Source: Mesorhizobium sp. AR10 (GTDB lineage: Bacteria; Pseudomonadota; Alphaproteobacteria; Rhizobiales; Rhizobiaceae). Taken from it: a DNA stretch of 64,000 nt. The stretch is taken from NCBI RefSeq assembly GCF_024746795.1, contig NZ_CP080524.1:5992001-6056000 (forward strand), written 5' to 3'. Every line of letters begins with the position of its first letter. The first letter of the stretch is position 1. A program made the translations under genes and the position numbers. The notes below the pieces were generated by a model that was not told the origin of the DNA, did not search any database, and was given only the letters and a program-made list of their open reading frames with translations. Shown here in pieces: positions 1-64,000 of the stretch.

Positions 1-396
1 CGGATGTTGTCTCTGCGTATGTGAGAAACAACCCAGTACCAGCAGCGGCGCTGCCGGATCTTATTGCTTCGGTTCACTCGTCACTATCGGGGATTAGGCA
101 GCTTGAAGCTGCAGCTACTGAGGCGCTTGTTCCCGCCGTCAACCCGAAGAAATCGGTGTTTCCTGACCACATCGTTTCTTTGGAGGATGGTCGCAAGTTC
201 AAGTCGATGAAGCGCCACCTTGGCCTTTTGGGCATGACCCCCAACGAATACCGGGCGAAATGGAGCTTCGCCGCACGACTACCCGATGGTAGCGCCAAAT
301 TACTCGGCAAAGCGTTCGCAACTGGCGAAAGCTATCGGCCTTGGCCGCCAGGCCGTTCCGGTTAAGGCGCCAGCTAAGCGGAAGGCGAAGGCCTAG
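1..396 (+). pseudogene. MucR/Ros-family regulator: 5' end outside window, 3' end frameshifted
   Basis: The frame enters from the left edge (codons from base 3, DVVSAYVRNNP) and matches the N-terminal helix of MucR/Ros regulators, which bind AT-rich DNA and control surface polysaccharide, motility and symbiosis genes. The finger region keeps EDGRKFKSMKRHL and MTPNEYRAKW, but the metal ligands are replaced (Ser and Asp for Cys, second His absent), as in the Mesorhizobium loti Ml proteins that fold without zinc. After the AKW codons (255-263) the family C-terminus (HDYPMVAPNYSAKRSQLAK) continues one base out of register from 265 to the stop at 394-396; the original frame runs on to 365. One inserted base near 264-270 explains this. 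Decayed copy or sequencing error. Confidence 0.8.
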
Positions 397-409
397 GGCT
401 CCATCCCTG

Positions 410-538
410 TTGCATGACACGAGAATCCGCCCCGAAGCCCGCCGGTTCCTCCGGCTCGCCTTCATTTTCCTGTCGCTGTATCTAGTTGGCTTCTGGGCCT
501 ATCACCTGCTGCAGTGGTCTGGCTTGCTGCCGACTTGA
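410..538 (+). CDS. Small single-span membrane protein (hypothetical)
   Basis: A TTG-started frame of 42 residues: a basic N-terminus (HDTRIRPEARRFLR) followed by one hydrophobic helix (LAFIFLSLYLVGFWAYHLL) and a short tail, the layout of a small inner-membrane protein with its N-terminus inside. No ATG is available in this frame after the mucR remnant, so the start is a guess. It lies 14 bases after the reconstructed mucR stop. No family recognised; the positively charged stretch before the helix is the only support. Confidence 0.35.
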   Translation: MHDTRIRPEARRFLRLAFIFLSLYLVGFWAYHLLQWSGLLPT

Positions 539-679
539 GGTCTTCCAGTCAGGTGGAGATTGTCTGCCGTCGCCTCAGGTCGCGAAAGTTTAGCAGCCGA
601 TAAAATTGTACAGGTTGGACGTCTCGCGGATTAACTCTCCGGCGCTATCATCCGCTGTGTTCACCTGTGAGTCAGGAAC

Positions 680-910
680 ATGCATGGCCGGGCTTGGGTC
701 AGAGATCAGCGGCTCGCTGAAGCCGTGAAACTGCGAGAGCAAATAGCTTCGCTGCAAGGCGAACTGGCCGAGAAAGCGTCTCGTTCTATCGGGATGTTCA
801 AGATGGCCGAGCTTGGCCAACAGCTGCGTTGGCACAAGTTTCGCCTGGAACTTCTCGAAGATTGTATAGCCAAGCTGTCGGGGGCGTCTTGGAACCCACC
901 GCAGCAGTAG
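680..910 (+). CDS. Hypothetical protein, 76 aa, helical
   Basis: ATG at 680 is preceded by a weak CAGGA ribosome site. The product is mostly charged helix (AEAVKLREQIASLQGEL and QQLRWHKFRLELLEDCIAKL) and could form a short coiled coil or two-helix hairpin. No signal peptide or membrane segment. No family recognised. Codon third positions are G/C-rich, as in neighbouring real genes, which favours a genuine gene over a chance frame. It stands alone between the mucR remnant and the XRE regulator. Confidence 0.5.
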   Translation: MHGRAWVRDQRLAEAVKLREQIASLQGELAEKASRSIGMFKMAELGQQLRWHKFRLELLEDCIAKLSGASWNPPQQ

Positions 911-1059
911 GTTGCACCGCCGGGCGTTCCTCCAATTGGCTGAGAATCCATCGGAAAGCTCGCTAGAACCTATAGACTGGCCGCGCGCCCCGCGGCGCCG
1001 GCCACGCTGCCAACTTCCTCGGAAATTTCCCCGCACGTAATGCGCATCCCGGCTTTGAA

Positions 1060-1084
1060 GGAACGGTCGGCGCCGACAGTCGTT
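1060..1084 (+). promoter_or_regulatory. EcfG-type promoter (GGAAC-N16-CGTT)
   Basis: GGAAC at 1060-1064 and CGTT at 1081-1084 with exactly 16 bases between. It ends 23 bases before the GTG of the XRE-type regulator. Confidence 0.7.
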
Positions 1085-1107
1085 TCCACCTTTGCAACGT
1101 TAACTCC

Positions 1108-1425
1108 GTGGAGAGGATCTTGCCCAGACTGACCCCCGAACAATCTCGTGCAGCAAGAGGACTGCTGGATTGGCCGCCGGCGAGGCTCGGTGCCAGAGCC
1201 AACCTGAGCGAAGGTACAATTCGTGATTTCGAAAAAGGAAGACGGACGCCTCCGCTAGCCAAGCTTGAAGCGCTCCGCGCAGCACTAGAGTCGGCTGGAG
1301 TCGTATTCATGTCAGATGGCGAAACGACAGAAGGAGGGCCAGGCGTGCGGCTGCAGCGTCATACCCCTGCTGTGGCGCATCTCAGCGAGGGCGAAGCCGG
1401 CATCATCGAAAATAGCGAGATGTAG
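1108..1425 (+). CDS. XRE-family helix-turn-helix regulator
   Basis: A 105-residue regulator of the short Rhizobiales type. LTPEQSRAARGLLDW opens the helix-turn-helix, followed by ANLSEGTIRDFEKGRRTP, where SEGTIRDFE is the recognition helix, and a C-terminal part (LEALRAALESAGVVF, then GGPGVRL) that is conserved in this group. GTG at 1108 is chosen because it directly precedes the conserved domain and follows an EcfG-type promoter at 1060-1084. Family members are small DNA-binding repressors with unknown targets. The region after GGPGVRL is longer than usual and may be a read-on tail. Confidence 0.8.
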   Translation: MERILPRLTPEQSRAARGLLDWPPARLGARANLSEGTIRDFEKGRRTPPLAKLEALRAALESAGVVFMSDGETTEGGPGVRLQRHTPAVAHLSEGEAGIIENSEM

Positions 1426-1527
1426 CCCGACTGTGCCTAAATCATCCCAATGCAATCCCCAATTGGTAGACTCCTACGATGCACCGGCAGCTAGTGCCTC
1501 CGCCGGGCCGCGGACTGGGAGGAAACG

Positions 1528-1725
1528 ATGTCTGTGCAAAAGGAAGACTATCGAGCGAACAGGGCCGACGACGCGATTGCTGCCAAGCATGGCGCGGATG
1601 GCGATCGGGCTGAGCTACTGGCAAGAAAAAAGATGTCCCTGTGGCTCAGAGATCGGCGATCCTTCAGATTGTCCTCACACCCGGCGGAAAGTTCGCCAGG
1701 ACCGAAAGCCAGACCGCGCGGTTAG
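1528..1725 (+). CDS. Hypothetical protein, 65 aa
   Basis: ATG at 1528 has a strong ribosome site (GGGAGGAAACG directly upstream), the main support. The product is hydrophilic and basic (MSVQKEDYRANRADDAIAAK at the start, Ser/Pro/Arg-rich at the end) with no recognised domain, signal or membrane span. The C-terminal third has weak coding character and could be out of its original frame. Treat as a possible small or broken gene. Confidence 0.35.
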   Translation: MSVQKEDYRANRADDAIAAKHGADGDRAELLARKKMSLWLRDRRSFRLSSHPAESSPGPKARPRG

Positions 1726-1759
1726 CGCGTCCGGCGCCAACACCACTTCCCCGGTGAGG

Positions 1760-1786
1760 GGAACGATTGTGTCGGGCCGGCGTTCC
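1760..1786. promoter_or_regulatory. Palindromic EcfG-type promoter readable on both strands
   Basis: On the + strand, GGAAC (1760-1764), 16 bases, CGTT (1781-1784). Because the bases are GGAACG...CGTTCC, the minus strand gives the same pattern: GGAAC 1786-1782, 16 bases, CGTT 1765-1762. The next plausible + genes start at 1961 and 2125; no clear minus-strand gene follows. Confidence 0.55.
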
Positions 1787-1960
1787 TCGACTGCTGCAGA
1801 CCGCGTCAACCGGGCGTGGCGGCACGGTGAACAGGATGGTTTTCCCGGTTTCATATCCTGGCCAAGCAGTGGCTTAGCGCCTATCCCGCCCGGTCCGCAG
1901 CATTTCAGCTATCATACCGTGGCCATAGACCGACGCCGCGACACGGCGCATAGTTCGCGG

Positions 1961-2140
1961 ATGTCGCTGCCTCAACGCACCGGTCTAGCGAACGACGATG
2001 GCAAACGTGAAGACCATCTGGCGGCGGCTATTGCTGCCCTTCACGCTGCCGTCAAAGGGCTGGATGCACCCGTTGAATTGCTGGCTAGCAAGATGGAAGC
2101 GCCTGCCGAGGGAGCGTCGCAGCGGTGGTCTACACGGTGA
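1961..2140 (+). CDS. Hypothetical protein, 59 aa
   Basis: ATG-started frame giving a hydrophilic helical peptide (EDHLAAAIAALHAAVKGLDA in the middle). It ends 16 bases inside the next gene (start 2125), an overlap seen in coupled small genes. No domain recognised and the ribosome site is poor. It lies downstream of the palindromic EcfG-type promoter at 1760-1786. Low confidence. Confidence 0.3.
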   Translation: MSLPQRTGLANDDGKREDHLAAAIAALHAAVKGLDAPVELLASKMEAPAEGASQRWSTR

Positions 2141-2310
2141 TTTGGTACGAGAAACAGGGCATCTTTGAAAAGGTGCCCTTCGGCGCGGAGAAAGCCGCGC
2201 GAGATCATGCCGTCGCGACTTTTCTCGCTCGCAAGGAGGTTGACGGCATCGTGGCCGTGGAAGTACGCAAAGACGACGGGACGGTTGTATTCAGCCTAGC
2301 AGGCCATTAG
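2125..2310 (+). CDS. Hypothetical protein, 61 aa
   Basis: GTG at 2125 follows a GAGGGAG ribosome site about ten bases upstream. The peptide alternates beta-like and helical stretches (VYTVIWYEKQGIFEKVPFG, AARDHAVATFLARKEVDGI, AVEVRKDDGTVVFSL), consistent with a compact alpha/beta domain. No family is recognised. It overlaps the preceding small frame and may be translated with it. Soluble, probably cytoplasmic. Confidence 0.55.
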   Translation: MVYTVIWYEKQGIFEKVPFGAEKAARDHAVATFLARKEVDGIVAVEVRKDDGTVVFSLAGH

Positions 2311-2452
2311 GCTCGGTGCTCTTTGCTGCTGCTGCTAGCGCTTCTTTTTGGGCGCTGCTGGAAGCCAAAATACGGGCTTCTCGCAGAAGCGATGACCAAT
2401 TGTTCCTAAGGAAGAACATTTAAGATCAGCGCACGGGCCGCCCCCCGGAGGA

Positions 2453-2494
2453 CGGCGCCATCATCGCGTTCCAGAAAACCCGCGCCTCTTGAGG
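2453..2494. repeat. Dispersed repeat, copy 1 (second copy at 6486-6528)
   Basis: About 38 bases, starting CGGCGCCATCATCGCGTT, nearly identical to 6486-6528. In the other copy the same bases form one arm of the hairpin that ends a candidate small RNA; here the second arm is missing and the repeat runs into the start of a decayed DUF768 gene. Confidence 0.6.
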
Positions 2495-2521
2495 CAGGAA
2501 GTCGGTGCAGCGCGTGCTCAT
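2480..2521 (-). pseudogene. DUF768 gene start, remnant
   Basis: Reading leftwards, ATG at 2521-2519 overlaps the stop of the DUF982 gene by ATGA and gives MSTRCTDFLPQ, the conserved start of DUF768 proteins (MSTRGTNFLHQW). After eleven codons the sequence passes into the dispersed repeat at 2453-2494 and similarity ends. The same arrangement, also broken, occurs at 21994-22089. Confidence 0.65.
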
Positions 2522-3006
2522 CGATCCCGCCCCTTCAATATTCTGGCCTCTCGCAGCAGAGATGCGCGATCGGTGCCGATCATATTGACTAGGTCACGAG
2601 CCTGCGCTTCGGTGATGCCCGTTTCCCGCGCGAGGAAACGCACGAGGAAATCCTCTTGCTCCTCTCTGTCCCCGCGGTCGCGTCGTTTTTCGTCGATGAC
2701 GTGGGCCGATTTGGGCTGCTCGGCCGATCGGGGCGATCGAGCGCCCTCCTGCACTGTAACAGCTTTGAAGTTCAAGCCAGCCTCTTTGGCAGCTGTCACA
2801 AAAGCACGGCGAGCATTCTCGACGTCCTCGGCTGTACTCAGGGGGCCTGTGCAAGCCTGGAGTGCCACCCGGTAGCTTGGTCCGTGCGATTCCGGCCATC
2901 GCTCCATCATGAATATGGCGGCCTCGGATACGCTGCTCAAAGTGCGAAATTCGCCCACCGTTTCCGTTTCAACGATGATTGGAACTGCGAAAAACGGGTC
3001 GTGCAT
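2518..3006 (-). CDS. DUF982 protein with C-terminal DUF3606-like module
   Basis: A 162-residue protein. Residues 1-85 are a DUF982 domain (VGEFRTLSSVSEAAIFMMERW, then YRVALQACTGP and VENARRAFVTAAKEAG); a charged linker follows; the last 40 residues (ARETGITEAQARDLVNMIGT) resemble DUF3606. The function of both is unknown. ATG at 3006 is chosen over the upstream in-frame start because AGGGG lies six bases before it. An EcfG-type promoter lies at 3057-3033. A paralogue with the same layout and promoter is at 22086-22574. It was once followed by a DUF768 gene overlapping by ATGA. Confidence 0.85.
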   Translation of the reverse strand: MHDPFFAVPIIVETETVGEFRTLSSVSEAAIFMMERWPESHGPSYRVALQACTGPLSTAEDVENARRAFVTAAKEAGLNFKAVTVQEGARSPRSAEQPKSAHVIDEKRRDRGDREEQEDFLVRFLARETGITEAQARDLVNMIGTDRASLLREARILKGRDR

Positions 3007-3032
3007 GGTTACCCCTGGCAATGCCAGGACCG

Positions 3033-3057
3033 AACGGCGGAGCACTGTTTTCGTTCC
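3033..3057 (-). promoter_or_regulatory. EcfG-type promoter of DUF982 gene
   Basis: Reading leftwards, GGAAC 3057-3053, 16 bases, CGTT 3036-3033; 27 bases before the ATG at 3006. The paralogue at 22 kb has the same element in the same position. Confidence 0.8.
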
Positions 3058-3137
3058 GATCGCCGCGAGAAATGCAGATCGGATCGTGCGTCAACAAGCG
3101 TCTGGACGGGTCGCCGGGCGATCGATAAACACATCCA

Positions 3138-3353
3138 ATGGACAACAAGCGGCTCGACCACAAACTGGATTGTAAGGCGTGCGGGACGATCCAGATGGAC
3201 ATCCCGGATAGTGCTGAAGAGCACACGCCGATTCATTGCAGCAAGTGCGGTGGCTACCTCGGAGAATGGGGGGAACTGCAGGACGATTTTTCCAAACAGG
3301 CCCGGGGAGCGCAGGCCTTCGATCTGAACCACGGCAACATCACTAAGAAGTAG
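3138..3353 (+). CDS. Small zinc-ribbon protein, 71 aa
   Basis: Two CxxC pairs (CKAC at residues 12-15 and CSKC about 20 residues later) in a short protein with a hydrophilic tail form a classic zinc ribbon, probably structural. The start is the ATG at 3138, nine codons before the first cysteine. Such ribbons are common as small orphan proteins in rhizobia; the partner is unknown. It stands between the DUF982 gene, on the other strand, and a convergent small gene whose end is only three bases away. Confidence 0.75.
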   Translation: MDNKRLDHKLDCKACGTIQMDIPDSAEEHTPIHCSKCGGYLGEWGELQDDFSKQARGAQAFDLNHGNITKK

Positions 3354-3356
3354 GTC

Positions 3357-3539
3357 TTAGTGCCTGATGCGGGCGCCGTGCTGCGCCTTGGCCAGTTGGT
3401 TGTTGAATGTCGAGGCCTCTTCAATTGTATCGAATGGAATTGCTGTAACCGTTCCGTCGGTTGCAAGAACGACTGCCAAGTAAGGGAAACCTCGCAGTGG
3501 CGGATCATAAACTGCGTAGATTGGTTGTTTGTTTTTCAT
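3357..3539 (-). CDS. Hypothetical protein, 60 aa
   Basis: MKNKQPIYAVYDPPLRGFPY opens a small beta-rich protein with a central hydrophobic stretch (LAVVLATDGTVTAIPF) and a C-terminal helix (TIEEASTFNNQLAKAQHG). No domain recognised. The internal ATG at 3539 is preferred because the upstream residues (WPWPKAAMALPWA) look unlike the rest, but no ribosome site decides it. Converges with the zinc-ribbon gene. Confidence 0.6.
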   Translation of the reverse strand: MKNKQPIYAVYDPPLRGFPYLAVVLATDGTVTAIPFDTIEEASTFNNQLAKAQHGARIRH

Positions 3540-3640
3540 CGCCCATGGTAGAGCCATCGCCGCCTTCGGCCAAGGCCATGTCACCAGGGCAAGCCTAGCT
3601 GCGACAAGCAGCGCTTCGTTGGTACGCTCAAAAGCAGGCT

Positions 3641-3778
3641 CTAGGTTCCTTCGTCCCAGAAATCCTGCGATGCGTGCCGCAAGTCTTCCTCACCGCGTAG
3701 GTGCTTCACGGTGGCGACGAGCCCCGGCTTGACCCAGTGCGTGGCCGGTCGCTTCATGCCCTTCGGCGCCGCCCTAGT
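3641..3778 (-). pseudogene. ATP-dependent DNA ligase, C-terminal remnant
   Basis: The last 45 residues of a leftward frame (THWVKPGLVATVKHLRGEE, then LRHAS) match the OB-fold end of LigC/LigD-type ATP-dependent ligases, where WVKPxLVAxV and LRHAS/T are conserved. Nothing of the nucleotidyltransferase domain (KxDG) is found upstream. So this is the stump of a second end-joining ligase, separate from the intact ligases at 37.3-40.9 kb. The upstream 50 residues of the frame are not ligase-like. Confidence 0.55.
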
Positions 3779-3912
3779 GATTGCGCCGTTTCGCGATTTC
3801 TGAAGGTCAGTAACATCTGCGTAACCATTAGCGCCGACTGTTCCCAACCATTCATGTTGCAAATCGTTTCTAAATACGGCAGCCCAAAATAAACAAGAAA
3901 GTCGGGCCCAAG

Positions 3913-6033
3913 ATGTTCTATTTATCATCCGTTCGTGCTCGTTTGATTTCGTATTACTTACTTTCGGTCGCGCTGCTGATTGGCGTCAGTGTGTACGCAC
4001 TTGTCCAGATGCTTGCGCTCGATCGAGTGACGGAATCGCTTGATCGCAAATGGGTGGTGGGCACTCGCGTTCTAGGAGAGATGGCAGATATCAGCTCTGA
4101 GGTCCGTCTAGATGAAACGCGCCTCGCACTCGCCGCGGATCAGGAGCAGACCGACCGGGCGTTGTCCTCGGCTGAAGGGCACATGAGAGCGCTTGTCGAA
4201 CAAAGAGCCGCTTATGCCATGCTGGACAAGACCGAGGAGGAGCTAAGCCTCCTGGCGACCTTCGACCAGAATTGGAGCAGCTGGACGGCCGAACATCGCG
4301 CATGGGTAGCGCTCCCACGCAACCTCAGGCTCGAAGCCTCGCCGGCCTTTCAGCTTCGTGCACATGCTCTCTACGAGATAGCAGAAACCGCTATCCACGC
4401 GCTTAGTGAAGGCAATTCAGCGGGAGCGGCCGAAGCCGGAGAGCGTGTCGACAACATTGTCGATACCTCGGGTACGATTTTCGGGATCGTCGTAGCCTGT
4501 GCGCTTGTCCTCGCCGGCTGGGTGACCTGGATCATCCATACCGGGATATCCAAGCCTCTGGCCTCCATCACAAAAGCGCTATCCGAGCTTGCCGCCGGAA
4601 ATCGCGATATCGTCATTCCGCAGGTCAACCGACATGATGAGATCGGCAGCATGGCCCTGGCCTTCGAGGTTTTCCGAAACAACGCCGTTGCCTTGGAGAA
4701 ATCCCAGGCGCTCGCGGAGGCGCTGGCCCGCTACGACACGCTCACCGGCTTGGCGAACCGGCGCGTGCTGGCGGATGATCTCGAAAAGGCTCTCAGCCGC
4801 GTCGATCGCGGCGAGGCTCCGTTTGCCGTATTGTTGATCGACCTCGACCGGTTCAAGCCCGTCAACGACATTCATGGGCACAGCGCCGGCGACCTAGTGC
4901 TGGGTGAAATCACTACCCGTTTGAAGACGATCGTGCGCATGCATGACACGCTTGCCCGGATCGGTGGTGATGAGTTTGCAATCATCTTTGAGCTCGACCG
5001 CGAGGGGCGGGACCTTGCCAAGGCGCCCATTTCCCTGGCGGAGCGTATCATTGCGGCGATTTCCGCGCCGGTCGCTATCGGCCCAAGGGTCGTCGAGGTC
5101 GGCGCGAGCATCGGAATAGCGCTTTGCCCGGCGGACGGAACGAATGCGGACGCGCTCCTGCATGCGGCCGATATCGCCATGTATCGGGCAAAGCAGGCAG
5201 GCCGGGGAACCTTCCGCTTCTACGAAGAGAGTATGGACACGGAGCTGAAGGCGCTGGCCGCGCTAGAAGCCGATGTCCAGCGCGCAGTGGTGGCCAGCGA
5301 AATCGAGCCGCACTATCAGCCGTTGATTGAGCTATCCGACGGACGCTTGCTCGGATTCGAGATCCTTGCGCGTTGGCATCATCCTGAAAAAGGCATGATC
5401 GCGCCCGATGTATTCATCCCCATCATAGAGCGCCTTGGGCTCATGCCGCAGTTCACCCTCGCCATGCTGAGGCGGGCCTGCCTCGACGCAAAGGATTGGC
5501 CGGCCGATCTTAGGCTGTCGCTCAACGTCTCTCCACATGAACTGACAGACGTGCTTTTCCCGATACGTCTGCTTGCCGTGCTTTCCGAAGCAGATTTCAC
5601 ACCGAACCGGCTTGAGATTGAAATCACGGAGAACGCTCTCGTGGCGGATCTGGAGACGGCAAAGACAATTCTTGAATCGCTACAGGATGTCGGGATCCAG
5701 ATCGCGCTAGACGATTTCGGCACCGGCTATTCCAGCCTCTACCACCTGCGCGAGCTGAAACTGGACAAGATCAAGATCGATCGCAGCTTCATCCAATCGA
5801 TGAAGGACAATCCCGAAAGCGCAAAGATCGTGTACGGCATCCTAGGCCTGGCAAAGAGCCTTGCCCTGCCCACGACCGCGGAAGGGATTGAAGATGTCGA
5901 AATCCTGGAACGATTGAACCAGGCCGGCTGCGAGATCGGACAAGGCTACCATTTCGGCAAAGCAATGCCCGCCGCCGAGGCCTCGAAATTGATCCTCCAG
6001 CGCCGCGGTAAAGGAAAGCTGCGGGTCGCCTGA
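3913..6033 (+). CDS. Membrane GGDEF-EAL protein (c-di-GMP cyclase/phosphodiesterase)
   Basis: A 706-residue cyclic-di-GMP enzyme. Helix 1 is at residues 8-30, then a periplasmic sensor region, helix 2 at about 188-210, a HAMP linker to about 263, GGDEF at 275-440 and EAL to the end. The cyclase motif RIGGDEF is intact (about 350) and is preceded at the usual five residues by RMHD, the RxxD product-inhibition site. The phosphodiesterase signature is EIL rather than EAL, but ENALV, DDFGTGYSS, KIDRSFI and AEGIED are kept, so both activities are possible. It probably tunes motility and biofilm from the inner membrane. ATG at 3913; ribosome site weak. Single-gene unit. Confidence 0.92.
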   Translation: MFYLSSVRARLISYYLLSVALLIGVSVYALVQMLALDRVTESLDRKWVVGTRVLGEMADISSEVRLDETRLALAADQEQTDRALSSAEGHMRALVEQRAAYAMLDKTEEELSLLATFDQNWSSWTAEHRAWVALPRNLRLEASPAFQLRAHALYEIAETAIHALSEGNSAGAAEAGERVDNIVDTSGTIFGIVVACALVLAGWVTWIIHTGISKPLASITKALSELAAGNRDIVIPQVNRHDEIGSMALAFEVFRNNAVALEKSQALAEALARYDTLTGLANRRVLADDLEKALSRVDRGEAPFAVLLIDLDRFKPVNDIHGHSAGDLVLGEITTRLKTIVRMHDTLARIGGDEFAIIFELDREGRDLAKAPISLAERIIAAISAPVAIGPRVVEVGASIGIALCPADGTNADALLHAADIAMYRAKQAGRGTFRFYEESMDTELKALAALEADVQRAVVASEIEPHYQPLIELSDGRLLGFEILARWHHPEKGMIAPDVFIPIIERLGLMPQFTLAMLRRACLDAKDWPADLRLSLNVSPHELTDVLFPIRLLAVLSEADFTPNRLEIEITENALVADLETAKTILESLQDVGIQIALDDFGTGYSSLYHLRELKLDKIKIDRSFIQSMKDNPESAKIVYGILGLAKSLALPTTAEGIEDVEILERLNQAGCEIGQGYHFGKAMPAAEASKLILQRRGKGKLRVA

Positions 6034-6282
6034 CTTGGCCCATGCAGTAAAGCGCGACCGGCTCGACAAACTTCAAACGCATGAGCGGGCCCCACACACC
6101 TGCGAGCCAATTAGCATGGGCTGAAATGGTTCCCTAATTGAAAGCGCCCGCCCCCTGGACTAGAGGGCGGGCCGATCGGTGCCCCGACCTTGCAGCACAG
6201 TTGGGACCTATGCTGTTCGGTCTGAATACCCCAGAATTGTTAAGTTGAGGTGACGCATCTAATTGCGAACCGCCGGCATGGA
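6034..6282. other. Intergenic stretch with a GC-rich hairpin
   Basis: No convincing gene. At 6146-6172 the arms GCCCGCCC and GGGCGGGC form a hairpin; read leftwards it is followed by GCTTTC, so it resembles the hairpins ending the two candidate small RNAs just to the right. Short frames here have no ribosome site or domain. Confidence 0.4.
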
Positions 6283-6366
6283 AAGCCCGCGCCACTTTGC
6301 CGGTTAGCGCGGGCCGGCCGATGTTTCCACCAGCCTGCGACGGAGCCATTCAGGGCATCCGAAGCA
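6283..6366 (-). ncRNA. Candidate stress small RNA 2
   Basis: Leftward from an EcfG-type promoter (6398-6374), a transcript starting near 6366 would run about 55 bases into a stem of GCCCGCGC (6314-6307, read leftwards) with its partner (6292-6285) and then TTTCC, a terminator-like end. Promoter-to-hairpin distance (84 bases) matches the neighbouring candidate. A 71-codon frame starts at 6349 but has no ribosome site. Confidence 0.45.
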
Positions 6367-6373
6367 AGAAACA

Positions 6374-6398
6374 AACTATTCGAGCCCGCTAATGTTCC
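6374..6398 (-). promoter_or_regulatory. EcfG-type promoter of candidate small RNA 2
   Basis: Leftwards GGAAC 6398-6394, 16 bases, AGTT 6377-6374. No ordinary gene follows before the hairpin at 6314-6285. Confidence 0.6.
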
Positions 6399-6485
6399 CT
6401 CGCTGATCTCGCCTCTGGCAGCCTCACCAGCGAAATATTTGGTGGCCATGTAAGCGCGGCCAGCGAGCTTCGTTCCTGTCTACAT

Positions 6486-6528
6486 CGGCGCCATCATCGC
6501 GTTGCAGAAAGCCCGCGCTCTTGCCGAG
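6486..6528. repeat. Dispersed repeat, copy 2 (first copy at 2453-2494)
   Basis: Shares CGGCGCCATCATCGCGTT and the following bases with 2453-2494. It overlaps the 3' hairpin of candidate small RNA 1. Confidence 0.6.
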
Positions 6529-6590
6529 AACGCGGGCCGATCGGTAACCCGATCTTCAACAGCCACCGGAGGGCGGTGTGTCTGTTGCGG
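6505..6590 (-). ncRNA. Candidate stress small RNA 1
   Basis: Leftward transcript predicted from the EcfG-type promoter at 6622-6598. It contains a small hairpin whose loop carries CCCTCC (ACCGCCCTCCGGTGG), an anti-ribosome-site motif common in alphaproteobacterial small RNAs, and ends in a stem of GCCCGCG (6537-6531) and CGCGGGC (6517-6511) followed by TTTCTG. No reading frame in it has a ribosome site. Confidence 0.5.
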
Positions 6591-6597
6591 ATGAGAG

Positions 6598-6622
6598 AAC
6601 ATTAGCCGCCGCTAAATGTTCC
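6598..6622 (-). promoter_or_regulatory. EcfG-type promoter of candidate small RNA 1
   Basis: Leftwards GGAAC 6622-6618, 16 bases, TGTT 6601-6598. The element lies inside an inverted repeat (GAACATT...AATGTTC). Confidence 0.65.
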
Positions 6623-6633
6623 GGCGTGGCCAC

Positions 6634-6668
6634 AAAAAAGCCCGCTGCCAGCGGTGGCAACGGGCTTA
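6634..6668 (-). terminator. Rho-independent terminator of DUF768 gene
   Basis: Read leftwards, AAGCCCG, a loop containing a smaller GCCACCGCTGGC stem, CGGGCTT, then a run of T. It lies 139 bases after the stop of the DUF768 gene at 6807-7028 and directly before the next promoter. Confidence 0.7.
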
Positions 6669-6806
6669 AGCGCTCCAGCTTTGTGGGGCGGGGGCGGCGG
6701 GGAAAACGCAACGCGCCCGCCTGCGTGTCATCATGTGCTCGGCATGTGATCGAGACCTTAACCGAATGCAGACAGTTTTACGGATCGGTCGAAGCCTGCG
6801 GACTAC

Positions 6807-7028
6807 TTAGTCAGTCATGCCGGCGTCGAGGTGCACGACCGCATCGAGGATCGCTTCGTAGACGCTCCACGTGTCCTCTTCGATCTCGATGCTGGAGATG
6901 CCGACTGCTTTGGCGTCAGCGAATAGCTTATGAGACAATTCGGCCACCGAGATGACATCGGCGCCGACCGTGTCGGGAACGTTGTTGCTCAGCCATTGAT
7001 GAAGGTAGTTCGTCCCGCGTGTGCTCAT
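6807..7028 (-). CDS. DUF768 family protein, 73 aa
   Basis: The complete form of a small family largely confined to Mesorhizobium and relatives: MSTRGTNYLHQWLSNNVPDT, then GADVISVAELSHKLFADAKA, and the acidic end IEEDTWSVYEAILDAVVHLD. Soluble, helical, function unknown. ATG at 7028 is the conserved start. Three damaged copies lie at 2480, 11498 and 21994, two of them overlapping the stop of a DUF982 gene by ATGA; this intact copy has no DUF982 partner upstream. A terminator follows at 6668-6634. Confidence 0.85.
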   Translation of the reverse strand: MSTRGTNYLHQWLSNNVPDTVGADVISVAELSHKLFADAKAVGISSIEIEEDTWSVYEAILDAVVHLDAGMTD

Positions 7029-7062
7029 CCCGCCATAAGCCGGCGGACAACATTAGGTTCCG

Positions 7063-7087
7063 GGAACCTCGTCAACCTCGCGGAGTT
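7063..7087 (+). promoter_or_regulatory. EcfG-type promoter
   Basis: GGAAC 7063-7067, 16 bases, AGTT 7084-7087; ends 21 bases before the ATG at 7109, with an AAGGAGAG ribosome site between. Confidence 0.7.
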
Positions 7088-7108
7088 TGGTGGAAAAGGA
7101 GAGCAACC

Positions 7109-7351
7109 ATGCCGCGTTACCAGATCGATGAAATGGACGGAGATGACTTGGCCGCTTCGCACGTCGCCAACGGAGAAACCGCGCTGCAAGCGCTTCACAA
7201 AATTACAGTTCGGCCGATTTCGCCGCGCGCACTGCAGCGACACTGGTTCAGAGTCGTCGACGAAAGCGAAGGGATCGTCTTCGAATATAGCTATGAGGAA
7301 AGCGCAGTGGAAATCCACCCGGGTGGGCCTTCATGGAACGCCACGCCGTGA
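7109..7351 (+). CDS. Hypothetical protein, 80 aa
   Basis: MPRYQIDEMDGDDLAASHVA starts a small alpha/beta protein with a HWFRVVDESEGIVFEYSY core. ATG at 7109 is chosen for its AAGGAGAG ribosome site; the longer frame upstream overlaps the promoter. It ends 19 bases inside the following DUF982 gene, indicating coupled translation. The N-terminal MPRYxI and the VVD..G..FEY pattern are common in small rhizobial proteins of unknown function. Expected to be induced with the general stress regulon through the promoter at 7063-7087. Confidence 0.7.
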   Translation: MPRYQIDEMDGDDLAASHVANGETALQALHKITVRPISPRALQRHWFRVVDESEGIVFEYSYEESAVEIHPGGPSWNATP

Positions 7352-7668
7352 CAGTTTACCCTCTCCTGAACATCAAATTCGTCGATGGGAGCATGATGGC
7401 CGTATCCTCCCTGAACGAAGCGAGGATCGCCCTTGAGGGTCAGTGGCCAAACAAAGAGGAGCCGAAATTCAAAGACGCGGCTCGACTTGTCTCCGGCGCC
7501 GTCGAAGGCTCCTGCAAGCCAGGCGCAGCCTTTGCAGCATTCAAAGCCGCGGCTCGTCAACAAGGGCTCATTCAGGCAGTCGGCTTAAACGCCAGGAAGC
7601 CTGATCGCCCCCGGAGGAGGGCCGCGACTCGCGCCCCTGTCACAAAGACGCGAGCCGATCAAGAATGA
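7333..7668 (+). CDS. DUF982 family protein
   Basis: DUF982 core: NIKFVDGSMMAVSSLNEARI, then a WPNKEEPKF segment and a helical half (AARLVSGAVEGSCKPGAAFA). Related to 34399-34677, which has the same KxGxCKPxxAF block. The ATG at 7333 lies inside the end of the preceding gene; this is a two-gene unit behind one EcfG-type promoter. The C-terminus is an Arg-rich tail (RKPDRPRRRAATRAP) not seen in the paralogue. Function unknown. Confidence 0.75.
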   Translation: MERHAVTVYPLLNIKFVDGSMMAVSSLNEARIALEGQWPNKEEPKFKDAARLVSGAVEGSCKPGAAFAAFKAAARQQGLIQAVGLNARKPDRPRRRAATRAPVTKTRADQE

Positions 7669-7821
7669 GGATTCTTGGGCAGGCCCGGAGTGCTTGATGC
7701 CACCGCAACATGTGGCCTATTCGACTCGTACGCCGTAGCTCGGTCGCGATATACGCCCTTCCCTTTTGAATTCACTGCGCTAGCTGCCCTTGTGAAGGGC
7801 TAGAAGATCGGGAGGTTTCCC

Positions 7822-8142
7822 ATGGATCGGCGATCATTTTTGACAACGATGTTTGGCATTGCAGGGGCAGCGGCCATTGCGAGCACAGTTCGGCCTATCA
7901 ATGCACTGGCCGGTGTTCCAGGCGCCAGAAGCGGCATCCTCGATGAACTCGATGCTCCGGACGCACAGGGCTTCGAGGACGACGGTACTGAAGCAGAATT
8001 GCAGCCTGTCTACCATCGCCGGTGGCATCGCCGCCACCACAGACGTCGCGTTTGGAGAAGGGTCTGCCGTCGTTATTGGCGATATGGCCGCCGGCGCACC
8101 CGCTGCTATCGCAGACGTGTTTGGATCCGATACGGTTTCTAG
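7822..8142 (+). CDS. Tat-exported Arg/His-rich small protein
   Basis: The N-terminus MDRRSFLTTMFGIAGAAAIA is a twin-arginine signal (RRSFL then a hydrophobic run), so the protein should be exported folded. The mature part has an acidic section and ends in a striking Arg/His/Trp/Tyr-rich tail (RRWHRRHHRRRVWRRVCRRY). Such tails occur in small secreted rhizobial proteins of unknown function and could bind nucleic acid, metal or an anionic surface. GGGAGG lies seven bases before the ATG. A GC-rich hairpin at 8174-8199 follows the gene. Confidence 0.75.
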   Translation: MDRRSFLTTMFGIAGAAAIASTVRPINALAGVPGARSGILDELDAPDAQGFEDDGTEAELQPVYHRRWHRRHHRRRVWRRVCRRYWRYGRRRTRCYRRRVWIRYGF

Positions 8143-8342
8143 GTTCGGTTTTTAGGAATTAGCCGCTAGGCAAGCCCCGGTCGGATATCCGGCCGGGGCC
8201 CGCAAGCTCGCGCCGGCTTCGATGGCCTGTGACGCCTTCGAGGGAAAGGCGCCTGAAGGGCTTGGCAACTCGGCAACAATCGAGCCCCTCTTCTCGTTGT
8301 GGGAGAGGCAGATGGTCAGAGGCGGATGCCGAACTACTCAAC

Positions 8343-8536
8343 TCAATTCCGTGAAAGCTTGTGAACCTCCAGTCGAACTGGACCGCCTCTGTCGCAGCTA
8401 GCGCGCCTTTGCCATAGCGCCCGATTAAGCTGGCAGGCTTCACCTCCGCATGATGCGAGCAGTTCTTGCACCACGCACGCAGCGTATGCCATTCGCGCAG
8501 ATCGCCGAGTGAGACGTCGAGACCGGCGTTGTACAC
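8343..8536 (-). pseudogene. Small zinc-ribbon gene, internal deletion/frameshift
   Basis: From GTG 8536, SLGDLREWHTLRAWCKNCSH gives a first CxxC pair and a typical helix (HAEVKPASLIGRYGKGAL). The expected second half (CxxC, then RGGPVRLEVHKL) appears only in another frame, at about 8400-8343 (SCDRGGPVRLEVHKLSRN). Bases are missing in between. Annotated as broken. Confidence 0.4.
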
Positions 8537-8771
8537 TGCCTTCTACGATCGTCTGCGGCTCAACAGTCGGTTCGCCTGGAGTGATGATCTTCTCCATCAC
8601 ATGCCGGCTGTTGTAGTGGATCAGCAGCATCCCCGGGCGGCGTCGAATGGCGACCTGCCATGCGGCTTGGCTCACGTTTGAATCCGGCGATCGAGAGATG
8701 GTCTCGACAAGAGCCTTTTCCTCTCGATCCCAAACCTCAATTCGGAAATTGTCCTCCGCCGTTTTTGCCAT
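8343..8771 (-). CDS. Hypothetical protein, probably with altered C-terminus
   Basis: From ATG 8771 (AKTAEDNFRIEVWDREEKAL) the first 80 residues look like a real soluble alpha/beta domain (VSQAAWQVAIRRRPGMLLIH). The rest of the frame is low-quality, Arg-rich sequence overlapping another candidate frame (8343-8536), so the natural C-terminus was probably nearer 8540 and the present one follows an indel. No family recognised. Confidence 0.45.
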   Translation of the reverse strand: MAKTAEDNFRIEVWDREEKALVETISRSPDSNVSQAAWQVAIRRRPGMLLIHYNSRHVMEKIITPGEPTVEPQTIVEGSVQRRSRRLTRRSARMAYAACVVQELLASCGGEACQLNRALWQRRASCDRGGPVRLEVHKLSRN

Positions 8772-8967
8772 AGCTTCGCCGGCCGGCGCCTTTGGCGCGT
8801 CGCCATCATCCCTTCCCACCTCTGAATGAGCCAGAGATACGGAACATATTCCTCGCTCGTCAAGGCGCGCTTGACATTTTTGTTCTCTTTTTGTTCACTG
8901 TCTACCAAAGCGCGACAGGACGCGAGCATGAAGGCGAGCGACTATCTCTGACGGGAGTAAAAGGGTG

Positions 8968-9246
8968 ATGATCCATGTAACCGAAGAAGAACAGGCCTAT
9001 GTGAACGCGATTATTGCCAAGGAGATGCCTGAGATCGAACGCGTGTCGCAGAAGATAGCCAGGCTGCTCAACACGCTCTCGCCGCAGGCTGCGGTGTATG
9101 CCCATACGCTTCTTGGCGCCGAGCTGATCGCCAGCGTGATCGATGATGGCGAGATGGCCGTCGGACTGTCGAAGCATCTGCAGGGGGAGATCGCAAAAGC
9201 GCTTCGCATGAACCCGAAATATACCGGCAAAAAAAGCGTCAATTGA
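8968..9246 (+). CDS. Hypothetical helical protein, 92 aa
   Basis: MIHVTEEEQAYVNAIIAKEM starts an all-helical soluble protein with two long amphipathic helices (EIERVSQKIARLLNTLSPQA and GEMAVGLSKHLQGEIAKAL). ATG at 8968 is preferred to the GTG three bases earlier; GGGAG lies upstream. The gene is followed after eight bases by the frameshifted gene at 9254, probably one transcript. Function unknown. Confidence 0.6.
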   Translation: MIHVTEEEQAYVNAIIAKEMPEIERVSQKIARLLNTLSPQAAVYAHTLLGAELIASVIDDGEMAVGLSKHLQGEIAKALRMNPKYTGKKSVN

Positions 9247-9253
9247 ACAAGGC

Positions 9254-9500
9254 ATGATCAACGCGCCGAAATATCAGGATGCATACGCCGACCGCCAGAT
9301 CGATTGCGAAGAGGCCATGGAACCGGGCTTTCAGGCGAATCGTCGACTGCATGCTGGACGCCGGTGGGGTGCACGGTGAGATACTGCGCTCATTGAAGCG
9401 GCTGATCGCTGCCGACAACATGACGCAGAAGGAAAATGCCAAAGTCGAAGCGGAACTAGCCATCGCCCGCGCGATGACACGCGCTGGCCGGTTGTTGTAA
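9254..9500 (+). pseudogene. Small hypothetical gene, single-base frameshift
   Basis: The start frame (ATG 9254: MINAPKYQDAYADRQIDCEE, then EPGFQA) fails after about 30 codons, while the next frame carries the natural continuation (IVDCMLDAGGVHGEILRSLK, RLIAADNMTQKENAKVEAEL) to the stop at 9500. Removing one A in GCGAATC joins them as EPGFQAIVDCMLDAG. Restored length is about 81 residues, helical, function unknown. Real frameshift or sequencing error. Confidence 0.6.
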
Positions 9501-9516
9501 ATGCTGCGCAGCCGAG

Positions 9517-10110
9517 TTACGAGCTTTCGGCCCGCACTGTCTCCACCGACAGCGAGCCGGCCGAAAGCGGCCGCAAAAGCTCTGCCTCAGGCCTCGTCAG
9601 ATTGATCCAAGCGGACCAATTCTCAGGTCTAAGGATTACGACCTGTCGATTGTGATATGGCGCGACATCCGGCCCGGGATCGGTCGTCAGCATGGTGAAA
9701 GTCGGCGGCTTGTTGCCGACCGCTTCACGCCAAAGCCCTGCGATAGCCATGAACGGGGAGCCGTTGAGCGTGAAGCGATGTTTCGCCTTGGGGTATTTCG
9801 CGCCAGTGAATTCGAAGAATGCGGACGCCGGAATGAGGCATCGCTTGCTATTTCCGAATTGCCGGCCTTCCGAGCGGAAGTTAAACACAGGCCCGCCTTT
9901 TGGTCCTACCGGCGGGAAGCCGAACGTCATCGAAGCCAGTTCGAACGCGTCGCCGTCGGCGCGCACTATCGGCGCCGGATCATTGATTCGGATGTCATCC
10001 GCCTGTGGCAGGTCAAGTTCGATCTGCTGGATCGGAATCTTGAGCGCGAGCGACGCCATCATCCGGCATTATTCAGCCCAAATTACATGCTGCTCGTAGT
10101 CGTTGCACAT
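9517..10110 (-). pseudogene. SRAP domain (SOS response-associated peptidase, YedK/HMCES type), nonsense at codon 14
   Basis: SRAP proteins use the cysteine after the initiator methionine to form a thiazolidine crosslink with abasic sites in single-stranded DNA. ATG at 10110 gives MCNDYEQHVIWAE, then TAA at 10071-10069 where relatives have Tyr. The rest follows in frame: RINDPAPIVRADGDAFELAS, FNFRSEGRQF, RCLIPASAFFEFTG with the conserved Glu, and HNRQVVIL with the conserved His. A downstream ATG (10062) could start a protein, but it would lack Cys2 and so the catalytic nucleophile. Probably inactive, or a miscalled base. Confidence 0.8.
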
Positions 10111-10409
10111 GGAAGACTCCGCACCGGGCATCTTGCCATAAAGTTCGACCCATAAAGTTCGACGCGACGCTTAGGTTCCAGCTTAAGCCGGTTTGCTAAC
10201 CGCGCTTTCGTCAAGTTCCGTCTCCAGTTGATCGCTGACAGGCCTCGCCTTGCCGCCGCCAAAGGCTCGCCATCAAAGCCCTGCTGCCAGGCGTCGCCGT
10301 ATTCGTCCCAGAACGGCGGCACGACTCGCTCCTTGCCGTGCTTGCGAGCCTGCGCAACATACATCCACGCATAGGACAGGCGCTCTTGGTCCTTCTTTGC
10401 CACGGCCAT
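10083..10409 (-). CDS. Hypothetical protein, about 108 aa
   Basis: From ATG 10409: MAVAKKDQERLSYAWMYVAQ, ARKHGKERVVPPFWDEYGDA, WQQGFDGEPLAAARRG, a hydrophilic domain with several conserved-looking aromatic residues. It ends 28 bases inside the SRAP gene, so the two are probably co-transcribed. The leftward arm of the palindromic EcfG-type promoter at 10576-10552 lies about 140 bases upstream. Function unknown. Confidence 0.5.
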   Translation of the reverse strand: MAVAKKDQERLSYAWMYVAQARKHGKERVVPPFWDEYGDAWQQGFDGEPLAAARRGLSAINWRRNLTKARLANRLKLEPKRRVELYGSNFMARCPVRSLPCATTTSSM

Positions 10410-10549
10410 TTTCGTCACCCTCGCTAAATTCCTGCCGTGAGATAGAGCGCGCAAAAATCGTTTGCAGGCTCCACGCAACTTGATCTGGAATTCCAAATGG
10501 TCACCGGCTGAATCTCCCGAGGTCAATGGCACGCGTTCCCTCCCCTGCC

Positions 10550-10576
10550 GGAACAAACCGGGCAGGCGTCCGTTCC
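10550..10576. promoter_or_regulatory. Back-to-back EcfG-type promoter of ku
   Basis: Rightwards: GGAAC 10550-10554, 16 bases, CGTT 10571-10574, 27 bases before the ku ATG. Leftwards: GGAAC 10576-10572, 16 bases, TGTT 10555-10552, facing the 10409 gene. Confidence 0.8.
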
Positions 10577-10601
10577 ACCTCATCAATCATGGGAGTATGA
10601 C

Positions 10602-11432
10602 ATGGTCGCGCCACGTGCCGTTTGGAAGGGTTTTCTGAAGGTTGGTTCCGTCGTATGCGGCGTCAAGATCGTAGGTGCCACGAGCGAGTCTTCAAAAGTT
10701 CATTTCAAAATCCTGAACCGCAGGGACGGCTTGCCGGTCAAGAGCGCGTATATCGACGAAGAAACGGAAGAAACTGTCGAGGCCGACGACCAGGTGAAGG
10801 GCTTCGAAATCGACAAGGACAATTTCATTCACATCGAGCCGGACGAAATCAAGAAGCTCAAGCTGACGTCCGAACACACGCTCGAAATTGGCGAGTTCGT
10901 CCCCGTGGGCGAGGTCGACACGCGCTACCTCGAAAAGCCCTATTACCTGATCCCCGCGGACGGTGCCGCCGCCCAGGCGTTTGAGGTCATCCGCAAAGCA
11001 ATGGAAACAAAGAAGGTGGCGGCCCGGTCATGTGTCGTACTCTACCAGCGCGGCCGGGAAGTGCTCATCCAGCCCTTTGAGAAAGGCATGTTGCTGACCG
11101 AACTTCGCACTCATAACGAGATGGTCTCGGAAGACAGCGTCTTCAAGGATATCAAGAAAACCGACTACGATCCCGAGCTGCTCGAAATCGCCGGCATGCT
11201 GATCGACAAGAAGGTCACACAGTTCGACCCGTCGAAATTCGAAGACACGTACGAGGATGCATTGATCGCGATGATTGACGCGAAAAGAAAGGGGAAGGCC
11301 CCGCCGAAGCCCGCGCCAAAGCCGAAAGAGAACGTGGTCAACCTTGCCGAGATACTGCGCAAGAGCCTGGCCAGCGAGGGTGGCACGGCAGCTAATGGCA
11401 AAGCTGCAGCTTCGAAGCGGAAATCCGCGTAA
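10602..11432 (+). CDS. ku: Ku protein, bacterial non-homologous end joining
   Basis: A 276-residue bacterial Ku homodimer subunit that encircles broken DNA ends and recruits LigD. RAVWKGFLKVGSVVCGVKIV is the conserved start, followed by the beta-barrel core (ADDQVKGFEIDKDNFIHIEP, LEIGEFVPVGEVDTRYLEKP, YLIPADGAAAQAF) and helical arm (FDPSKFEDTYEDAL), with a Lys/Pro-rich tail (PPKPAPKPKENVVNLAEILR) that in this group contacts DNA or LigD. An EcfG-type promoter lies at 10550-10574. ligD at 38.3-40.9 kb has a similar element, so the pathway looks stress-induced. A truncated second ku start is at 27323. Confidence 0.96.
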   Translation: MVAPRAVWKGFLKVGSVVCGVKIVGATSESSKVHFKILNRRDGLPVKSAYIDEETEETVEADDQVKGFEIDKDNFIHIEPDEIKKLKLTSEHTLEIGEFVPVGEVDTRYLEKPYYLIPADGAAAQAFEVIRKAMETKKVAARSCVVLYQRGREVLIQPFEKGMLLTELRTHNEMVSEDSVFKDIKKTDYDPELLEIAGMLIDKKVTQFDPSKFEDTYEDALIAMIDAKRKGKAPPKPAPKPKENVVNLAEILRKSLASEGGTAANGKAAASKRKSA

Positions 11433-11497
11433 GCGACTGCGTAACGCTCCAACGAGCCATGAGGCCGCGAGGAAGGCTCTGAAACGGATGGGAGCAG

Positions 11498-11708
11498 CTA
11501 GCCGGCGTCATGGTGCACGATGGCGTCGAGATGGTATTGTACACGCTAACGGTATCTTCCTAGATCTAGGTGCTGTTGATGCCGAGCGCCTTGACGTCGG
11601 CGAATAGTTTTTGCGTCAGTTTCGCGACCGAGATGACATCGGCGCCGACAGTCTCGGGCACGTTGCTTGAAATCCATTGATGCAGGAAGTTGCCCGCGGG
11701 GTACTCAT
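11498..11708 (-). pseudogene. DUF768 gene, decayed copy
   Basis: NFLHQWISSNVPETVGADVI is clearly DUF768, but the ATG (11708) is one base out of frame with it, the two expected Glu codons are TAG (about 11570-11562: ACC TAG ATC TAG GAA GAT), and a further base is missing before the C-terminus (DAIVHHDAG in another frame). Four independent lesions show real decay rather than sequencing error. Confidence 0.8.
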
Positions 11709-11760
11709 CTCGCGACAAGTCGTGAACGCCTCCCGGTTCCCCTGTCCGCCTCAATTGAGC

Positions 11761-11979
11761 TCAAGAATCTCTCGTGCTGGTTTTTTGGCGGCGCGTTACC
11801 GAGAGTTTGATTGGAGATGGCTTATCGTCGGATGCTTCAACAGAAAGGCGCTGTTGCCGCAACCTTGCTGTCTTGGCACCACGAGCTTGACGCTCTGCCT
11901 CGATCTCAAGTTTTGACTCGCGATCGGCTCTCTCCAATCTTTCTATGTCGACACGTCGTCGGGTCAAGAAAGCCTCCAT
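11761..11979 (-). CDS. Hypothetical basic helical protein, 72 aa
   Basis: MEAFLTRRRVDIERLERADR, ESKLEIEAERQARGAKTARL: a highly charged continuous helix. Similar small charged proteins that end in AKTARLRxxRL occur in rhizobia. The ribosome site is poor. The gene lies between two damaged genes, so it could also be affected by decay. Function unknown. Confidence 0.45.
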   Translation of the reverse strand: MEAFLTRRRVDIERLERADRESKLEIEAERQARGAKTARLRQQRLSVEASDDKPSPIKLSVTRRQKTSTRDS

Positions 11980-12054
11980 CGGCTAGGAGACCCATTGAAT
12001 TCTGGACCGGCAAGAATGTTCCCTAACCGTTGCTTGCTCGGTTGACGCGCTAGC

Positions 12055-12382
12055 TCACTGGGGCTGTGCTGGCTGGGTTCCCGGCCGATCCCCGCCCGTG
12101 CTCGACTGCGGCGTTGGGTTCTTATCGACCTGAGGGTTCGTGTCGACTGGTTCGACGTTTATGTTGTCGGTTTTCGATTTAACCGGATCGCTTTCCGCGG
12201 GATTCAGGTCGGAGGGAACCGTGGAACTACCGCTCTCCTCCGTGGCTGGCGTCTTCGATTGCTCGCCGTACAACTCAGCAATACCCCAAGCGATTACGGT
12301 CAGGAGCAGTGCAGCTATCAGGATCGCAAAACCGTGGAAGCCCCATCCGCCCTGTCGAGCTTTCTTTTTTGGTCTTTGTCAT
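12055..12382 (-). pseudogene. Membrane-anchored Ser/Thr/Pro-rich protein, frameshifted copy
   Basis: A diverged duplicate of 60049-60384. The conserved ATG (12382) starts MTKT, but seven bases (AAAAAAG) stand where the intact copy has twelve, so the helix-coding part (GGWGFHGFAILIAALLLTAI) is out of frame; from MYGEQSKTPATEE onward the frame is open to 12055. The net five-base loss destroys expression from the natural start. The upstream EcfG-type promoter and leader hairpin are retained. Confidence 0.75.
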
Positions 12383-12407
12383 AAGGCATCCTTCATTTGG
12401 GAGAAAA

Positions 12408-12436
12408 GCCCGCGCCCCTGTCGCAAAGGCGTGGGC
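12408..12436 (-). other. GC-rich leader hairpin
   Basis: Arms GCCCACGC (12436-12429 leftwards) and GCGCGGGC (12415-12408) around CTTTGCGACAGG. It lies 88 bases after the GGAAC of the promoter and 26 bases before the start codon: possible attenuator or end of a short transcript. Confidence 0.5.
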
Positions 12437-12499
12437 CGACCACGACTTGAGGGAAGCCTGGTCAGCAGCCGGAACCGTGAGAACCTGCTGCGTCGACTC

Positions 12500-12524
12500 A
12501 ACAGGCCGCGATCAACGAAGTTCC
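12500..12524 (-). promoter_or_regulatory. EcfG-type promoter of the copy-A gene
   Basis: Leftwards GGAAC 12524-12520, 16 bases, TGTT 12503-12500. Conserved in copy B at 60528-60504. Confidence 0.7.
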
Positions 12525-12641
12525 TCCTGCAACGCAAAAAGCCCGCCGGCCGGAGCCAGCGGGGGTCTGGAGTAGCCAGAGTGTGGTCTGACAGATTGAA
12601 AACAGTCCCACCCATTGGTCGGCTAGAGACCTAGAGGTTAT

Positions 12642-13031
12642 TTAGGCGCGAGGATCCTTCAGAGCCGCCCGTGTCGAGTTCGCGGCGGGCGCTACCTGTG
12701 CGGAGGCGCGCTTGGCTTCTTGTTCGAGTTCCGTGAGCTTGGATTTGATCTCATGAGGCTCGGCATGCTCCAGCCCCACTACGTCGTTTCTCGTTTCTGC
12801 CAAAGCGATAATTAGCTCATCCAGCTTGGCGTGTATGGCGGCGGTGTCGCGATAGCCCTGGATCAGCACGACGCCCGTGATGATGATGGCCGCAACCGAC
12901 AACGCATAGGTGACGGCATTTGTAAGACCGAAGGGCACCAAAAGCGTGCAGAGAACCATTGCCCCGACCAACAAATAAAAGCCGGGCGGACGCGACAGAA
13001 AGTCAGCGGTGAGAAACAGAAATCGGTTCAC
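12642..13031 (-). CDS. Low-affinity iron permease-like small membrane protein
   Basis: About 129 residues: two hydrophobic helices (PPGFYLLVGAMVLCTLLVPF and YALSVAAIIITGVVLIQGY) followed by DTAAIHAKLDELIIALAETR, the hallmark after the last helix in the low-affinity iron permease family (PF04120), and a helical tail. The family name comes from yeast Fet4; bacterial members' transport role is untested, and this one lacks the longer helical part. GTG at 13031 overlaps the stop of the tiny upstream gene by GTGA, which fixes the start and indicates coupled translation. Confidence 0.7.
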   Translation of the reverse strand: MNRFLFLTADFLSRPPGFYLLVGAMVLCTLLVPFGLTNAVTYALSVAAIIITGVVLIQGYRDTAAIHAKLDELIIALAETRNDVVGLEHAEPHEIKSKLTELEQEAKRASAQVAPAANSTRAALKDPRA

Positions 13032-13129
13032 GTTAGTAAGAAGCCGGCTAAGAGAACCGTCAGTGCAAGTGAAACTGGTACCGCAAGGAGCCACCGAGCC
13101 TCCACTACACTGTTGTGTCGCTCATCCAT
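13028..13129 (-). CDS. Ultra-small single-span membrane protein, 33 aa
   Basis: MDERHNSVVEARWLLAVPVS, then ALTVLLAGFLLT. Closely parallels the 30-residue protein at 16177-16269 (MDRSVSQARWLLAPILAMAV): a short polar start, ARWLLA, one hydrophobic helix, stop. The stop overlaps the GTG of the iron-permease-like gene by four bases. Two separate loci with the same layout make chance unlikely. Function unknown; perhaps a membrane-protein partner. Confidence 0.6.
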   Translation of the reverse strand: MDERHNSVVEARWLLAVPVSLALTVLLAGFLLT

Positions 13130-13215
13130 TGCCTTCGCTCCATATCGAAAAACTTTCAGCAAAAAGGCTCCAGCGCCACCAACCTCCCGCCGGCGCTGAA
13201 GCCTCTGCCCAACGC

Positions 13216-13467
13216 TCAACCGCCGTTAGCGGGAGCGGCCGGTGCAGGCGTTGCCGGTGCTGGGGCGGCAGGCGCGGGCGCCGTCGAGGTCGCAGGGGCC
13301 TCCACTTTCGGCACATCCACCTTGACGTTGACGTCATTTCCGCCGCCACCGCCGAGATTAATAATTCCGGTGAAGAGCAGCAGGATCGCAATCGCCACGA
13401 CGGCAAGAACAATCGCGACGGCGGTTCCACCGCCGCCTGAGTTTACAATGGTAGGTCCGTCCGCCAT
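13216..13467 (-). CDS. Membrane-anchored Pro/Ala-rich protein, 83 aa
   Basis: MADGPTIVNSGGGGTAVAIV leads into one helix (AIVLAVVAIAILLLFTGII), a Gly-rich turn, a short NDVNVKVDVPKVE strand and a Pro/Ala tail (APAPAAPAPATPAPAAPA) that probably spans periplasm or reaches the peptidoglycan. AAGGAGG precedes the ATG at 13467. The whole layout (GG-rich start, one helix, NVKVDVPK, PA tail) is a known rhizobial small-protein type of unknown function. EcfG-type promoter at 13524-13500. Confidence 0.8.
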   Translation of the reverse strand: MADGPTIVNSGGGGTAVAIVLAVVAIAILLLFTGIINLGGGGGNDVNVKVDVPKVEAPATSTAPAPAAPAPATPAPAAPANGG

Positions 13468-13499
13468 GAGTTCCTCCTTGTTACTGTAACTGTTGGGCA

Positions 13500-13524
13500 A
13501 ACGGCTGCTCCATGGGTTGGTTCC
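13500..13524 (-). promoter_or_regulatory. EcfG-type promoter
   Basis: Leftwards GGAAC 13524-13520, 16 bases, CGTT 13503-13500; 33 bases before the ATG at 13467. Confidence 0.8.
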
Positions 13525-13772
13525 CCTTTACGACTTCAGCCCCAAGGGACGGCGACTTAAGTCCTACAATGCTTGAGAGCGAAAGCCGTCGAATTGAACC
13601 CCGGTCGGCTTCGAGGCGCGGCAAACTTCAAATGCATGAACGAGCCGCTTTCGTTGCGGTCGAGCCCAGCCGCTTTCGTCGGTGAGAGATTATGCTACGC
13701 CACTTTGGGGCATACCCTGACGTGCGGCAAACGCCGCTATGTTTTGATCCCGTTAGTCGCAAACGGCGCCAG
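13525..13772. other. Intergenic, no gene supported
   Basis: Frames on both strands lack ribosome sites and recognisable domains. The only regulatory signals seen are the divergent EcfG-type elements at its two ends. Confidence 0.4.
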
Positions 13773-13797
13773 GGAACCAGCGCCACCGTTGCAAGTT
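13773..13797 (+). promoter_or_regulatory. EcfG-type promoter of phospholipase D gene
   Basis: GGAAC 13773-13777, 16 bases, AGTT 13794-13797. The leader to the GTG at 13926 is about 120 bases, longer than most others here. Confidence 0.6.
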
Positions 13798-13925
13798 CTT
13801 GAAGATGGCAAATCACCCGATCACGAGCGTGCTCACCTCATTCGGAGCAGGAAGTTCCCGTCCCGCAGCATTTCTGGTGCTGATGGCGTTTGGTAGTCAC
13901 GTTTGCAAGCAAAAGAGGGACTGAG

Positions 13926-15257
13926 GTGCGGCCTTCCGGTCTCGTGGCTTCCCGGGCAAGCGCGAAAGCGATCAGATTTGGGCGTTTGCGCAAGGGACTG
14001 GTTTACGGAGCCATTGCTGTCATCGCCAGCTTGCTCACGTTGCTGGTCATAAATCTGACCCCAGAGCCGCGCGTTTTGCGATCGCTCGTCCCACATCGTT
14101 TCGATGCGTCGGACCCCCAATTCGCCAGGACCATGACCAGCTTTTCGCAAGGGCAGATGTTCAGTTCCAATGCCGTCCAAACCCTGGTCAACGGAGACGA
14201 GATTTTTCCTTCGATGCTGCAAGCGATCCGAGCGGCTCATTCGACCGTCGATATGGAAACCTACATCTACTGGTCGGGTGCCGTCGGCCATGAGTTCGCA
14301 TCGTCGCTTGCGGCCAAAGCCAAAGAGGGTGTTGAGGTCCGCGTCCTAATCGACTGGGTCGGCAGTCTTCCGTTCGATGAAGACCTGATCCACATCATGA
14401 CAAGTGCCGGCGTGACGTTCGAGCGTTATCGACCCGTCCGCTGGTATACGCTTGACCGCGTAAACAATCGTACCCACCGCAAGCTGCTGATCGTTGACGG
14501 ACGGGTCGCATTCACCGGTGGCGTCGGTATTGCAGACAACTGGAAAGGAAACGCGCGCAACCCGGACGAATGGCGCGACACCCACTATCGAATTGAAGGA
14601 CCGGCGGTGTCAGGTTTCCAAGCGGCGTTCGCGGAAAATTGGTTGGAGACAACCGGGGAGACATTGCAGGGTGAGAAGTTCTATCCTCCACCCGAACCAG
14701 CAGGAGCGCTTGACGCCCAGTTGATCCTGTCTTCGCAGCCGAATGGCTCGGAGGGCATGGAACTGATGATGCTGGCAGCGATAGCTGCCGCTAAAGACCA
14801 TTTGCGTATCGGGATGGCGTATTTCGTGCCGGACGACATCGCCCTCCAGCAGATCTTGGACGCCAGGAAACGAGGCGTATCGGTGGATGTCATCGTGCCC
14901 AATTCGTTGACGGACGTGCCGCTAACCCGAAAGAGTTCGCGCTACTTCTGGGGCGCATTGCTTAAAGCCGGAGTTCGGATCTTCGAGTTTCAGCCAACAA
15001 TGTACCATCCCAAACTCTTGATCGTTGATGATGTCTGGGCGAGCTTTGGTTCCGCCAATTTGGACGAGCGTTCCTTACGTCTGAACGACGAAGCTACGCT
15101 TAACGTTTACGGCAAAGATTTTGCGAAGACGCAAATCGATTTGTTCGACCAAGATCTTCAGCGATCCAGGCAGATCAGCCTGGAAGAATGGCAAGCGCGT
15201 CCCTTGCGGGAAAGGATCACGGACTGGCTTGCCAGTTGGCTAAGGTCGCAGCTTTAA
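13926..15257 (+). CDS. Cardiolipin synthase-like phospholipase D
   Basis: A 443-residue PLD-superfamily enzyme with one N-terminal membrane helix (GLVYGAIAVIASLLTLLVIN). Two HKD motifs: HRKLLIVDGRVAFTGG at about residue 185 and YHPKLLIVDDVWASFGSAN at about 360, each with the family's G(S/G) following. Together they form one active site that transfers phosphatidyl groups, most likely making cardiolipin from phosphatidylglycerol. The GTG at 13926 has GAGGGA upstream and is preferred to an earlier TTG. Stress induction through the promoter at 13773 would fit membrane remodelling under osmotic or desiccation stress. Confidence 0.88.
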   Translation: MRPSGLVASRASAKAIRFGRLRKGLVYGAIAVIASLLTLLVINLTPEPRVLRSLVPHRFDASDPQFARTMTSFSQGQMFSSNAVQTLVNGDEIFPSMLQAIRAAHSTVDMETYIYWSGAVGHEFASSLAAKAKEGVEVRVLIDWVGSLPFDEDLIHIMTSAGVTFERYRPVRWYTLDRVNNRTHRKLLIVDGRVAFTGGVGIADNWKGNARNPDEWRDTHYRIEGPAVSGFQAAFAENWLETTGETLQGEKFYPPPEPAGALDAQLILSSQPNGSEGMELMMLAAIAAAKDHLRIGMAYFVPDDIALQQILDARKRGVSVDVIVPNSLTDVPLTRKSSRYFWGALLKAGVRIFEFQPTMYHPKLLIVDDVWASFGSANLDERSLRLNDEATLNVYGKDFAKTQIDLFDQDLQRSRQISLEEWQARPLRERITDWLASWLRSQL

Positions 15258-15584
15258 CTGGGCGCCGGCTCGCGTGGCCATCTTTGGCGGCAGAATGGCT
15301 GGTCCAAATCTGGGATTGGGCGTCTGCCGCTCGTTCCGTTTCAGGACGGGGAACTGGATAGCTGACCTTCGCGCGGCGAGACAGCGATGGCGGCAACGAA
15401 AGTCCCTGAGCGCAGTCGCGGCGGGCAACGGGCGCTCGGCCGCGGGAGCGACGTGCCAGGTGCTAGTCTTGCGATCGCCGCGAAAGCTAAAAACCGGGCG
15501 TCGCTCGTCAAGATGTGCAGAGCCAGCATGAACTTAGCCGGATTTCGGCGCCACAGCTAAGCAAGATCAAACATTCTCCTACGT
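15258..15584. other. Intergenic, no gene supported
   Basis: About 330 bases with only Arg/Ser-rich frames of shadow quality on both strands. No promoter-like element or repeat recognised. Confidence 0.4.
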
Positions 15585-15617
15585 GAAAAAGCTCGCCGCG
15601 CCTGCGGCACGGCGAGC
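15585..15617 (-). terminator. Rho-independent terminator of DUF1236 gene
   Basis: Read leftwards, GCTCGCCG, a ten-base loop, CGGCGAGC, then TTTTT. Strong stem plus T-run, about 45 bases after the gene's stop. Confidence 0.8.
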
Positions 15618-15660
15618 GATGAGCTGCACACCGAAGGCTTAGCGCCTCATCTGTTCAAAT

Positions 15661-15960
15661 TCAGTCATAGACCTTCACGATGGTGCGAGTTTCGGGATCG
15701 ACAAGAACCGTACGGTTGTCGATCACGACGTAGCGATATTTGACGTCGGGAACTTCGCGAAGCTCGACCGTGTCGGGCAGAGCCGTGCCGATATTGAGTT
15801 CCACGCCGGGCAGCTTCACCGATGCGAGCGGCTGCTTCTTCACATATTCGCGGATGACGGTTTCCTGTTCCGGCTGAATCACCACGGTGTCGGCAGCGGC
15901 CGCACCGATACCAGCGAAAAGCAACAACGCCGCAGCGGCGCCCGTAAAATGCATTCTCAT
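15661..15960 (-). CDS. DUF1236 family exported protein, 99 aa
   Basis: Signal peptide MRMHFTGAAAALLLFAGIGA (cleavage after AAAA/ADT), then VVIQPEQETVIREYVKKQP and the DUF1236 core LPDTVELREVPDVKYRYVVI, NRTVLVDPETRTIVKV. Small periplasmic beta protein of unknown function, common and often multicopy in rhizobia. EcfG-type promoter at 16043-16019 and terminator at 15617-15585 frame a single-gene unit. A truncated paralogue with the same promoter is at 49759-49863. Confidence 0.85.
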   Translation of the reverse strand: MRMHFTGAAAALLLFAGIGAAAADTVVIQPEQETVIREYVKKQPLASVKLPGVELNIGTALPDTVELREVPDVKYRYVVIDNRTVLVDPETRTIVKVYD

Positions 15961-16018
15961 GATTTTCTCCTTGTTAGGTTGTTAGGCCGGCGCACGAGGT
16001 CAGCCGCCCTACAAAGCG

Positions 16019-16043
16019 AACTTGGGACTATCTCAAACGTTCC
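16019..16043 (-). promoter_or_regulatory. EcfG-type promoter of DUF1236 gene
   Basis: Leftwards GGAAC 16043-16039, 16 bases, AGTT 16022-16019; about 60 bases before the ATG. Confidence 0.7.
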
Positions 16044-16123
16044 GGTCTCGGGGCTTCGGTCGGGCGGCACATACGACTTAAGTCTGATCGTAAAACGCAA
16101 TGGTCTTGCGCATGACGTTGCGT

Positions 16124-16148
16124 GGAACAGCCTACCGCCACGGTTGTT
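16124..16148 (+). promoter_or_regulatory. EcfG-type promoter of ultra-small membrane protein
   Basis: GGAAC 16124-16128, 16 bases, TGTT 16145-16148; 28 bases before the ATG at 16177. Confidence 0.7.
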
Positions 16149-16176
16149 GTTTTCTCGGAAAGTTCGGAGAAATCAG

Positions 16177-16269
16177 ATGGATAGAAGTGTAAGTCAGGCG
16201 CGTTGGTTGCTCGCACCGATATTGGCGATGGCCGTCAGCTTTCTCGTGTTTGGAATAGTGCTTGGCTGA
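16177..16269 (+). CDS. Ultra-small single-span membrane protein, 30 aa
   Basis: MDRSVSQARWLLAPILAMAV, then SFLVFGIVLG: seven polar residues and one membrane helix. GGAGA lies seven bases before the ATG and an EcfG-type promoter lies at 16124-16148, so both transcription and translation signals are in place. Paralogue of 13028-13129. Too short for most gene finders. Function unknown; possibly a small regulator or stabiliser of a membrane complex. Confidence 0.7.
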   Translation: MDRSVSQARWLLAPILAMAVSFLVFGIVLG

Positions 16270-16485
16270 CTTGTCTTGCATATCGGCGCAGCTACGTCGC
16301 TTCTTGCCCTGATGGGGTTCGCGCGCGCCTCCCACCGAACCGTGCCATCAGGAGTAATGCGCCGTGGAAGGTTTTGAAGCTCGATAATCCGTTGGGCACT
16401 TGTTAGCACCACCAACCGTTCTAGTTGTCGGAGCTATGCAGGGTACGGACGACACGACCCGTGTAGCTCAGACATCAGTGGAACC

Positions 16486-17877
16486 GTGCGATACCTTCAG
16501 GACTTCTATCAACGTTGGAACAGTCTTTCGCTGGCCTTGCAATTCCTCATTGCTGGCGGTCTTGGTCTGCTGGCGGTGATGTTTGTGGTCGGCCTGTGGG
16601 TTACATCGCAGATCAGGGAAGCGGTTATGCGCAACTCGGCCGGCACCACCGCCCTTTATGTCGACAGCGTGATCGCGCCGCTCTTGCCAGATATGCGCAA
16701 GAGCCAGGAGCTGAGTGAGGGGGTCAGGCGGGCGCTCGACGAGACGTTAGACCAGGGCGCGCTTGGAAAGCGGCTGGTCTCCTTCAAACTCTGGCGCCGT
16801 GACGGCAAGATTTTGTACGCCAAGGACCCAACTTTGATCGGTCAAATGGTCGGACCAAGCGCAAACCTGATCCATGCGTTCGAGGGGAATGTAGTGGTCG
16901 AATTCGACCAGCTGGACGACATCGAAAGGCAGGAGCACAGAGCCACGAGCGAGCCACTACTTGAAATTTACAATCCCATGCGCGAGCCGTGGTCTGGCGA
17001 TGTGGTTGCCGTGTCGGAGTTCTACGAAATCGCCGACGACTTTCAGGCAACTCTGAATTCGAGCCTGTGGTCGAGTTGGCTGGTGGTGGCAGGAGCGACG
17101 GCGGCAGCATTGGCGATGCTCTCTGGCATCGTCCTTCGCGGTAGTCGCACGATCCAAACACAGCGCTCAGCGCTTGAGGCAAAGGTTGCCGAGCTTCAGG
17201 CACTGCTGTTGCAAAACTCCTCGTTGCGGCATCGCGTACAGCGGGCTTCCCGTCGCGCCACAGCGATCAACGAGCGCTACCTGCGTCGCATCGGCGCCGA
17301 TCTCCACGACGGTCCAGCCCAGCTTATCGCGCTAGCGGCCCTTCGCATGGACAGCCCGCTACTGGTCGCCCCCACCGCATCATCGAACCGTCGTAAAGCC
17401 GAGATCGCCGACATTCATCACACGCTGGATGAAGCGATGCGCGAGATACGCGCCATCTGCAACGGCCTTGTGTTGCCACAGATCGAAAACGCGGCAGTTG
17501 CGGATATATTGCGACTTGCCGTTGCCGAGCACGAACGCCGGACGGCATCCTCCGTATCGCTCTCACTTCCTGCCCAGCTCCCTGACCTCGGAACGTCGGA
17601 GAAGATCAGCATATATCGCTTCGCCCAAGAGGGTCTGAACAACGCCTGGCGCCATGGAAAAGGCAAAGACCAGGCGGTCGAGGCAAGAATGACGGGGGGC
17701 AAGCTCGTTATCCAAGTAGTCGATGGTGGCGCCGGCTTCGACCCGGCGGCAAGGGAAGGGCTTGGACTTGCCGGTTTGAGGGAACGCATAGAGAGCATAG
17801 GCGGACATTTCGACATTTCCTCCTGTCGCAAAGGGACGCAGTTGACCATCACTCTATCTATCGAGGAGCAACAATGA
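16486..17877 (+). CDS. Sensor histidine kinase, NarL/UhpB type
   Basis: 463 residues. Helix 1 (FLIAGGLGLLAVMFVVGLWV, 22-41), a periplasmic sensor of about 140 residues, helix 2 (WLVVAGATAAALAMLSGIVL), a coiled coil, then a HisKA_3 domain with GADLHDGPAQLIALAALR (phosphorylated His near 268) and a HATPase_c domain (GLNNAWRHGKGK as N-box, VVDGGAGFDPA, LGLAGLRERIESIGG). GTG at 16486 is the only start before helix 1. Its stop overlaps the response regulator's ATG by ATGA. The stimulus is unknown; the sensor domain is not one I recognise. Confidence 0.92.
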   Translation: MRYLQDFYQRWNSLSLALQFLIAGGLGLLAVMFVVGLWVTSQIREAVMRNSAGTTALYVDSVIAPLLPDMRKSQELSEGVRRALDETLDQGALGKRLVSFKLWRRDGKILYAKDPTLIGQMVGPSANLIHAFEGNVVVEFDQLDDIERQEHRATSEPLLEIYNPMREPWSGDVVAVSEFYEIADDFQATLNSSLWSSWLVVAGATAAALAMLSGIVLRGSRTIQTQRSALEAKVAELQALLLQNSSLRHRVQRASRRATAINERYLRRIGADLHDGPAQLIALAALRMDSPLLVAPTASSNRRKAEIADIHHTLDEAMREIRAICNGLVLPQIENAAVADILRLAVAEHERRTASSVSLSLPAQLPDLGTSEKISIYRFAQEGLNNAWRHGKGKDQAVEARMTGGKLVIQVVDGGAGFDPAAREGLGLAGLRERIESIGGHFDISSCRKGTQLTITLSIEEQQ

Positions 17878-18521
17878 CCGCCGTCGTCCGCATCATCATC
17901 GTTGATGATCATCCGCTGTTTCGCGAGGGTGTCGCTCGCAGCCTGCGCGAAATCGGAGGGTTCGAAATCATTGGTGAAGGTGCCACCGCTGCCGATGCCG
18001 AAAGGCTTGCCCAAGTCGGGCAGCCAGACATAATGCTGCTTGACATAAGCATGCCAGGAGGGGGGCTCACCGCTGCTGCAAACATCCTGAGGATGCGCCC
18101 CGACCAGAAGATCGTCATGCTGACCGTCTCGGAGGCAAATGCCGATTTGACACTGGCGCTCAAGACTGGTGTTCGAGGGTACATACTGAAAGGGGTCGGT
18201 TCGACTTCGCTAGCCGAGATCCTGAACTGCGTCGCTGCTGGACAAAAATACGTCTCCCCGACGCTGTCAGCCCAACTGTTGAACGACCTGATCCGGCCGG
18301 AGAAGCGGAAAGCTGATGTCCTTGCAGGGCTCTCCGATCGTGAAGCCGGAATACTGTCGCTCGTGGCGGAGGGCCTAAGCAACAAGGAAGTGGCAAAGCG
18401 GCTTGCCCTGCAGGAGAAGACAGTTAAGCATCACATGACGCGGGTATTTGCCAAGCTCAATGTGCGCAATCGCACAGAGGCGGCCCTTCTGATGCATCAA
18501 ACCAAGAGCGGCCTTGGTTGA
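17874..18521 (+). CDS. NarL/FixJ-family response regulator
   Basis: 215 residues: a receiver domain with DDHPLFR, the phosphorylated Asp in IMLLDISMPGG (about residue 56) and GYILKGV with the conserved Lys, then a LuxR-type helix-turn-helix (LSDREAGILSLVAEGLSNKE, VAKRLALQEKTVKHHMTRVF). Overlaps the sensor kinase by four bases, so the two form a two-component pair. Targets cannot be told from sequence. A phosphorylated dimer would bind promoters through the LuxR domain. Confidence 0.94.
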   Translation: MTAVVRIIIVDDHPLFREGVARSLREIGGFEIIGEGATAADAERLAQVGQPDIMLLDISMPGGGLTAAANILRMRPDQKIVMLTVSEANADLTLALKTGVRGYILKGVGSTSLAEILNCVAAGQKYVSPTLSAQLLNDLIRPEKRKADVLAGLSDREAGILSLVAEGLSNKEVAKRLALQEKTVKHHMTRVFAKLNVRNRTEAALLMHQTKSGLG

Positions 18522-18588
18522 CCCCTCTTAGCTTCCAAACTCACCAAATCCAATTCGGGATCGAACCGTATTCCCGAACTCCTTGAAG

Positions 18589-19116
18589 TCACAAACCCTT
18601 CAAACGCTTTATGTCCGCAGCTTTTGCGACGCGATCTATGATGGTGCGGCCAAGCGCGTCCTTCATCTTGAAGCGACCGGCCTCAATGCGTTCACTGATA
18701 CCGTCGGCGTGGAGGACCTCGATGGTGTTGCCTTGCACCGTTACTTTGTCACCGGCTGCGAGGCCGGGGCCGGTTCCGCTATTGCTGGTGGAATTGCCGC
18801 TGCCCTTACCATTGTTGCCTTTATCACTGTTGCCCTTACCACTGTTGCCCTTCCCGCTGTTGCCCCCACCGCTGTTGCCCCCACCGCTATTGCCCTTGCC
18901 ACCATTGCTGTTCTTCGCATGAGCAGCAGCAAGTTCGACCTTAAGTCCGCCGGCGTAGTCGAGCTTGAGAATGCAGGGCGTGAAAGCCAGCGCCACCCCC
19001 ACTGAAACACCAGCCGAGAGCCGCACAAACCGGCGCAATAAGGGAGTGGGCCACCTACCCTTGACGGACGGGGTTCGATGACAAGCAAAACTCCGATAGT
19101 CGAAACAGCACCTCAT
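18589..19116 (-). CDS. Exported Gly/Asn/Ser-repeat protein
   Basis: 175 residues: a long basic start and hydrophobic segment (LSAGVSVGVALAFTPCILKL) that may be a signal or anchor, then GGKGNSGGGNSGGGNSGKGN and similar five-residue repeats, then a conserved C-terminal module (GDKVTVQGNTIEVLHADGIS, ERIEAGRFKMKDALGRTIID). The last module recurs in rhizobial exported proteins of unknown function. ATG at 19116 is the first in frame. An EcfG-like element with a 17-base spacer lies at 19222-19197. Confidence 0.7.
   Translation of the reverse strand: MRCCFDYRSFACHRTPSVKGRWPTPLLRRFVRLSAGVSVGVALAFTPCILKLDYAGGLKVELAAAHAKNSNGGKGNSGGGNSGGGNSGKGNSGKGNSDKGNNGKGSGNSTSNSGTGPGLAAGDKVTVQGNTIEVLHADGISERIEAGRFKMKDALGRTIIDRVAKAADIKRLKGL
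18780..18910. repeat. 15-base tandem repeat inside the Gly/Asn/Ser gene
   Basis: About eight imperfect 15-base units (ACTGTTGCCCTTACC type) encoding GKGNS/GGGNS. Copy number could vary between strains by slippage without changing frame. Confidence 0.8.
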
Positions 19117-19196
19117 AGTAACCAGCCTACTCCCCAGCGAGCTTTGGACAGTTGCTTGGCCGGTTGACCAACCCGAGTCCCGCGCAGGGAATCCCT

Positions 19197-19222
19197 AACG
19201 GTCCGCCATCGCGCATTGTTCC
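19197..19222 (-). promoter_or_regulatory. EcfG-like promoter, 17-base spacer
   Basis: Leftwards GGAAC 19222-19218, 17 bases, CGTT 19200-19197; 80 bases before the ATG at 19116. Confidence 0.5.
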
Positions 19223-19313
19223 TCTCGGGACCTGTTTGACGCCTCTGATCAGACCTTGGTCGCAACTACGTGTGCCCAGAAGTCTGAGCCTATGCCTCTT
19301 AAGGCCCGTCAGG

Positions 19314-19338
19314 GGAACGTCCGGACAAAATTGGCGTT
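19314..19338 (+). promoter_or_regulatory. EcfG-type promoter
   Basis: GGAAC 19314-19318, 16 bases, CGTT 19335-19338; drives the pair 19412 and 19624. Confidence 0.8.
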
Positions 19339-19411
19339 CTGGCACGGATTGCAATTACCGGCGCGCCACCCGTTTAACGGCGTCACCCCTATTGGACGCA
19401 AAGGCAAGGAA

Positions 19412-19615
19412 ATGCGGAAGCGCTTCGAAGTCAACACTGGCAATGGTCCGACCACCGCGATTGCCGTCCTGATGGTTGGGTTGATTGCGATCGGGGTTGT
19501 GTTCGGCGTTCTGGGCGGCGCCCTATACCTGAACGAACAGCCAACCAATGAACGTGCGCTCTCAACTGTCCCTGCCCGAGCGGCGGCGACAGCCGATAAT
19601 GCCGAAGGAAGGTGA
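19412..19615 (+). CDS. Small membrane protein, 67 aa
   Basis: MRKRFEVNTGNGPTTAIAVL begins a positively charged start with one helix (AIAVLMVGLIAIGVVFGVLG) and a short polar tail. AAGGA precedes the ATG at 19412. It sits directly before the glycine-zipper stress protein (next ATG eight bases after this stop) behind a near-perfect EcfG-type promoter. Function unknown. Confidence 0.7.
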   Translation: MRKRFEVNTGNGPTTAIAVLMVGLIAIGVVFGVLGGALYLNEQPTNERALSTVPARAAATADNAEGR

Positions 19616-19623
19616 CCGCGATT

Positions 19624-20067
19624 ATGCAAACGATTGGCAGGCTTTATGATTGCTATGCCGAAGCCGCAGGCGCCGCCGACGCCCTGCAACTGGCAGGAGT
19701 TCGTCGGGAGGACATCACTATTTTCAGATCTCCGAATGATGATACGGGAGCAGTTTCAGCTGCACCTGTCGTGGGGGCGGCCTTCGGCTCGTCCGCTGGT
19801 TTGTTTGCTGCTCCTGCCTTTGCGATGTATGGCCTTCTTCCTTTCGGTGCTGGTTGGTTGGCAACAGCTGTGGTTGGTGCTGTGATTTGCGGTGGATTCG
19901 TCGGCGGCCTGCTTGGCACGCTCGCGGATTCAGCCAACAAGGGCCTCGATCAGACCGCTGGAGATGGCGTTGTCTTGGTTATTGCCGAGGTCGACGAGGA
20001 GAGTGCTCATCGGGCCCGGGTCGCACTTTGTTATTCCCAGAGAGTTCCTGTTGCGATTGCAGCATGA
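19624..20067 (+). CDS. General stress protein-like glycine-zipper protein
   Basis: 147 residues. The start MQTIGRLYDCYAEAAGAADA, LQLAGVRREDI aligns residue for residue with the paralogue at 42068 (MKTVTGLFDDYDDATNAVGQ), which is why ATG 19624 is chosen over GTG 19612. This N-terminal YflT-like module precedes a Gly/Ala-rich hydrophobic hairpin (GFVGGLLGTLADS) of the glycine-zipper type and a C-terminal domain ending VALCYSQRVPVAIAA. Probably associates with the inner membrane under stress. Second gene behind the EcfG-type promoter at 19314. Confidence 0.78.
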   Translation: MQTIGRLYDCYAEAAGAADALQLAGVRREDITIFRSPNDDTGAVSAAPVVGAAFGSSAGLFAAPAFAMYGLLPFGAGWLATAVVGAVICGGFVGGLLGTLADSANKGLDQTAGDGVVLVIAEVDEESAHRARVALCYSQRVPVAIAA

Positions 20068-20158
20068 TGCCTGCAACAAGCACCCGGCTTGACCCATGCC
20101 GGTCAGTTCCGCAGCGTCCCGGCAAACCTTTTGACGGGCGCTATAGAAAGTTGCCCAT

Positions 20159-20563
20159 CTAGGCGGCGGCAACTGCCTTCTCTATCTCCTGGGCCGAATG
20201 ACCCGTGAGATCCTTGGCGATTTCGCCAACAAGCACGGCCGATAGTTTCTGATGATAATGCTTACGCAGTTCCCCAAGCGTTCGAGGAGCGGCGACGATT
20301 ATCAGATTGTCGATTTGTCCGCCGAGAACTTGTCGGTTGAGCAGGTCGGCAGTTCCGGCTGCGAAACTGTCTTCCTCGATTTGACTGTTGTCTGGATTGG
20401 CGGAGCTGCTCTGATGACGGGCGCCAGAGCCCTTGTTGTCGTTTGTCACATCTTCAACTGCCGAGGCCGTCAGTTTTGGATTGGCTTCGTCTCCTGAGTT
20501 GCGAAACAAGTTGAGCCTCTCGCCGTCAGCTACTGCAACGGTAGCGCCTTTAGGAATGTCCAT
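20159..20563 (-). CDS. Host attachment protein (AtsE/baeRF-like)
   Basis: 134 residues: IPKGATVAVADGERLNLFRN (the strand and turn that open the family), a variable acidic middle, and the conserved end LNRQVLGGQIDNLIIVAAPR, TLGELRKHYHQKLSAVLVGE, IAKDLTGHSAQEIEKAV. Named from Agrobacterium AtsE, required for attachment to host cells; the fold belongs to release-factor-like domains. Cytoplasmic, with no signal peptide. ATG at 20563. No EcfG-type element directly upstream. Confidence 0.82.
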   Translation of the reverse strand: MDIPKGATVAVADGERLNLFRNSGDEANPKLTASAVEDVTNDNKGSGARHQSSSANPDNSQIEEDSFAAGTADLLNRQVLGGQIDNLIIVAAPRTLGELRKHYHQKLSAVLVGEIAKDLTGHSAQEIEKAVAAA

Positions 20564-20860
20564 TTGGGAGTCTCCGAAATTGCGCCAGTCGTTGGCTACC
20601 TACTTCGGTAGATAGCGTGCTGACGTGAGTCTCAACGTCTCAAATCGCCATTGGATGCCTTAGGGTGGAGTCTTTCATCGAAGCCTGCCACTTGACGGCC
20701 GAGCCGCGGTAGGGTCGACGGATCTATGCGGCTAGGATGGGAGGAGCGGCTACGAGGTCAAGCCGTGCTAAGCCTTGAACCAGGCGCATTGAGCCAAGGA
20801 AACGGAACCAGATGGGCCGTGCCGCGTCATAGAGGAAGGGCCCCGTCCGGAGTAGCTTCA

Positions 20861-21862
20861 ATGATCAGGCTTCTTGTTGTCGTCGTCGCAGCGCTGGTCC
20901 TCACATGCGGCGGGACGAAAGCGGCCAAGCTGGACCTGACCGCCGTCAACCAGGCACAATTCGCTTCAGGCGAACCAAAAGGCTTCAACCCAGCCGTTCT
21001 GAAGGCGCAAATTCTCTTGGATCGCGCGCGCTTCTCGCCGGGCCTGATCGACGGCCGCCTTGGAGAGAACTTCGCCAGAGCGGTTGGGGCCTTTCAGACG
21101 GCGAACGGATTCCCGTCCGATGGCAAGCTCACTCGGGAGACCTGGGACAAGCTGTTGGCAACCTCCTTGAGTCCGGTCCTGGTCACCTATGAGCTGACGC
21201 GCAAGGATGTGCGCGGTCCTTTTACCAAGCGCATTCCGGCGCGCCTGGAGAGGATGGCCCGTCTGTCGAGGCTCGGCTATCACAATCCGGCCGAGAAGCT
21301 GACGGAGCGCTTCCATATCAGCGAACAGTTGCTTAGAAGGCTCAATCCTGGCATCGGCTTCAGGAAGGCCGGCACGACATTGCTGGTCCCAGATGTTAGT
21401 CGGGGCGATCCTCCCGCCGCCATTGCCGGGGTGGAGGTCGACAAGGAGGCTCGCGTGGTGCGCGTGCTCGATCCTTCCGGCAAAGCGCTTGCAGTCTACC
21501 CGGCCTCGATCGGCAGCGACGACAAGCCGGCGCCGAGTGGCCAGGCAGACGTCAAACGCGTCGTGCGCAATCCGACCTATCACTACGATCCCGACTTCGC
21601 TTTCAAGGGCGTCAAGACCAAGCGGCCCTTCACCATTGCTGCGGGGCCGAACAATCCGGTGGGATCGATCTGGATCGACCTCTCTATCGAAAGCTACGGC
21701 ATTCATGGCACGCCCGCACCCGGCAAGATCGGAAAGACCTTCTCGCATGGCTGCGTCAGGCTGACCAATTGGGATGCCGAAGACCTCGCCTCCATGGTGC
21801 AGAAGGGTACGAAAGTTACCTTCAAGGACGAGATAGCGGACGCCGGCGACGAGCAGCTTTAG
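20861..21862 (+). CDS. L,D-transpeptidase with peptidoglycan-binding domain
   Basis: 333 residues. Signal peptide [20 protein letters not shown], a peptidoglycan-binding domain ([33 protein letters not shown]), a LysM-like spacer ([12 protein letters not shown]), and a YkuD catalytic domain with [13 protein letters not shown] and [16 protein letters not shown], the HX..SHGCVR catalytic motif. Forms 3-3 crosslinks in peptidoglycan or attaches proteins to it. ATG at 20861 is preferred because the signal peptide begins there and CGGAG lies upstream. An imperfect EcfG-like element (GGAAC-N16-CGTC) is at 20804-20828. Confidence 0.92.
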
Positions 21863-21993
21863 GGGCAACGCAACGGCTACACCTATTTTGACCTGCTTCG
21901 ATCACGTCTAGGATCGTTTGGCAGCCGCTGCTTGGTTCTTGCTGGATCTCGTCGCTGGTGATTCCGGCAGCTGTCGCATCCGAAACAGCTTCT

Positions 21994-22089
21994 GCGTCAG
22001 TTAGACCACGGAACTGAGATCGGCGCCGACCATTCGGGAACGCTACTGCTGATCGATTTCCGCGGGAAGTTCGTGCCGCGGGTGCTCAT
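21994..22089 (-). pseudogene. DUF768 gene, decayed copy
   Basis: ATG at 22089 overlaps the stop of the DUF982 gene by ATGA and begins MSTRGTNF exactly like intact DUF768, but indels then shift the frame to a stop at 21994, while expected pieces (SSNVPE, GADVISV, KLF) can be picked out in mixed frames as far as about 21900. Confidence 0.7.
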
Positions 22090-22574
22090 CGACGCCGCCC
22101 CTTCAATATTCTGGCCTCTCGCTGCAAAGATTCGCGATCCGTGCCAATCATATCGATCAGTTCACGCGCCTGCGCTTCGGTGATGCCCGTTTCCCGCGCA
22201 AGAAAACGGACGAGGAAGTCCTCGTGCTCTTCTCTATCCCCTCGGTCGCGTCGCTTCTCGTCCACGATGTAGGACGATTTGGGCTGCTCGACCGAGCGGG
22301 GCGATGGAGCGTCCCGCTGCACCGGAACAGCAATGATGTTTAGGCAAGCCTCCTTGGCAGCCATAAGAAAGGCACGCCGAGCATTCTCGACGTCTTCAGC
22401 TGTAGTTGGAGGGCCTGTGCAAGCCTGGAGTGCCGCCTGGTACCTTGGCCCGCGCGGTTCGAGCCAACGTTCAATCATGAAGATGGCGGCTTCGGAGGCG
22501 CTACTCAAAGTGCAAAACTCGCCTACCGTTTCCGTTTCAACGATAATTGGGATTGTGAAAAAGGTATCGTGCAT
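22086..22574 (-). CDS. DUF982 protein with C-terminal DUF3606-like module (paralogue)
   Basis: 162 residues, about 80 percent similar to 2518-3006: MHDTFFTIPIIVETETVGEF, SEAAIFMIERW, ACTGPPTTAEDVENARRAFL, linker, then ARETGITEAQARELIDMIGT. ATG at 22574 has GGGGAG upstream. The promoter (22626-22602), gene layout and overlapping DUF768 remnant are the same as in the first copy, so a three-part unit was duplicated. Function unknown. Confidence 0.85.
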   Translation of the reverse strand: MHDTFFTIPIIVETETVGEFCTLSSASEAAIFMIERWLEPRGPRYQAALQACTGPPTTAEDVENARRAFLMAAKEACLNIIAVPVQRDAPSPRSVEQPKSSYIVDEKRRDRGDREEHEDFLVRFLARETGITEAQARELIDMIGTDRESLQREARILKGRRR

Positions 22575-22601
22575 GGTTCTCCCCGCGCAATGCCAAGGCC
22601 G

Positions 22602-22626
22602 AACGGGGAAGCAGCGATTGCGTTCC
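22602..22626 (-). promoter_or_regulatory. EcfG-type promoter of second DUF982 gene
   Basis: Leftwards GGAAC 22626-22622, 16 bases, CGTT 22605-22602; 28 bases before ATG 22574. Confidence 0.8.
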
Positions 22627-22687
22627 GGTGGAAAGGAGAAAAGCACCATGTCGGATGCGTCAAAAAGAGGGGCGTAGATCGCCAGTC

Positions 22688-23044
22688 ATGATGGGCATGT
22701 CTGAGAGACTAGACGAGCCGGCTACGTGGTTTGCCCCTCCGAATGTGGTGGGCGAGCAATTCGATCTGTTTGAGCAGGCCGTTGCTCGAGCTGTGTCGAC
22801 GCCGCCAGATGAGCGGCATCCGAGGGCTGAGATCGTCACCCGATCAGGCGCGACCTACGAATGGGATGCGATAGAAGAATGCAGAGCCTCTTTGGATAGA
22901 GCTCGGGCCGATGCGCTCGCACATGCTATGGCGGCAGCAATCGGGGCCATTGCTCCACTACCAGTTCCCCGACCTGCGCCCGGCAGCGGTCTCGAAAGGG
23001 GTTTCGCCCAACTTCGACGAAAGACAGCTATGGTGCAATCTTAG
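22688..23044 (+). CDS. Hypothetical protein, 118 aa
   Basis: From ATG 22688 (or 22697): MMGMSERLDEPATWFAPPNV, then FDLFEQAVARAVSTPPDERH, PRAEIVTRSGATYEWDAIEE, CRASLDRARADALAHAMAAA. Looks like a genuine soluble alpha/beta protein with a helical end. The Pro-rich last 30 residues are less convincing. No family recognised, ribosome site poor. Confidence 0.5.
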   Translation: MMGMSERLDEPATWFAPPNVVGEQFDLFEQAVARAVSTPPDERHPRAEIVTRSGATYEWDAIEECRASLDRARADALAHAMAAAIGAIAPLPVPRPAPGSGLERGFAQLRRKTAMVQS

Positions 23045-23150
23045 ATTCAATGTGTGTCTAGCTCGCCGCCCCATAGAGGTAGGCTGCACCGGCACATGTA
23101 TCGACTTCGGACGGCCCTCCAGTCGGCAATAAGCCACGCCTCCCGATAAT

Positions 23151-23339
23151 CTATTTTTTGCGCTTGAGCGGGAACGTCGCGTCCCCGTCATCCTCGCCCG
23201 ACAAGACGCGGGGATTGGCGCTTGATACCCCGTCATTCGTAGAGCCTTTATGATTTTTCTCGGACTGACCTTCGGCATCGGCCTCCGGGCCCCTTCCAGG
23301 GGATCGCGTGGCAGAATTGGTTTTGGATTTATCAGCCAT
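23151..23339 (-). CDS. Small disordered protein, 62 aa
   Basis: MADKSKTNSATRSPGRGPEA, then charged and Gly/Ser/Asn-rich to ATFPLKRKK: no helix or strand expected. GGAGGAGGA lies directly upstream of the ATG at 23339, an unusually strong ribosome site, and an EcfG-type promoter lies at 23392-23368. Resembles the hydrophilic protein at 43229-43447. Hydrophilin-like desiccation or stress protection is possible but unproven. Confidence 0.7.
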   Translation of the reverse strand: MADKSKTNSATRSPGRGPEADAEGQSEKNHKGSTNDGVSSANPRVLSGEDDGDATFPLKRKK

Positions 23340-23367
23340 GGAAATCCTCCTCCTTTGAGAAAAATCC

Positions 23368-23392
23368 AACTCCGCGCCCGTCTTAAAGTTCC
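23368..23392 (-). promoter_or_regulatory. EcfG-type promoter
   Basis: Leftwards GGAAC 23392-23388, 16 bases, AGTT 23371-23368; 29 bases before ATG 23339. Confidence 0.7.
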
Positions 23393-23455
23393 GCAGGCGG
23401 CTTTGCCTCGTCATCAGCGTCATCAGGGGCACACGGAATTCTCCTTAGAAGGTTG

Positions 23456-23480
23456 GGAACAAAGTCATTCCAGCCCGATT
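23456..23480 (+). promoter_or_regulatory. Degenerate EcfG-like promoter (GGAAC-N16-GATT)
   Basis: GGAAC 23456-23460, 16 bases, GATT. One base off the xGTT pattern, but spacing to the GTG at 23511 matches the perfect sites. Confidence 0.35.
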
Positions 23481-23510
23481 ATAAGCGATCAAAAAGCATT
23501 GGAGCGGTGG

Positions 23511-23696
23511 GTGAGGTTTCCTGCGATACAAGAGCCTTCGGGCACCTGGGCCGTTGTGGAGGTGCTAATTGACTTGCCGGCCGAGATTGCTGGCAAGGAT
23601 CTCATTGGGCTGACGCGAGAGGAAGCTAAGCGGCTAGTCTCGCCGGGCAATCAGGAGGTGACATCAGCAGCGGGGTCGGCCCGCGTCGTCAGGTAG
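23511..23696 (+). CDS. Hypothetical protein, 61 aa
   Basis: GTG at 23511 with GGAG six bases upstream gives MRFPAIQEPSGTWAVVEVLI, DLPAEIAGKDLIGLTREEAK, RLVS: a compact beta/alpha start and helix. Followed after one base by the gene at 23698. The upstream part of the frame has no acceptable start. Function unknown. Confidence 0.5.
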   Translation: MRFPAIQEPSGTWAVVEVLIDLPAEIAGKDLIGLTREEAKRLVSPGNQEVTSAAGSARVVR

Positions 23697-23697
23697 T

Positions 23698-23913
23698 ATG
23701 TCAGGTAGTATCATGGGGAACAGTAACACTTCGGGTGGCAAGCAAAGTCTCGATTGGGGACGGATGGTCCGCACCGCCATGCCCCGGCATGAGCTCGAGT
23801 TCATCATGAAGATCGGTCGCGTTGATCGCGATCAGGCTCTGTCGCTCATGCAAAAACATCGCGGAGATCGGGAAGCCGTATTCATGGAACTTGCCGCCCG
23901 CGACAGACCATAA
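23698..23913 (+). CDS. Small DUF3606-like protein, 71 aa
   Basis: After a Ser/Gly-rich start, PRHELEFIMKIGRVDRDQAL, SLMQKHRGDREAVFMEL forms two to three helices laid out as in DUF3606 and as in the C-terminal module of the DUF982 proteins here (a helix, a D-x-x-x-A turn, then GDR and a last helix). ATG 23698 or 23713. Co-transcribed with 23511. Function unknown, possibly a nucleic-acid or protein-binding mini-domain. Confidence 0.55.
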   Translation: MSGSIMGNSNTSGGKQSLDWGRMVRTAMPRHELEFIMKIGRVDRDQALSLMQKHRGDREAVFMELAARDRP

Positions 23914-23967
23914 CCAAGGCAAGAGGCGTCTAACGGGTATATGCCAATAGACGCGTTACAGGCCATT

Positions 23968-23992
23968 GGAACCCTCCGAAGTTGGCAGAGTT
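23968..23992 (+). promoter_or_regulatory. EcfG-type promoter of Crp/Fnr gene
   Basis: GGAAC 23968-23972, 16 bases, AGTT 23989-23992. Leader to ATG 24151 about 150 bases. Confidence 0.6.
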
Positions 23993-24150
23993 GTGCTCCT
24001 AAGTGAGGAGCGACTGGAAACGGTGCGACGAACAGAACTTTCATCGCAATTCCTGCAGCTGGTTAGATGCAAATCATACTGGCCGTGCTTGACCCAGTGC
24101 GGAGCCCTCCAGGCCATTGGTGCCATGCCGGCGTGTATCACGGAGTCGCG

Positions 24151-24870
24151 ATGCTTGAGTCACTGTACCTGAACCTTGGCCAACACGATGCGATCTCAGA
24201 CGAGGAGAAGGCGCTGCTGGCAGGCGCAATGGCGTTCGAAAAGGAGTTCGCCACTGGTCAGGATTTGGTTTCTGCTGGCTCAAGGCCAATGTATAGCACC
24301 CTGATCCTAGATGGCCTGGCGGCGCGATATAAGGTCTTGGAGGATGGTGGACGGCAGTTTACGTCGTTGCAGGTGCCTGGCGACTTTGTCGATCTTCACG
24401 CCTTTCTCTTGAAGACTATGGACCACGGCATCATAGCGCTTTCGCCTTGTCGTGTGATCGTTGCGGACCACAGTCGGTTGCGCGCGATCACCGAGCAGGC
24501 TCCCCATCTCACACGACTGTTGTGGCTTGATACGTTGGTAGACGGAGCCATCCACCGCGAATGGATCGTCGCTATGGGCAGGCGCTCGAAGGCAGCCCAT
24601 CTGGCGCATCTTGTGTGCGAACTGTTCGTCCGACTTCAGGTGGTGGAGCGTACGAACGGCATGAGTTTCCACCTACCAATTTCGCAGGCAGAATTGGCTG
24701 ACGTGCTTGGCCTCTCGGTCGTGCATATGAACCGTGTTATCGGCGCCTTGCGAAAAGTCGGGGTCATCAGCTGGGCTAACCACAACGTCACCATTCTTGA
24801 TTGGAATCGGCTAACGGAAATCGCCGAATTCGACCCCACCTATCTCAGCATGAACCGAGAACCTCGATAA
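24151..24870 (+). CDS. Crp/Fnr-family transcription regulator
   Basis: 239 residues: a cyclic-nucleotide-binding-fold sensor (FATGQDLVSAGSRPMYSTLI, LDGLAARYKVLEDGGRQFTS, LQVPGDFVDLHAFLL), the long dimer helix, and a C-terminal winged helix-turn-helix (LPISQAELADVLGLSVVHMN, RVIGALRKVGVI). No Cys cluster, so not an FNR oxygen sensor; the effector is unknown. ATG 24151 has GGAG upstream and starts at the usual point; an earlier ATG at 24067 lacks one. The EcfG-type promoter suggests it is a second-tier regulator of the stress response. Confidence 0.9.
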   Translation: MLESLYLNLGQHDAISDEEKALLAGAMAFEKEFATGQDLVSAGSRPMYSTLILDGLAARYKVLEDGGRQFTSLQVPGDFVDLHAFLLKTMDHGIIALSPCRVIVADHSRLRAITEQAPHLTRLLWLDTLVDGAIHREWIVAMGRRSKAAHLAHLVCELFVRLQVVERTNGMSFHLPISQAELADVLGLSVVHMNRVIGALRKVGVISWANHNVTILDWNRLTEIAEFDPTYLSMNREPR

Positions 24871-24998
24871 CCCCATCCCGCATCCGCTTAACATTTGAGC
24901 GCGACAGTGTCCTTGGAAGGTTGTCTCCTGGTTATGTCGCCGGCCATTCGTGGGCTCCGGCGCTTGAGAGTTCGCTGTGCTCCCGCCCCAAGGAGCTA

Positions 24999-25220
24999 AT
25001 GATGGAAGACATCAATCCCGTGCCGGTGTCGGCACTCGACATTCATATCGTGCGACAAGCGTTCAGGTCATCCATTGCCGAAGGGCTGGTGGAAGAGAGC
25101 CGCTGGATCCAGCACGCTACAGAGTTGGTCAAAGATCTGACGGGCCACAAGCAGGTCGACGCCGAGATAATCGACTGGATCATCAGGAAGGAGCAGGTCA
25201 ATGGCCAAAATGTTGGTTGA
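24999..25220 (+). CDS. Hypothetical helical protein, 73 aa
   Basis: MEDINPVPVSALDIHIVRQA, FRSSIAEGLVEESRWIQHAT, ELVKDLTGHKQVDAEIIDWI: an all-helical soluble protein. AAGGAG precedes the paired ATGs at 24999/25002. Ends 20 bases inside the next gene, so the two are translationally coupled. No family recognised. Confidence 0.6.
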   Translation: MMEDINPVPVSALDIHIVRQAFRSSIAEGLVEESRWIQHATELVKDLTGHKQVDAEIIDWIIRKEQVNGQNVG

Positions 25221-25413
25221 TCTTGATCCCGTGTCCGACAATCACCCCTACGATCCCGCCTTGTTTGCCGACAAGTACGGGATGACGTTGAAAGCCGCTA
25301 AGGTCGTTCTGTATGCCAACGGACCTTCGAGAACGGCCTGTGACGGTGCCGCAAAAGCTTTCATGGCGGCTGTTGCGGCACGAAACAAGCAATGGCAGCG
25401 CGATAAACCTTGA
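25201..25413 (+). CDS. Hypothetical protein, 70 aa
   Basis: MAKMLVDLDPVSDNHPYDPA, LFADKYGMTLKAAKVVLYAN, GPSRTACDGAAKAFMAAVAA: helical with a helix-turn-helix-like middle (FADKYGMTLKAAKVVL), similar in outline to DUF3606 (a helix, gMTxxxA, then a second helix). AGGA upstream of ATG 25201. Second gene of a coupled pair with 24999. Confidence 0.6.
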   Translation: MAKMLVDLDPVSDNHPYDPALFADKYGMTLKAAKVVLYANGPSRTACDGAAKAFMAAVAARNKQWQRDKP

Positions 25414-25487
25414 GCGCAGGAACCTAATATTACGCTGTGCCTTATCCTGCGACGGCCTTTCCCCGCCCGTCATCGGAGGAAATCGAG

Positions 25488-25922
25488 ATGGCGCGCTACT
25501 TTTTCGATATCCATGACGGCAAGGAATTCACAGGAGACGAGGACGGAGAAATCTGTGAGTCTCTAACCGAAGTCAGTGACTACGCTGTCCGCGTGCTGCC
25601 TGATATTGCACGGGAGGAACTCCCAGACGGTCCCAACCGGCTCTTCTGGATTAAGGTTCGAGACGAGGACGGGGCATACATCTTCCGAGCGTCCTTGATC
25701 TTGGCATCTGCCTGGTTGGTCGAAAACGCCAACGGCTACCCTCACCCGGGCGAAGACCTGAAATTAGCGGCTCTCAAGCGGACAAGAGAGCAAGTAAGGG
25801 CGATCAGGCGCGACCTAGCGGAGGATGGCTTGTCAGCCCGGATGCACGAGATAGATGCCCTTTTTGGCATAGCGCAAACAGAGGTGGCTCGGTTTGTTTG
25901 GACAGGAATTCCCGATTTATAA
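25488..25922 (+). CDS. DUF6894-like protein, 3' end altered by IS insertion
   Basis: MARYFFDIHDGKEFTGDEDG is the standard DUF6894 start (RYFFHxxDG...DxxG), continuing through AVRVLPDIAREELPDG and FWIKVRDEDGAYIFRASLIL. GGAGGAAATCGAG precedes ATG 25488. The family is usually 75-90 residues; here a helical extension follows and the stop TAA (25920-25922) is formed by the first bases of the IS3 element, so the original C-terminus is lost or lies beyond the element. Small protein of unknown function. Confidence 0.7.
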   Translation: MARYFFDIHDGKEFTGDEDGEICESLTEVSDYAVRVLPDIAREELPDGPNRLFWIKVRDEDGAYIFRASLILASAWLVENANGYPHPGEDLKLAALKRTREQVRAIRRDLAEDGLSARMHEIDALFGIAQTEVARFVWTGIPDL

Positions 25923-25940
25923 GTGGAACACTGCCTCTGG

Positions 25941-26768
25941 TTAGGCCGCCTCGGGAAGCGGTAGCGGGGTGAAGTAGGCCTCATCTGGCGCTCTGCCGTC
26001 AAGGCTGGAATGCGGACGTCGCCGATTGTAGAAATCGAGATATTTTCCGATCGACGCCCGCCCTTCGCGAACGCTGTTATAGGCCTTGAGATAGACCTCC
26101 TCATATTTCACCGACCGCCAGAGACGCTCGACGAAGACGTTGTCGCGCCAGGCGCCCTTGCCATCCATGCTGATCCTGATCTCCCGGTCGAGCAGGACCT
26201 TGGTGAAGTCATGGCTGGTGAACTGGCTGCCCTGATCGGAGTTGAAGATCTCGGGCTTGCCGTATGTCGCCAGCGCCTCCTCGAGGGCTTCAATGCAAAA
26301 CGCCGCATCCATGGTGATCGACAGCCGCCAGCTCAGTACCTTGCGCGTGAACCAGTCGACGACAGCAACCAGGTAGCAGAAGCCGCGGGCCATCGGGATA
26401 TAGGTCAGGTCCGTCGCCCAGACCTGGTTGGGCCGCGTCACCGCCAGCTTGCCCAGCAAATACGGATAGATCTTGTGCCCGTCGCCCGGCTTCGAAGTGC
26501 GCGGCTTGCGGTAGAGCGCCTCGATACCCATGCGCTTCATCAAGGTGCGCACATGCAGGCGACCCGTCTCATAGCCTTCGCGCTTCAAAAGCTTCTGCAA
26601 CATGCGGCTGCCCGCGAACGGGTAATCCAGGTGCAATTCGTCGATGCGCCGCATCAGCTTCAGGTCTGCCGCCGATGTCGGCTTGGGTAGGGAGTAGACG
26701 CTGCCGCGGCTGATCCCCAGTTCGGCCGCCTGCTTGGCAATCGGCAGTTCATGTTCCCGGTCGATCAT
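25941..26768 (-). CDS. IS3-family transposase OrfB (DDE integrase)
   Basis: 275 residues with the rve integrase core: VWATDLTYIPMARGFCYLVA (first Asp), FNSDQGSQFTSHDFTKVL (second Asp) and DNVFVERLWRSVKYEEVY (Glu), the D,D(35)E triad. N-terminal HTH_21 segment (LHLDYPFAGSRMLQKLLKRE). It is normally made as the OrfAB fusion by -1 frameshifting; the start shown (ATG 26768) overlaps the end of orfA. Confidence 0.92.
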   Translation of the reverse strand: MIDREHELPIAKQAAELGISRGSVYSLPKPTSAADLKLMRRIDELHLDYPFAGSRMLQKLLKREGYETGRLHVRTLMKRMGIEALYRKPRTSKPGDGHKIYPYLLGKLAVTRPNQVWATDLTYIPMARGFCYLVAVVDWFTRKVLSWRLSITMDAAFCIEALEEALATYGKPEIFNSDQGSQFTSHDFTKVLLDREIRISMDGKGAWRDNVFVERLWRSVKYEEVYLKAYNSVREGRASIGKYLDFYNRRRPHSSLDGRAPDEAYFTPLPLPEAA

Positions 26769-27070
26769 CGTCTTGCGCTCCCCGACCAGCCGGCCTTGCC
26801 GAGCGCCGAGCCTAAAAAATCATTGGCCAGCGTCAGCTCTCCGATCTTGGCATGGAGGGCCTTTATGTCCACCGTCGGCTCCGATTTCTCCGCCGCGCCA
26901 AACACGTTCGAGGCCCCGTCCAGAAGCTGCTTTCTCCAATCCGTGATCTGGTTCGCATGCACATCATATTGCTGCGCCAGCTCGGCCAGCGTCTTTTCTC
27001 CCTTGATCGCCGCAAGCGCAACTTTCGCCTTGAAAGCCGGGCTGTGGTTCCGGCGTGGTCGTCTGCTCAT
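26765..27070 (-). CDS. IS3-family transposase OrfA
   Basis: 101 residues: MSRRPRRNHSPAFKAKVALA and IKGEKTLAELAQQYDVHANQ, ITDWRKQLLDGASNVF form the helix-turn-helix that binds the IS ends, then a leucine-rich coiled coil (HAKIGELTLANDFL). ATG 27070 is the usual OrfA start; an earlier ATG is in frame. The frame closes within orfB. Confidence 0.9.
   Translation of the reverse strand: MSRRPRRNHSPAFKAKVALAAIKGEKTLAELAQQYDVHANQITDWRKQLLDGASNVFGAAEKSEPTVDIKALHAKIGELTLANDFLGSALGKAGWSGSARR
26813..26819 (-). promoter_or_regulatory. -1 ribosomal frameshift site T TTT TTA
   Basis: Read leftwards, orfA codons GAT TTT TTA contain the heptamer TTTTTTA in the required phase. Slipping back one base gives TTT TTT AGG CTC, which runs without a stop into orfB. 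Confidence 0.75.
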
Positions 27071-27322
27071 TCGTGATTCTCCTGTTCCGGCACTCATGCC
27101 GATCTCAGGCAGAAATTCCACTTATCACCCTGTCCAATTTTGCCGAGCCACCTCTAACTGAAGCTGAACGGATGATCAAAAGGCTGTCACCCACGGATGA
27201 ATAGAAACTACCAAGCGACGCCGCCGTTCTCCCACAAGCGCGCCGAACGGGCGGACTTGGGCTACAAGGAACAAGGCGCACTGAACGCCCGTTCACGGCA
27301 TTGGCAAACTGCAAGGGCTGAA

Positions 27323-27385
27323 ATGGTCGGGCCACGTGCAGCCTGGGAAGGCCTCCTAAAAGTCGGGTCGGTTTCGTGCGGCAAT
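27323..27385 (+). pseudogene. ku, N-terminal remnant
   Basis: ATG 27323 gives MVGPRAAWEGLLKVGSVSCG, matching the first 20 residues of the intact Ku (MVAPRAVWKGFLKVGSVVCG); similarity then stops abruptly. It lies 195 bases from the right end of the IS3 element. Evidence for a former second ku gene. Confidence 0.8.
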
Positions 27386-27402
27386 TCTTTCTGCTTTCGA
27401 TA

Positions 27403-27427
27403 GGAACATCATCCCTTTCTGCGCATT
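27403..27427 (+). promoter_or_regulatory. Degenerate EcfG-like promoter (GGAAC-N16-CATT)
   Basis: GGAAC 27403-27407, 16 bases, CATT; 27 bases before ATG 27454. Confidence 0.35.
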
Positions 27428-27453
27428 CTCGTCGGACAAACGGGAGGTGTCGA

Positions 27454-27900
27454 ATGGAACTCATGAACACAGTGGTACGCCGACACACGTTCGGCAACGT
27501 CGTGGAGTTTCTTGGCGAAGGCGGCGAAACAGTGAGCGTTACCATCGCGGCGGGCTACGAAGGCCGAAGAGACGATGAGCTTGTTGAAGCAGCCAAGCAA
27601 ATGATGGTCCAGATCGTAGCCTTCGATCGACCCGATGTTGAGATTACAGACACAGGCGGATCCTCGGAGCTCTACACTTTTGAATACCGAGACAAGGGAA
27701 TTATTCGGGCAATGCCGGGCATTTCCTTGCCAAATCTGAAGGCGGTTCAGGACGAGGTAAACCGATCCGCAGAGGATCTGTGGAAGGACGCACTCGAAAA
27801 ATCTGAGGCACCAGTGGGATGGGCCGTAAGGGCTCGCAACGCAAGCGGCGAGATCGTGGCGATTTGCACCTACGAAGACATCCAACTCCGCGACTCATAA
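27454..27900 (+). CDS. Hypothetical protein, 148 aa
   Basis: MELMNTVVRRHTFGNVVEFL, then TVSVTIAAGYEGRRDDELVE, AAKQMMVQIVAFDRPD, a middle beta section and a conserved-looking end (WAVRARNASGEIVAICTYED). Soluble alpha/beta protein, two-domain look. GGAGGTGTCGA lies before ATG 27454, which decides the start. No family recognised. It lies directly after the ku remnant and before the YciF unit. Confidence 0.65.
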   Translation: MELMNTVVRRHTFGNVVEFLGEGGETVSVTIAAGYEGRRDDELVEAAKQMMVQIVAFDRPDVEITDTGGSSELYTFEYRDKGIIRAMPGISLPNLKAVQDEVNRSAEDLWKDALEKSEAPVGWAVRARNASGEIVAICTYEDIQLRDS

Positions 27901-27915
27901 AATTTACTTCCGCCG

Positions 27916-27940
27916 GGAACGAGTACGCAAACAGGCTGTT
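27916..27940 (+). promoter_or_regulatory. EcfG-type promoter of YciF-like gene
   Basis: GGAAC 27916-27920, 16 bases, TGTT 27937-27940; 54 bases before ATG 27995. Confidence 0.75.
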
Positions 27941-27994
27941 ATTGGGGCGCCTCCAGTCGATGAGGCGGTGACAACAACAAAAAGGGAAAACGCT

Positions 27995-28504
27995 ATGGCG
28001 ACGACCAAGGCACCATCCAAAGGCCTCAACGAACTTTTTCACGACACGCTCAAGGACATTTATTTCGCGGAAAAGAAGATCCTCGCGACACTGCCGAAGA
28101 TGGCAAAGGCGGCGCAGAGCGCCGATCTGAAAGCCGCCTTCGAAAAGCATCGCGGCGAAACTCAGGAGCACGTAGCTCGTCTCGAAGAGGTGTTTGAAGT
28201 GCTCGGCAAGAAGCCGGTGGCGAAGACTTGTGCGGCCATTATGGGTATCACCGAGGAGGGCGCCGAGATCATGGAGGAATACAAGCAATCCCCTGCCCTC
28301 GACGCCGGCCTGCTCGCAGCAGCACAGGCTGTGGAGCACTACGAGATCTCTCGCTACGGGACTTTGCGGACTTGGGCGTTGGAGCTCGGACTGACCGAGG
28401 CGGTCAATCTCCTGGACCTCACGCTCGGCGAAGAAAAAGCAACCGACGCGGCACTGACCGAACTTGCCGAGTCGGCCGTAAACATCGCGGCCGAAGCGGC
28501 CTGA
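27995..28504 (+). CDS. YciE/YciF-type ferritin-like protein (DUF892)
   Basis: 169 residues forming a four-helix ferritin-like bundle: LNELFHDTLKDIYFAEKKIL, ADLKAAFEKHRGETQEHVAR, LEEVFEVLGKKP, AAAQAVEHYEISRYGTLRTW, LLDLTLGEEKATDAAL. The Glu/His pattern (E..., E..H, EHYE, E) gives the di-metal site. Members are strongly stress-induced; structural work shows a di-iron site, exact reaction unknown. ATG 27995 has AGGGA upstream. EcfG-type promoter at 27916. Two hairpins lie between it and the next small gene. Confidence 0.9.
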   Translation: MATTKAPSKGLNELFHDTLKDIYFAEKKILATLPKMAKAAQSADLKAAFEKHRGETQEHVARLEEVFEVLGKKPVAKTCAAIMGITEEGAEIMEEYKQSPALDAGLLAAAQAVEHYEISRYGTLRTWALELGLTEAVNLLDLTLGEEKATDAALTELAESAVNIAAEAA

Positions 28505-28610
28505 CGAAGACCGGTTCCATCGGTCCTGTCTTCGCGAGCCCTGGTGGTCGATCACCAGGGCTCCACCGCCCTTACCTATGCAGCGGAAACAAGTCTCGAA
28601 GGAGAGTGAG

Positions 28611-28796
28611 ATGGGCTTTTTCGGCAAATTCTTCTCCGGCCTTGGCGGCAAGAAGCCGGCCGAAAATGAGAAGAGCGGCGACATGCGTAAAGCGACCGGT
28701 GCGGGCCCCGCGATAGCCGCCCATTCGAAGGATGCGAAGACAAAGGCTGCGACCGGGCAGAACCCCTCAGCAGCAAAGAAGAAACCAAATGGCTGA
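28611..28796 (+). CDS. Small basic protein, 61 aa
   Basis: MGFFGKFFSGLGGKKPAENE, then a Lys/Ala-rich disordered tail (AHSKDAKTKAATGQNPSAAK). The amphipathic aromatic start (GFFGKFFSGL) could insert into a membrane surface. AAGGAGAG precedes the ATG. Lies about 105 bases after yciF and is probably co-transcribed with it. Function unknown. Confidence 0.65.
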   Translation: MGFFGKFFSGLGGKKPAENEKSGDMRKATGAGPAIAAHSKDAKTKAATGQNPSAAKKKPNG

Positions 28797-28962
28797 CGAT
28801 AAGAACAGCTAGGCTTGAAACAGTGTCGCCGGCGACCAGAGTATGAGGTCGGCTTGCTTCGCCAGCAATTTCGGGCTTACAGCCGACGCCGCCTCGTGAA
28901 TTCATCGCCAGGCACGGCAACGACCGCGAAGTGTTGGAGCACGAAGCAAGGCCTTGGACAAT

Positions 28963-29886
28963 TCACGCGACTTGCGACAGAGCCACGCCGTCTAGGTCGC
29001 ATTTGGCTACTCCGTACCGCCAACGGTGGTTCGTCGCTGCACGACGGCACTGATAAAACAAGGTGAGCTGGCCGCCTTCGATCATGACGGTCGAATGACC
29101 GTTTTCGCCAGCCTCTTCGGGTTCAAGCACCGGCCCAACGGTTCGATACGGACCCTCGACCCGATCAGCGAGGGCGAAAAAGACACGCTGCCGGCTGCCG
29201 CGCGGGCCATCTGGAAGAAAGCAGGTCGCGTTTAGAAGGATACGGCCGTCCGGTAGCTCCACAAGTTGGGCCCCTTCGATGCCCCACTCATAGTCTGGGT
29301 GCTGGCGCGAGTTGTGGTGAGGCAAGTCAATATGATCGAGAATCTTGCCGAGTCGCTTCCATGGGCCGAACCATGAGTCGGACTGGCTGTGCACAAGATA
29401 GATGTCTGGTTGCGGCACTTTTGTAAATTTCGGCATGCCTGAGTAGACGATGTAACGTTTGCCGCCGATGATCGCCGGATGAGGGTCGTAGATCCCGTCT
29501 TCATCGGTATCCGGCAAGGCAACAATCGCCGAGTTGAGAACCACCCAATGAAAACCATCGTTCGAAACGACGTGCTCGCAGCGACCACCGGATTTCATGA
29601 ATTCCGTTTGGATAAACATGTGAAAGACGCCGCTCTCATGGATGACTCCTGGCGCAGCCACACCTGATCCACTCACCGGCAAAACGATCGGTTCATGCTC
29701 GACCCAAGGGCCGTAAAGGTCGGGAGCCGTGGCATGAAGGATCCTCCACGTTTCGCTTGTAACGGTGCCGCTCGAGCCGAACATGTGCCAGAGCTTCCCA
29801 TCGAATACCGGACAGGGATCCTTCACATCGTCAACAGAGGCTGGATGAAACAACGGGAAAACGTTCGTTTCAAAATTGATCGACAT
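28963..29886 (-). CDS. GH43-like beta-propeller glycosidase
   Basis: 307 residues with the repeating blade pattern of five-bladed propeller glycosidases: VDDVKDPCPVFDGKLWHMFG (D of the first blade), WRILHATAPDLYGPWVEHEP, GVAAPGVIHESGVFHMFIQT, DPHPAIIGGKRYIVYSGMPK, WGIEGAQLVELPDGRILLNA, ENGHSTVMIEGGQLTLFYQC. Acts on arabinose-, xylose- or galactofuranose-type sugars in relatives; substrate not readable. ATG 29886 begins the first blade; the longer frame upstream is not protein-like. Divergent from the glycosyltransferase operon. Confidence 0.75.
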   Translation of the reverse strand: MSINFETNVFPLFHPASVDDVKDPCPVFDGKLWHMFGSSGTVTSETWRILHATAPDLYGPWVEHEPIVLPVSGSGVAAPGVIHESGVFHMFIQTEFMKSGGRCEHVVSNDGFHWVVLNSAIVALPDTDEDGIYDPHPAIIGGKRYIVYSGMPKFTKVPQPDIYLVHSQSDSWFGPWKRLGKILDHIDLPHHNSRQHPDYEWGIEGAQLVELPDGRILLNATCFLPDGPRGSRQRVFFALADRVEGPYRTVGPVLEPEEAGENGHSTVMIEGGQLTLFYQCRRAATNHRWRYGVAKCDLDGVALSQVA

Positions 29887-30224
29887 TCGCTTCCACCCAA
29901 TTAACCGCGCGGGGCAATTATGCGAGGCACCGAATCGTTCATCGATTGTTAACTTTGTAGCATCGGCGATTAACGCACGATTAACGATCGTTTGCACCCG
30001 GCCTGGCGCTAGCTGTCCGCAACGCGGCAGCTCCGCCCTTTCCCACATGATTTGCCTGTCCTGTCGGCCCAGTGAAGCCACTCGCCTTCGGCTAAAGGAA
30101 TTGGATTTACAGCGGAACGACTCGCTTCCTGGGAAGTTAGAGCCGGAGGTAAGAAATGACAAATAAACGGCGCGATTAACATTTGTTGTATGAACCTCCA
30201 ACAAAACAGTCAAAAGGCTTCGAA
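29887..30224. other. Divergent AT-rich promoter region
   Basis: 338 bases between GH43 and the glycosyltransferase with no gene. The segment is AT-richer than its surroundings and carries repeated TTAAC motifs (several, two as CGATTAACG about ten bases apart near 29970-29990, another near 30172), a plausible target for a MucR-like or other AT-preferring regulator. No EcfG-type element. Confidence 0.4.
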
Positions 30225-31397
30225 ATGGAAAACACCGTTAGCAAATCGAACGTGAGACTCCCGACGGCAAAACCATCGATGCTTCTATGTTTCTCGCATT
30301 TACGTTGGAGTTTCGTACATCAACGGCCGCAACACCTACTCACTCTTGCTTCCAAGGCAAAGAATATTATTTACTATGAAGAGCCGATCTTTGAAGAAAT
30401 TCCACAAGCGTTTATGCGATCGAACGACGTTTCGCCGACCATCAGAGTCGTCACTCCGATCCTTCCCCTTGGAACAGGTCAACCAGACGCAGACGCTGTC
30501 CAACGCAGATTCCTCAATCTGATAGTGGCCTCAACCCCCCAAGATCGGCTGACGACTTGGTACTACACACCAATGGCATTGCGGTTCAGCGACCATCTTT
30601 CTTGTGATGTGTGCGTCTACGACTGCATGGACGAGCTATCAGCTTTCAAGGACGCGCCGCCCGAGCTCGTCGAGATGGAAAGGGAGCTTCTGACACGGGC
30701 CGATGTCGTGTTTACCGGCGGCCAGAGCCTCTATGAGGCCAAGCGAAGCCTGCATCGGGCAATCTTTCCATTCCCCAGCAGCATCGATTTTACGCACTTT
30801 CATCAGGCCAGAGGGCCAGGAGAAGACGCGGTCGATCAGCAACAGATACCTCATCCCCGAGTGGGCTATTTCGGCGTGATCGATGAACGGCTGGACGTCG
30901 ACCTCGTCGCAAAGGCCGCCTTGGCGATGCCCGACGTCCACTTCATCATGATTGGACCGGTGGTCAAAATCGATCCCGCCGGTCTTCCTGTCGCAGCCAA
31001 TTTGCATTGGCTGGGTGGCAAGGATTACGCGGACCTGCCTCAATACCTCAGGCATTGGGATGCCGGATGGATGCCTTTTGCACTCAATGCTGCGACCCGT
31101 TACATCAGCCCAACCAAGACACCAGAATTTTTGGCGGCCGGCGTACCGCTTGTTTCAACCGCCATCGTGGATGTTGTGCGAACTTATGGCGCCGAAGGCC
31201 TCGTGGACATCGTCGACGCCGATGACGTCGAATTCAAACTCCGGTCCCTTTTGGCGCAGCCGCGCGACCAGTTGTTGAGGAATGTCGATGCCTATCTCAT
31301 CGACATGTCGTGGGAAAAAACGTGGTTCGCGATGGCGGGTCACATTCAGCACGCCCGTTCCACGAAGAACGTATTGCCGTTTCGGCGGAGTGCGTGA
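30225..31397 (+). CDS. Glycosyltransferase (GT-B, family 4-like)
   Basis: 390 residues. Starts MENTVSKSNVRLPTAKPSML; LLCFSHLRWSFVHQRPQHLL is a hallmark start of a rhizobial glycosyltransferase group; LTTWYYTPMALRFSDHLSCD, VCVYDCMDELSAF and GVIDERLDVDLVAKAALAMP mark the two Rossmann halves; PTKTPEFLAAGVPLVSTAIV is the nucleotide-sugar site (the E is the EX7E-like Glu). First gene of a three-gene unit with UDP-galactopyranose mutase, so UDP-galactofuranose is a likely donor. Cytoplasmic. Confidence 0.85.
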   Translation: MENTVSKSNVRLPTAKPSMLLCFSHLRWSFVHQRPQHLLTLASKAKNIIYYEEPIFEEIPQAFMRSNDVSPTIRVVTPILPLGTGQPDADAVQRRFLNLIVASTPQDRLTTWYYTPMALRFSDHLSCDVCVYDCMDELSAFKDAPPELVEMERELLTRADVVFTGGQSLYEAKRSLHRAIFPFPSSIDFTHFHQARGPGEDAVDQQQIPHPRVGYFGVIDERLDVDLVAKAALAMPDVHFIMIGPVVKIDPAGLPVAANLHWLGGKDYADLPQYLRHWDAGWMPFALNAATRYISPTKTPEFLAAGVPLVSTAIVDVVRTYGAEGLVDIVDADDVEFKLRSLLAQPRDQLLRNVDAYLIDMSWEKTWFAMAGHIQHARSTKNVLPFRRSA

Positions 31398-31399
31398 CC

Positions 31400-32533
31400 A
31401 TGTTCGACTGGCTGATAGTCGGCGCCGGGTTTGCCGGGAGCGTGCTCGCCGAGCGCATCGCATCCCAACGGCAGGAGAGTGTCTTGCTGCTTGACAGGCG
31501 CAGTCACGTCGGCGGTAACGCCTATGATTGCTACAATGAGGCTGGGATCCTTATTCATCAGTATGGGCCCCACATCTTCCACACCAACGCCCAGTCGATT
31601 GTCGAATATCTCTCACAGTTCACGGCCTGGCGCCCGTACGAGCATCGTGTCCTGTCTTCGGTTGATGGCAAGTTGCTGCCGATTCCGATCAATCTCGACA
31701 CGATTAACAAGCTGTATGATCTCGACTTTACGTCCGAGCAGCTTGAGGCGTTTTTCCTTTCTCGCCGCGAAGCGGTGGAGGAGGTGCGGACAGCTGAAGA
31801 CGTGGTGGTCAGCACAGTCGGCAGGGAACTCTACGAGAAATTCTTTCGTGGCTACACCAGGAAGCAGTGGGGTGTGGATCCGTCTCAATTGAGTAAGTCC
31901 GTGACGGCTCGGGTCCCGACCCGTACCGATCGCGATGACCGCTATTTTGGCGACACGTTCCAGAAGATGCCGGCCGGCGGCTATACCCGCATGTTCCAGC
32001 GCATGCTCGACAATTCCAAAATCAAAATCATGCTGCAAACCGACTACAGGGACATCCGAGAAAGCATTCCGTTTCGGCGCATGATTTATACAGGTCCAGT
32101 CGACGAGTATTTTGACTGGAGCCTTGGGCGTCTGCCGTACCGATCATTGAGGTTCGAGCACCTGACGCTTGATCGCGAGCAATTCCAGCCCGTCGCAGTC
32201 GTCAACTATCCGCAGAAGGAAGAGTATACCCGTATCACGGAATACAAACATCTGACCGGTCAGCAGAGCCCCCAGACCAGCCTGACCTATGAATATCCAA
32301 CAGACATCGGCGACCCGTACTATCCCGTACCACGGGCTGAGAACGAGGCCCTCTACAAACGGTATGAAGCGCTGGCAGGAGCCACTCCGGACGTCTGGTT
32401 CGTTGGGAGACTGGCCACATATCGCTATTACAACATGGACCAGGTCGTCGGTCAGGCTTTGGCGACTTTCGCTCGAATTCAGAAAAGTTTGCCGGCGAGG
32501 ATCGCTCCGATCCAGGCCGAGGCTGCTGAATGA
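31400..32533 (+). CDS. glf: UDP-galactopyranose mutase
   Basis: 377 residues. FAD-binding start MFDWLIVGAGFAGSVLAERI (GxGxxG), DRRSHVGGNAYDCYNEAGIL, HQYGPHIFHT, TRKQWGVDPSQLSKSV, and the Arg-rich substrate loop (VPTRTDRDDRYF). The enzyme converts UDP-galactopyranose to UDP-galactofuranose using reduced flavin. ATG 31400 follows the previous stop by two bases and its own stop overlaps the next ATG by ATGA: one operon. Product supplies galactofuranose for surface glycans. Confidence 0.96.
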   Translation: MFDWLIVGAGFAGSVLAERIASQRQESVLLLDRRSHVGGNAYDCYNEAGILIHQYGPHIFHTNAQSIVEYLSQFTAWRPYEHRVLSSVDGKLLPIPINLDTINKLYDLDFTSEQLEAFFLSRREAVEEVRTAEDVVVSTVGRELYEKFFRGYTRKQWGVDPSQLSKSVTARVPTRTDRDDRYFGDTFQKMPAGGYTRMFQRMLDNSKIKIMLQTDYRDIRESIPFRRMIYTGPVDEYFDWSLGRLPYRSLRFEHLTLDREQFQPVAVVNYPQKEEYTRITEYKHLTGQQSPQTSLTYEYPTDIGDPYYPVPRAENEALYKRYEALAGATPDVWFVGRLATYRYYNMDQVVGQALATFARIQKSLPARIAPIQAEAAE

Positions 32534-34230
32534 ATGACCCGCTTGAGATATGGGGCGGCGTGGAATGCAGCCACGTCCGCATTCACGAGGCGGTGCGCAA
32601 TCAATTGCATGAAACAGGGCATCTAAACCGCATAGACGATCTTGAACTGATCGCTGGCCTCGGCATTGGAACGCTTCGTTATCCTGTATTGTGGGAGATG
32701 GTTGAGCGCACGGCGGGCTCCTGCGACTGGAGTTGGATTGATGCTCGCCTGCTACGGATCGACGAGCTCGGTATGCGGCCGATAGCCGGGCTCATGCACC
32801 ACGGCAGCGGTCCGGCATGGACGCAGATCCTTGACCCGGATTTTCCGGAAATGCTCGCTCGATATGCCGGGCGGGTCGCACAACGCTATCCATGGATAGA
32901 GCTGTATACACCCATCAATGAGCCGCTGACGACTGCCCGCATTAGTGGGTTATACGGGCTCTGGTATCCGCATGGCACTGACGAGGCCACGTGCCTGCAG
33001 CTGACAGTCGCTCAATGCCGGGCGATTGCGCTGGCGATGAAGGCGATCCGCCAATATGTCCCGTCGGCTCGCCTCGTGCAGACAGAAGATATCGGCCGCG
33101 TTTTTGCAACTCAGCGACTCGCCTACCAGGCCGACCATGAGAACGAGCGCCGCTGGCTGGCTCTGGATCTCCTGGCCGGCCGAGTTGACGGTGAGCATGC
33201 TTTCTACCGACCGCTTTTGAAGGCCGGGATTGACGATGAACATTTGTCGGCCCTGATGGCGGAGCCTTGCGCGCCGGATATCATCGGCTTAGATTATTAC
33301 CTCACCAGCGACCGAATGCTTGACGACCAGATCGATCGACATCCAGACGAGAAGGTCGGTGGAAATGGTATCGACCTCTATGTCGATACCGCGGCCGTCC
33401 GATCCGACGGAGGAGATGGTACAGGCCTGAAGCCGAGGATCGACGAACTCTGGAATCGGTATCATCTGCCGATCGCGGTAACTGAATTGCACAACGGATC
33501 AACCCGCGACGAACAGTTGCGGTGGCTCGTCGATGGATGGAAAGCTGCACAGGCCGCAAAGGATAGTGGCGCCGACGTACGTGCGGTCACGGCTTGGTCA
33601 CTGTTTGGCGCCGTAGACTGGAACTCGATGTTGGTCGGACAGGACGGCTACTACGAAAGCGGTGCGTTCGACACACGTGCGAGCATCCCTCGGCCAACAG
33701 CCCTCGCCCATGGGATCGCAGGACTCGCCAAGCATGGGTCCGTCGACCATCCTGTATTGGATCGACATGGCTGGTGGCGTGCAGAACGCATTTCGGACAA
33801 CGGTGGGCGTCCTCTCTTGCTGGTCGGATTCGGCCGCATGATCTCGGCCATTGAGCAATGTTGCACCCTTCGGAGGTTGACGGTCTGCACAGCAAGGCCG
33901 GACAAAGTCCAACTGCTACTTGCCAAGCATGGGGCATGGGCCGCAATACAAATCGAGGACAACGGCGCGGGCCGCGCCGGCGCGCCGGCTTTGCCCATCC
34001 GAATGCTGTGCCGATTCCCGGATGGCGGCGATCTACTGCTGCAAAGCGATACCGCGCGCTCCCCAGTCGAAGTGGCGAACGCACTTCTCGATTTGGTCAT
34101 TGACGGTCAACGGGGCGCATTTGAGGTGTTGCAAACCGGTCCGGGCAATCAATACGAATTCGGCCCGCTGTCTGAGGAAGCCCAGCCTGGCCAGCAGGTT
34201 CATACAGAAGTAACCGCCAATGTAGCGTAG
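32530..34230 (+). CDS. GH1-like glycosidase fused to degenerate RmlD-like domain
   Basis: 566 residues. The first 400 form a (beta/alpha)8 barrel of glycoside hydrolase clan A: ELYTPINEPLTTARISGLYG with the NEP acid/base motif, VTELHNGSTRDEQLRWLVDG with the nucleophile-type Glu, VRAVTAWSLFGAVDWNSMLV. The tail (GRPLLLVGFGRMISAIEQCC, LLAKHGAWAAIQIED, VEVANALLDLVIDGQRGAFE) resembles both ends of dTDP-4-dehydrorhamnose reductase with the catalytic middle (YxxxK) and GxxGxxG missing, so it is probably not an oxidoreductase. Overlaps glf by four bases. Role in oligosaccharide processing is inferred. Confidence 0.8.
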   Translation: MNDPLEIWGGVECSHVRIHEAVRNQLHETGHLNRIDDLELIAGLGIGTLRYPVLWEMVERTAGSCDWSWIDARLLRIDELGMRPIAGLMHHGSGPAWTQILDPDFPEMLARYAGRVAQRYPWIELYTPINEPLTTARISGLYGLWYPHGTDEATCLQLTVAQCRAIALAMKAIRQYVPSARLVQTEDIGRVFATQRLAYQADHENERRWLALDLLAGRVDGEHAFYRPLLKAGIDDEHLSALMAEPCAPDIIGLDYYLTSDRMLDDQIDRHPDEKVGGNGIDLYVDTAAVRSDGGDGTGLKPRIDELWNRYHLPIAVTELHNGSTRDEQLRWLVDGWKAAQAAKDSGADVRAVTAWSLFGAVDWNSMLVGQDGYYESGAFDTRASIPRPTALAHGIAGLAKHGSVDHPVLDRHGWWRAERISDNGGRPLLLVGFGRMISAIEQCCTLRRLTVCTARPDKVQLLLAKHGAWAAIQIEDNGAGRAGAPALPIRMLCRFPDGGDLLLQSDTARSPVEVANALLDLVIDGQRGAFEVLQTGPGNQYEFGPLSEEAQPGQQVHTEVTANVA

Positions 34231-34398
34231 CGCGGGCCGTCTCTTGCTCCTTGGCCGCCAGGCTCAGTCGTTCGGCGCGCACCATAACAGACGCAGAAGA
34301 TCGCTTCTTCCATCGTTCTCACCCAGACGTGCAACCAGATCGTTTGACCTTCGTTATTGCCGAATCCAGCAAGCGATAGGCTTACGAGGGAGAAGAAA

Positions 34399-34677
34399 AT
34401 GAGCAGATTTCTGCCGGTAGACCTCACCTTTGTAGACGGATCAACGATGGTTGTTTCCTCACTCGCTGATGCCGAAACGGCGATTGCAAGGCAGTGGCGG
34501 AATAAAACGGCGAACGAGTATGCAGAAGCCGTGCGGCTGCTTGCGGAAGCCAAAGACGGTATCTGCAAACCGGCCGTGGCATTTGATGCTTTTAGACGAG
34601 CGGCACTTAGGCAACGTCTGATTCAACCGCGAAAACTAAGCGCCGCGCTGGATATCCTGGACGAACTGATGTCGTAG
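34399..34677 (+). CDS. DUF982 family protein, 92 aa
   Basis: MSRFLPVDLTFVDGSTMVVS, SLADAETAIARQWRNKTANE, then EAVRLLAEAKDGICKPAVAF, DAFRRAALRQRLIQPRK. Paralogue of 7333-7668 with the same block. GAGGGAG precedes ATG 34399. Standing alone after the sugar operon. Function unknown; DUF982 proteins are expanded in Mesorhizobium (six in this window). Confidence 0.8.
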   Translation: MSRFLPVDLTFVDGSTMVVSSLADAETAIARQWRNKTANEYAEAVRLLAEAKDGICKPAVAFDAFRRAALRQRLIQPRKLSAALDILDELMS

Positions 34678-34854
34678 AATATCGATGGAGGACGCTGGCG
34701 CCGAAGCAGGGTCAAACACAATTTGCTTGCCGCGTTGCCGTGGCGGGACGCAATCGTTGGCGGGCCTGAGATCGGACGCCAAATGGAGCGCCGGCACGCT
34801 AGAACCAGCGGCTGCTACCCAAGGAGAAGAATTAAGCGGTTTGCCGCATGGCTG

Positions 34855-36633
34855 TCACATGAACTCGTTCAAGCTTGCTTCTACAAAAGCCAGCGGTGCC
34901 ACAAGGGTCCAGATGACACCGTGGTCGCTATATTCGAGATCGCCTGTCCCGCTTAGAGCCTGCGGAGCGACGCGTTTCAGCACAACGGTTCCAAACCCGC
35001 CGTTGGCTACGGATTGGACCTTAGGTCCGTCTGTTTCACTCCAGGTGAGCCTGATGAACCGGTGGCCTTCAACCTTGACGACACACCAGGCCACTGTGAT
35101 CTTGCCCCTGTGACCGGCCAGAACGCCGTATTTGGCGGAGTTCGTGGCAAGCTCATGAAAGGCGATGCCGAGATATTGAACGGCGTTAGGACTCAGCGTA
35201 ATCGACGGTCCCGACATCGAGAGCAGGTCATCGTTCCCGAATGGCTTGCACTGCGCCAACAACAACTCGAAAATGGTAGCACCCTTCCAGTCAGCGGACA
35301 CGAGGAGATCGTGGGAACGCGAAAGCGCCATTATGCGCTCGCGAACTTGTCGCTCAAACTCCGCAGGACTTTCGGACCGCTTGTTCGTCTCTCGGATCAT
35401 CGAAAGAATGACCGAATATTGGTTCTTCACCCGGTGGTTGACTTCGCGCATGAGCATGCGGATACGGTGCTCGCTCTCCTTTGCTACGGAAATGTCCCTG
35501 GCAATCTTTGACGCGCCGACGATGCGCCCCGCAGTGCCGCGCACCGGCGACACCGTGAGCGAGACGGGCACTAGGCTTCCGTCCTTGCGTTGGCGGATGG
35601 TTTCGTAGCTTTCCACCCGCTCGCCCCTCCTAATCCGATCAAGGATGCGAGGTTCTTCATCCTGATGATCATCCGGTATTAGCATGGTTACAGGATTGCC
35701 TATTGCCTCTTCGGCCGTATATCCAAAAAGCCGCTCCGCGCCCCCGTTCCAGCTGCTGATAATCCCGTTCAGATTTTTGCTTACGATGGCGTCGAAGGAT
35801 GACTCTACAATTGCTGACAGGTGTTGCCTCGCCTCGTCGGCAATCGCACGCTCTGTAAGGTCCACCAGCATGTTAACGGCGCCGACCAACTGGCCGTTTT
35901 CGTCCCGGATCGGGGTTGGAAAGGGCTGGAACGGAAACAGCGTTCCGTCTGGACGTTGTGCCAGGGCTTCCTGATTGCGGACGGGACGGTTTTCTCTGAG
36001 GGCGATTGCCATCGGGCATTGATCGTGAGGCAATTCCGAGCCGTCAGGATTGAACAGGCGGAAAGTAACGCACCACTTGTCTTTGCCAATTTCCGGCGTC
36101 CGACCAGCGAACTCTGCTGCAGCCGGGTTGAAGTACGTTATCGTGCCCGCCTCGTCGGTCGTGTAGACGGCGACAGGCAGATTATCCAGGATTTGGTGAA
36201 ATTGGTTATCCTGGTGCACAAGCTCGGCTCGTGTGCGTTGCAGCTCGGTCACATCGACGGTGAAGCAGCGCGTCCCCACAAGTTTTCCGCCTTCAAAATG
36301 AGCGCTTGATGTGATCTCGACATGCCTGATCGATCCATCCGATGCGCACAGGCGTGCTGGATGCTTGTCGATCTTCTCCTTGCGATTGAGACGCGCGAGA
36401 ATGTCCTGAATGACTTCGGCATCGGCGTAGAACTCGTCGATTTGGCGTCCTATGTAGTCGTCTGCCTCATAACCCAGAAGATCGAGCTCGGCCTGGTTGG
36501 CGTGGAGTATCTTCCCCTCACCGTCCACGACATGAAGCGCAATGCCGCCATTTTCAAAAAAATCCTTGTAGTCGACCTCCTCCGCAGCGGATTGGCGCGC
36601 GTCTCTCAGGCTTACAACATTTACGTCTGACAC
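34855..36633 (-). CDS. PAS-HWE sensor histidine kinase
   Basis: 592 residues, no membrane helices. Three PAS domains: about 20-130 (GGIALHVVDGEGKILHANQA), 145-265 (LPVAVYTTDEAGTITYFNPA) and 285-400 (SFDAIVSKNLNGIISSWNGG, AERLFGYTAEEAIG). The kinase core is HWE type: RMLMREVNHRVKNQYSVILS (phosphorylated His in VNHRVKN) and FHELATNSAKYGVLAGHRGK (N-box), then TWSETDGP and GGFGTVVLKRV. GTG 36633 with AGGGG upstream. HWE kinases are the usual inputs to PhyR; its own EcfG-type promoter suggests feedback. Light, oxygen or redox sensing not readable. Confidence 0.9.
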   Translation of the reverse strand: MSDVNVVSLRDARQSAAEEVDYKDFFENGGIALHVVDGEGKILHANQAELDLLGYEADDYIGRQIDEFYADAEVIQDILARLNRKEKIDKHPARLCASDGSIRHVEITSSAHFEGGKLVGTRCFTVDVTELQRTRAELVHQDNQFHQILDNLPVAVYTTDEAGTITYFNPAAAEFAGRTPEIGKDKWCVTFRLFNPDGSELPHDQCPMAIALRENRPVRNQEALAQRPDGTLFPFQPFPTPIRDENGQLVGAVNMLVDLTERAIADEARQHLSAIVESSFDAIVSKNLNGIISSWNGGAERLFGYTAEEAIGNPVTMLIPDDHQDEEPRILDRIRRGERVESYETIRQRKDGSLVPVSLTVSPVRGTAGRIVGASKIARDISVAKESEHRIRMLMREVNHRVKNQYSVILSMIRETNKRSESPAEFERQVRERIMALSRSHDLLVSADWKGATIFELLLAQCKPFGNDDLLSMSGPSITLSPNAVQYLGIAFHELATNSAKYGVLAGHRGKITVAWCVVKVEGHRFIRLTWSETDGPKVQSVANGGFGTVVLKRVAPQALSGTGDLEYSDHGVIWTLVAPLAFVEASLNEFM

Positions 36634-36662
36634 CCTGGCCCCTAGCAATTGTAACCGGAAGA

Positions 36663-36687
36663 AACACGGGCAAGAGCATTTGGTTCC
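36663..36687 (-). promoter_or_regulatory. EcfG-type promoter of PAS-HWE kinase
   Basis: Leftwards GGAAC 36687-36683, 16 bases, TGTT 36666-36663; 29 bases before GTG 36633. Confidence 0.7.
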
Positions 36688-36722
36688 CTGGCGCAGTTTG
36701 CGTGGAAACTTTCGCAGTGGCC

Positions 36723-36747
36723 GGAACATCATTCTGTTCGGCTAGTT
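36723..36747 (+). promoter_or_regulatory. EcfG-type promoter
   Basis: GGAAC 36723-36727, 16 bases, AGTT 36744-36747; 26 bases before ATG 36774, divergent from the kinase promoter. Confidence 0.7.
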
Positions 36748-36773
36748 CATAGACATCTGACTAGGAGACTTCG

Positions 36774-36977
36774 ATGATGACTATCCAATGTCGAGTGACC
36801 ATCGACGAGAACCAGTTTATTGAAGATGTGACGTTTCAGGCCGTTCCGCGGATAGGTGAAAGCGTTTCAATGGCCGGAGACACCACGAGTCTGCGTGTTT
36901 CGCGTGTGGTGCATTTGCCGGAAGGTGCCTCGCAGGAGGCTTTGATCGTCGTCGAACTGACCAGCAAGATCCTCTGA
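36774..36977 (+). CDS. Hypothetical beta-rich protein, 67 aa
   Basis: MMTIQCRVTIDENQFIEDVT, FQAVPRIGESVSMAGDTTSL, RVSRVVHLPEGASQEALIVV: a small mostly beta protein, perhaps an SH3-like barrel (VPRIGESV and VSRVVH are typical strand pairs). ATG 36774 or 36777, ribosome site GGAGA upstream. Divergent from the PAS-HWE kinase with its own EcfG-type promoter. Function unknown. Confidence 0.65.
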   Translation: MMTIQCRVTIDENQFIEDVTFQAVPRIGESVSMAGDTTSLRVSRVVHLPEGASQEALIVVELTSKIL

Positions 36978-37285
36978 ACAGGTTCTGGCCGCCTGCGGGA
37001 CCGCTGTCCACCGAAATGGACATCTCCAGAGACAGGATGCCGCGTTATCCAAAACCAATCCGGTTGAGCAGCTTGCCAACGAGGATCAACCGTGCCGGCC
37101 TGTGGAGCAACACCGCCCCACCGTGCACTCAGCAAGCCTTCCAACCTCAGTAGGCCACTGACTTGCTCGCCGGCAGCGATGAACCGCAGAGAATGATGTG
37201 ACGACTGACGGGGCTTAGACTTAGTTAGAGCAACTCGTTTGTCGTCGAAGAGGGTTCTGGGGCACCGCAATTATGGTTGGGCGCC
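36978..37285. other. Intergenic, no gene supported
   Basis: About 300 bases; frames on both strands lack ribosome sites and domains. Separates the small gene at 36774 from the convergent end of ligC. No promoter-like element or hairpin stands out. Confidence 0.4.
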
Positions 37286-38305
37286 TCATTGTTCTGTAAT
37301 CTGCTCGAACGTGCATTGCTCTGGCTTTTTGTCGAGGCGCCATCGCATGAATTTCGTGCCGTGCCGAAAACGATCCCCGGTCACGTGATCGAACCGCACC
37401 TCCGCCACGAGTTCGGGGCGTAGTGGCTCCCATTGTCCGCTTCTTTCCGTGCTCCATCGACTGGGGGCGCCAGGCGCTTTTCCGGTAAAGCCAGGGGACG
37501 CCCGCAAAGCCTCAAGTTTCTGAGTAAGCTCGGGCCTGTCGTCGCGAGCGATCGTTGAGGTGAACCCCACATGATCGAGTTGTCCCTGATCGTTGTAGAG
37601 GCCAAGCAACAGCGATCCGACCTCACGAGTCTTCTCCAGGTAGCGAAACCCTCCTACGACACAATCCGCAGTGCGCAAGCGTTTAACTTTGATCATGGCG
37701 CGCTCGCCAGGCCGGTATTCATCGGCAAGAAGCTTAGCGATGACTCCGTCGGTCGAACCCTGCCCAGATTCGCTGAGCCATTTCATTGCTATGGTCAAAT
37801 CCTGGGTGGAACGTGATAGCTCAAGGTCGTCGAGGTCAGCAGCCTCAACGAACGATTCCAGAGCCGCTCGCCGCGCAGCAAATGGCTGGTTGATGAGGCT
37901 GGCCTCGGAGTTTGCCAACATATCAAACAAGATGAGCTTGGCAGGTGTAGCGATTGAGAGCTTTTGAATTCTGCTCGCTGCTGGGTGCAGCCGCATCTGC
38001 AGCGCATCGAACGAAAATAGGGCTTCGATTTCGATGACGATCTCGCCGTCGACCACGAATTCCTTCGCCGCCAGTTCACGCAACATCGAAACGATTTCAG
38101 GGAAATATCTGCCGAGTGGTTTCCCCGATTTTGCTCGCAACTCCACAACATTTTCGGCTTTGAAGGCGAGGCATCGAAACCCATCCCATTTGCGTTCATA
38201 TTGCCACTGACCAACATCGCCCGGCAACGCATCTTGAGCCTTTGCTTCCATTGGCGCGGTGTCCAAGGGAATTGCGAACGCAGGTTTCATCGTTTTCGCT
38301 CTCAT
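37286..38305 (-). CDS. ligC: ATP-dependent DNA ligase, LigC type
   Basis: 339 residues: nucleotidyltransferase domain with the adenylation Lys in [20 protein letters not shown] (motif I KWDG), FVVDGEIVI (motif III region), [20 protein letters not shown] and [15 protein letters not shown] (motifs IV-V), and an OB-fold ([29 protein letters not shown]). LigC ligases back up end joining and excision repair. ATG 38305 overlaps the ligD stop by ATGA, so both are made from one message. Confidence 0.93.
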
Positions 38306-40947
38306 GCAGCAAGCTTCGCTGATCCCATCCGTTTGATGGCCGTGCTGATCGACCGCTCGCCCTCATTGTAGTCCGCCCACGCGACTGTCCTCTTCAAAAG
38401 GCCCGGCACAGTGCGAACGGTAAATTTCTTCGGATCGAGGTCGGCTCTGACCTGCCCCCAAGTCAATGGCATGGAAACAGTTGCACCTTGCCTAGCCCGG
38501 GGGGACAGCGGAGCGACGGCCGTCGCCATACGATCATTTCGCAAGTAGTCGAGAAATATCCGTGAGGTTCGCAGCTTCTTAGCCATGTTGATCAGATAGA
38601 GATCTGGTCGGTCCCCGGCCATTTGCATGCAAACCGCCTTCGCGAAGGCCTTAGCCTCTGGCCATGTCGTTTTAGTGCGCTGGGCGGCCAATGGTGTGAC
38701 TACGTGCAAGCCTTTCCCGCCTGTCGTCTTGCAAAAGCTCACCAAACCCAGATCGTCCAGGCGATCGCGCATTTCTTTGGCCGCTGCGACCACGTCCGCA
38801 AAGGCAACCTCAGGACCAGGGTCAAGGTCAAAGACAAGTCGCCCAGGAACTTCAGGGTTGTCTGGCTGGCAATTCCAGGGGTGTAGTTCCAAGCCGCCTA
38901 TTTGTGCAATTGCCGCCAATCCCTCAACGCGATCGATCTGTAGATAGGGCTTATGATCCCCGAAAACTTCCACAAGCTCCAACAGATTGGATGTGCCCGG
39001 CATTGCATGGCGTTGGAAGAACTGCTCGCCGGCGTAGCCATTGGGCGCTCGTACGAGAGAGCATGGGCGACCCTTGAGATGTTTGATCATCCATGAACCG
39101 ACAGCCTCAAAGTATTCCGCGAGGTCGAGTTTGGTGACCGGGTCGCCATCGCCGGCATCGGGCCAGAGCGGCTTGTCGGGTTTGGAAATGATTACGCCCA
39201 TAATGACCGGGCTCTTTCCGGTCCTTGCTTTGACCTTGGCCGGTTCGGCAATTTGCGTATCGCGGGGATCGGCAGGACGCTCGGCTTCAACGTCTTCTGC
39301 CGGCTTGTCTTCGCGCAAGCCTTTGAAGGCCGCCTGCCTGACATTGCCGCCGCCGGTCCATCCTGCGAACTCGATTTCCGCAACGAGTTCCGGCTTGGTC
39401 CAAAAGACACTCGAGTCGTTCTTCGGCGCGCCATCGCCGGTAAACGGCGATTTGGCAGCTTTCAGCTCCTTCAGCCTCGGCAGAAGCTGCCTGACCTTTG
39501 CCTCGCTGTATCCGGTTCCGACCCGGCCGATATAGGCGAAATGCTCTCCACGATTGACGCCGACCAACAACGACCGAAACTTGCCGTTGGTGGTCGACCA
39601 GCCGCCGATCACCACCTCATGTCCAGCACGGCATTTTGATTTCGTCCAGGTATCGGTCCTGCCCGATACATAGACGGCGTCGGCCTTTTTGGAGACAATA
39701 CCTTCCAGCGAGAGACGGCATGCAGAGTGCAACACCGCCTCACCGCCGTTCGTGAAATGCTCGACATAGCGAATGAGGTTTGCATCTCCGAGATCGGCCT
39801 CACCAAGCATTTCGCTCAATCGTTCCTTGCGTTCCGAGAGACGCAGCTGACGCAAATCGACACCGTCCGCGAACAACAAATCAAAGGCAAAGAAGACAAG
39901 GTCCTTTGTCCTTCGCTCCGACAAGGCTGCTTGCAGTGCTGCGAAATCCGGCGCACCATTTTCGCCGAGCGCCACGATCTCACCATCGATGATAATGTTT
40001 GGAAGGCTGGCACCCTCCTTTGCGATGGCGCCAAATTTCTCCGTCCAGTCCAGGCCTTTGCGGGTCTTCAGCGTGACTGCGCGATCTTCGACACGCAACT
40101 GGACGCGGTAGCCATCGAACTTGATCTCATGAACCCAATTGCCACCTGCAGGCGGTCTGGATAGCGTTTGACAGAGTTGCGGCGCGATGAAGTCGGGCAT
40201 CTTCGCTTCGGAGGCGCGAGCGGGTCTTTTGGGGCGCGGAGTTGGCTTTGCCGTTTTGGCGGCGCGCTCGTCTGCAGCATGGCCGCGATTGCTGTCCCAC
40301 ACCGCATCAGCATCGGCGGCCGCTGAGCCTTGCATCATGAACGGCTTCGGTCCAGCTCCCTTTCCCGCGGCAATCTTTTCCATGCTCCGCCCGGAGGCCA
40401 CGGATCGGTCCTGTGCCAGCACCGCGTCGCCCTCGCTATCGGTCGCGAATTTGTCGCGGTGTTTGATCAGCAGCCAGTTCGTCCGCTTTCCGCCGTTCCG
40501 GTCATGCTTCATCCGCACGAGGACAAAACTTCCATGCAGGCGCTTACCGTCGAGCGTGAACTTCAGATCGCCTTTCCCCAAAGCTTGTTCAGGAGACATG
40601 GAGCCCTCCGGCTGCCAATAACCGCGATCCCAGAGCAGCACTGTCCCACCACCGTACTGACCTTTGGGAATCGTGCCTTCGAAGTCACCATAGTCCAGTG
40701 GGTGGTCTTCAACTTCGACGGCGAGGCGTTTGTCATGCGGATCCAGCGATGGACCTTTGGTGACGGCCCAGGACTTGAATACACCACCGAGTTCGAGACG
40801 CAGATCGTAGTGCAGCCGCGTGGCCGCGTGTTTTTGAATGACAAACCGAAGCCGGTTCGATTTTGCGATAGAGCTCTCGCCGCTGGGTTCTTTCGTCTTC
40901 GTGAAATCACGCTTGGATCGATAGGTGGAAAGTTCGCCCTTTTTCAT
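38302..40947 (-). CDS. ligD: LigD, multidomain end-joining DNA ligase
   Basis: 881 residues, order phosphoesterase-ligase-polymerase. Phosphoesterase about 30-170 ([45 protein letters not shown]); ligase about 250-545 ([14 protein letters not shown] with motif I Lys, [55 protein letters not shown]); primase-like polymerase about 590-860 ([18 protein letters not shown] with the catalytic Asp pair, [15 protein letters not shown]). Ku brings it to breaks, where it trims, fills and seals ends. First gene of the unit with ligC; EcfG-like element at 41007-40983. Confidence 0.96.
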
Positions 40948-40982
40948 GAAAGTGCCCCGGCTGATGACGCAACGCGCGAGTC

Positions 40983-41007
40983 AACGCGGTGGGCGAGATT
41001 TGGTTCG
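40983..41007 (-). promoter_or_regulatory. EcfG-like promoter of ligD-ligC (one mismatch)
   Basis: Leftwards CGAAC 41007-41003, 16 bases, CGTT 40986-40983; 35 bases before ATG 40947. Only the first base of GGAAC differs. Confidence 0.55.
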
Positions 41008-41225
41008 GTCAGGAAAAACCGATCAATCAGACCTGCCACCTAGCGATTGCGACCTACGCATTCGGTCTTGAGCACAAGCGCCGATCTCAACCGTCGCACC
41101 AACCGAATCGCGAGCAACCGCGCGGGCGTCTCGGGCGAAAAACTTGTCGTAACCTTTGACACATGAATCCCGTTGCCGGCGGCTCGGGCAGCCGCATCGC
41201 CAAACAGCTATATCGCTTTTCCGCC

Positions 41226-41250
41226 GGAACAAAGCCCGCGCACCGAGATT
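41226..41250 (+). promoter_or_regulatory. Degenerate EcfG-like promoter (GGAAC-N16-GATT)
   Basis: GGAAC 41226-41230, 16 bases, GATT; 42 bases before ATG 41292. Confidence 0.35.
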
Positions 41251-41291
41251 ACCCGTTCATCGCACAGTCGTGCATTAACGAGGACAAACTG

Positions 41292-42045
41292 ATGAAAACA
41301 CTTCACTTAGTGGCCAGCCTGGTCACCGCTACCGCTATTGGCTTTGCGTCGCCAGCCTTCACCGCAGACGATGCGCAGGAGTTCGTCAACAAGGCCGCGA
41401 TCGGCGGTATGTTCGAAGTGGACTCCAGCACGATCGCGCAGGACAAGGTCACCGACCAGAGCGTCAAGGACTTCGCGAAAAAAATGGTGGACGATCATGG
41501 TGCGGCAAACGCCAAGCTTGAATCGATAGCCGGCGAACAAAAGCTAAAGGTCCCCAGCGAGCTCGATGCCCAGCACAAAGCCGAGTTGGACAAGCTCCAG
41601 CAGGCCAAGGCGCCGCTCGATCAGCCCTACGTCGAAATGCAGCGCAACGCGCATACTGACGCGGTCGGCTTGTTCGAGGCGTACGCCAAGGACGGCGACA
41701 ACGCCACGCTCAAGTCCTTCGCGCAAGAGACCTTGCCGACCCTCAAGATGCATAACGGACATGATCGAAAAGATCGCGACCACGACGGGCGCAGGGTCGG
41801 TGACGAGTTCAACAACGCCGTCTGCCACTGTCGGGGATAAGCCAGATCCGACCCCTCCAATCCCCGGCGCGAACAGCTTTACCGAAGACCAGGCGAAAAG
41901 CCGCATCCAGGACGCCGGTTATTCCGACGTATCGGCGCTGACCAAGGATGACAACGGCATCTGGCGCGGCAAGGCGAGCAAGGACGGCAAGAGCACGGCG
42001 GTTGCGCTCGATTACCAGGGCAACGTCGTTGCCGGCACGAACTGA
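41292..42045 (+). pseudogene. DUF4142 protein with C-terminal extension, single-base frameshift
   Basis: Signal peptide MKTLHLVASLVTATAIGFAS, then a DUF4142 helical domain (FVNKAAIGGMFEVDSSTIAQ, FAKKMVDDHGAANAKLE, LFEAYAKDGDNATLKSFAQE). After ETLPTLKMHN the frame derails; one base on (AACGGACATG read as AACGACATG) it continues as DMIEKIATTTGAGSVTSSTT, then FTEDQAKSRIQDAGYSDVSA, LTKDDNGIWRGKASKDGKST to the stop at 42045. Restored product about 250 residues, periplasmic, function unknown. Sequencing error possible. Confidence 0.75.
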
Positions 42046-42067
42046 AACCCAAAAGGAGATCGAAAAC

Positions 42068-42670
42068 ATGAAAACGGTTACTGGGCTATTCGATGACTAT
42101 GACGACGCCACCAACGCGGTCGGCCAGCTCGAAGCGACTGGCGTTCTGCATTCGGATATCAGCATTGTCGCCAACAATTCCAGGGATTGGTACGACAACG
42201 ACACTTCCAAAGCCGCGGAAGATGCCGCTGGCGGTGCGGGCCTGGGCGCGTTGGTTGGCGGCGCTGGCGGGTTGCTGACGGGGCTGGGCATCATGGCCAT
42301 TCCCGGCGTTGGCCCTGTCGTGGCCGCCGGATGGCTGGCTGCCACCGCGGCCGGCGCGGTAGCTGGTGCCGCCGTTGGCGGTGCGGCCGGTGGGATTATC
42401 GGTGCGCTAACGGATTCGGGCGTTTCAGAGTCCGATGCCCATGTATATGCCGAAGGCGTGCGCCGAGGTGGAACCTTGGTTACCGCAAAAGTCGACGATA
42501 ACCTTGTAGCAGAAGCCGAAAGAATTCTTGGGGACTCTAGCTCGGTAGACGTCGCCGACCGCCGCAGGAACTATGAGGCGGAAGGTTGGACCGGTTTTGA
42601 CGCAGGCGCGGGAAATCATAGCTCGGATGAGGTCGACCGGGATCGCGAGCGTACCGCCAACCGACTTTGA
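42068..42670 (+). CDS. General stress protein with glycine-zipper region
   Basis: 200 residues. MKTVTGLFDDYDDATNAVGQ, LEATGVLHSDISIVANNSRD is a YflT-like alpha/beta module; then a long Gly/Ala hydrophobic region (GAGLGALVGGAGGLLTGLGI, AGAVAGAAVGGAAGGIIGAL) of glycine-zipper type, then HVYAEGVRRGGTLVTAKVDD, a VxxG-type strand, and a hydrophilic tail. Larger paralogue of 19624-20067. AAAAGGAG before ATG 42068. Probably membrane-associated; induced by stress in relatives. Terminator at 42677-42708. Confidence 0.82.
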   Translation: MKTVTGLFDDYDDATNAVGQLEATGVLHSDISIVANNSRDWYDNDTSKAAEDAAGGAGLGALVGGAGGLLTGLGIMAIPGVGPVVAAGWLAATAAGAVAGAAVGGAAGGIIGALTDSGVSESDAHVYAEGVRRGGTLVTAKVDDNLVAEAERILGDSSSVDVADRRRNYEAEGWTGFDAGAGNHSSDEVDRDRERTANRL

Positions 42671-42676
42671 ACAACC

Positions 42677-42708
42677 AGCCCCGCTTCCGCAAGGTGGCGG
42701 GGCTTTTG
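42677..42708 (+). terminator. Rho-independent terminator
   Basis: GCCCCGC (42678-42684), a 12-base loop, GCGGGGC (42697-42703), then TTTT. Eight bases after the stop of the general stress gene. Confidence 0.85.
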
Positions 42709-42916
42709 CACGAAAATGAGCAGCTGTTCTTCCCTGGCAAATCGCGACAACTGGGACCGAATATCCCTTGCGAATTAGTAGCGGCGTCTGACCGATTTCG
42801 GGGAGCAAGGCTCTCTGGTCAGAGTCTGCCGGAACGTGATCATCGCGTTCGAACCAAACGACCTTAACGATCAACAATCAGGGGCTCTCCCGGCATTCCC
42901 AGGGAGCGTCAGTCGG

Positions 42917-43225
42917 CTATTTTTGATCGTTGTAGAGCCCTTTGGTCTGCCCAACCATTTTTGCCAGTTCCGAAAACGGTGGTACTTCCGTTTCAGATTG
43001 CGAATTGTTTGCAAGCTGCAAAAGCCGGATCGGAAAGCAGACGGCGTCACGATTGGATGGAGACATGTCCTCGTAAAGACGCTCATCGCCTACCAAAGAG
43101 GCCTCAGCCTTACGAAGGGCAGTGTCGATTTCATCGATCGACAGGATGCCTTTGTGCACCAAGCTGTTGTTGATTGAAGCGATCGCCATGAGGAGGCCTT
43201 CGAGCTGAAGGTTCGCTACGTTCAT
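42917..43225 (-). CDS. Hypothetical protein, 102 aa
   Basis: MNVANLQLEGLLMAIASINN, SLVHKGILSIDEIDTALRKA, EASLVGDERLYEDMSPSNRD, AVCFPIRLLQLANNSQSET: a helical soluble protein with a conserved-looking core (LLMAIASINNSLVxKGILS) seen in several rhizobia. ATG 43225 lies three bases after the stop of the upstream gene, so the pair is one operon. Function unknown. Confidence 0.7.
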   Translation of the reverse strand: MNVANLQLEGLLMAIASINNSLVHKGILSIDEIDTALRKAEASLVGDERLYEDMSPSNRDAVCFPIRLLQLANNSQSETEVPPFSELAKMVGQTKGLYNDQK

Positions 43226-43228
43226 GAC

Positions 43229-43447
43229 TCAATCGTCCGAACTGTCAGACGGTCGCCCAGGAGGGTTCCTGCCATCCGATTGGTGCGTCTTGTCGTTTAC
43301 CTCGCCGACCTTCTTGGTCAAACCGATCCCGCCTTTGGGTTTTTTGTTCCTCGCGGCATCCTGTGAAAAATGGTCAGAAGGATCTGCCCCCGTTCTAGCG
43401 GGATATTTAGTCGCGCCGGTTTCGCGCTCGTTTTTATTGTCGGTCAT
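43229..43447 (-). CDS. Hydrophilic disordered protein, 72 aa
   Basis: MTDNKNERETGATKYPARTG, ADPSDHFSQDAARNKKPKGG, IGLTKKVGEVNDKTHQSDGR, NPPGRPSDSSDD: charged, Gly/Pro/Ser-rich, no hydrophobic core, resembling hydrophilin-type stress proteins and the protein at 23151. ATG 43447 has GGAG upstream. First gene of the pair with 42917. Confidence 0.65.
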   Translation of the reverse strand: MTDNKNERETGATKYPARTGADPSDHFSQDAARNKKPKGGIGLTKKVGEVNDKTHQSDGRNPPGRPSDSSDD

Positions 43448-43610
43448 TATTCGCGCTCCGCACAATCAGATTAGGCAAAACACACGGACGGTGAGCGGGC
43501 TCCGTTGCCAGGTCGGCGATAAAAAGGGGGAGCAGTGCTGTGGAAACCAACTCTCAGCCATCACGCAGACAGATAACGGGGCCAACGTTGTGCTGCCGGC
43601 CCTTCTCGCG

Positions 43611-43826
43611 TCAGAGCTTCTTATTGATCGCTGCCGCCGTCTTGTTGGTGGCATCTTTCACCGCGGACTTCACATCGCCAACAGCTTTCTGAACTTTGCC
43701 CTTCGCTTCCTGAGATGCGCCCTCCGCTCTCAGCCTGTCATTTCCAACGGCCTTGCCAACACCCTGCTTCACATTGCCGGCTGCCTGATTTGCAAGGCCG
43801 GCCGCTTTATCGCTTGTGCTTCCCAT
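43611..43826 (-). CDS. CsbD family protein, 71 aa
   Basis: [60 protein letters not shown]: the CsbD pattern of repeated KxxGxxxxxxGK helices. CsbD-like proteins are abundant general stress proteins of unknown biochemical role in many bacteria. AAGGAG precedes ATG 43826 and a perfect EcfG-type promoter lies at 43889-43865, making this one of the clearest regulon members. Confidence 0.88.
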
Positions 43827-43864
43827 GACTATGCGCGCTCCTTAGGGGTAGTCAGTCCATTCAG

Positions 43865-43889
43865 AACGCTGCGGTATGGAGGAGGTTCC
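43865..43889 (-). promoter_or_regulatory. EcfG-type promoter of csbD-like gene
   Basis: Leftwards GGAAC 43889-43885, 16 bases, CGTT 43868-43865; 38 bases before ATG 43826. Confidence 0.8.
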
Positions 43890-44363
43890 TCCACGGCACA
43901 GATTGTGTGAATCAGTGGCGGCAGGTCCTCGAGAGGCACTTGAGGGACATCGGCGTCGAGCGCGCTAGTGCGCCCCCAGCTTGCTTGGCCGAGCCCTCTC
44001 CTGCCCACGCACATTACCATGCCGACTCCTGCCGAACTCGAAGAAGCAGGCGCCGTGGCAGCCGAGCCATCGCGGGAGAGGGGTCGCCGGAGCCCTCGGC
44101 CAAAGATCTGAACAAGGTCGATCGCATGTATAGCAAAGCCGCAAACAATTGGCCGACGATGGTGCGGCCGATCTAGATAGGTAATATGGCACGGGGAGTG
44201 TCCAACGGCTGTTAGGAGACAGCAACGCCCAAAGCCGGCCGCTTGTGTTCGCCTGCAAACCAGTGGCGCTAAAGACCGCGAGCATTGAGCCACTTACCGC
44301 TAGTCCGCATCCCCCCATTGATTGGTCACCGCGTCAACAAAAAGCACGTCGTTCCCATGCGCA
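43890..44363. other. Degraded region, no intact gene
   Basis: Frames on both strands are Arg/Ser/Pro-rich and lack ribosome sites. A leftward frame from 44318 starts with a signal-like stretch (LAVSGSMLAVFSATGLQA) behind an EcfG-type promoter, but the rest is not protein-like. Probably the remains of a decayed exported-protein gene. Confidence 0.4.
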
Positions 44364-44388
44364 AACAACATGCTTCCGAAACGGTTCC
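44364..44388 (-). promoter_or_regulatory. EcfG-type promoter, gene downstream lost
   Basis: Leftwards GGAAC 44388-44384, 16 bases, TGTT 44367-44364; only the degraded frame at 44318 follows. Confidence 0.5.
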
Positions 44389-44508
44389 CTTGCCTACCAC
44401 AACGAAGAGTGGCCGACGACGTTCATGAGCGGCGTCGCCTGGCTGCAGAAATACACCGCGAGGCAGATTGCGCCGCTGTGGTTAGGAAGCTCACCCGCAC
44501 GCGTCCGT

Positions 44509-44826
44509 CTATTGGCACTGCCGGCGGGGCCCGCCCGAGAAAGGCTGGTAGGTGTTGTCCTCAGCCCGATACGAACGGTAGCGGCTGAAGCAATACTGCT
44601 GATGGTCGTTCACATACCCGGCGGCGTGGTCGGACGTCGACGCGAAGTTGACGAAGCTAACGTTTTCGTCGAGAGGCTGCGATTCTGCCGCGCCAGCAAG
44701 GAGAGGCGATATGCAGTCACGTCGCTCCCCGCTGTAAGACAGATAGCTGTTGTCGCCCGGCCGGTAGGAACGATACCTACTTCCGCACCAGTCAACATGC
44801 GCGACTGACAGATTGACGTCCTGCAG
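44509..44826 (-). pseudogene. BA14K-type protein with two repeats, start missing
   Basis: Reading leftwards from a stop at 44829-44827, an unbroken frame runs to TAG 44511-44509 without any start codon before the first domain. It contains two BA14K units: HVDWCGSRYRSYRPGDNSYL, SYSGERRDC, then YVNDHQQYCFSRYRSYRAED, NTYQPFSGGPRRQC. BA14K is a secreted rhizobial/Brucella lectin-like antigen domain, normally one per protein after a signal peptide. The 5' part and signal are gone. Annotated as a truncated gene. Confidence 0.75.
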
Positions 44827-45148
44827 TTACCCTGCGCCGCCGCGCAAGACCGTTACAAACCTCGATCGGACAAAGGTGCTCGCAGGATCCGCCGGAGGAC
44901 TGCTGGTGGGTCACTTTATCGGCCAGGCGTTCCAGCCGACAGCAAATGAACGCGAGCTGTTCGGGAAATCTGCGGGCGAGGTTCAGGACGTGGCCGACGA
45001 ATTCATCAAACAGCATTCGCACGGTGCGAAAGTGGCGGCTGCGCAGGCGTTTGGCTTCGCAAGGTACTCCGCCGCTTTCCTTGCTGTGATGGCGGCGGTC
45101 AGCGATTTCATGCGCGAGCCTAGCGATGGCGGCAATCCACCCCGCTGA
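44813..45148 (+). CDS. Hypothetical protein, doubtful
   Basis: A rightward frame with good third-position G/C: VLAGSAGGLLVGHFIGQAFQ, ELFGKSAGEVQDVADEFIKQ, HSHGAKVAAAQAFGFARYSA. The start is unclear (TTG 44813 or an internal GTG), the first 20 residues overlap the BA14K remnant on the other strand, and no ribosome site or family is visible. Possibly the 3' part of a decayed gene. Confidence 0.3.
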   Translation: MTSCSYPAPPRKTVTNLDRTKVLAGSAGGLLVGHFIGQAFQPTANERELFGKSAGEVQDVADEFIKQHSHGAKVAAAQAFGFARYSAAFLAVMAAVSDFMREPSDGGNPPR

Positions 45149-45346
45149 GCTGAAAAGGCGCGTAACTACCCAGATCAGCACCTCGTTATCAGCAAGGACG
45201 CTACGGGTTGTTGGCTCGTAGTTCTGCTCAGCAGACCATGACGACCTCATGGGACTCTACCGAGCGCAATTCAGTGAGCAGGTCGAGGCCGTCACAATTC
45301 ATGAAGTCCCAGAACTGACACGACGCGGCCTAGCGAGGAAACGAAT

Positions 45347-45971
45347 ATGAGAGTCTTTTCCGAGACAACGGGCTGACCATCGCTTTGGGCGCGATGTTCA
45401 TGTTCAGTATGCTGGGTATGATCTGGTCAGGCTGGCGGCTCACAATGAAGAACTCCGGGATCACGGCGCACAAGCGGTCGGAGTGCTACCCTATCGAATA
45501 CCGGCGCCTATCGGCACTATTCGAAAACTGGGAAAGCGAATTTCTGCAGATGTCGGCCTACGTGATGCTGACCGCGATGCTCTTTCAGCGCGGCTGGGCC
45601 GAGTCCCGCGATCCCGATGACCCCCACAGGCCCGACGACAAGCTCGGGTCGCCTACGCGCCGACTAATGCCAATGCTGTCATGGCTCTATTCTTATTCGC
45701 TTGGCATAGCCTTGGCTCTACTGTTCATAGTGTCCTTCGCCTGCCACTGGTGGATGTCCCTGGCAGCAGCAGACGAGGAGGCTCTTCGCCACGGCGGACA
45801 GATCCAATCTCTTGGCCCCTATCTTCTCGATGCGAAGCTGTGGTTTGAGTCTTTCCAGAATTGGCAGTCGGAATTCATGTCGACGGCATTCCTGGTCGTG
45901 CTGTCAATCGACACAAAAGCTCGCCGGAATCGAAGGCTGTCGGTGCAGCAAACTCCGACACGGGCGCATAG
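45347..45971 (+). pseudogene. DUF6766 family membrane protein, multiply frameshifted
   Basis: Homologue of the intact gene at 57640-58278. ATG 45347 opens MRVF, but one T is missing in TTTTC, so FRDNGLTIAL is out of frame; the segment HAAHNEELRDHGAQAVGVLP then sits in yet another frame, followed by ALFENWESEFLQMSAYVMLT and LSWLYSYSLGIALALLF in the first, and the end RHKSSPESKAVGAANSDTGA in a third, stopping at 45971. At least three indels: real decay. A 13-bp-stem hairpin (45959-45990) overlaps the stop. Confidence 0.85.
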
Positions 45972-45990
45972 TCTGCGCTATGCGCCCGTG
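45959..45990 (+). terminator. Perfect 13-bp hairpin at pseudogene end
   Basis: CACGGGCGCATAG, loop TCTGCG, CTATGCGCCCGTG. No T-run follows, so its role as a terminator is only likely. Confidence 0.5.
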
Positions 45991-46217
45991 CAGGATGCGC
46001 GGAACGTTGGTTCAGCGTTTAATCAGTCGTGCCACGGCAATTCCCCTTTCCTTGAACCGCAATTGGTTCGGGCGGGCAACGTTTCACGCCCAACAGGTTC
46101 CGCCTTGCCGGGCAATTGGTCGAACGCAGGGTGTCTCATTCCACGGATCGCCAGCGAGTTTCAGGCCAAAAGCAGCGCGCCGTTGCTACAGCGCCCATCA
46201 AAATTCGGCAGCGTCTC

Positions 46218-46420
46218 TTACCAGCCGTGCCGGCCGTACCAGTCGGCGATATCGCGTTGAACTCGGTCCTTCTCGATCCCGTAGCGCTCTTGGATTTTGC
46301 CTTCGAGCTGATCGCGTTTGCCGGCGATACGATCCAGATCATCATCGGTGAGCTTGCCCCACTGTTCCTTGATCTTACCCTTCACCTGCTTCCAGTTTCC
46401 TTCGACACGGTTCCAGTCAT
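46218..46420 (-). pseudogene. CsbD (YjbJ-type) gene with base lost at the start codon
   Basis: DWNRVEGNWKQVKGKIKEQW, GKLTDDDLDRIAGKRDQLEG, KIQERYGIEKDRVQRDIADW is a complete YjbJ-type CsbD protein, which should begin ATG GAC TGG. Here the sequence is ATGACTGG (ATG 46420): one G is missing and the ATG is out of frame. No other ATG, GTG or TTG is well placed, so it may not be made, unless the base is miscalled. A perfect EcfG-type promoter remains at 46479-46455. Confidence 0.75.
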
Positions 46421-46454
46421 GGCACCTATCCTTCTTCGTTTCAGACAGAGCAAA

Positions 46455-46479
46455 AACGCTGCCAGACGATGGGAGTTCC
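46455..46479 (-). promoter_or_regulatory. EcfG-type promoter of YjbJ-type gene
   Basis: Leftwards GGAAC 46479-46475, 16 bases, CGTT 46458-46455; 34 bases before the ATG at 46420. Confidence 0.8.
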
Positions 46480-46576
46480 CGAAGAGTTTGCCGCATTGAT
46501 GCCACGTGGGCGTTGAAAGCCGGCCCGCCACAACGAGCTATTTCGAACGCACGGCGGCTCGCCGAAACTGCCGGCG

Positions 46577-47350
46577 TCAGCGAAGCAATCCCTCGTCTTC
46601 GAACGCGTCCCAGCCCTCCAACTTTGGCGGCGAGCCGTCTGCCTGCCTGGCGCCCTTCACCACGCGGACCCTACCTTTGCCCTTTCCAGCGCGCGTCAGC
46701 GCAGCCTTGCCGGCGCCGCGCCGTCTGTTTTCGGCAACTTCATGCGCGTCCTGTTCTCGCCAGACGGTCGGGAGATCGCGATCCAGGACGTCCTCGATGT
46801 GGCGCGGATCGAACACGTGGAAGGTGACTTTCTTTGATCGGCCCCGCATCTTCACAGTGCGCGTGCCTATGTTTTGAAGTCGACCGTCCTTGAGCCACTT
46901 GTGACGTTCACGCGACGAGATGGTCAGCACATCCTCTGCCTCTCGCGGAAGCACGGGGAGCTCCTCGATGCCCTCCAGCGTTTTGGATATAATGACCGAG
47001 GCGGCTTTGAACTCATCTCCTTCGTCTTTTGGCATCCGCAATGCGATGCGACCGGTCTCAGCCTTTACGTGCTTGCGGACTGCCCGCGGCAGGCGAGCGC
47101 GCAGTTCGCGTTCGATCCCTTTCGTGCGAACCGACGACCCAAGCGTCGCTTCCGGCGACAACGGCCACTCGGTAATCAAGGGCTGAGACGTTGTCATGCT
47201 TCGCTCGGACGCCATCCCGTTCACCTTGCGGTGCCGGCTGACGCCTATCAAGGTGGCTCCCACTCGGGCCAATGTTTTGAGCACCGGCGACTTGAGGTTC
47301 CCGGCGATTTTTGGCCGGCGCCGTTGCAATTTCTTTTCGTGGTCGGCCAA
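46577..47350 (-). CDS. Hypothetical protein with helix-turn-helix-like segment, 257 aa
   Basis: Basic start (DHEKKLQRRRPKIAGNLKSP), then PLITEWPLSPEATLGSSVRT, a helical middle, ELPVLPREAEDVLTISSRER, HKWLKDGRLQNIGTRTVKMR (a MerR/excisionase-like turn), VFDPRHIEDVLDRDLP and a Lys/Arg-rich tail. Probably DNA-binding; function unknown. TTG 47350 is chosen because GGGAGG lies seven bases upstream and an EcfG-type promoter at 47403-47379 just before that; later ATGs at 47215 and 47197 are alternatives with weaker sites. Confidence 0.65.
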   Translation of the reverse strand: MADHEKKLQRRRPKIAGNLKSPVLKTLARVGATLIGVSRHRKVNGMASERSMTTSQPLITEWPLSPEATLGSSVRTKGIERELRARLPRAVRKHVKAETGRIALRMPKDEGDEFKAASVIISKTLEGIEELPVLPREAEDVLTISSRERHKWLKDGRLQNIGTRTVKMRGRSKKVTFHVFDPRHIEDVLDRDLPTVWREQDAHEVAENRRRGAGKAALTRAGKGKGRVRVVKGARQADGSPPKLEGWDAFEDEGLLR

Positions 47351-47378
47351 TGAGCACCTCCCAGGATGGCTGAGGCTG

Positions 47379-47403
47379 AACTTCAGAGCGCCGGCGAAGT
47401 TCC
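47379..47403 (-). promoter_or_regulatory. EcfG-type promoter
   Basis: Leftwards GGAAC 47403-47399, 16 bases, AGTT 47382-47379; 28 bases before TTG 47350. Confidence 0.65.
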
Positions 47404-47503
47404 CTCGAGCGGATCAGACCGTTAGCGGATCGTCAGATTCGGCCCAAGGTCGCAATGACGGAGCCATCCGGCTGTGCCCGCGTTTAGGCGGAAGGATTAT
47501 TTC

Positions 47504-48451
47504 ATGGGTACGCAAGCCATCCAACGGAAAGAACTTGGACCTGATGAACGCCGTGAACGGCGTAGGCTGCGCAGAGAGAAGCAGCGAATTGAAAACGTTG
47601 GACGTGCCGTCAAAATGCATACTGCCCGCTTAGCCAGTACAACAGCAGAGCCCGGCGATACAGTGTCCTGTTTGGAGGCACCTGCCTATGTCGGCTGCTC
47701 GGGGTGGTTTTACTGGAAATGGCGGGGACAGTTTTATCCGACGGATCTGCCCACCGGCGAATGGTTCAATCACTACGCGACACTATTCGATACTGTCGAA
47801 ATAAATGCATCCTTTTATTCGTGGCCAACTGTCGCAAATGTCAAAGGCTGGGTTCGGCAACCGGGTAGTCGCAGTTTCATCTATACTGTGAAGGTGTGCG
47901 AGCTGATCACTCACATCAAGAGGTTCAAGGGCACCAAGACCCTTGTGATGGATTTTGGGATGATCGCCGATATCCTCGGTGAGCGAATGGGATGCTTTCT
48001 ATTCCAGCTCCCGCCCAGTTACCATTTCACAAAGGCGAGACTGAACGGCATTCTCGGCCAACTCGACCGGGCCCGGCGCAATGTGGTGGAGTTTCGTCAC
48101 GCCAGTTGGTGGAACGAAACTGTTTACTCGGCCTTTCGTGAGACAGGTACAATCTTTTGCTCATGCAGCGGCCCTCGCCTTCCGGATGTCCTGGTGCGGA
48201 CGGCCGATGATGTCTACGTGCGACTTCATGGTCCCGAGCGCTGGTATCGGCACGACTACACAAGAGACGAGCTAACCAAATGGGCCGACAAAATCCGGGC
48301 CAGCGGCGCAAACAGAGCGTGGGTCTATTTCAATAACGACTATGAGGGCTTTGCGCCAAAGAATGCCCTTGCGATGCGGCGCTTGCTAGAAAGGCAACTG
48401 CCAGACCATCACATGCCTATCGTGACTGATGCACGGCAGAACGATATTTGA
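47504..48451 (+). CDS. DUF72 family protein (YecE-like)
   Basis: 315 residues. After a basic helical start, the TIM-barrel DUF72 signatures: YVGCSGWFYWKWRGQFYPTD, YATLFDTVEINASFYSWPTV, FIYTVKVCELITHIKRFKGT, FLFQLPPSYHF, NVVEFRHASWW, VYVRLHGPERWYRHDYTRDE, WVYFNNDYEGFAPKNAL. The family is widespread with no proven reaction; conserved acidic and Tyr residues suggest a sugar- or nucleic-acid-related hydrolase. GGAAGG precedes ATG 47504. Single gene. Confidence 0.88.
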   Translation: MGTQAIQRKELGPDERRERRRLRREKQRIENVGRAVKMHTARLASTTAEPGDTVSCLEAPAYVGCSGWFYWKWRGQFYPTDLPTGEWFNHYATLFDTVEINASFYSWPTVANVKGWVRQPGSRSFIYTVKVCELITHIKRFKGTKTLVMDFGMIADILGERMGCFLFQLPPSYHFTKARLNGILGQLDRARRNVVEFRHASWWNETVYSAFRETGTIFCSCSGPRLPDVLVRTADDVYVRLHGPERWYRHDYTRDELTKWADKIRASGANRAWVYFNNDYEGFAPKNALAMRRLLERQLPDHHMPIVTDARQNDI

Positions 48452-48547
48452 ATGTCCGCTTCAACCCGACCTCCTGCGCGACATCGAAGTGGCTTCATCA
48501 GGAGGACGCTGCAAGGCTTGATTGGCTTGGTCCAAGGGCCGACGAGC

Positions 48548-48957
48548 TTACCGCAATAGGTGACGGCGAAGCAGTCTGATGTTGCGATTGTTCGCCTTAA
48601 AATATACGTCGAAGATTGAGCCGAGAATAGGAACGCTCCCTACCACCGTATCGAGCAACACGTTCCCTAGCATGCGGGCGACCAAGCCATTTCCGGCACC
48701 GCAGTCTCGGGCTCGCAAGACAATATAAGCGGAAACCAGGCCCGTAGCTGCATCCCCAGGACCGGGACCAAGCCCACCAACGCATCCATCCCAAAACGAA
48801 TTGAAGTTCCCGGAATGCGCCAGCGGGAATCAAGTAGGGCGGCCAATACGTCCAACTCGCCAATTGCCTTCGCTGCTTCAGGCCCGCCAAAGCCCTGCCC
48901 TCTCAGCCCAGACGGGGGTGTACGACTAATTGGATCTGCTGGATATAAATCTGTCAC
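48548..48957 (-). pseudogene. DUF4112 membrane protein, frameshift in a G-run
   Basis: GTG 48957 (GGAG upstream) starts a frame reaching LAALLDSRWRIPGTSIRFGM, DALVGLVPVLG, the DUF4112 start; then the run CTGGGGATG has one G too few. In the next frame the rest is intact: DAATGLVSAYIVLRARDCGA, LVARMLGNVLLDTVVGSVPI, LGSIFDVYFKANNRNIRLL to the stop at 48548. Restored, it is a normal small two-helix membrane protein of about 137 residues. Homopolymer site, so a sequencing error is quite possible. Confidence 0.8.
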
Positions 48958-49178
48958 TCTTCGCTCCGACCGGATTGCGTGCACGCGGGGACACTTCGTC
49001 GAGCATGGAGAAGGGCTCGGCCTCGCAAAAGTTCCGCGAACGAATCCTGATATTGGGCAGGATGCACGCGACGGTCTCGGCGCGTCCCGACTATCGTCTT
49101 GAAAGAACTTGGCTTTCGTCGCCGAGTGAGCAAACTGCAAACGGTGGTTTGCAGTTTGAACCCCCCGGAAATAGCAAC

Positions 49179-49765
49179 ATGACGAGCGCAGTCGCCTACT
49201 ATCGAGTTTCAACTCAGCTTTAGGGTCGCTCGGGACTTGGGATCGAAGCACAGCGCGCTGCCGTCGCACGCTTTACCGAAGCCGAAGGCATGAGCATCCT
49301 CCACGCGTTCACTGAGGTCGAAACCGGAAAGGGCGCTGACGCGCTCGACCGACGACCTCAACTGACAGCCGCCCTTGCCCTCGCTCGCCAGGCCCGCTGC
49401 CCCGTTGTTGTCGCCAAGCTCGATCGCCTCTCCCGAGACGTGGCCTTCATCGCCGGCCTTATGGTCCAGCGCGTGCCGTTCATCGTCGCCGAACTCGGCG
49501 CCGACGGTGATCCATTCATGCTGCATTTCTACGCGGCACTGGCCGAGAAGGAGCGCCGGTTGATCCCCGAGCGCACAAAAGCCGCCCTCGCTTCGCAAGA
49601 CGACAGGTATCAAACTCGGCAACCCGACCAATACGGCGCAGGCTGCGGCTAAGGGCCGACAGGTATCGATCAACGAGGCAGACCGACCGTGCTTCCGGTC
49701 ATCGCATCCATTCAGCGCTCGGGCATCACCAGCCTGCGTGGCCTGGCAATCGCCCTGTCACGGTA
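49179..49765 (+). pseudogene. Serine recombinase (resolvase family), decayed
   Basis: MTSAVAYYRVSTQL holds the nucleophile Ser of resolvase/invertase enzymes, then TAG replaces the Gln of [40 protein letters not shown] and [20 protein letters not shown] follow. Next a frameshift ([20 protein letters not shown] in another frame) and a gap before [20 protein letters not shown]. The end runs into the DUF1236 remnant at about 49760. At least three lesions: dead gene from a former mobile element. Confidence 0.88.
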
Positions 49766-49863
49766 TCCTCTTCAGGTAGGACAATGACGTCCTGGGCGAC
49801 GGCCGCGCCTACCCCCATCAGAACGAGCAAGCTGGCGGCTGCAGTTGCAAGGTGCATTCTCAT
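49759..49863 (-). pseudogene. DUF1236 protein, N-terminal remnant
   Basis: ATG 49863: signal peptide MRMHLATAAASLLVLMGVGA, then [12 protein letters not shown], matching the start of the intact DUF1236 gene at 15661-15960; the rest is replaced by the recombinase remnant. A perfect EcfG-type promoter survives upstream at 49940-49916. Confidence 0.8.
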
Positions 49864-49915
49864 ATGATCCTCCCGTGGGCGACCCTGTTTGCGTTGATCG
49901 CAAACGGTCTCTCCT

Positions 49916-49940
49916 AACGGCGAGAAAACCCTCTTGTTCC
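49916..49940 (-). promoter_or_regulatory. EcfG-type promoter of DUF1236 remnant
   Basis: Leftwards GGAAC 49940-49936, 16 bases, CGTT 49919-49916; 52 bases before ATG 49863. Confidence 0.75.
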
Positions 49941-50129
49941 AAACCACATTGCCCGACGTCAGCGAAAAAGTCCGCCACAGCTTTCGGCCGGCGACTTACG
50001 GCCTGAGACACCGCGTAGCGCGCGAACGATGTCTGACCAATAGTAGGGGATCAGCGATGCGAGGGGTGCGAATGCTGTGCCGGTGACCGCCAGAGCGCCC
50101 ATTACCATGACATCCGGCACATCCGTTCC

Positions 50130-50154
50130 GGAACTGAATTCTCTCGCCGGCATT
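50130..50154 (+). promoter_or_regulatory. Degenerate EcfG-like promoter (GGAAC-N16-CATT)
   Basis: GGAAC 50130-50134, 16 bases, CATT 50151-50154; 21 bases before ATG 50176. Confidence 0.35.
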
Positions 50155-50175
50155 GCATGGGAACAGGAGGTGATC

Positions 50176-50472
50176 ATGCCAAAGTTTCGCTTCGAAACGA
50201 TACAGTTCGGTGAGATTACGACGATCGAAGAAGAGCTAGCCAGCGCCGATCTCGCAAGCCTAAGTGCAGTTGAAAAAGCAAATGCAGCGCTTGTAGCGGG
50301 CGCTCGTCCTGGCGTCGATCAGTCTGGGTCAGTTATCAAGGTGTACGATGAAGCCGGATATCTGGTCGCCACCGTAAATTTTTCCGAGTTATTGCGTGAG
50401 GATCCTGACGCGATGCAACCTGTGGTCAGTGACCCGCCCACCGAAGAGCCGGGTGTGATGCGGTCTGGCTGA
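50176..50472 (+). CDS. Hypothetical protein, 98 aa
   Basis: MPKFRFETIQFGEITTIEEE, LASADLASLSAVEKANAALV, AGARPGVDQSGSVIKVYDEA, GYLVATVNFSELL: a short strand-helix-strand domain like DUF6894-type small proteins (which also end in a strand-turn of the VxxVNF kind), plus an acidic Pro-rich tail. AGGAGGTGATC before ATG 50176 is a near-perfect ribosome site. Function unknown. Confidence 0.7.
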   Translation: MPKFRFETIQFGEITTIEEELASADLASLSAVEKANAALVAGARPGVDQSGSVIKVYDEAGYLVATVNFSELLREDPDAMQPVVSDPPTEEPGVMRSG

Positions 50473-50530
50473 CGAGCGTTGCATTTTTGCCTATGTCCAC
50501 GGCGAACCAGCGCCGGGGGTTGACCGCAGC

Positions 50531-51865
50531 CTATTGGGCCGCCGGAACAACCCGCCAAATCTTGTTCCCCACATCATCCGCGATCAGCAACGCGCCCGAT
50601 CGGTCAATGGCGACGCCTACCGGACGGCCGAACGCCTTGTCGTCGGTGCTCAGAAACCCGGTGAGCATGTCTTGCGGCGGTCCTGACGGCTTGCCGCTGG
50701 CAAACGGCACGAAGATCACCTTGTAGCCGCTTCGCGGCATGCGGTTCCATGAACCGTGCTGGCCAATGAAGGCGCCGTTCTTCATTTCCTGCCCAAAGAG
50801 GTCGCCGGTGTTGAAGGCGAGGCCAAGCGATGCAGTGTGCGGCCCAAGCGCGTAGTCGGGCACAATCGCCTTCCCGACGAGGTCCGGACGCGGGGGCTGC
50901 GGTCTAACATCTACGTGTTGGCCAAAATAGCTATAGGGCCAGCCGTAGAAGGCGCCATCCTTGACTGATGTCATGTAGTCGGGAACGAGATCGCTACTGA
51001 TCTCGTCTCGCTCGTTGACAACCACCCAGAGATTCCCGCTCTCCGGGTTCCAGGAGAGACCGTTCGGATTGCGCAGGCCCGACGCAATTAGCCGCATCTG
51101 CCGCGTCGCGAGGTCGATCTCGTGCACGGCGGCGCGACCCTCTTCCTCCTCCATGCCGTTCTCGCCGACGTTGGAGTTGGAGCCCACTGTGGCGTAGAGT
51201 TTCGCGCCATCCTGGCTGGCGACGACGTCCTTGGTCCAGTGGTGGTTGCGGCCGGCCGGAAGGTCGACGATCTTCTCGGCCGGGGTGGTGATTTCAGTGG
51301 CGCCATCCCGATAGGGGAAGGCGACGATCGCGTCGGCATTGGCGACATAGAGCTTGCCGTCCAGCAGCGTCATGCCGAAGGGCGAAAAAAGGCCGGTTAG
51401 GAAGGCCTTTCTGGTCTCGGCAACGCCGTCGCCGTCCCGGTCGCGTAACAACGAGATGCGGTTGGCGCTCCGCACCTCGGCGCCGGCCTGGCTCTGGAAC
51501 AGGCCCATGAACCAGCCTCGAATGGAGAACCCTTTGTCAGGCTTGGGGGGAGCGTTGCTTTCGGCGACCAGCACGTCGCCATTGGGCAGCACGTGCAGCC
51601 AGCGCGGATGGTCGAGGCCACCGGCGAATTCGTTGACGGCGAAGCCTTGGGCAGCGGTCGGCATCGTGCCTTGGGGCCAAGGGGTCGCCTCAGCAACATG
51701 GACCGTGGGTATCCAGGTCGGATTGGGTTCGGCGAGCGTCGGGTTTGGACCGTAGGTCTGCTCGATCGGAACGGTGGCCTGTTCGCGCGAGAAGAAGAAC
51801 ACGCCCGCCCCCGCGATTGCGACGATGGCGACAAGGACGAGCAAAACGCCCAGAATTTTTCGCAT
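50531..51865 (-). CDS. PQQ-dependent sugar dehydrogenase-like (sorbosone dehydrogenase family)
   Basis: 444 residues. N-terminal membrane anchor or signal ([20 protein letters not shown]), then a six-bladed propeller: [117 protein letters not shown]. The [14 protein letters not shown] and QHGSWNR blocks define the PQQ-binding glucose/sorbosone dehydrogenase group. Periplasmic; electrons could pass to the cytochrome c next in the operon. Last gene of a six-gene unit. ATG 51865. Confidence 0.88.
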
Positions 51866-51905
51866 AGGATGTTCCCGCAGAGAGTGTGAGAATGATCTAA
51901 CGCAA

Positions 51906-52988
51906 TCAGGGCATTGCGGTTGCGGCGGCACGCGGCATTTGCGCGAAATAGGCTGCCAGTGCGGCAATATCCTCGTCCGAGAGGTTTTCAGCAGCGTTGC
52001 GCATCAGATGGGCGAAGCGCGTGCCGCCGCGCTTTTCCTCGCGGAAGAGCTCGAGCTGGGTCGCAATGTATTCGGCGGGCTGTCCTGACAGTTCCGGATA
52101 GATGGGGTTGCGGTCCGGGCGGCCGTGGCAACCCAGGCATGCCGGAACGTCGCGCTCCGGGATGCCGCGCCGCGCGATCTCATCGGCGCGCGCGATCCGA
52201 GCGCGGTCCGATTGCGTCGACGTTGCAGGCGCAGGCAGCGCGGAAAAATGCCGCGCGAGATCGGCGAGGAGTGCAGGGTCGACAGCGGTGGCAGGAATTC
52301 CCATGACGCCGCTCTGGCGGTGGCCGGCAGCGTAGGCCCTTAAGCTTTCAAGAAGGTAGGTTTCGCGCTGGGAGGCCAAGACAGGCGTCGCCGGGCTGCG
52401 GCCGAGCCCGTCCTCGCCGTGGCAGCGCGCACATTCGGCGAGTGCACGTTCCAGATCCAGCGCCTGGCCTGTCGTCGGTTCACTTCTGCCATAGGCAAGA
52501 TCCTGCCACCGCGCCGCGTCCATTGCCGGCAGTTCGCGCAGGAAGGCAACCATCGCCCAGACCTCATCGTCGCGCTGTTGCGTCGGCCAGGCCGGCATGC
52601 CGGTGAAGCGCACGCCGTGCTTGACGATGCGGAAGAGCTGGGCGTCCGTCCATTCGCCGACCTTGCCGGCAAGGTCCGGCGGCTGAGGCAGCATCAGATG
52701 TACAGCGGGCGAGCGCGGTTCGCCGGGCGCGCCATGGCAGATGGCGCAGCCGCGCGCGAAATGGCCGGCGGCAGGCTGGATTGCGTAGCGCGGCAGCTCG
52801 TCCGGCACCTCGACTGTGAGTGCGTATGTTCGCACGGCGGAGCGCATGGCGAAGTGCAGGAACCATTCGGTGACCTTCCAGTGGCCGGTCGAGGCGCCAA
52901 CGTTGAAGAAGCCTATCCAGGTCGCGAAAAGCACTGCGACCGGCAAGATCGCCAGGCCTATCGCAAGGTGCTTCCAGTTGACGTGCAT
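51906..52988 (-). CDS. Three-heme cytochrome c, membrane-anchored
   Basis: 360 residues. N-terminal anchor ([20 protein letters not shown]), then three CxxCH heme sites: [22 protein letters not shown] and [16 protein letters not shown], each with later Met ligands (FTGMPAW, GVMGIPA). The layout matches triheme gluconate/alcohol dehydrogenase-type cytochrome subunits. Probably relays electrons from the sugar dehydrogenase to the oxidase. ATG 52988 shares one base with the ctaG stop (TGATG). Confidence 0.88.
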
Positions 52989-53608
52989 CAGCCGGCCACC
53001 CTCTCGGTTTTGCCGCCCAGGAGCCTGGCAAGCAGGAATACGCCTCCGGCAAGGTAAACGGCTGCGCCGATCATCAACATGATGACGCCGCCGAGTGCCT
53101 GGTCCTGTCCGGCGCCGAGCACGAGACCGAAGCAAGTCACATCGCCGAGGCGATAGAGCGGCCGTGGGGCGAGCGAGAGCAACGCGCCAAGCAATGTCAT
53201 GTGGACGGAGGTCAGGAGCAGCGCGAAGGCGCCGGCAGCGTCGCGGGCAAGCGCATGGGAATCGCGAGCTGCGATGCACGTCAGCCAGAGGAATAACCCC
53301 GCGCCAAGGAAGGATGTCTGCTCGAGTATGGTGGCGATGGTCGATGTCTCGGCCCACTGGCGCGCGGCCGGCGCATGCCAGCCCCAGACGACAATCAGTT
53401 CGACGAGGGACGCGAGAAGGGGAGCGGCGGTGGCCACGGAGCGTATCGTCTTGGAAATACCGATTGCGATCAGCGGCGCCGCGATGGCGACGACGCCCAT
53501 GTGGGCAAGCATGTGGGCAGCGAAGGAGCCGCTCCACGCTTCGAGCAGCGGTCCTACCCAGATCAGCGCGAGCGTGACGAGGCCGAGCAACAGACTTGCC
53601 ATCCTCAT
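52988..53608 (-). CDS. ctaG: Cytochrome c oxidase assembly protein, caa3 CtaG type
   Basis: 206 residues, about six membrane helices: MASLLLGLVTLALIWVGPLL, AAHMLAHMGVVAIAAPLIAI, LVELIVVWGWHAPAARQWAE, with FAAHMLAHM and WGWHAP as the family's His motifs for copper. Inserts copper in caa3-type oxidases (unlike Cox11, also called CtaG). ATG 53608 overlaps the upstream stop by ATGA; an ATG at 53617 is also possible. Confidence 0.82.
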   Translation of the reverse strand: MRMASLLLGLVTLALIWVGPLLEAWSGSFAAHMLAHMGVVAIAAPLIAIGISKTIRSVATAAPLLASLVELIVVWGWHAPAARQWAETSTIATILEQTSFLGAGLFLWLTCIAARDSHALARDAAGAFALLLTSVHMTLLGALLSLAPRPLYRLGDVTCFGLVLGAGQDQALGGVIMLMIGAAVYLAGGVFLLARLLGGKTERVAG

Positions 53609-53979
53609 GATGCGCATCCGCCGATGAAGAGCAACGGCAGCGCCACATAAAGCACGGCGACGAAGCTCAGGCCGGAAAGCAGAAGCGTGGCAAACCCCTG
53701 GAAGAGCGTGCGGTCCTTCGCGGTTGGATCGTCGTGCGGCGGGTCGTGCGTGCCGAAACCCCACTGCCGCCAGGCGAGCCAGCCGGATAACACGATCATG
53801 GCGAGCGCCGCGAGGGTCGCGGCCGCGATGCCAGCCTGGACGATACCGAAGCCGAGGTCACCGCGCTTGGCGCACCAGATGGCGGCCAGGGCGTAGCAGA
53901 CGAGGAAATGTCCGGCCCAGACCGCTGGCGCAGTGAAGAGCGTCCAGAGCGTTTCGACTTCTTTGGGAATGATGCGCAT
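53605..53979 (-). CDS. Small oxidase-associated membrane protein
   Basis: 124 residues with three membrane helices (APAVWAGHFLVCYALAAIWC, AGIAAATLAALAMIVLSGWL, GFATLLLSGLSFVAVLYVAL) and a conserved start (RIIPKEVETLWTLFTAPAVW). Found beside caa3-type oxidase genes in rhizobia; may be a subunit IV-like or assembly protein. ATG 53979 (a GTG precedes it). Stop overlaps ctaG. Confidence 0.7.
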   Translation of the reverse strand: MRIIPKEVETLWTLFTAPAVWAGHFLVCYALAAIWCAKRGDLGFGIVQAGIAAATLAALAMIVLSGWLAWRQWGFGTHDPPHDDPTAKDRTLFQGFATLLLSGLSFVAVLYVALPLLFIGGCAS

Positions 53980-53986
53980 CACCGTC

Positions 53987-56518
53987 TCACATCGCTTCCG
54001 GGAAAAGACCGATGACGGCGAAGGTGATAACAGCGGTGATCGCCATGAAATGCCAGTAGAGCGCGACGTTGTGCAGTTCCATGTCGTGCTCCCGCGTCAA
54101 GCGACCGGCGAAGCTGCGCGCGAGGCAATAGAGCTGCATGACGGCTCCGACTGCGGCATGAGCAAGTGCCCAGATGACTAGAATCCAGACGATCGCCGGA
54201 TAGACATGCGCGGTCGGTTGCATGTCATGCTGCCAGGGCCCGGCAAAGCCGGCAGCAGAGGCAGCGAGCGTGAGCAGAAACGCGGCAACAAGCGCAACGC
54301 GTGCGCCGTTAGTCCACCCGCTTGCGTTCAGTCGGCGCGCCCCAAGCATCACAACCCACGTGGCGACGAAGAGCGCCAGCGCGATCATCGGCCACCGCAA
54401 ACCGGGGCCCGGCTGCCCCAGAGTAAAGTCGGGATGGATGGTCCAGTAGAAGAAATAGCCGAAGATGAGGCTGGCGAAGGCGGTGCCGTCACCAACCATC
54501 GTAATGAACATCGCCCACCAGCCTACCGAGTCCGGGCCTGAGGCATAGAGCGGCAGGCGCAGCCCGAGGCCGACATCCTTGGTTTTCTGCTCCGGGATGT
54601 CGCCGGTGCCGGTCCAGAGCCACCAGAGAATGGCAACGAGCGTGCCGATGCCCGACAGTAGGGCGAGGATCCAGAGTTCGAAGGTGAGAGCGACGAAGAC
54701 GCCGCCGAGCAACGCGGCCGAGATTATTGTGATCGTGGTTGGTGCCGCCACGCGTTGGCACTGCAGCGGATGGGCGTCGAGCACCGAAGTGATCAGTGTC
54801 TCGCGGCGATTCTCCTTGGCGCCAGGCAGATAATAGGCGCCCTCGTTGACCTTGCGCGTCAGATCGTTCTGGTCCCAAAGCGGATAGCGGCTCTCGATGA
54901 CGGGGATGGAGCGAATGCCCCAGTTCTCCTCGGGCTCGTTCAGCCATTCGAGCGTGCCCGCGTTCCACGGGTTCTGCTCGCCGCGCGGTTGACGATGCTT
55001 GGGCCGAACAACGTCGAAAGCGACTACCAGCACCCCTGATGCGAAAACAAAAGCGCCGATCGTTGATACGAGGTTCAGCCAATCCCAGCCAATCCCCTCG
55101 GGGTAGGTGAAGACGCGGCGTGGCATCCCGCGCAGGCCGCTGAGATGCATTGGGAAGAAGGCGACGTTGAAGCCGGAAAACATCAGCCAGAAGGCGACGC
55201 GGCCGAGCGGCATGGACAGCATGCGTGCATCGATGAGCGGGTAGTAGTAATAGACGCCGGCAATCAGCGGAAAGAGCATCCCGCCGATCAGCACGTAGTG
55301 CAGATGCGCAACGACAAAATAGGTGTCGTGCGCCTGCCAGTCGAAGGGGGCGAGCGCGACCATCACGCCGGTCAGGCCGCCGAGTACGAAGATGGCAATC
55401 CCACCAGCGCCAAAGAGCATCGGCACAGAGAAGATGACGCGTCCGGCGAGCATGGTGGCGATGAAGACGAAGATCTGCACACCGGTCGGGATCGCGACGG
55501 CCTCCGAGGCGGCCGAGAAGAAGGCCAGCGAGATTTGCGGCAGGCCGGTAGCGAACATGTGATGAACCCATAGGCCAAAGGACAAGAAACCGGTGCCGAC
55601 GGCCGCGAGAACGATCCAGGAATAGCCGACGATCGGACGTTGCGAAAAGGTCGGCACGATCATCGCCATCAGCGCGATGGCGGGCAGGAAGATGATGTAG
55701 ACCTCCGGGTGCCCGAATATCCAGAACAGGTGCTGCCAGAGCAGCGGGTCGCCGCCGCGCGTCTGATCGAAGAACGGCCAGTCGAACATACGCTGCATCT
55801 CGAACAGGATGTCGCCCGCAATTAGCGGCGGGAAGGCGAACAGGATCATGCCTGCGGTGATCAGCAGATACCAGGCGAAGAGCGGCATCAGGTTGATGCG
55901 CATGCCGGGCGCGCGGCACTTCATGATGCCAACGATGAGTTCGACGGCGGCGGCGATCGAGGCGACCTCAATAAAGGAGAGACCGAGAAGCCAGATGTCG
56001 GCACCGATGCCGGAATATTCCTTGTCGGTGGCGAGAGGCGGATACATGAACCAGCCTGAGGACGGAGCCGCGTCGAAGAAGATCGAGCCGCAGACGAAGA
56101 CACCGCCGATGAGAAAGCTCCAGAAGCCGAAGGCCCCGAGCCGCGGGAATGGCAGCTCGCGCGCTCCGAGCATCGGCGGCAGCAGAAAAATCGCGACGGC
56201 CTCGAAGATGGGCACGGCAAACAGGAACATCATCACGGTGCCGTGCAGCGTAAAGGCCTGGTTATAGAAATCGGCCGAGAGGAAGTCGTTTTCCGGCACG
56301 GCGAGCTGCGTGCGTACAAGAAGCGCCAGCACGCCGGCGAACAGCATGAAGGCGAAGGCCGCGCCGCCATACCAGAGGCCAACCTGCGTGTTGTTGACCG
56401 AAGTCCAGTAGCGCCAGCCGGTCGGCGTCTCCCAGACGCGGCGCAGCTGTTCCTCCTCGGCCTTCATTATGGCTGGCGAGGGCTTTCGCTTGACGCGGGC
56501 TTTGACGACTGTGGTCAT
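53987..56518 (-). CDS. ctaD: Cytochrome c oxidase, fused subunits I and III
   Basis: 843 residues. Subunit I (about 1-560): AFTLHGTVMMFLFAVPIFEA (low-spin heme His), WIFGHPEVYIIFLPAIALMA (CuB His and cross-linked Tyr), VHHMFATGLP (CuB His pair), AHDTYFVVAHLHYVLIGGML (heme His pair). After a linker, a subunit III-like part (640-843): WWAMFITMVGDGTAFASLIF, and FAGRLTREHDMELHNVALYW, HFMAITAVITFAVIGLF. Reduces oxygen to water and pumps protons. The I+III fusion is typical of caa3/SoxM-like alternative oxidases. Overlaps ctaC by ATGA. Confidence 0.95.
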   Translation of the reverse strand: MTTVVKARVKRKPSPAIMKAEEEQLRRVWETPTGWRYWTSVNNTQVGLWYGGAAFAFMLFAGVLALLVRTQLAVPENDFLSADFYNQAFTLHGTVMMFLFAVPIFEAVAIFLLPPMLGARELPFPRLGAFGFWSFLIGGVFVCGSIFFDAAPSSGWFMYPPLATDKEYSGIGADIWLLGLSFIEVASIAAAVELIVGIMKCRAPGMRINLMPLFAWYLLITAGMILFAFPPLIAGDILFEMQRMFDWPFFDQTRGGDPLLWQHLFWIFGHPEVYIIFLPAIALMAMIVPTFSQRPIVGYSWIVLAAVGTGFLSFGLWVHHMFATGLPQISLAFFSAASEAVAIPTGVQIFVFIATMLAGRVIFSVPMLFGAGGIAIFVLGGLTGVMVALAPFDWQAHDTYFVVAHLHYVLIGGMLFPLIAGVYYYYPLIDARMLSMPLGRVAFWLMFSGFNVAFFPMHLSGLRGMPRRVFTYPEGIGWDWLNLVSTIGAFVFASGVLVVAFDVVRPKHRQPRGEQNPWNAGTLEWLNEPEENWGIRSIPVIESRYPLWDQNDLTRKVNEGAYYLPGAKENRRETLITSVLDAHPLQCQRVAAPTTITIISAALLGGVFVALTFELWILALLSGIGTLVAILWWLWTGTGDIPEQKTKDVGLGLRLPLYASGPDSVGWWAMFITMVGDGTAFASLIFGYFFYWTIHPDFTLGQPGPGLRWPMIALALFVATWVVMLGARRLNASGWTNGARVALVAAFLLTLAASAAGFAGPWQHDMQPTAHVYPAIVWILVIWALAHAAVGAVMQLYCLARSFAGRLTREHDMELHNVALYWHFMAITAVITFAVIGLFPEAM

Positions 56519-57543
56519 TCGAGCCTCTTCAGCCAGGCGGCGATCTCGGCGATGTCCTGTTGGGGCAGCATGCTGAACTCGGGCATCTTCGATCCGGGCT
56601 TGATCAAGTGCGGATGGGCGATGAAGCTCCGGAGTGCCTCCTCGTCAGCAGGCAAAATGCCGGCACCGATCGTTTCCCGCGAGCCCACATGCGAGAGATC
56701 CGGCCCGACACTGCCCTCAGCTTTCGTGCCCGCCACGCGGTGGCAAGCACCGCAGCCGTTGCGAAGGAAGAAGTCGCGTCCCGGCAAGGATGCGCCGGCC
56801 GACGGTTTCGAGCGCGTAGCTAGCCATTCCCGGAAGGCACCGCGTTCCATGGCGACGGCGGTGAAGGCCATCAGCGCGTGCGAGGTGCCGCAATATTCCG
56901 CGCAGGGGCCGCGGTAGGTGCCAGGCTTCGTCGCCAGCAACGACAGCCGGTTCTCGCGCCCTGGGATCATGTCCATCTTGCCACCGAGCGCGGGAATCCA
57001 GAAGGAGTGGATGACGTCGGTGCTCTTCAGCAGGAACTCGACGCGCTCACCAACAGGCAGCCTGATCTCGTTAGCGGAGAGAACAGGAGCGCTGCCGTCT
57101 GCCAGGCGGTAGGCGACCCTCCACCAGAATTGCTCCCCAGTGACCTCGATCCTGAGACCGGTTTCGCCGGCTCGTGCGAAAGGTCTCAGTCCTGGCATCA
57201 GCCAAAGGGCATAGCCGAGCAACAGAAAGAGGAGCAGCGAAGGAATGACAGCGCCGCCCCAGAAAATCAACCGGCCTGCAATATGCTCGCCTATGGCAGC
57301 GCGCCCATGGCCCGTCGCGTAGACGAGAAGGCCGACGACTATCAGCCAAATAAAACCGCCAGCAATGACCATGTGCCAGAAAAGTTGAGCGACCTGGCGC
57401 GCTTCCTCCCCGGCCGGATCGAGCGCCGACTGGACGCCCGAGCAGCTGGAACAGGCGCCCAAGCATAGCCACACCGGGAGCAAGCGCACCGCAGCGCGTT
57501 TCGTAATCTGGGCGCTTGTGCCTGGAACCGTTGGCGAACCCAT
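56515..57543 (-). CDS. ctaC: Cytochrome c oxidase subunit II with C-terminal cytochrome c (caa3 type)
   Basis: 342 residues. Lipoprotein signal KRAAVRLLPVWLCLGAC (lipobox LGAC), two helices (LFWHMVIAGGFIWLIVVGLL and LIFWGGAVIPSLLLFLLLGY), a cupredoxin domain with the binuclear CuA site (TDVIHSFWIPALGGKMDMIP, YRGPCAEYCGTSHALMAF), and a fused cytochrome c (GCGACHRVAGTKAEGSVGPD, SKMPEFSML with the Met ligand). The fusion lets soluble cytochrome be bypassed. ATG 57543 starts the signal. First gene of the oxidase operon; no EcfG-type element upstream. Confidence 0.95.
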   Translation of the reverse strand: MGSPTVPGTSAQITKRAAVRLLPVWLCLGACSSCSGVQSALDPAGEEARQVAQLFWHMVIAGGFIWLIVVGLLVYATGHGRAAIGEHIAGRLIFWGGAVIPSLLLFLLLGYALWLMPGLRPFARAGETGLRIEVTGEQFWWRVAYRLADGSAPVLSANEIRLPVGERVEFLLKSTDVIHSFWIPALGGKMDMIPGRENRLSLLATKPGTYRGPCAEYCGTSHALMAFTAVAMERGAFREWLATRSKPSAGASLPGRDFFLRNGCGACHRVAGTKAEGSVGPDLSHVGSRETIGAGILPADEEALRSFIAHPHLIKPGSKMPEFSMLPQQDIAEIAAWLKRLE

Positions 57544-57639
57544 CCCTCCGATCGATGCAACCCTTGCGCACAAACGCGCCCGCCACCGAGTGGTTGCGCC
57601 AAAACTTCACGCAAGCGGTCTTGGCCCGTGCTCGACAAC

Positions 57640-58278
57640 CTATGCGCCGGTTTCCTCATTCGTCGCGCCGGCGGGTTTCGATTCCGGCGACCCTTTGTGC
57701 CGAAGGAAAATCGACAGCACGACCAGGACAGCCGTCGACATAAACTCAGATTGCCAATTCTGGAACGACTCGAACCAAAGCTGCGCCCCAAACAGATAGC
57801 TTCCGACGGATTGGGCCTCGCCGCCGTGCCGAAGCGCTTCATCGTTCGTTGCTACGAAGCTCGTCCACCAGTGAAGCACGAAGGACGCGATGAAGAGCAG
57901 AGCCAAAGCGATGCCAAGCGAGTAGGAATAGAGCCATGACAGGATCGGACTGCGCCTCCGAGTGGCCAGGGATAGCTCGTCCTCAGGCCGGTCGGGGTCA
58001 TCCGGATCGCGGGATTCGGCTGAACCGCGCTGGAACAAGATGGCTGTCAGCATGACGTAGGCGGACATCTGCAGGAATTCGCTCTCCCAGTTTTCGAAGA
58101 GCGCCGAAAGGAATCCACCACTTACCAAGTAGCTCAGCACGCCAATCGCTGCGCTACCATGCTGCTGGAGTTCTTCGTTGTGGGCGGCATGACCCGACCA
58201 GATCATGCCTAGGCAGCTCACCAGAAACATTGTCACTAGCGCTATCGTTAGTCCGTTATCTCGGAAAAAGACCCTCAT
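57640..58278 (-). CDS. DUF6766 family membrane protein (intact copy)
   Basis: 212 residues: MRVFFRDNGLTIALVTMFLV, LGMIWSGHAAHNEELQQHGS, LSALFENWESEFLQMSAYVM, LTAILFQRGSAESRDPDDPD, SWLYSYSLGIALALLFIASF, LWFESFQNWQSEFMSTAVLV, LSIFLRHKGSPESKP. Two tandem halves (ALFENWESEFLQM and WFESFQNWQSEFM) suggest internal duplication; about four helices. Function unknown. AGGAGA precedes ATG 58278; the longer upstream frame is not needed. A decayed paralogue is at 45347-45971. Confidence 0.88.
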   Translation of the reverse strand: MRVFFRDNGLTIALVTMFLVSCLGMIWSGHAAHNEELQQHGSAAIGVLSYLVSGGFLSALFENWESEFLQMSAYVMLTAILFQRGSAESRDPDDPDRPEDELSLATRRRSPILSWLYSYSLGIALALLFIASFVLHWWTSFVATNDEALRHGGEAQSVGSYLFGAQLWFESFQNWQSEFMSTAVLVVLSIFLRHKGSPESKPAGATNEETGA

Positions 58279-58506
58279 GATTGTCTCTCCTTTGGCAGCG
58301 CTGTCTTCAGCGCCCGCCCCGGCGAAAAAAGGTGCTGCACACCAATGGACAATTGCCAATCCCGGTGCCGACATCAGTCGCCGTCGCTCTCATGGTGAAA
58401 CTAAGAGGGCCGCGGGGATGCAACCCGCGCGGTTAAAGCTCGCAAATGCTGTCCGGCGCCTTTGCCCTGCCGAAAGGAAGACGCCGGGGCATTAAACGTA
58501 CAGTGC

Positions 58507-58803
58507 TCAGTTGTTTGCCGAGCCCGCACCGTTTTTCTTGACGCTGCTACAAAATTCCGGATGGGCGTTTGCCGCCTCCTCGTCGCAACTCTTCGTCATG
58601 GCTGTCCGATCTTCATCGGTCAACGCCTTCCATGCCTTTATGAACTCGTCTTCGGAGCGTAGCGACTTCATGGTGGAGTCCGTATAGAACGGCTGCATCT
58701 TTGCAGGGTCATCCAGAGCGGACGTGCCGGTTTCGCCAGCGGCAAGAGCAGCGCCGCCGAGCAAAGAAAGCGCCAAGGCGCCAAAAACAACCATCTTGGT
58801 CAT
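58507..58803 (-). CDS. Small exported protein, 98 aa
   Basis: Signal peptide MTKMVVFGALALSLLGGAAL (cleavage at ALA/AGE), then a helical mature part (MKSLRSEDEFIKAWKALTDE, DRTAMTKSCDEEAANAHPEF, CSSVKK) with two Cys that may form a disulfide. GAGGAAGGG precedes the ATG 58803. EcfG-type promoter at 58882-58858. Periplasmic, function unknown. Confidence 0.75.
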   Translation of the reverse strand: MTKMVVFGALALSLLGGAALAAGETGTSALDDPAKMQPFYTDSTMKSLRSEDEFIKAWKALTDEDRTAMTKSCDEEAANAHPEFCSSVKKNGAGSANN

Positions 58804-58805
58804 TG

Positions 58806-59117
58806 CTAGGAACCCTTCCTCTTTTTGCTGATCGTTACCTCAACGATCTGTTTGGCAAACGGCGGGTTTTGGGAAAAGTTCCCGGCTGTCATGGCCGAAA
58901 ACCCAATGGTCTTGGAACACTGGGGCTCGTCAGCGATAAGCCGGTCCGAAATCTTTGCCGCGACCTTCGGAGAACAGCGCTGCGCTACAGCAACCTCCGC
59001 CCGTAGCTTTGCCTGCTCATCCTTCACGAAGAGTTCGCAGACTGAGGAAGGTTCGTAATCGGCCAACCCTCTAAGGGACGTGAGGCGAATGGCGCTTGTC
59101 CTCGGTAGGGTCGGCAT
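58806..59117 (-). CDS. Hypothetical protein, 103 aa
   Basis: ATG 59117 follows the DUF427 stop with no gap. CELFVKDEQAKLRAEVAVAQ, RCSPKVAAKISDRLIADEPQ, CSKTIGFSAMTAGNFSQNPP, FAKQIVEVTISKKRKG looks like a genuine soluble protein, but the last 25 codons overlap the EcfG-type promoter of the next gene and no ribosome site is clear. Function unknown. Confidence 0.45.
   Translation of the reverse strand: MPTLPRTSAIRLTSLRGLADYEPSSVCELFVKDEQAKLRAEVAVAQRCSPKVAAKISDRLIADEPQCSKTIGFSAMTAGNFSQNPPFAKQIVEVTISKKRKGS
58858..58882 (-). promoter_or_regulatory. EcfG-type promoter of exported protein gene
   Basis: Leftwards GGAAC 58882-58878, 16 bases, CGTT 58861-58858; 54 bases before ATG 58803. Confidence 0.7.
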
Positions 59118-59480
59118 CTATCCGCGCTTTGTCGGGATCGAAAGCACCGTGTGGCGAGCGATGGCTAGTGCGGGGCTCTCGGGCGTCTCGTAGGCCCACA
59201 TGAAATTGTCAGCCGATCCGCCGACCGCGTGAACGCGCCAATAACTCGCGGTGCCCTTCGACGAGCTGCTCGTCGCCGTGTTGGTCTTCTCCAGCAGATC
59301 AAAATAAATGTCGTCGAAAGGCACATAGAAGACTGGGTCGCGTCCGTCCTCATGAAGCACTTTAGCCCGCTCGGTTGAGGCAATGATCGCGTCGGAAAAC
59401 CTGACCGTCACAGTTCCATCAAACGGCGTTATCAGAAGCGCGCCGGAACGGCCGGCGGCATTTTCGGCTGAGGCTTGCAT
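59118..59480 (-). CDS. DUF427 family protein
   Basis: 120 residues with the DUF427 pattern: ITPFDGTVTVRFSDAIIAST, ERAKVLHEDGRDPVFYVPFD, DIYFDLLEKTNTATSSSSKG, TASYWRVHAVGGSADNFMWA, YETPESPALAIARHTVLSIP. Small beta-rich (beta-tent) fold of unknown activity, common in actinobacteria and rhizobia. ATG 59480. A perfect EcfG-type promoter lies at 59540-59516. Confidence 0.85.
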   Translation of the reverse strand: MQASAENAAGRSGALLITPFDGTVTVRFSDAIIASTERAKVLHEDGRDPVFYVPFDDIYFDLLEKTNTATSSSSKGTASYWRVHAVGGSADNFMWAYETPESPALAIARHTVLSIPTKRG

Positions 59481-59515
59481 TGGACTTCTCCTCTAGGCTG
59501 GCCCCTGTCTCTCGA

Positions 59516-59540
59516 AACGTTGTGTAGTCATCAGGGTTCC
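59516..59540 (-). promoter_or_regulatory. EcfG-type promoter of DUF427 gene
   Basis: Leftwards GGAAC 59540-59536, 16 bases, CGTT 59519-59516; 35 bases before ATG 59480. Confidence 0.8.
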
Positions 59541-59684
59541 AGCTTCGAGATCACTTAGGCGCTTTAGGCTTTCCTCCGAGTCGTCCGTATCGAGTTCGCG
59601 GCGGATTGGCGTCGGAATAGCTTCTGGTCAGCGCACCGGCCGATGACACCGAGCGCCTCCGGCATATAAAGTTGGCTTCGCCTA

Positions 59685-59849
59685 TCATTTGTTCTTCAGA
59701 ACCCGAGCTTCCCTTAGGATTGACGCTCGGTCCGTGCCGACCAATGCAATTATCTCTCGAATCTGCTGCTCTGTGACGCCGCATTCGCGCGCCAGCGCAC
59801 GTAGGCTTTGCGGGGTCAGCACAGGGCGCCTCGTTTCCTCCTCGGTCAT
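59685..59849 (-). CDS. Stand-alone DUF3606-like mini-protein, 54 aa
   Basis: ATG 59849, preceded by GGGAG: MTEEETRRPVLTPQSLRALA, RECGVTEQQIREIIALVGTD, RASILREARVLKNK. It matches the C-terminal module of the two DUF982 proteins here (ARETGITEAQARELIDMIGT, DR, LxREARILK) almost position for position, so the module exists both fused and free. Three helices, function unknown. Too short for most gene finders. Confidence 0.75.
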   Translation of the reverse strand: MTEEETRRPVLTPQSLRALARECGVTEQQIREIIALVGTDRASILREARVLKNK

Positions 59850-60048
59850 CGCAAACTCCCTTCTGAAGCGATAAGGTCTCGCGAGCTGCGAGATGCCTTT
59901 GAGCGGTTCCTTTTTTCTGCACTGCCGCCATCACTGCGTGTTTGGACGGGCCAAAAAGCGGCTCCCAACCGGGCCGGCTTTCTTCCGGATAGTCTCGTAG
60001 CGACTGGAGCGAAGCGCGGGCGTTGCGAGGCTAATGATCCGACGACAC

Positions 60049-60384
60049 TTATGGAACTGCCGGCTGTGCTGGCTGGGTTCCCGGCCGATCCCCGCCCGTG
60101 CTCGATTGCGTTGGGTTCTTGTCGACCTGAGGGTTCGTGCCGACTGGCTCGACGTTTATGTTGTCGGTTTTCGATTTAACCGGATCGTTTTCCGCGGGAT
60201 TCAGGCCGGAGGGAACCGTGGAACTACCGCTCTCCTCCGTGGCTGGCGTCTTCGATTGCTCGCCGTACAACTCAGCAATACCCCAAGCGATTGCGGTCAG
60301 GAGCAGTGCAGCTATCAGGATCGCAAAACCGTGGAAGCCCCATCCGCCCTGTCGGGCTTTCTTTTCAGGAATGGTCTTTGTCAT
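60049..60384 (-). CDS. Membrane-anchored Ser/Thr/Pro-rich protein, 111 aa (intact copy)
   Basis: MTKTIPEKKARQGGWGFHGF, then helix AILIAALLLTAIAWGIAELY and a long polar outside tail (GEQSKTPATEESGSSTVPSG, NINVEPVGTNPQVDKNPTQS) likely disordered. GGAGG seven bases before ATG 60384. Intact duplicate of 12055-12382. The leader carries a GC-rich hairpin (60438-60410) after an EcfG-type promoter (60528-60504). Function unknown. Confidence 0.75.
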   Translation of the reverse strand: MTKTIPEKKARQGGWGFHGFAILIAALLLTAIAWGIAELYGEQSKTPATEESGSSTVPSGLNPAENDPVKSKTDNINVEPVGTNPQVDKNPTQSSTGGDRPGTQPAQPAVP

Positions 60385-60409
60385 AAGGCATCCTCCATTT
60401 GGGAGAACA

Positions 60410-60438
60410 GCCCGCGCCCCTGTCGCAAAGGCGCGGGC
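60410..60438 (-). other. GC-rich leader hairpin
   Basis: Arms GCCCGCGC (60438-60431 leftwards) and GCGCGGGC (60417-60410). It lies 90 bases after the promoter GGAAC and 26 before the ATG. Same shape as 12408-12436, 6285-6314 and 6511-6537. Confidence 0.55.
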
Positions 60439-60503
60439 CGACCACGACTTGAGGGAAGCCTGGTCAGCAGCCGGAACCGATGAGAACCTGCTGCGTCCGA
60501 CTC

Positions 60504-60528
60504 AACAAGCCGTGGCAATCGAAGTTCC
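60504..60528 (-). promoter_or_regulatory. EcfG-type promoter of the copy-B gene
   Basis: Leftwards GGAAC 60528-60524, 16 bases, TGTT 60507-60504. Confidence 0.7.
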
Positions 60529-60805
60529 CGTCCCAATGCAAAAAGCGCTCCGGCCGAAGCGGATGCATATGCGCCGGTTGAACTCAATCCGAGCGTCTTC
60601 GCCGCTTCCGATGGACGACGCGGGCGTCTTTCTAAGAACAGTTTGAACGCTTCTCCGCTCATGGATTTGATTTCGCGACCGCCCTCTTGACCTCGAAATC
60701 AGACGTTCCAATATTCTGCACGGGGCGAATGTCGCGCCCCGCCACACGTTGTTGATGTTTGTTTCTGCGCCGCCGCAGAGCGGCCGAGATTGAGCGGAGG
60801 AACGT

Positions 60806-61102
60806 ATGCAAGCGAACCTGTTTAAAGAGCCCGTAGCGGTGCTGGTCGGGCTCGGATATCCAGCCAGGATCGAAACTGTCACGGAAGCGTTGGCGCTGCT
60901 CGACGACTGGCCGAGCCAGCAAAGAGGATCACCCTACAACCTGGCGGTCCAGGCCTGCCGGGAATGCATGCAGGGCCGCGTCGACGCCGAGACAGCCAGG
61001 AGCGTGTTCGTCGGCTTTGCCAAGCGCGCCGACATCCTTGCGCCGCGCTTGGACGTTCTGCCGCTGCGCGACGGCGTCAGCCGGGGCGGCATTGTTTCTT
61101 GA
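60806..61102 (+). CDS. DUF982 family protein, 98 aa
   Basis: MQANLFKEPVAVLVGLGYPA, RIETVTEALALLDDWPSQQR, GSPYNLAVQACRECMQGRVD, AETARSVFVGFAKRADIL: standard DUF982 with the W near the end of helix 1 and AxxxCR...ETARxxFxxFA. GGAGGAACGT before ATG 60806. First of two tandem DUF982 genes; no EcfG-type element visible upstream. Confidence 0.82.
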   Translation: MQANLFKEPVAVLVGLGYPARIETVTEALALLDDWPSQQRGSPYNLAVQACRECMQGRVDAETARSVFVGFAKRADILAPRLDVLPLRDGVSRGGIVS

Positions 61103-61113
61103 GCGGCGCTGCG

Positions 61114-61422
61114 ATGACCACGGATACGTTCAGCGAGGTTGTGTTCGTTGAAGACGCGCCGTTCGGAGTTAGATCTGTCGGCTCGGTCATGGATGCCATC
61201 GAATTTCTCGAGGAATGGCCGGTGGAACGGCGCGGCGGCCTGCATATGGACGCCAGCGAAAAATGTTGTGCGGCTTATGACGGGCGTTGCCCTGTCGAGG
61301 TAGCACGGAAGGCTTTCGCTAGCTGGGCCCGTCGGATAGGTATCTATGCTTGTGCACCGCCTTCTGCCCCGCTTCTTGAAGACGGAGACAACACCCGCAT
61401 CGTGAAGTTTGCTGATGCTTGA
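61114..61422 (+). CDS. DUF982 family protein, 102 aa
   Basis: MTTDTFSEVVFVEDAPFGVR, SVGSVMDAIEFLEEWPVERR, GGLHMDASEKCCAAYDGRCP, VEVARKAFASWARRIGIYAC: second DUF982 in tandem, 11 bases after the first stop. Same core (dAxxFLxxWP, then A...VEVARKAFxxWA). Function unknown. Confidence 0.78.
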   Translation: MTTDTFSEVVFVEDAPFGVRSVGSVMDAIEFLEEWPVERRGGLHMDASEKCCAAYDGRCPVEVARKAFASWARRIGIYACAPPSAPLLEDGDNTRIVKFADA

Positions 61423-61461
61423 CTCGGAGCGCGAGCTCAAAGCGGCGACACTCCTGCCTGG

Positions 61462-61506
61462 GCTCAACGCGATATCGACGACTGGTACGGCCGGCAAGGC
61501 TGGTAA
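61462..61506 (+). pseudogene. CsbD C-terminal remnant
   Basis: The 14 codons AQRDIDDWYGRQGW plus stop match the last residues of the YjbJ-type CsbD at 46218 (VQRDIADWYGRHGW). Nothing of the rest remains; followed by a terminator at 61531-61559 probably inherited from it. Confidence 0.6.
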
Positions 61507-61530
61507 ACGCCGAGAGGTTGCAGAATTGTG

Positions 61531-61559
61531 AGGGCGCTGTAGCCACAGCGCCCCTTTTC
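61531..61559 (+). terminator. Rho-independent terminator
   Basis: GGGCGCTGT (61532-61540), loop AGCC, ACAGCGCCC (61545-61553), then CTTTTC. Confidence 0.8.
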
Positions 61560-61602
61560 GATTCCGAAGCCTCCATCTTTCCCAGTCGCGTTTGACGTCC
61601 CC

Positions 61603-62046
61603 TTAAACAAATGCCGGCTCTGGAGAAGCGATCGCCCCGCCACCGCCTCTCCTTGGAACGATTGCGCGTTGGGCCGGACAAGGTGGAGGATCGTCGTCGT
61701 CATCCCGCCTGCGACGATGCGGCCAAGGGTACCACTTCCCCTGACGTCGGCGATTATGAGGCGCTCCCCAATTGCGACTCCGATTTTGACCCTTGTCGTC
61801 CGAGGCGCCGTCCAGAGCCTTCAGAGCGCGCAGGATGTCGTCGACTATTACTATCGATCCATCATCCAGCTGCCGCAAAAGAGGTATGCCGGGAACCGCC
61901 CGAGCGTCGGATGCCCAAGAGGCCAACAGCGCACGTTTCTCAGCGACACTCAGTCCGGAGTGGCCCACAACGTCGTCAGGATGCGTAGGCTGCTTTAGTA
62001 CAACCTTGCCTTTACGTTCTGACAAAAATTCGTATCCGGTTGTCAT
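61603..62046 (-). CDS. Hypothetical protein, 147 aa
   Basis: MTTGYEFLSERKGKVVLKQP, THPDDVVGHSGLSVAEKRAL, LASWASDARAVPGIPLLRQL, DDGSIVIVDDILRALKALDG, then a basic, Asp-run tail (WPHRRRRDDDDDPPPCP). The VSEKRAxLASWASDARAV..LRQLD block is conserved in rhizobia without known function. GGAGAAGGAG before ATG 62046. Lies downstream of hsp20 on the same strand (72 bases apart). Confidence 0.75.
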   Translation of the reverse strand: MTTGYEFLSERKGKVVLKQPTHPDDVVGHSGLSVAEKRALLASWASDARAVPGIPLLRQLDDGSIVIVDDILRALKALDGASDDKGQNRSRNWGAPHNRRRQGKWYPWPHRRRRDDDDDPPPCPAQRAIVPRRGGGGAIASPEPAFV

Positions 62047-62117
62047 CTCCTTCTCCACAATCTGAGCTTCCCGGCACGGCCGGGAGGCGGGACCGCAGTC
62101 TGCGTACATTCGAGCGC

Positions 62118-62594
62118 TCAGGCGACCTTACGCCGCCGCTCGGTATCCTCACTGATCTGCGGTTGCTGCGTGGGGTTTGCATCGCTCGACGAGCGGAGAC
62201 CAATGCGACGGGGCTTCATTTCTTCTGGGATCTCCCTGACGAGATCCACAGACAGCAGGCCGTTCTCCAGCGTGGCTTTCGCGACTTTCACATAGTCCGC
62301 CAATTTGAAGACTTGCTTGAAGTTACGCGTCGCCATGCCTCTGTGCAGGATCTGGCGATCGCTCTCTTCGGTCTGCTTCTGGCCGACTACGATCAGTTCC
62401 GGCCCGTGCTGAGTGAGCTCGACTTCGTCAGTGCTGAATCCCGCGACGGCCATGGTAATCCGGTAATCGTCGTCTCCGGTCTTCTCGATATTGTAGGGCG
62501 GCCAGTCCGAGCGCACGCTGTTGTCGAGCATATCGAAGAGACGGTCAAAGCCGACCGTTGTGCGATAAAGGGGGGTATAATCAAAGCTTCTCAT
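62118..62594 (-). CDS. ibpA: Hsp20 small heat-shock protein (IbpA type)
   Basis: 158 residues: MRSFDYTPLYRTTVGFDRLF, then the alpha-crystallin domain (PPYNIEKTGDDDYRITMAVA, GFSTDEVELTQHGPELIVVG, RGMATRNFKQVFKLADYVKV, ATLENGLLSVDLVREIPEEM) and a C-terminal tail. An ATP-independent chaperone holding unfolded proteins. ATG 62594 is preferred over 62600 because GGAGG lies eight bases upstream of it but only two from the other. Leader resembles a ROSE thermometer. Confidence 0.92.
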   Translation of the reverse strand: MRSFDYTPLYRTTVGFDRLFDMLDNSVRSDWPPYNIEKTGDDDYRITMAVAGFSTDEVELTQHGPELIVVGQKQTEESDRQILHRGMATRNFKQVFKLADYVKVAKATLENGLLSVDLVREIPEEMKPRRIGLRSSSDANPTQQPQISEDTERRRKVA

Positions 62595-62680
62595 AGCCAT
62601 ATCCTCCGTGAAGCAACATGGGTTACAAGCGGCGCCGCAGCGTCACCGCGACGCCTATGTCGAGCCTAAGCCTCGACGGC
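62590..62680 (-). promoter_or_regulatory. ROSE-like RNA thermometer in hsp20 leader
   Basis: Leftwards, several hairpins in a row (GTCGAGG...GCTCGAC, GCGTC...GACGC, GCGGCGCCGC) and then TTGCTTCACGGAGGAT, where TTGCT can pair with the GGAGG ribosome site, the feature that defines ROSE elements of rhizobial hsp20 genes. Not folded by computation. Confidence 0.55.
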
Positions 62681-63234
62681 AGACGATTTAGGAATGACCC
62701 AGAAATCGTTCAAGAAGCTGGAACGCAATTTTTTGCTCGCCTTATCTGGCACTTTAGATTTACGCGGTGCGCTCTAGACGACGGCCTTGAGGAGCATGCG
62801 GCGGCGCTGACAACCGCGACCTGCTTTCGGGCAAACGCTGGATTGAACTCAACGACGGAGATGAGACGCGAAGCCGCCGTTCGCGTCGTTGGACAACGTA
62901 CGTCGGCTTCGGATCAGACTTTCCGCTCCCCGCACAATCTTTGCGGCACCGAGACAGGTCCATCGCGCCCAACACCGTAGAAAATATCGCAGGGTTTCAG
63001 AGTGGGGGGGAAAGGCGGTAGCGCTCTCCCGCTACCACCTTACCTCCCACTGCTTTGACGCCGTTGGGGAAGGCATTCTCACCCAGAAGTGCGGTGCGAC
63101 GTCCGGCGATTTCGACTCGGCGACCGGCTGCTCGGCCCTCGCCATGGTCATTGCTCGACGGGCGAGATTTTGGGCGCTTGCCGCGCGCCCTGGTAACGGG
63201 GCACGCGATGCAGCTGCAGTATCTGCGATTGCCC
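62681..63234. other. Intergenic, no gene supported
   Basis: About 550 bases. A leftward frame at 63245-62997 lacks a ribosome site and recognisable domain (only its end, VGGKVVAGERYRL, looks protein-like); other frames are shadow quality. No EcfG-type element, repeat or hairpin with T-run noticed. Confidence 0.35.
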
Positions 63235-64000
63235 TCAGTGCGCAATCACCAGAGACACCGGCGATTTCCGCAGGAGCTTGTAGGTTACCCCGCCGAGCAG
63301 CCATTCGCGTAGCCGCGAATGCCCGTAGCCGCCCATGACGACGAGATCGGCCCTCTGTTCGCCGATCACGTTGAGCAGCGCGGAAGACATATCGAGCCCG
63401 CGTTTGTTCGCGACATGCACGGACGCATCAATCCCGTGTCGTCCTAGATAGGGGACAAGTTCTTCCCCCCGTTTTGCCGGCCTTTCCAAGGGTTCTCCAT
63501 GCTCGACCGCGACGATGGTGACCAGTCGTGACTTCGCAAGATATGGCAACGCCTCCGCGACGGCCCGCGCCGCTTCGCGGCTCCGATTCCAGGCAATGAT
63601 TGCATGCTCGAAGCCCCGCTCGAAGCTCTTCTGGTCGGCAACGAGGAACAAGTGCTTGCCCGATTCGAAGAGAACCTCCTCCACGACATCACGAACCACA
63701 GTCTTGTCGACTTCGCTCAACCGCAGGCCGAGGAACACGTCGGCGGTCCGGCATTCGCGGGCGGTTACCCCCGCCTGCTCCTCTGCGTAGACGTCGAAGT
63801 GGCGCAACTCGGCCGATGCAGCGATACCTCGCAGACGCTTGCCGAGATCCTCTTCCATGTCCCGTCCACGCTGCCTCGCCTGCTCAAGCAAGCGTGTCCA
63901 ATACTCCACGCTCACATTGGCCTCGGCCAATGCCGGTTCCGGCAGCACGTTCAGGAAAAGGCCGACGATATGAGCGTCAAACAACGTGACCAGGCTTTCG
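63235..64000 (-). CDS. Universal stress protein, start beyond window edge
   Basis: The frame is open to base 64000 (ESLVTLFDAHIVGLFLNVLP), so the first part, including the initiation codon and first strand, lies outside. The C-terminal half carries a full Usp fold: FEHAIIAWNRSREAARAVAE, LPYLAKSRLVTIVAVEH, and VVMGGYGHSRLREWLLGGVT, matching the G-2x-G-9x-G-S/T ATP site, then KLLRKSPVSLVIAH. Probably a tandem-Usp protein of about 275 residues. Stress survival role by family. Confidence 0.85.
   Translation of the reverse strand, partial: ESLVTLFDAHIVGLFLNVLPEPALAEANVSVEYWTRLLEQARQRGRDMEEDLGKRLRGIAASAELRHFDVYAEEQAGVTARECRTADVFLGLRLSEVDKTVVRDVVEEVLFESGKHLFLVADQKSFERGFEHAIIAWNRSREAARAVAEALPYLAKSRLVTIVAVEHGEPLERPAKRGEELVPYLGRHGIDASVHVANKRGLDMSSALLNVIGEQRADLVVMGGYGHSRLREWLLGGVTYKLLRKSPVSLVIAH

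Follow-up and report, generated by a model that had tools for sequence, protein, structure and literature searches.

The 64,000 nucleotides analysed here (the window) come from Mesorhizobium sp. AR10, a soil bacterium akin to legume symbionts. They are probably part of an 80-kb genomic island that entered the chromosome at the 3' end of tRNA-His and whose cargo is wired to the general stress sigma factor of the host. Many of the island's genes and small RNAs are preceded by the host's general-stress promoter signal, which gives the island the appearance of an add-on for the stress response.

EcfG-type motifs in the window

The exact pattern GGAAC-N17-GTT, equivalent to GGAAC-N16-xGTT, occurs 30 times on the two strands of the 64-kb window and 231 times in the 6.88-Mb Mesorhizobium genome. 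At the genome-wide rate a 64-kb stretch should hold 2.15 exact sites (binomial P about 8e-25), and the motif density, which a previous sequence-only reading had supposed to exceed that of the rest of the genome, was 14-fold the genome average. That reading had listed 30 sites, 29 of which proved to be exact at the positions it gave; the thirtieth (19222-) is GGAAC-N18-GTT, its single case of a longer spacer, and the exact site 30114+ had been overlooked. When the spacer was varied from 10 to 25 in the window, a spacer of 17 gave 30 sites and every other length gave 1-6, and spacers 16 and 17 pooled gave 33 sites versus 3.84 +/- 2.12 in dinucleotide shuffles. A control pattern read backwards was found 6 times in the window, above its own shuffles (mean 2.03; 2 of 100 shuffles reach 6), and 308 times genome-wide versus 231 for the motif. 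The flanks are sparse, with 2 motifs in the 200 kb leftward and 2 in the 72 kb rightward to the contig end. None of the 30 sites lies within genes of a stricter gene set, versus 57% of random positions; this set misses some small genes, and with a looser set two sites (19314+ and 46455-) fall inside a called ORF. The -10 element reads CGTT in 13 of the 30.

Nearly all sites had been placed 20-60 bases before a start codon, which overstated the case: 15 of the 30 lie at that distance, and seven more at 64-158 bases. Altogether, 22 precede an assigned same-strand start, whereas convincing targets are lacking for 1762-, 16124+, 44364- and 46455-. The cargo had been described as small genes of unknown function. 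Such small genes are present, but so are Ku, a sensor kinase, a Crp regulator and a cardiolipin-synthase-like protein, and five sites (1760+, 6374-, 6598-, 12500- and 60504-) precede small-RNA-like sequences, 60504- being counted also among the assigned starts and among the seven at 64-158. The predicted promoters outside the new small-RNA loci, with the distance from motif to start, are:

1060-1084 (+), predicted EcfG-type promoter, HTH (HTH_3) ORF 1108-1425, 23 nt
1760-1786, predicted palindromic EcfG-type pair (1760+ / 1762-), plus side Atu_At1 sRNA, minus side no target found
3033-3057 (-), predicted EcfG-type promoter, DUF982 gene 2518-3006, 26 nt (28 nt in two relatives)
7063-7087 (+), predicted EcfG-type promoter, 80-aa ORF 7109-7351, 21 nt
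10550-10576, predicted palindromic EcfG-type pair (10550+ / 10552-), plus side Ku, minus side ORF 10083-10409, 142 nt (an alternative upstream GTG at +19 is possible)
10602-11432 (+), Ku (non-homologous end joining), 27 nt downstream of motif 10550+
13500-13524 (-), predicted EcfG-type promoter, 83-aa ORF 13216-13467, 32 nt (35 in G031)
13773-13797 (+), predicted EcfG-type promoter, PLD / cardiolipin-synthase-like gene 13926-15257, 128 nt (108 in G049)
16019-16043 (-), predicted EcfG-type promoter, DUF1236 gene 15661-15954, 64 nt (47, 64 and 64 in relatives)
16124-16148 (+), EcfG-type motif, no convincing target; 30-aa ORF with SD at +28
19314-19338 (+), predicted EcfG-type promoter, 67-aa ORF 19412-19615, 73 nt
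22602-22626 (-), predicted EcfG-type promoter, DUF982 gene 22086-22574, 27 nt
23368-23392 (-), predicted EcfG-type promoter, 62-aa ORF 23151-23339, 28 nt
23968-23992 (+), predicted EcfG-type promoter, Crp/Fnr-family regulator 24151-24870, 158 nt to the called start
27916-27940 (+), predicted EcfG-type promoter, DUF892 gene 27995-28504, 54 nt (54 in G049)
30114-30138 (+), predicted EcfG-type promoter (the overlooked site), glycosyltransferase-like gene 30225-31397, 86 nt
34855-36633 (-), HWE histidine kinase with three PAS stretches
36663-36687 (-), predicted EcfG-type promoter, HWE histidine kinase, 29 nt (24-41 in four relatives)
36723-36747 (+), predicted EcfG-type promoter, 67-aa ORF 36774-36977, 26 nt
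43865-43889 (-), predicted EcfG-type promoter, CsbD gene 43611-43826, 38 nt (39 in G049; no motif found in G056)
44364-44388 (-), EcfG-type motif, no target found
46455-46479 (-), EcfG-type motif, before a short ORF with ambiguous start
47379-47403 (-), predicted EcfG-type promoter, 257-aa gene 46577-47350, 28 nt
49916-49940 (-), predicted EcfG-type promoter, 45-aa ORF 49726-49863 with signal-peptide-like start, 52 nt
58858-58882 (-), predicted EcfG-type promoter, 98-aa gene 58507-58803, 54 nt (58 in G049)
59516-59540 (-), predicted EcfG-type promoter, DUF427 gene 59118-59480, 35 nt

The two palindromic pairs were considered as special double promoters and set aside, since their frequency (2 of 28 distinct window sites by hand count, 7 of 191 in the relatives' stretches) does not exceed what base composition predicts. 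Such pairs were more prominent at Ku (8 of 27 motifs) and at the three Mesorhizobium Atu_At1 copies examined; because these sequences are related, we make no claim on them.

Comparison across relatives supports a function for the motifs. The exact motif stands upstream of 27 of 30 Ku loci, in 25 of these at -49 to -64. For the DUF982, DUF1236, PLD, DUF892, CsbD, HWE kinase, 83-aa and 98-aa genes, one to four of the six relatives compared have a motif at similar distance. The spacers of these conserved promoters, Ku included, have mostly diverged. The HWE kinase fits less well, with the motif upstream in 6 of 10 orthologous loci.

The tRNA-His insertion site and its counterparts in relatives

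The predicted island spans window coordinates -1671 to 78305, both ends lying beyond the window, and all 30 exact sites fall within it, in keeping with the earlier description of the region as an island. Its borders carry a 21-bp direct repeat, identical at 21 of 21 bases, at -1671 and 78285, and the copy at 78285 is the 3' end of tRNA-His. Beside this tRNA gene, 243 bases from the repeat, lies an integrase-like ORF of 415 aa, whose match to Phage_integrase (E 5e-4, 20.3 bits) is below the Pfam cut-off of 27.1. A protein family scan identified MobA/MobL relaxase and AlpA genes on the island; type IV (mating-pair, conjugation) genes were not found among the island ORFs scanned, a subset of all ORFs. 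In G027, one of six relatives examined, the flanks are joined with a single repeat copy, representing an empty site, and collinearity between G027 and AR10 breaks at the two repeats. The same site holds about 4 kb in G011 and about 23 kb in G003; in G009, G048 and G004 the 40 kb fetched ended short of the right flank. The site was placed by its left flank, a 1015-aa gene of the right flank having been rejected as a synteny marker (it encodes a relaxase, of which one genome can have as many as six copies). GC content is 0.57-0.59 across the first 48 kb, compared with 0.58-0.64 for the left-hand 200 kb.

Motif-dense stretches were also found in relatives, with motif and backwards-control counts of 32 and 8 in 83.5 kb (G049), 29 and 5 in 80 kb (G060), 29 and 4 as well as 21 and 8 in two 80-kb stretches (G031), and 18 and 4 in 40 kb (G003). 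Around the kinase of three other relatives motifs were few (11 vs 6 in G039, 9 vs 8 in G033, 6 vs 0 in G004). The regions retrieved around the clusters of the relatives contain no match to the AR10 island integrase or relaxase. Because of this, and because these three kinase-bearing relatives are motif-poor, the term mobile is supported, by these comparisons, for the AR10 copy only.

Symbiosis islands of Mesorhizobium that integrate at tRNA genes are inserted at the tRNA 3' end and have direct repeats, an integrase and a relaxase. The AR10 island resembles them in the insertion at a tRNA 3' end, the repeats and the relaxase, and it has an integrase-like gene. However, its cargo consists of stress genes under EcfG-type promoters, and type IV genes were unseen in the ORFs scanned.

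Small-RNA-like sequences behind the motif

The window contains one member of the Rfam family Atu_At1 and four copies, some diverged, of a small RNA family absent from Rfam, each of the four behind an EcfG-type motif:

1794-1896 (+), Atu_At1 sRNA (RF02496), 79.8 bits, match 9 nt from motif 1760+
6281-6372 (-), new-family sRNA, 80.3 bits with model R1, intrinsic terminator
6374-6398 (-), predicted EcfG-type promoter of copy 6281-6372
6507-6595 (-), diverged new-family copy, 26.9 bits, not in R1
6598-6622 (-), predicted EcfG-type promoter of copy 6507-6595
12404-12498 (-), sRNA-like sequence, near-duplicate of the 60.4-kb copy, weak R1 match (18.3 bits, E 0.004)
12500-12524 (-), predicted EcfG-type promoter of degenerate copy 12404-12498
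60406-60510 (-), sRNA or leader, diverged new-family copy, 29.8 bits, not in R1
60504-60528 (-), predicted EcfG-type promoter of copy 60406-60510, possibly also of the following 111-aa gene 60049-60384, at 119 nt

Model R1 was built from ten copies, 6281-6372 among them. The exact motif lies upstream of 27 of 30 new-family loci, compared with a background of 1.1%. The alignment has covarying stems; further pair types numbered 21, no higher than the 21.6 of shuffles, and the first ten-sequence alignment held no double-sided change. The loop of the terminator hairpin is CU-rich in most members, but window copy 6281-6372 has lost this feature. No Rfam match at E up to 1 was obtained for the window copies and six related loci, and a search for the family on plasmids found none. 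A match to Rfam P15 at 8067 (E 0.023, 30.5 bits versus 70) was judged to be chance.

The Atu_At1 copy, at 79.8 bits against a gathering score of 60, is a family member. Using the patterns GGAAC-N17/N18-GTT or GGAAC-N18/19-TT, we found an EcfG/RpoE2-type promoter upstream of 62 of the 71 Atu_At1 loci examined (background 0.35%). The A. fabrum C58 copy, located just before ligD, also has such a promoter. In contrast, the literature searched (titles and abstract openings, mostly of non-subscription papers) yielded no link between Atu_At1 and EcfG.

The sRNAs alpha-r14/NfeR1 and CcsR of alphaproteobacteria are of the anti-Shine-Dalgarno type. AbcR is another (PMC7143759). The new sRNAs likewise have three hairpins and CU-rich motifs, but the CU-rich loop of the new family is in the terminator hairpin, and no Rfam family matched at E 1. 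SmelB126, on pSymB of S. meliloti, gives an RpoE2-dependent signal (PMC3616915) and appears in a review table under RpoE2 with the figure 4, which we took as copy number (PMC7143759). Like the new sRNAs it has an EcfG/RpoE2-type motif upstream, an exact GGAAC-N17-GTT beginning GGAACATT; unlike them it has no R1 match at E 1. It was rejected as an Atu_At1 member, as no Rfam family matched at E 1.

Sigma factor, alternatives and proposed role

PhyR, NepR (a single match) and EcfG are encoded elsewhere in the same genome, with the motif in both orientations between phyR and nepR-ecfG and ten copies around this locus. The window motif is the same as the R. etli EcfG1 motif, GGAAC-N16-CGTT (PMC3892343). 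The earlier attribution to EcfG therefore holds, and the reading of the window motifs as EcfG-type promoters is supported as a prediction. Many ECF sigma factors share GGAAC; EcfG in particular is singled out only by the -10, the spacer and the ecfG locus of this genome.

It is very improbable that most sites are chance matches favoured by duplicated genes and base composition. The shuffle, spacer and genome-wide controls contradict chance, the sites avoid the stricter-set genes, and they are conserved across relatives despite mostly unlike spacers, although duplication does lie behind some of them (12500/60504, and the DUF982 genes 2518 and 22086). These promoters might instead be served by a different ECF sigma factor that has an identical -35, given that GGAAC is a common ECF -35 (the E. 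coli RpoE box is GGAACTT; PMC8103513) and that the genome has nine further ECF-like matches. We consider this unlikely: spacer and -10 agree with the published EcfG1 motif (PMC3892343), ten motif copies surround nepR-ecfG/phyR, the closest of the nine is 37% identical to EcfG, and the island proteins scanned included no sigma factor gene, a LuxR-type regulator giving region-4-like matches only.

An ordinary chromosomal concentration of stress genes, in which integrase, relaxase and repeats are unrelated debris, would fit the relatives' motif-dense stretches without the AR10 integrase or relaxase, the GC of 0.62-0.64 in the G003 cluster, the absence of motifs from the last 17.7 kb of the island, and, in five of six relatives, homology that reaches as far as about 200 bases beyond the left repeat. 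This, too, is doubtful in view of the identical repeats, one at a tRNA 3' end, at both G027 breakpoints and of the joined site in that genome. We accordingly retain the tRNA-His island carrying EcfG-dependent cargo as the probable reading.

In the mechanism that we propose, stress would cause host kinases, and perhaps also the HWE and HisKA_2 kinases of the island, to phosphorylate PhyR, which would bind NepR and free EcfG. The freed sigma factor would transcribe the island's Ku (double-strand-break repair), small stress proteins, kinase, Crp-family regulator and small RNAs; the latter may form a repressing arm, pairing with ribosome-binding sites. As a horizontally moved add-on to the host stress regulon, the island could work on arrival through its promoters, without a regulator of its own. 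We lean towards the broader view that a large accessory part of the Mesorhizobium general stress regulon resides on movable, reshuffled islands with EcfG promoters, no regulator and an sRNA arm of two families, namely a multicopy Mesorhizobium family unknown to Rfam and Atu_At1, the latter EcfG/RpoE2-controlled throughout the Rhizobiaceae.

The R. etli EcfG1 and S. meliloti RpoE2 regulons use the same promoter type and also include sRNAs: the start of ReC64 was mapped by 5' RACE and its reporter expression was abolished in an ecfG1 mutant (PMC3892343), and 23 S. meliloti sRNAs have predicted RpoE2-type motifs, eight intergenic ones having rpoE2-dependent signal (PMC3616915). The excerpts of these two accounts do not describe a regulon gathered into a single integrated island, nor do they name Atu_At1 or the new family. 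No paper on a stress-regulon island was found in the titles and abstract openings searched.

If our reading is true, the general stress response expands through horizontally acquired modules that come pre-wired to a conserved sigma factor, in parallel with symbiosis or resistance islands, which add other traits. The R. etli paper leaves open whether non-coding RNAs belong to the general stress regulon of other alphaproteobacteria (PMC3892343, in the part consulted). With Atu_At1 and the new family, two sRNA families gain a likely regulator, and this question therefore becomes directly testable.

Motif density in the window and across the genome

We counted the exact EcfG-type promoter motif, GGAAC-N17-GTT, and used the backwards pattern as a control. 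The window holds 30 exact motifs, and the other spacer lengths between 10 and 25 yield 1-6 each. For spacers 16-17 together, 33 were observed against a mean of 3.84 in shuffles; the backwards pattern occurs 6 times, against 2.03 in its own shuffles. The sequence-only reading had listed 30 sites, 29 of which proved exact and one of which has 1 base more, and its list had omitted the exact site 30114+. In the whole two-contig, 6.88-Mb genome the motif totals 231 and the backwards pattern 308, indicating that outside the window the motif lies at or below background. These data confirmed that motif density in the window is above that of the rest of the genome (30 sites against 2.15 expected, P ~8e-25). 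The neighbouring DNA has 2 motifs in the preceding 200 kb and 2 in the following 72 kb. The only other dense cluster among the matches listed, which reach to ~3.12 Mb of the window's contig, C2, comprises 10 sites at C2:1667622-1676836.

Borders, cargo and relatives of the island

The insertion site was located by comparing the left flank with six relatives. One of these, G027, has the left flank (its end is at window position -1651; negative positions and those above 64000 lie on flanking DNA) joined directly to the tRNA-His gene at 78285. A 21-base sequence stands at the break, with two copies in the 336 kb of the AR10 genome searched, at -1671 and 78285, and a single copy at the G027 junction; the right copy is the 3' end of tRNA-His. 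These repeats enclose all 30 window motifs, and the island's last 17.7 kb has none. The earlier proposal of an island was thereby upheld, and a genomic island at tRNA-His is well supported by these sequence comparisons. Between the same two flanks, G011 has ~4 kb and G003 ~23 kb, and in G009, G048 and G004 the right flank is beyond the 40 kb compared; in the five relatives except G027, homology extends up to ~200 bases beyond the left repeat. The relatives' 40-kb stretches at the site contain 0 (G009), 1 (G048, G011 and G004 each), 2 (G003) and 3 (G027) motifs. A 415-aa integrase-like ORF adjoins tRNA-His (E 5e-4, under the Pfam cut-off), and a MobA/MobL relaxase and AlpA lie farther inside; the island may be mobile.

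A Pfam scan of ~70 window ORFs identified DNA-repair proteins (Ku, LigD and a second ATP-dependent ligase), regulators (HWE kinase and Crp), repeated families (six DUF982, two DUF6766, two DUF6894), a cytochrome oxidase operon, and DUF892, DUF4142, YflT, CsbD, DUF72, DUF1236, DUF768, L,D-transpeptidase, Hsp20 and Usp. A PLD protein is close to cardiolipin synthase, with a score under that model's cut-off. Many Pfam-named genes, LigD included, have no exact motif in front of them, and the window proteins scanned showed no sigma factor, NepR or PhyR. Other features of the island are:

25941-27070: transposase pair (rve and HTH_Tnp_1 domains)
49290-49652: short resolvase ORF
50531-57543, minus strand: six-gene operon of cytochrome oxidase type (sorbosone dehydrogenase-like, cytochrome c, CtaG, unknown, COX1, COX2), not preceded by an exact EcfG motif; in this region, at 52-56 kb, GC rises to 0.64
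62588-62677, minus strand: ROSE thermometer (RF00435, 59.4 bits), ahead of the Hsp20 gene 62118-62594
66530-68106 (flanking stretch L042:2530-4106): HisKA_2 histidine kinase and response regulator pair, without an exact EcfG motif

None of the 30 sites lies inside a gene of the stricter set, against 57% of random positions; in a looser gene set two (19314+ and 46455-) fall within genes. Nearly all sites had been placed 20-60 bases before a start codon, which with starts read by hand holds for 15 of the 30; seven others are at 64-158 bases. One of these seven, 60504-, is also among five sites with sRNA-like sequences downstream (the others being 1760+, 6374-, 6598- and 12500-). For four of the 30 (1762-, 16124+, 44364- and 46455-) no convincing target was found.

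Clusters were also sought in relatives, around Ku, sRNA or kinase genes. Comparison of motif with control counts indicates that dense clusters recur and are not universal, and the relatives' cluster stretches gave no match to the AR10 island's integrase or relaxase.

Motif counts in relatives' stretches of 20-83.5 kb (exact motif/backwards control)
G049: contig C20, 32/8; contig C13, 18/6
G060: 29/5
G031: 29/4 and 21/8
G003: 18/4
G022: 11/1
G039: 11/6
G002: 9/1
G033: 9/8
G004: 6/0
G001: 5/1

Promoter conservation at protein genes and small RNAs

Two Ku types occur in the 61 genomes searched: the island type, at least 71% identical, and a second Ku (~40-48%), present in most genomes. The exact motif lies within 300 bases of island-type Ku at 27 of the 30 loci returned, own copy included, and at -49 to -64 in 25 of the 30; the spacers differ at most loci and are identical at a few. 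AR10's second Ku gene (C2:1052609-1053421, minus strand) has an exact motif at C2:1053455-1053479, ~33 bases upstream. For other genes we measured motif-to-start distances at tblastn matches in up to six relatives. The genes listed below retain the motif in relatives at little-changed distances; many further gene-relative pairs gave no match or no motif. Upstream of the kinase the motif is present at 6 of 10 full-length loci. Island gene order is not the same among relatives.

Motif-to-start distances in bases (window; relatives)
DUF982: 26; 28, 28
83-aa gene: 32; 35
PLD gene: 128; 108
DUF1236: 64; 47, 64, 64
DUF892: 54; 54
CsbD: 38; 39; no motif in G056
98-aa gene: 54; 58
HWE kinase: 29; 39, 41, 33, 24; no motif in G031, G049

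The promoters at 1760-1786 and 10550-10576 are perfect GGAAC-N17-GTTCC inverted repeats, which could fire in both directions from the same DNA. This form recurs at 8 of the 27 Ku motifs in the genus and at three Mesorhizobium promoters of the small RNA Atu_At1 (RF02496).

Atu_At1 was matched in 65 of 199 family genomes, 58 of them over the cut-off, with 85 matches. We examined the promoters of 71 matches, the 14 omitted being mostly further copies and weak matches. Upstream were GGAAC-N17-GTT at 31 loci, N18-GTT at 6, GGAAC-N18/19-TT (which we take to be the RpoE2 form of the promoter) at 25, GGAAC alone at 1 and none at 8, with a background of 0.18% for GGAAC-N17-GTT and 0.35% for the loosest form. 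The looser form was taken up after the first 30 loci; among 40 loci fetched later, 32 had one of the three promoter forms. In named records, GGAAC-N18/19-TT precedes Atu_At1 in A. fabrum C58, S. fredii and a Rhizobium, and the exact motif precedes it on two Mesorhizobium plasmids. The RNA lies immediately ahead of ligD in A. fabrum C58, and between an HWE kinase and CsbD in Mesorhizobium AR07.

At four sites of the genome, two in the window and two far from it, a promoter starting GGAACRTTAGCGG (1 base longer at 6622) stands ahead of a common sRNA unit, made up of a body of ~95 bases and a terminator, GGCCCGCG...CGCGGGC; Rfam gave no match to this RNA at E 1. When 61 genomes were searched by blastn with a query that included the promoter, nine matches besides the query were returned; one, L060, was judged a chance match. 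The exact motif stands at 7 of the 9 real loci, query included. A model of ten bodies, promoters excluded, matches 82 of 146 genus genomes at E 0.001; many of these matches are weak and their E-values approximate. At the 30 loci returned, each of at least 47 bits and some also in the model, the exact motif is present at 27 (background 1.1%); one other has spacer 16 and two (L229, L230) are without the motif. UCCCUC was seen by eye in 26 of the 30 and is absent from the window copy 6281-6372. A scan of named records gave seven exact matches, all Mesorhizobium and some of them loci counted before, with the motif upstream of six and not of L277.

For a structure test 16 members were picked for spread. 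In their stems 96% of cells are paired, both-side changes occur in 8 of 23 pairs against 5.1 in shuffles, and 27 cells are double-changed against 11.4 shuffled. Further pair types were not above shuffles (21 against 21.6), and the first ten members had zero double changes.

Within the window the model matches four copies, which belong to sites 6374, 6598, 60504 and 12500. The match at 12500 (E 0.004) is a weak one that does not exceed an antisense match in L051 (E 0.006) in strength, and this copy was accepted on its resemblance to the one at 60.4 kb. Stretches 12404-12524 and 60384-60528 are near-duplicate promoter-sRNA-gene units, with a 111-aa frame intact only at 60 kb. A guanidine-I riboswitch (75.9 bits, L053:1181-1297, minus strand) lies close to the copy at C2:2124841. 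By eye, nine genomes (G000, G001, G002, G003, G022, G031, G048, G049, G060) have matches of the new sRNA ~60 kb or less from the island-type Ku, and many others do not. Like the new family, SmelB126 (L282, S. meliloti pSymB 1325476-1325586) is preceded by an exact GGAAC-N17-GTT and carries a CU-rich stretch, but the family model does not match it. The new sRNAs may have a repressing role.

The general-stress regulator locus

The second motif cluster, C2:1667622-1676836, coincides with the general-stress regulator locus. NepR (C2:1670765-1670869) is the sole match in the genome. It is surrounded by EcfG, two HWE histidine kinases and a PhyR that carries two PhyR sigma-like domains together with a receiver; among the other ECF proteins, the nearest to EcfG shares 37% identity with it. 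Motifs stand in both orientations between phyR and nepR-ecfG. The earlier assignment of the sites to EcfG agrees with this locus, and the EcfG reading of the motif cluster is well supported at the sequence level. The island genes that follow a motif would be candidates for regulation by EcfG.
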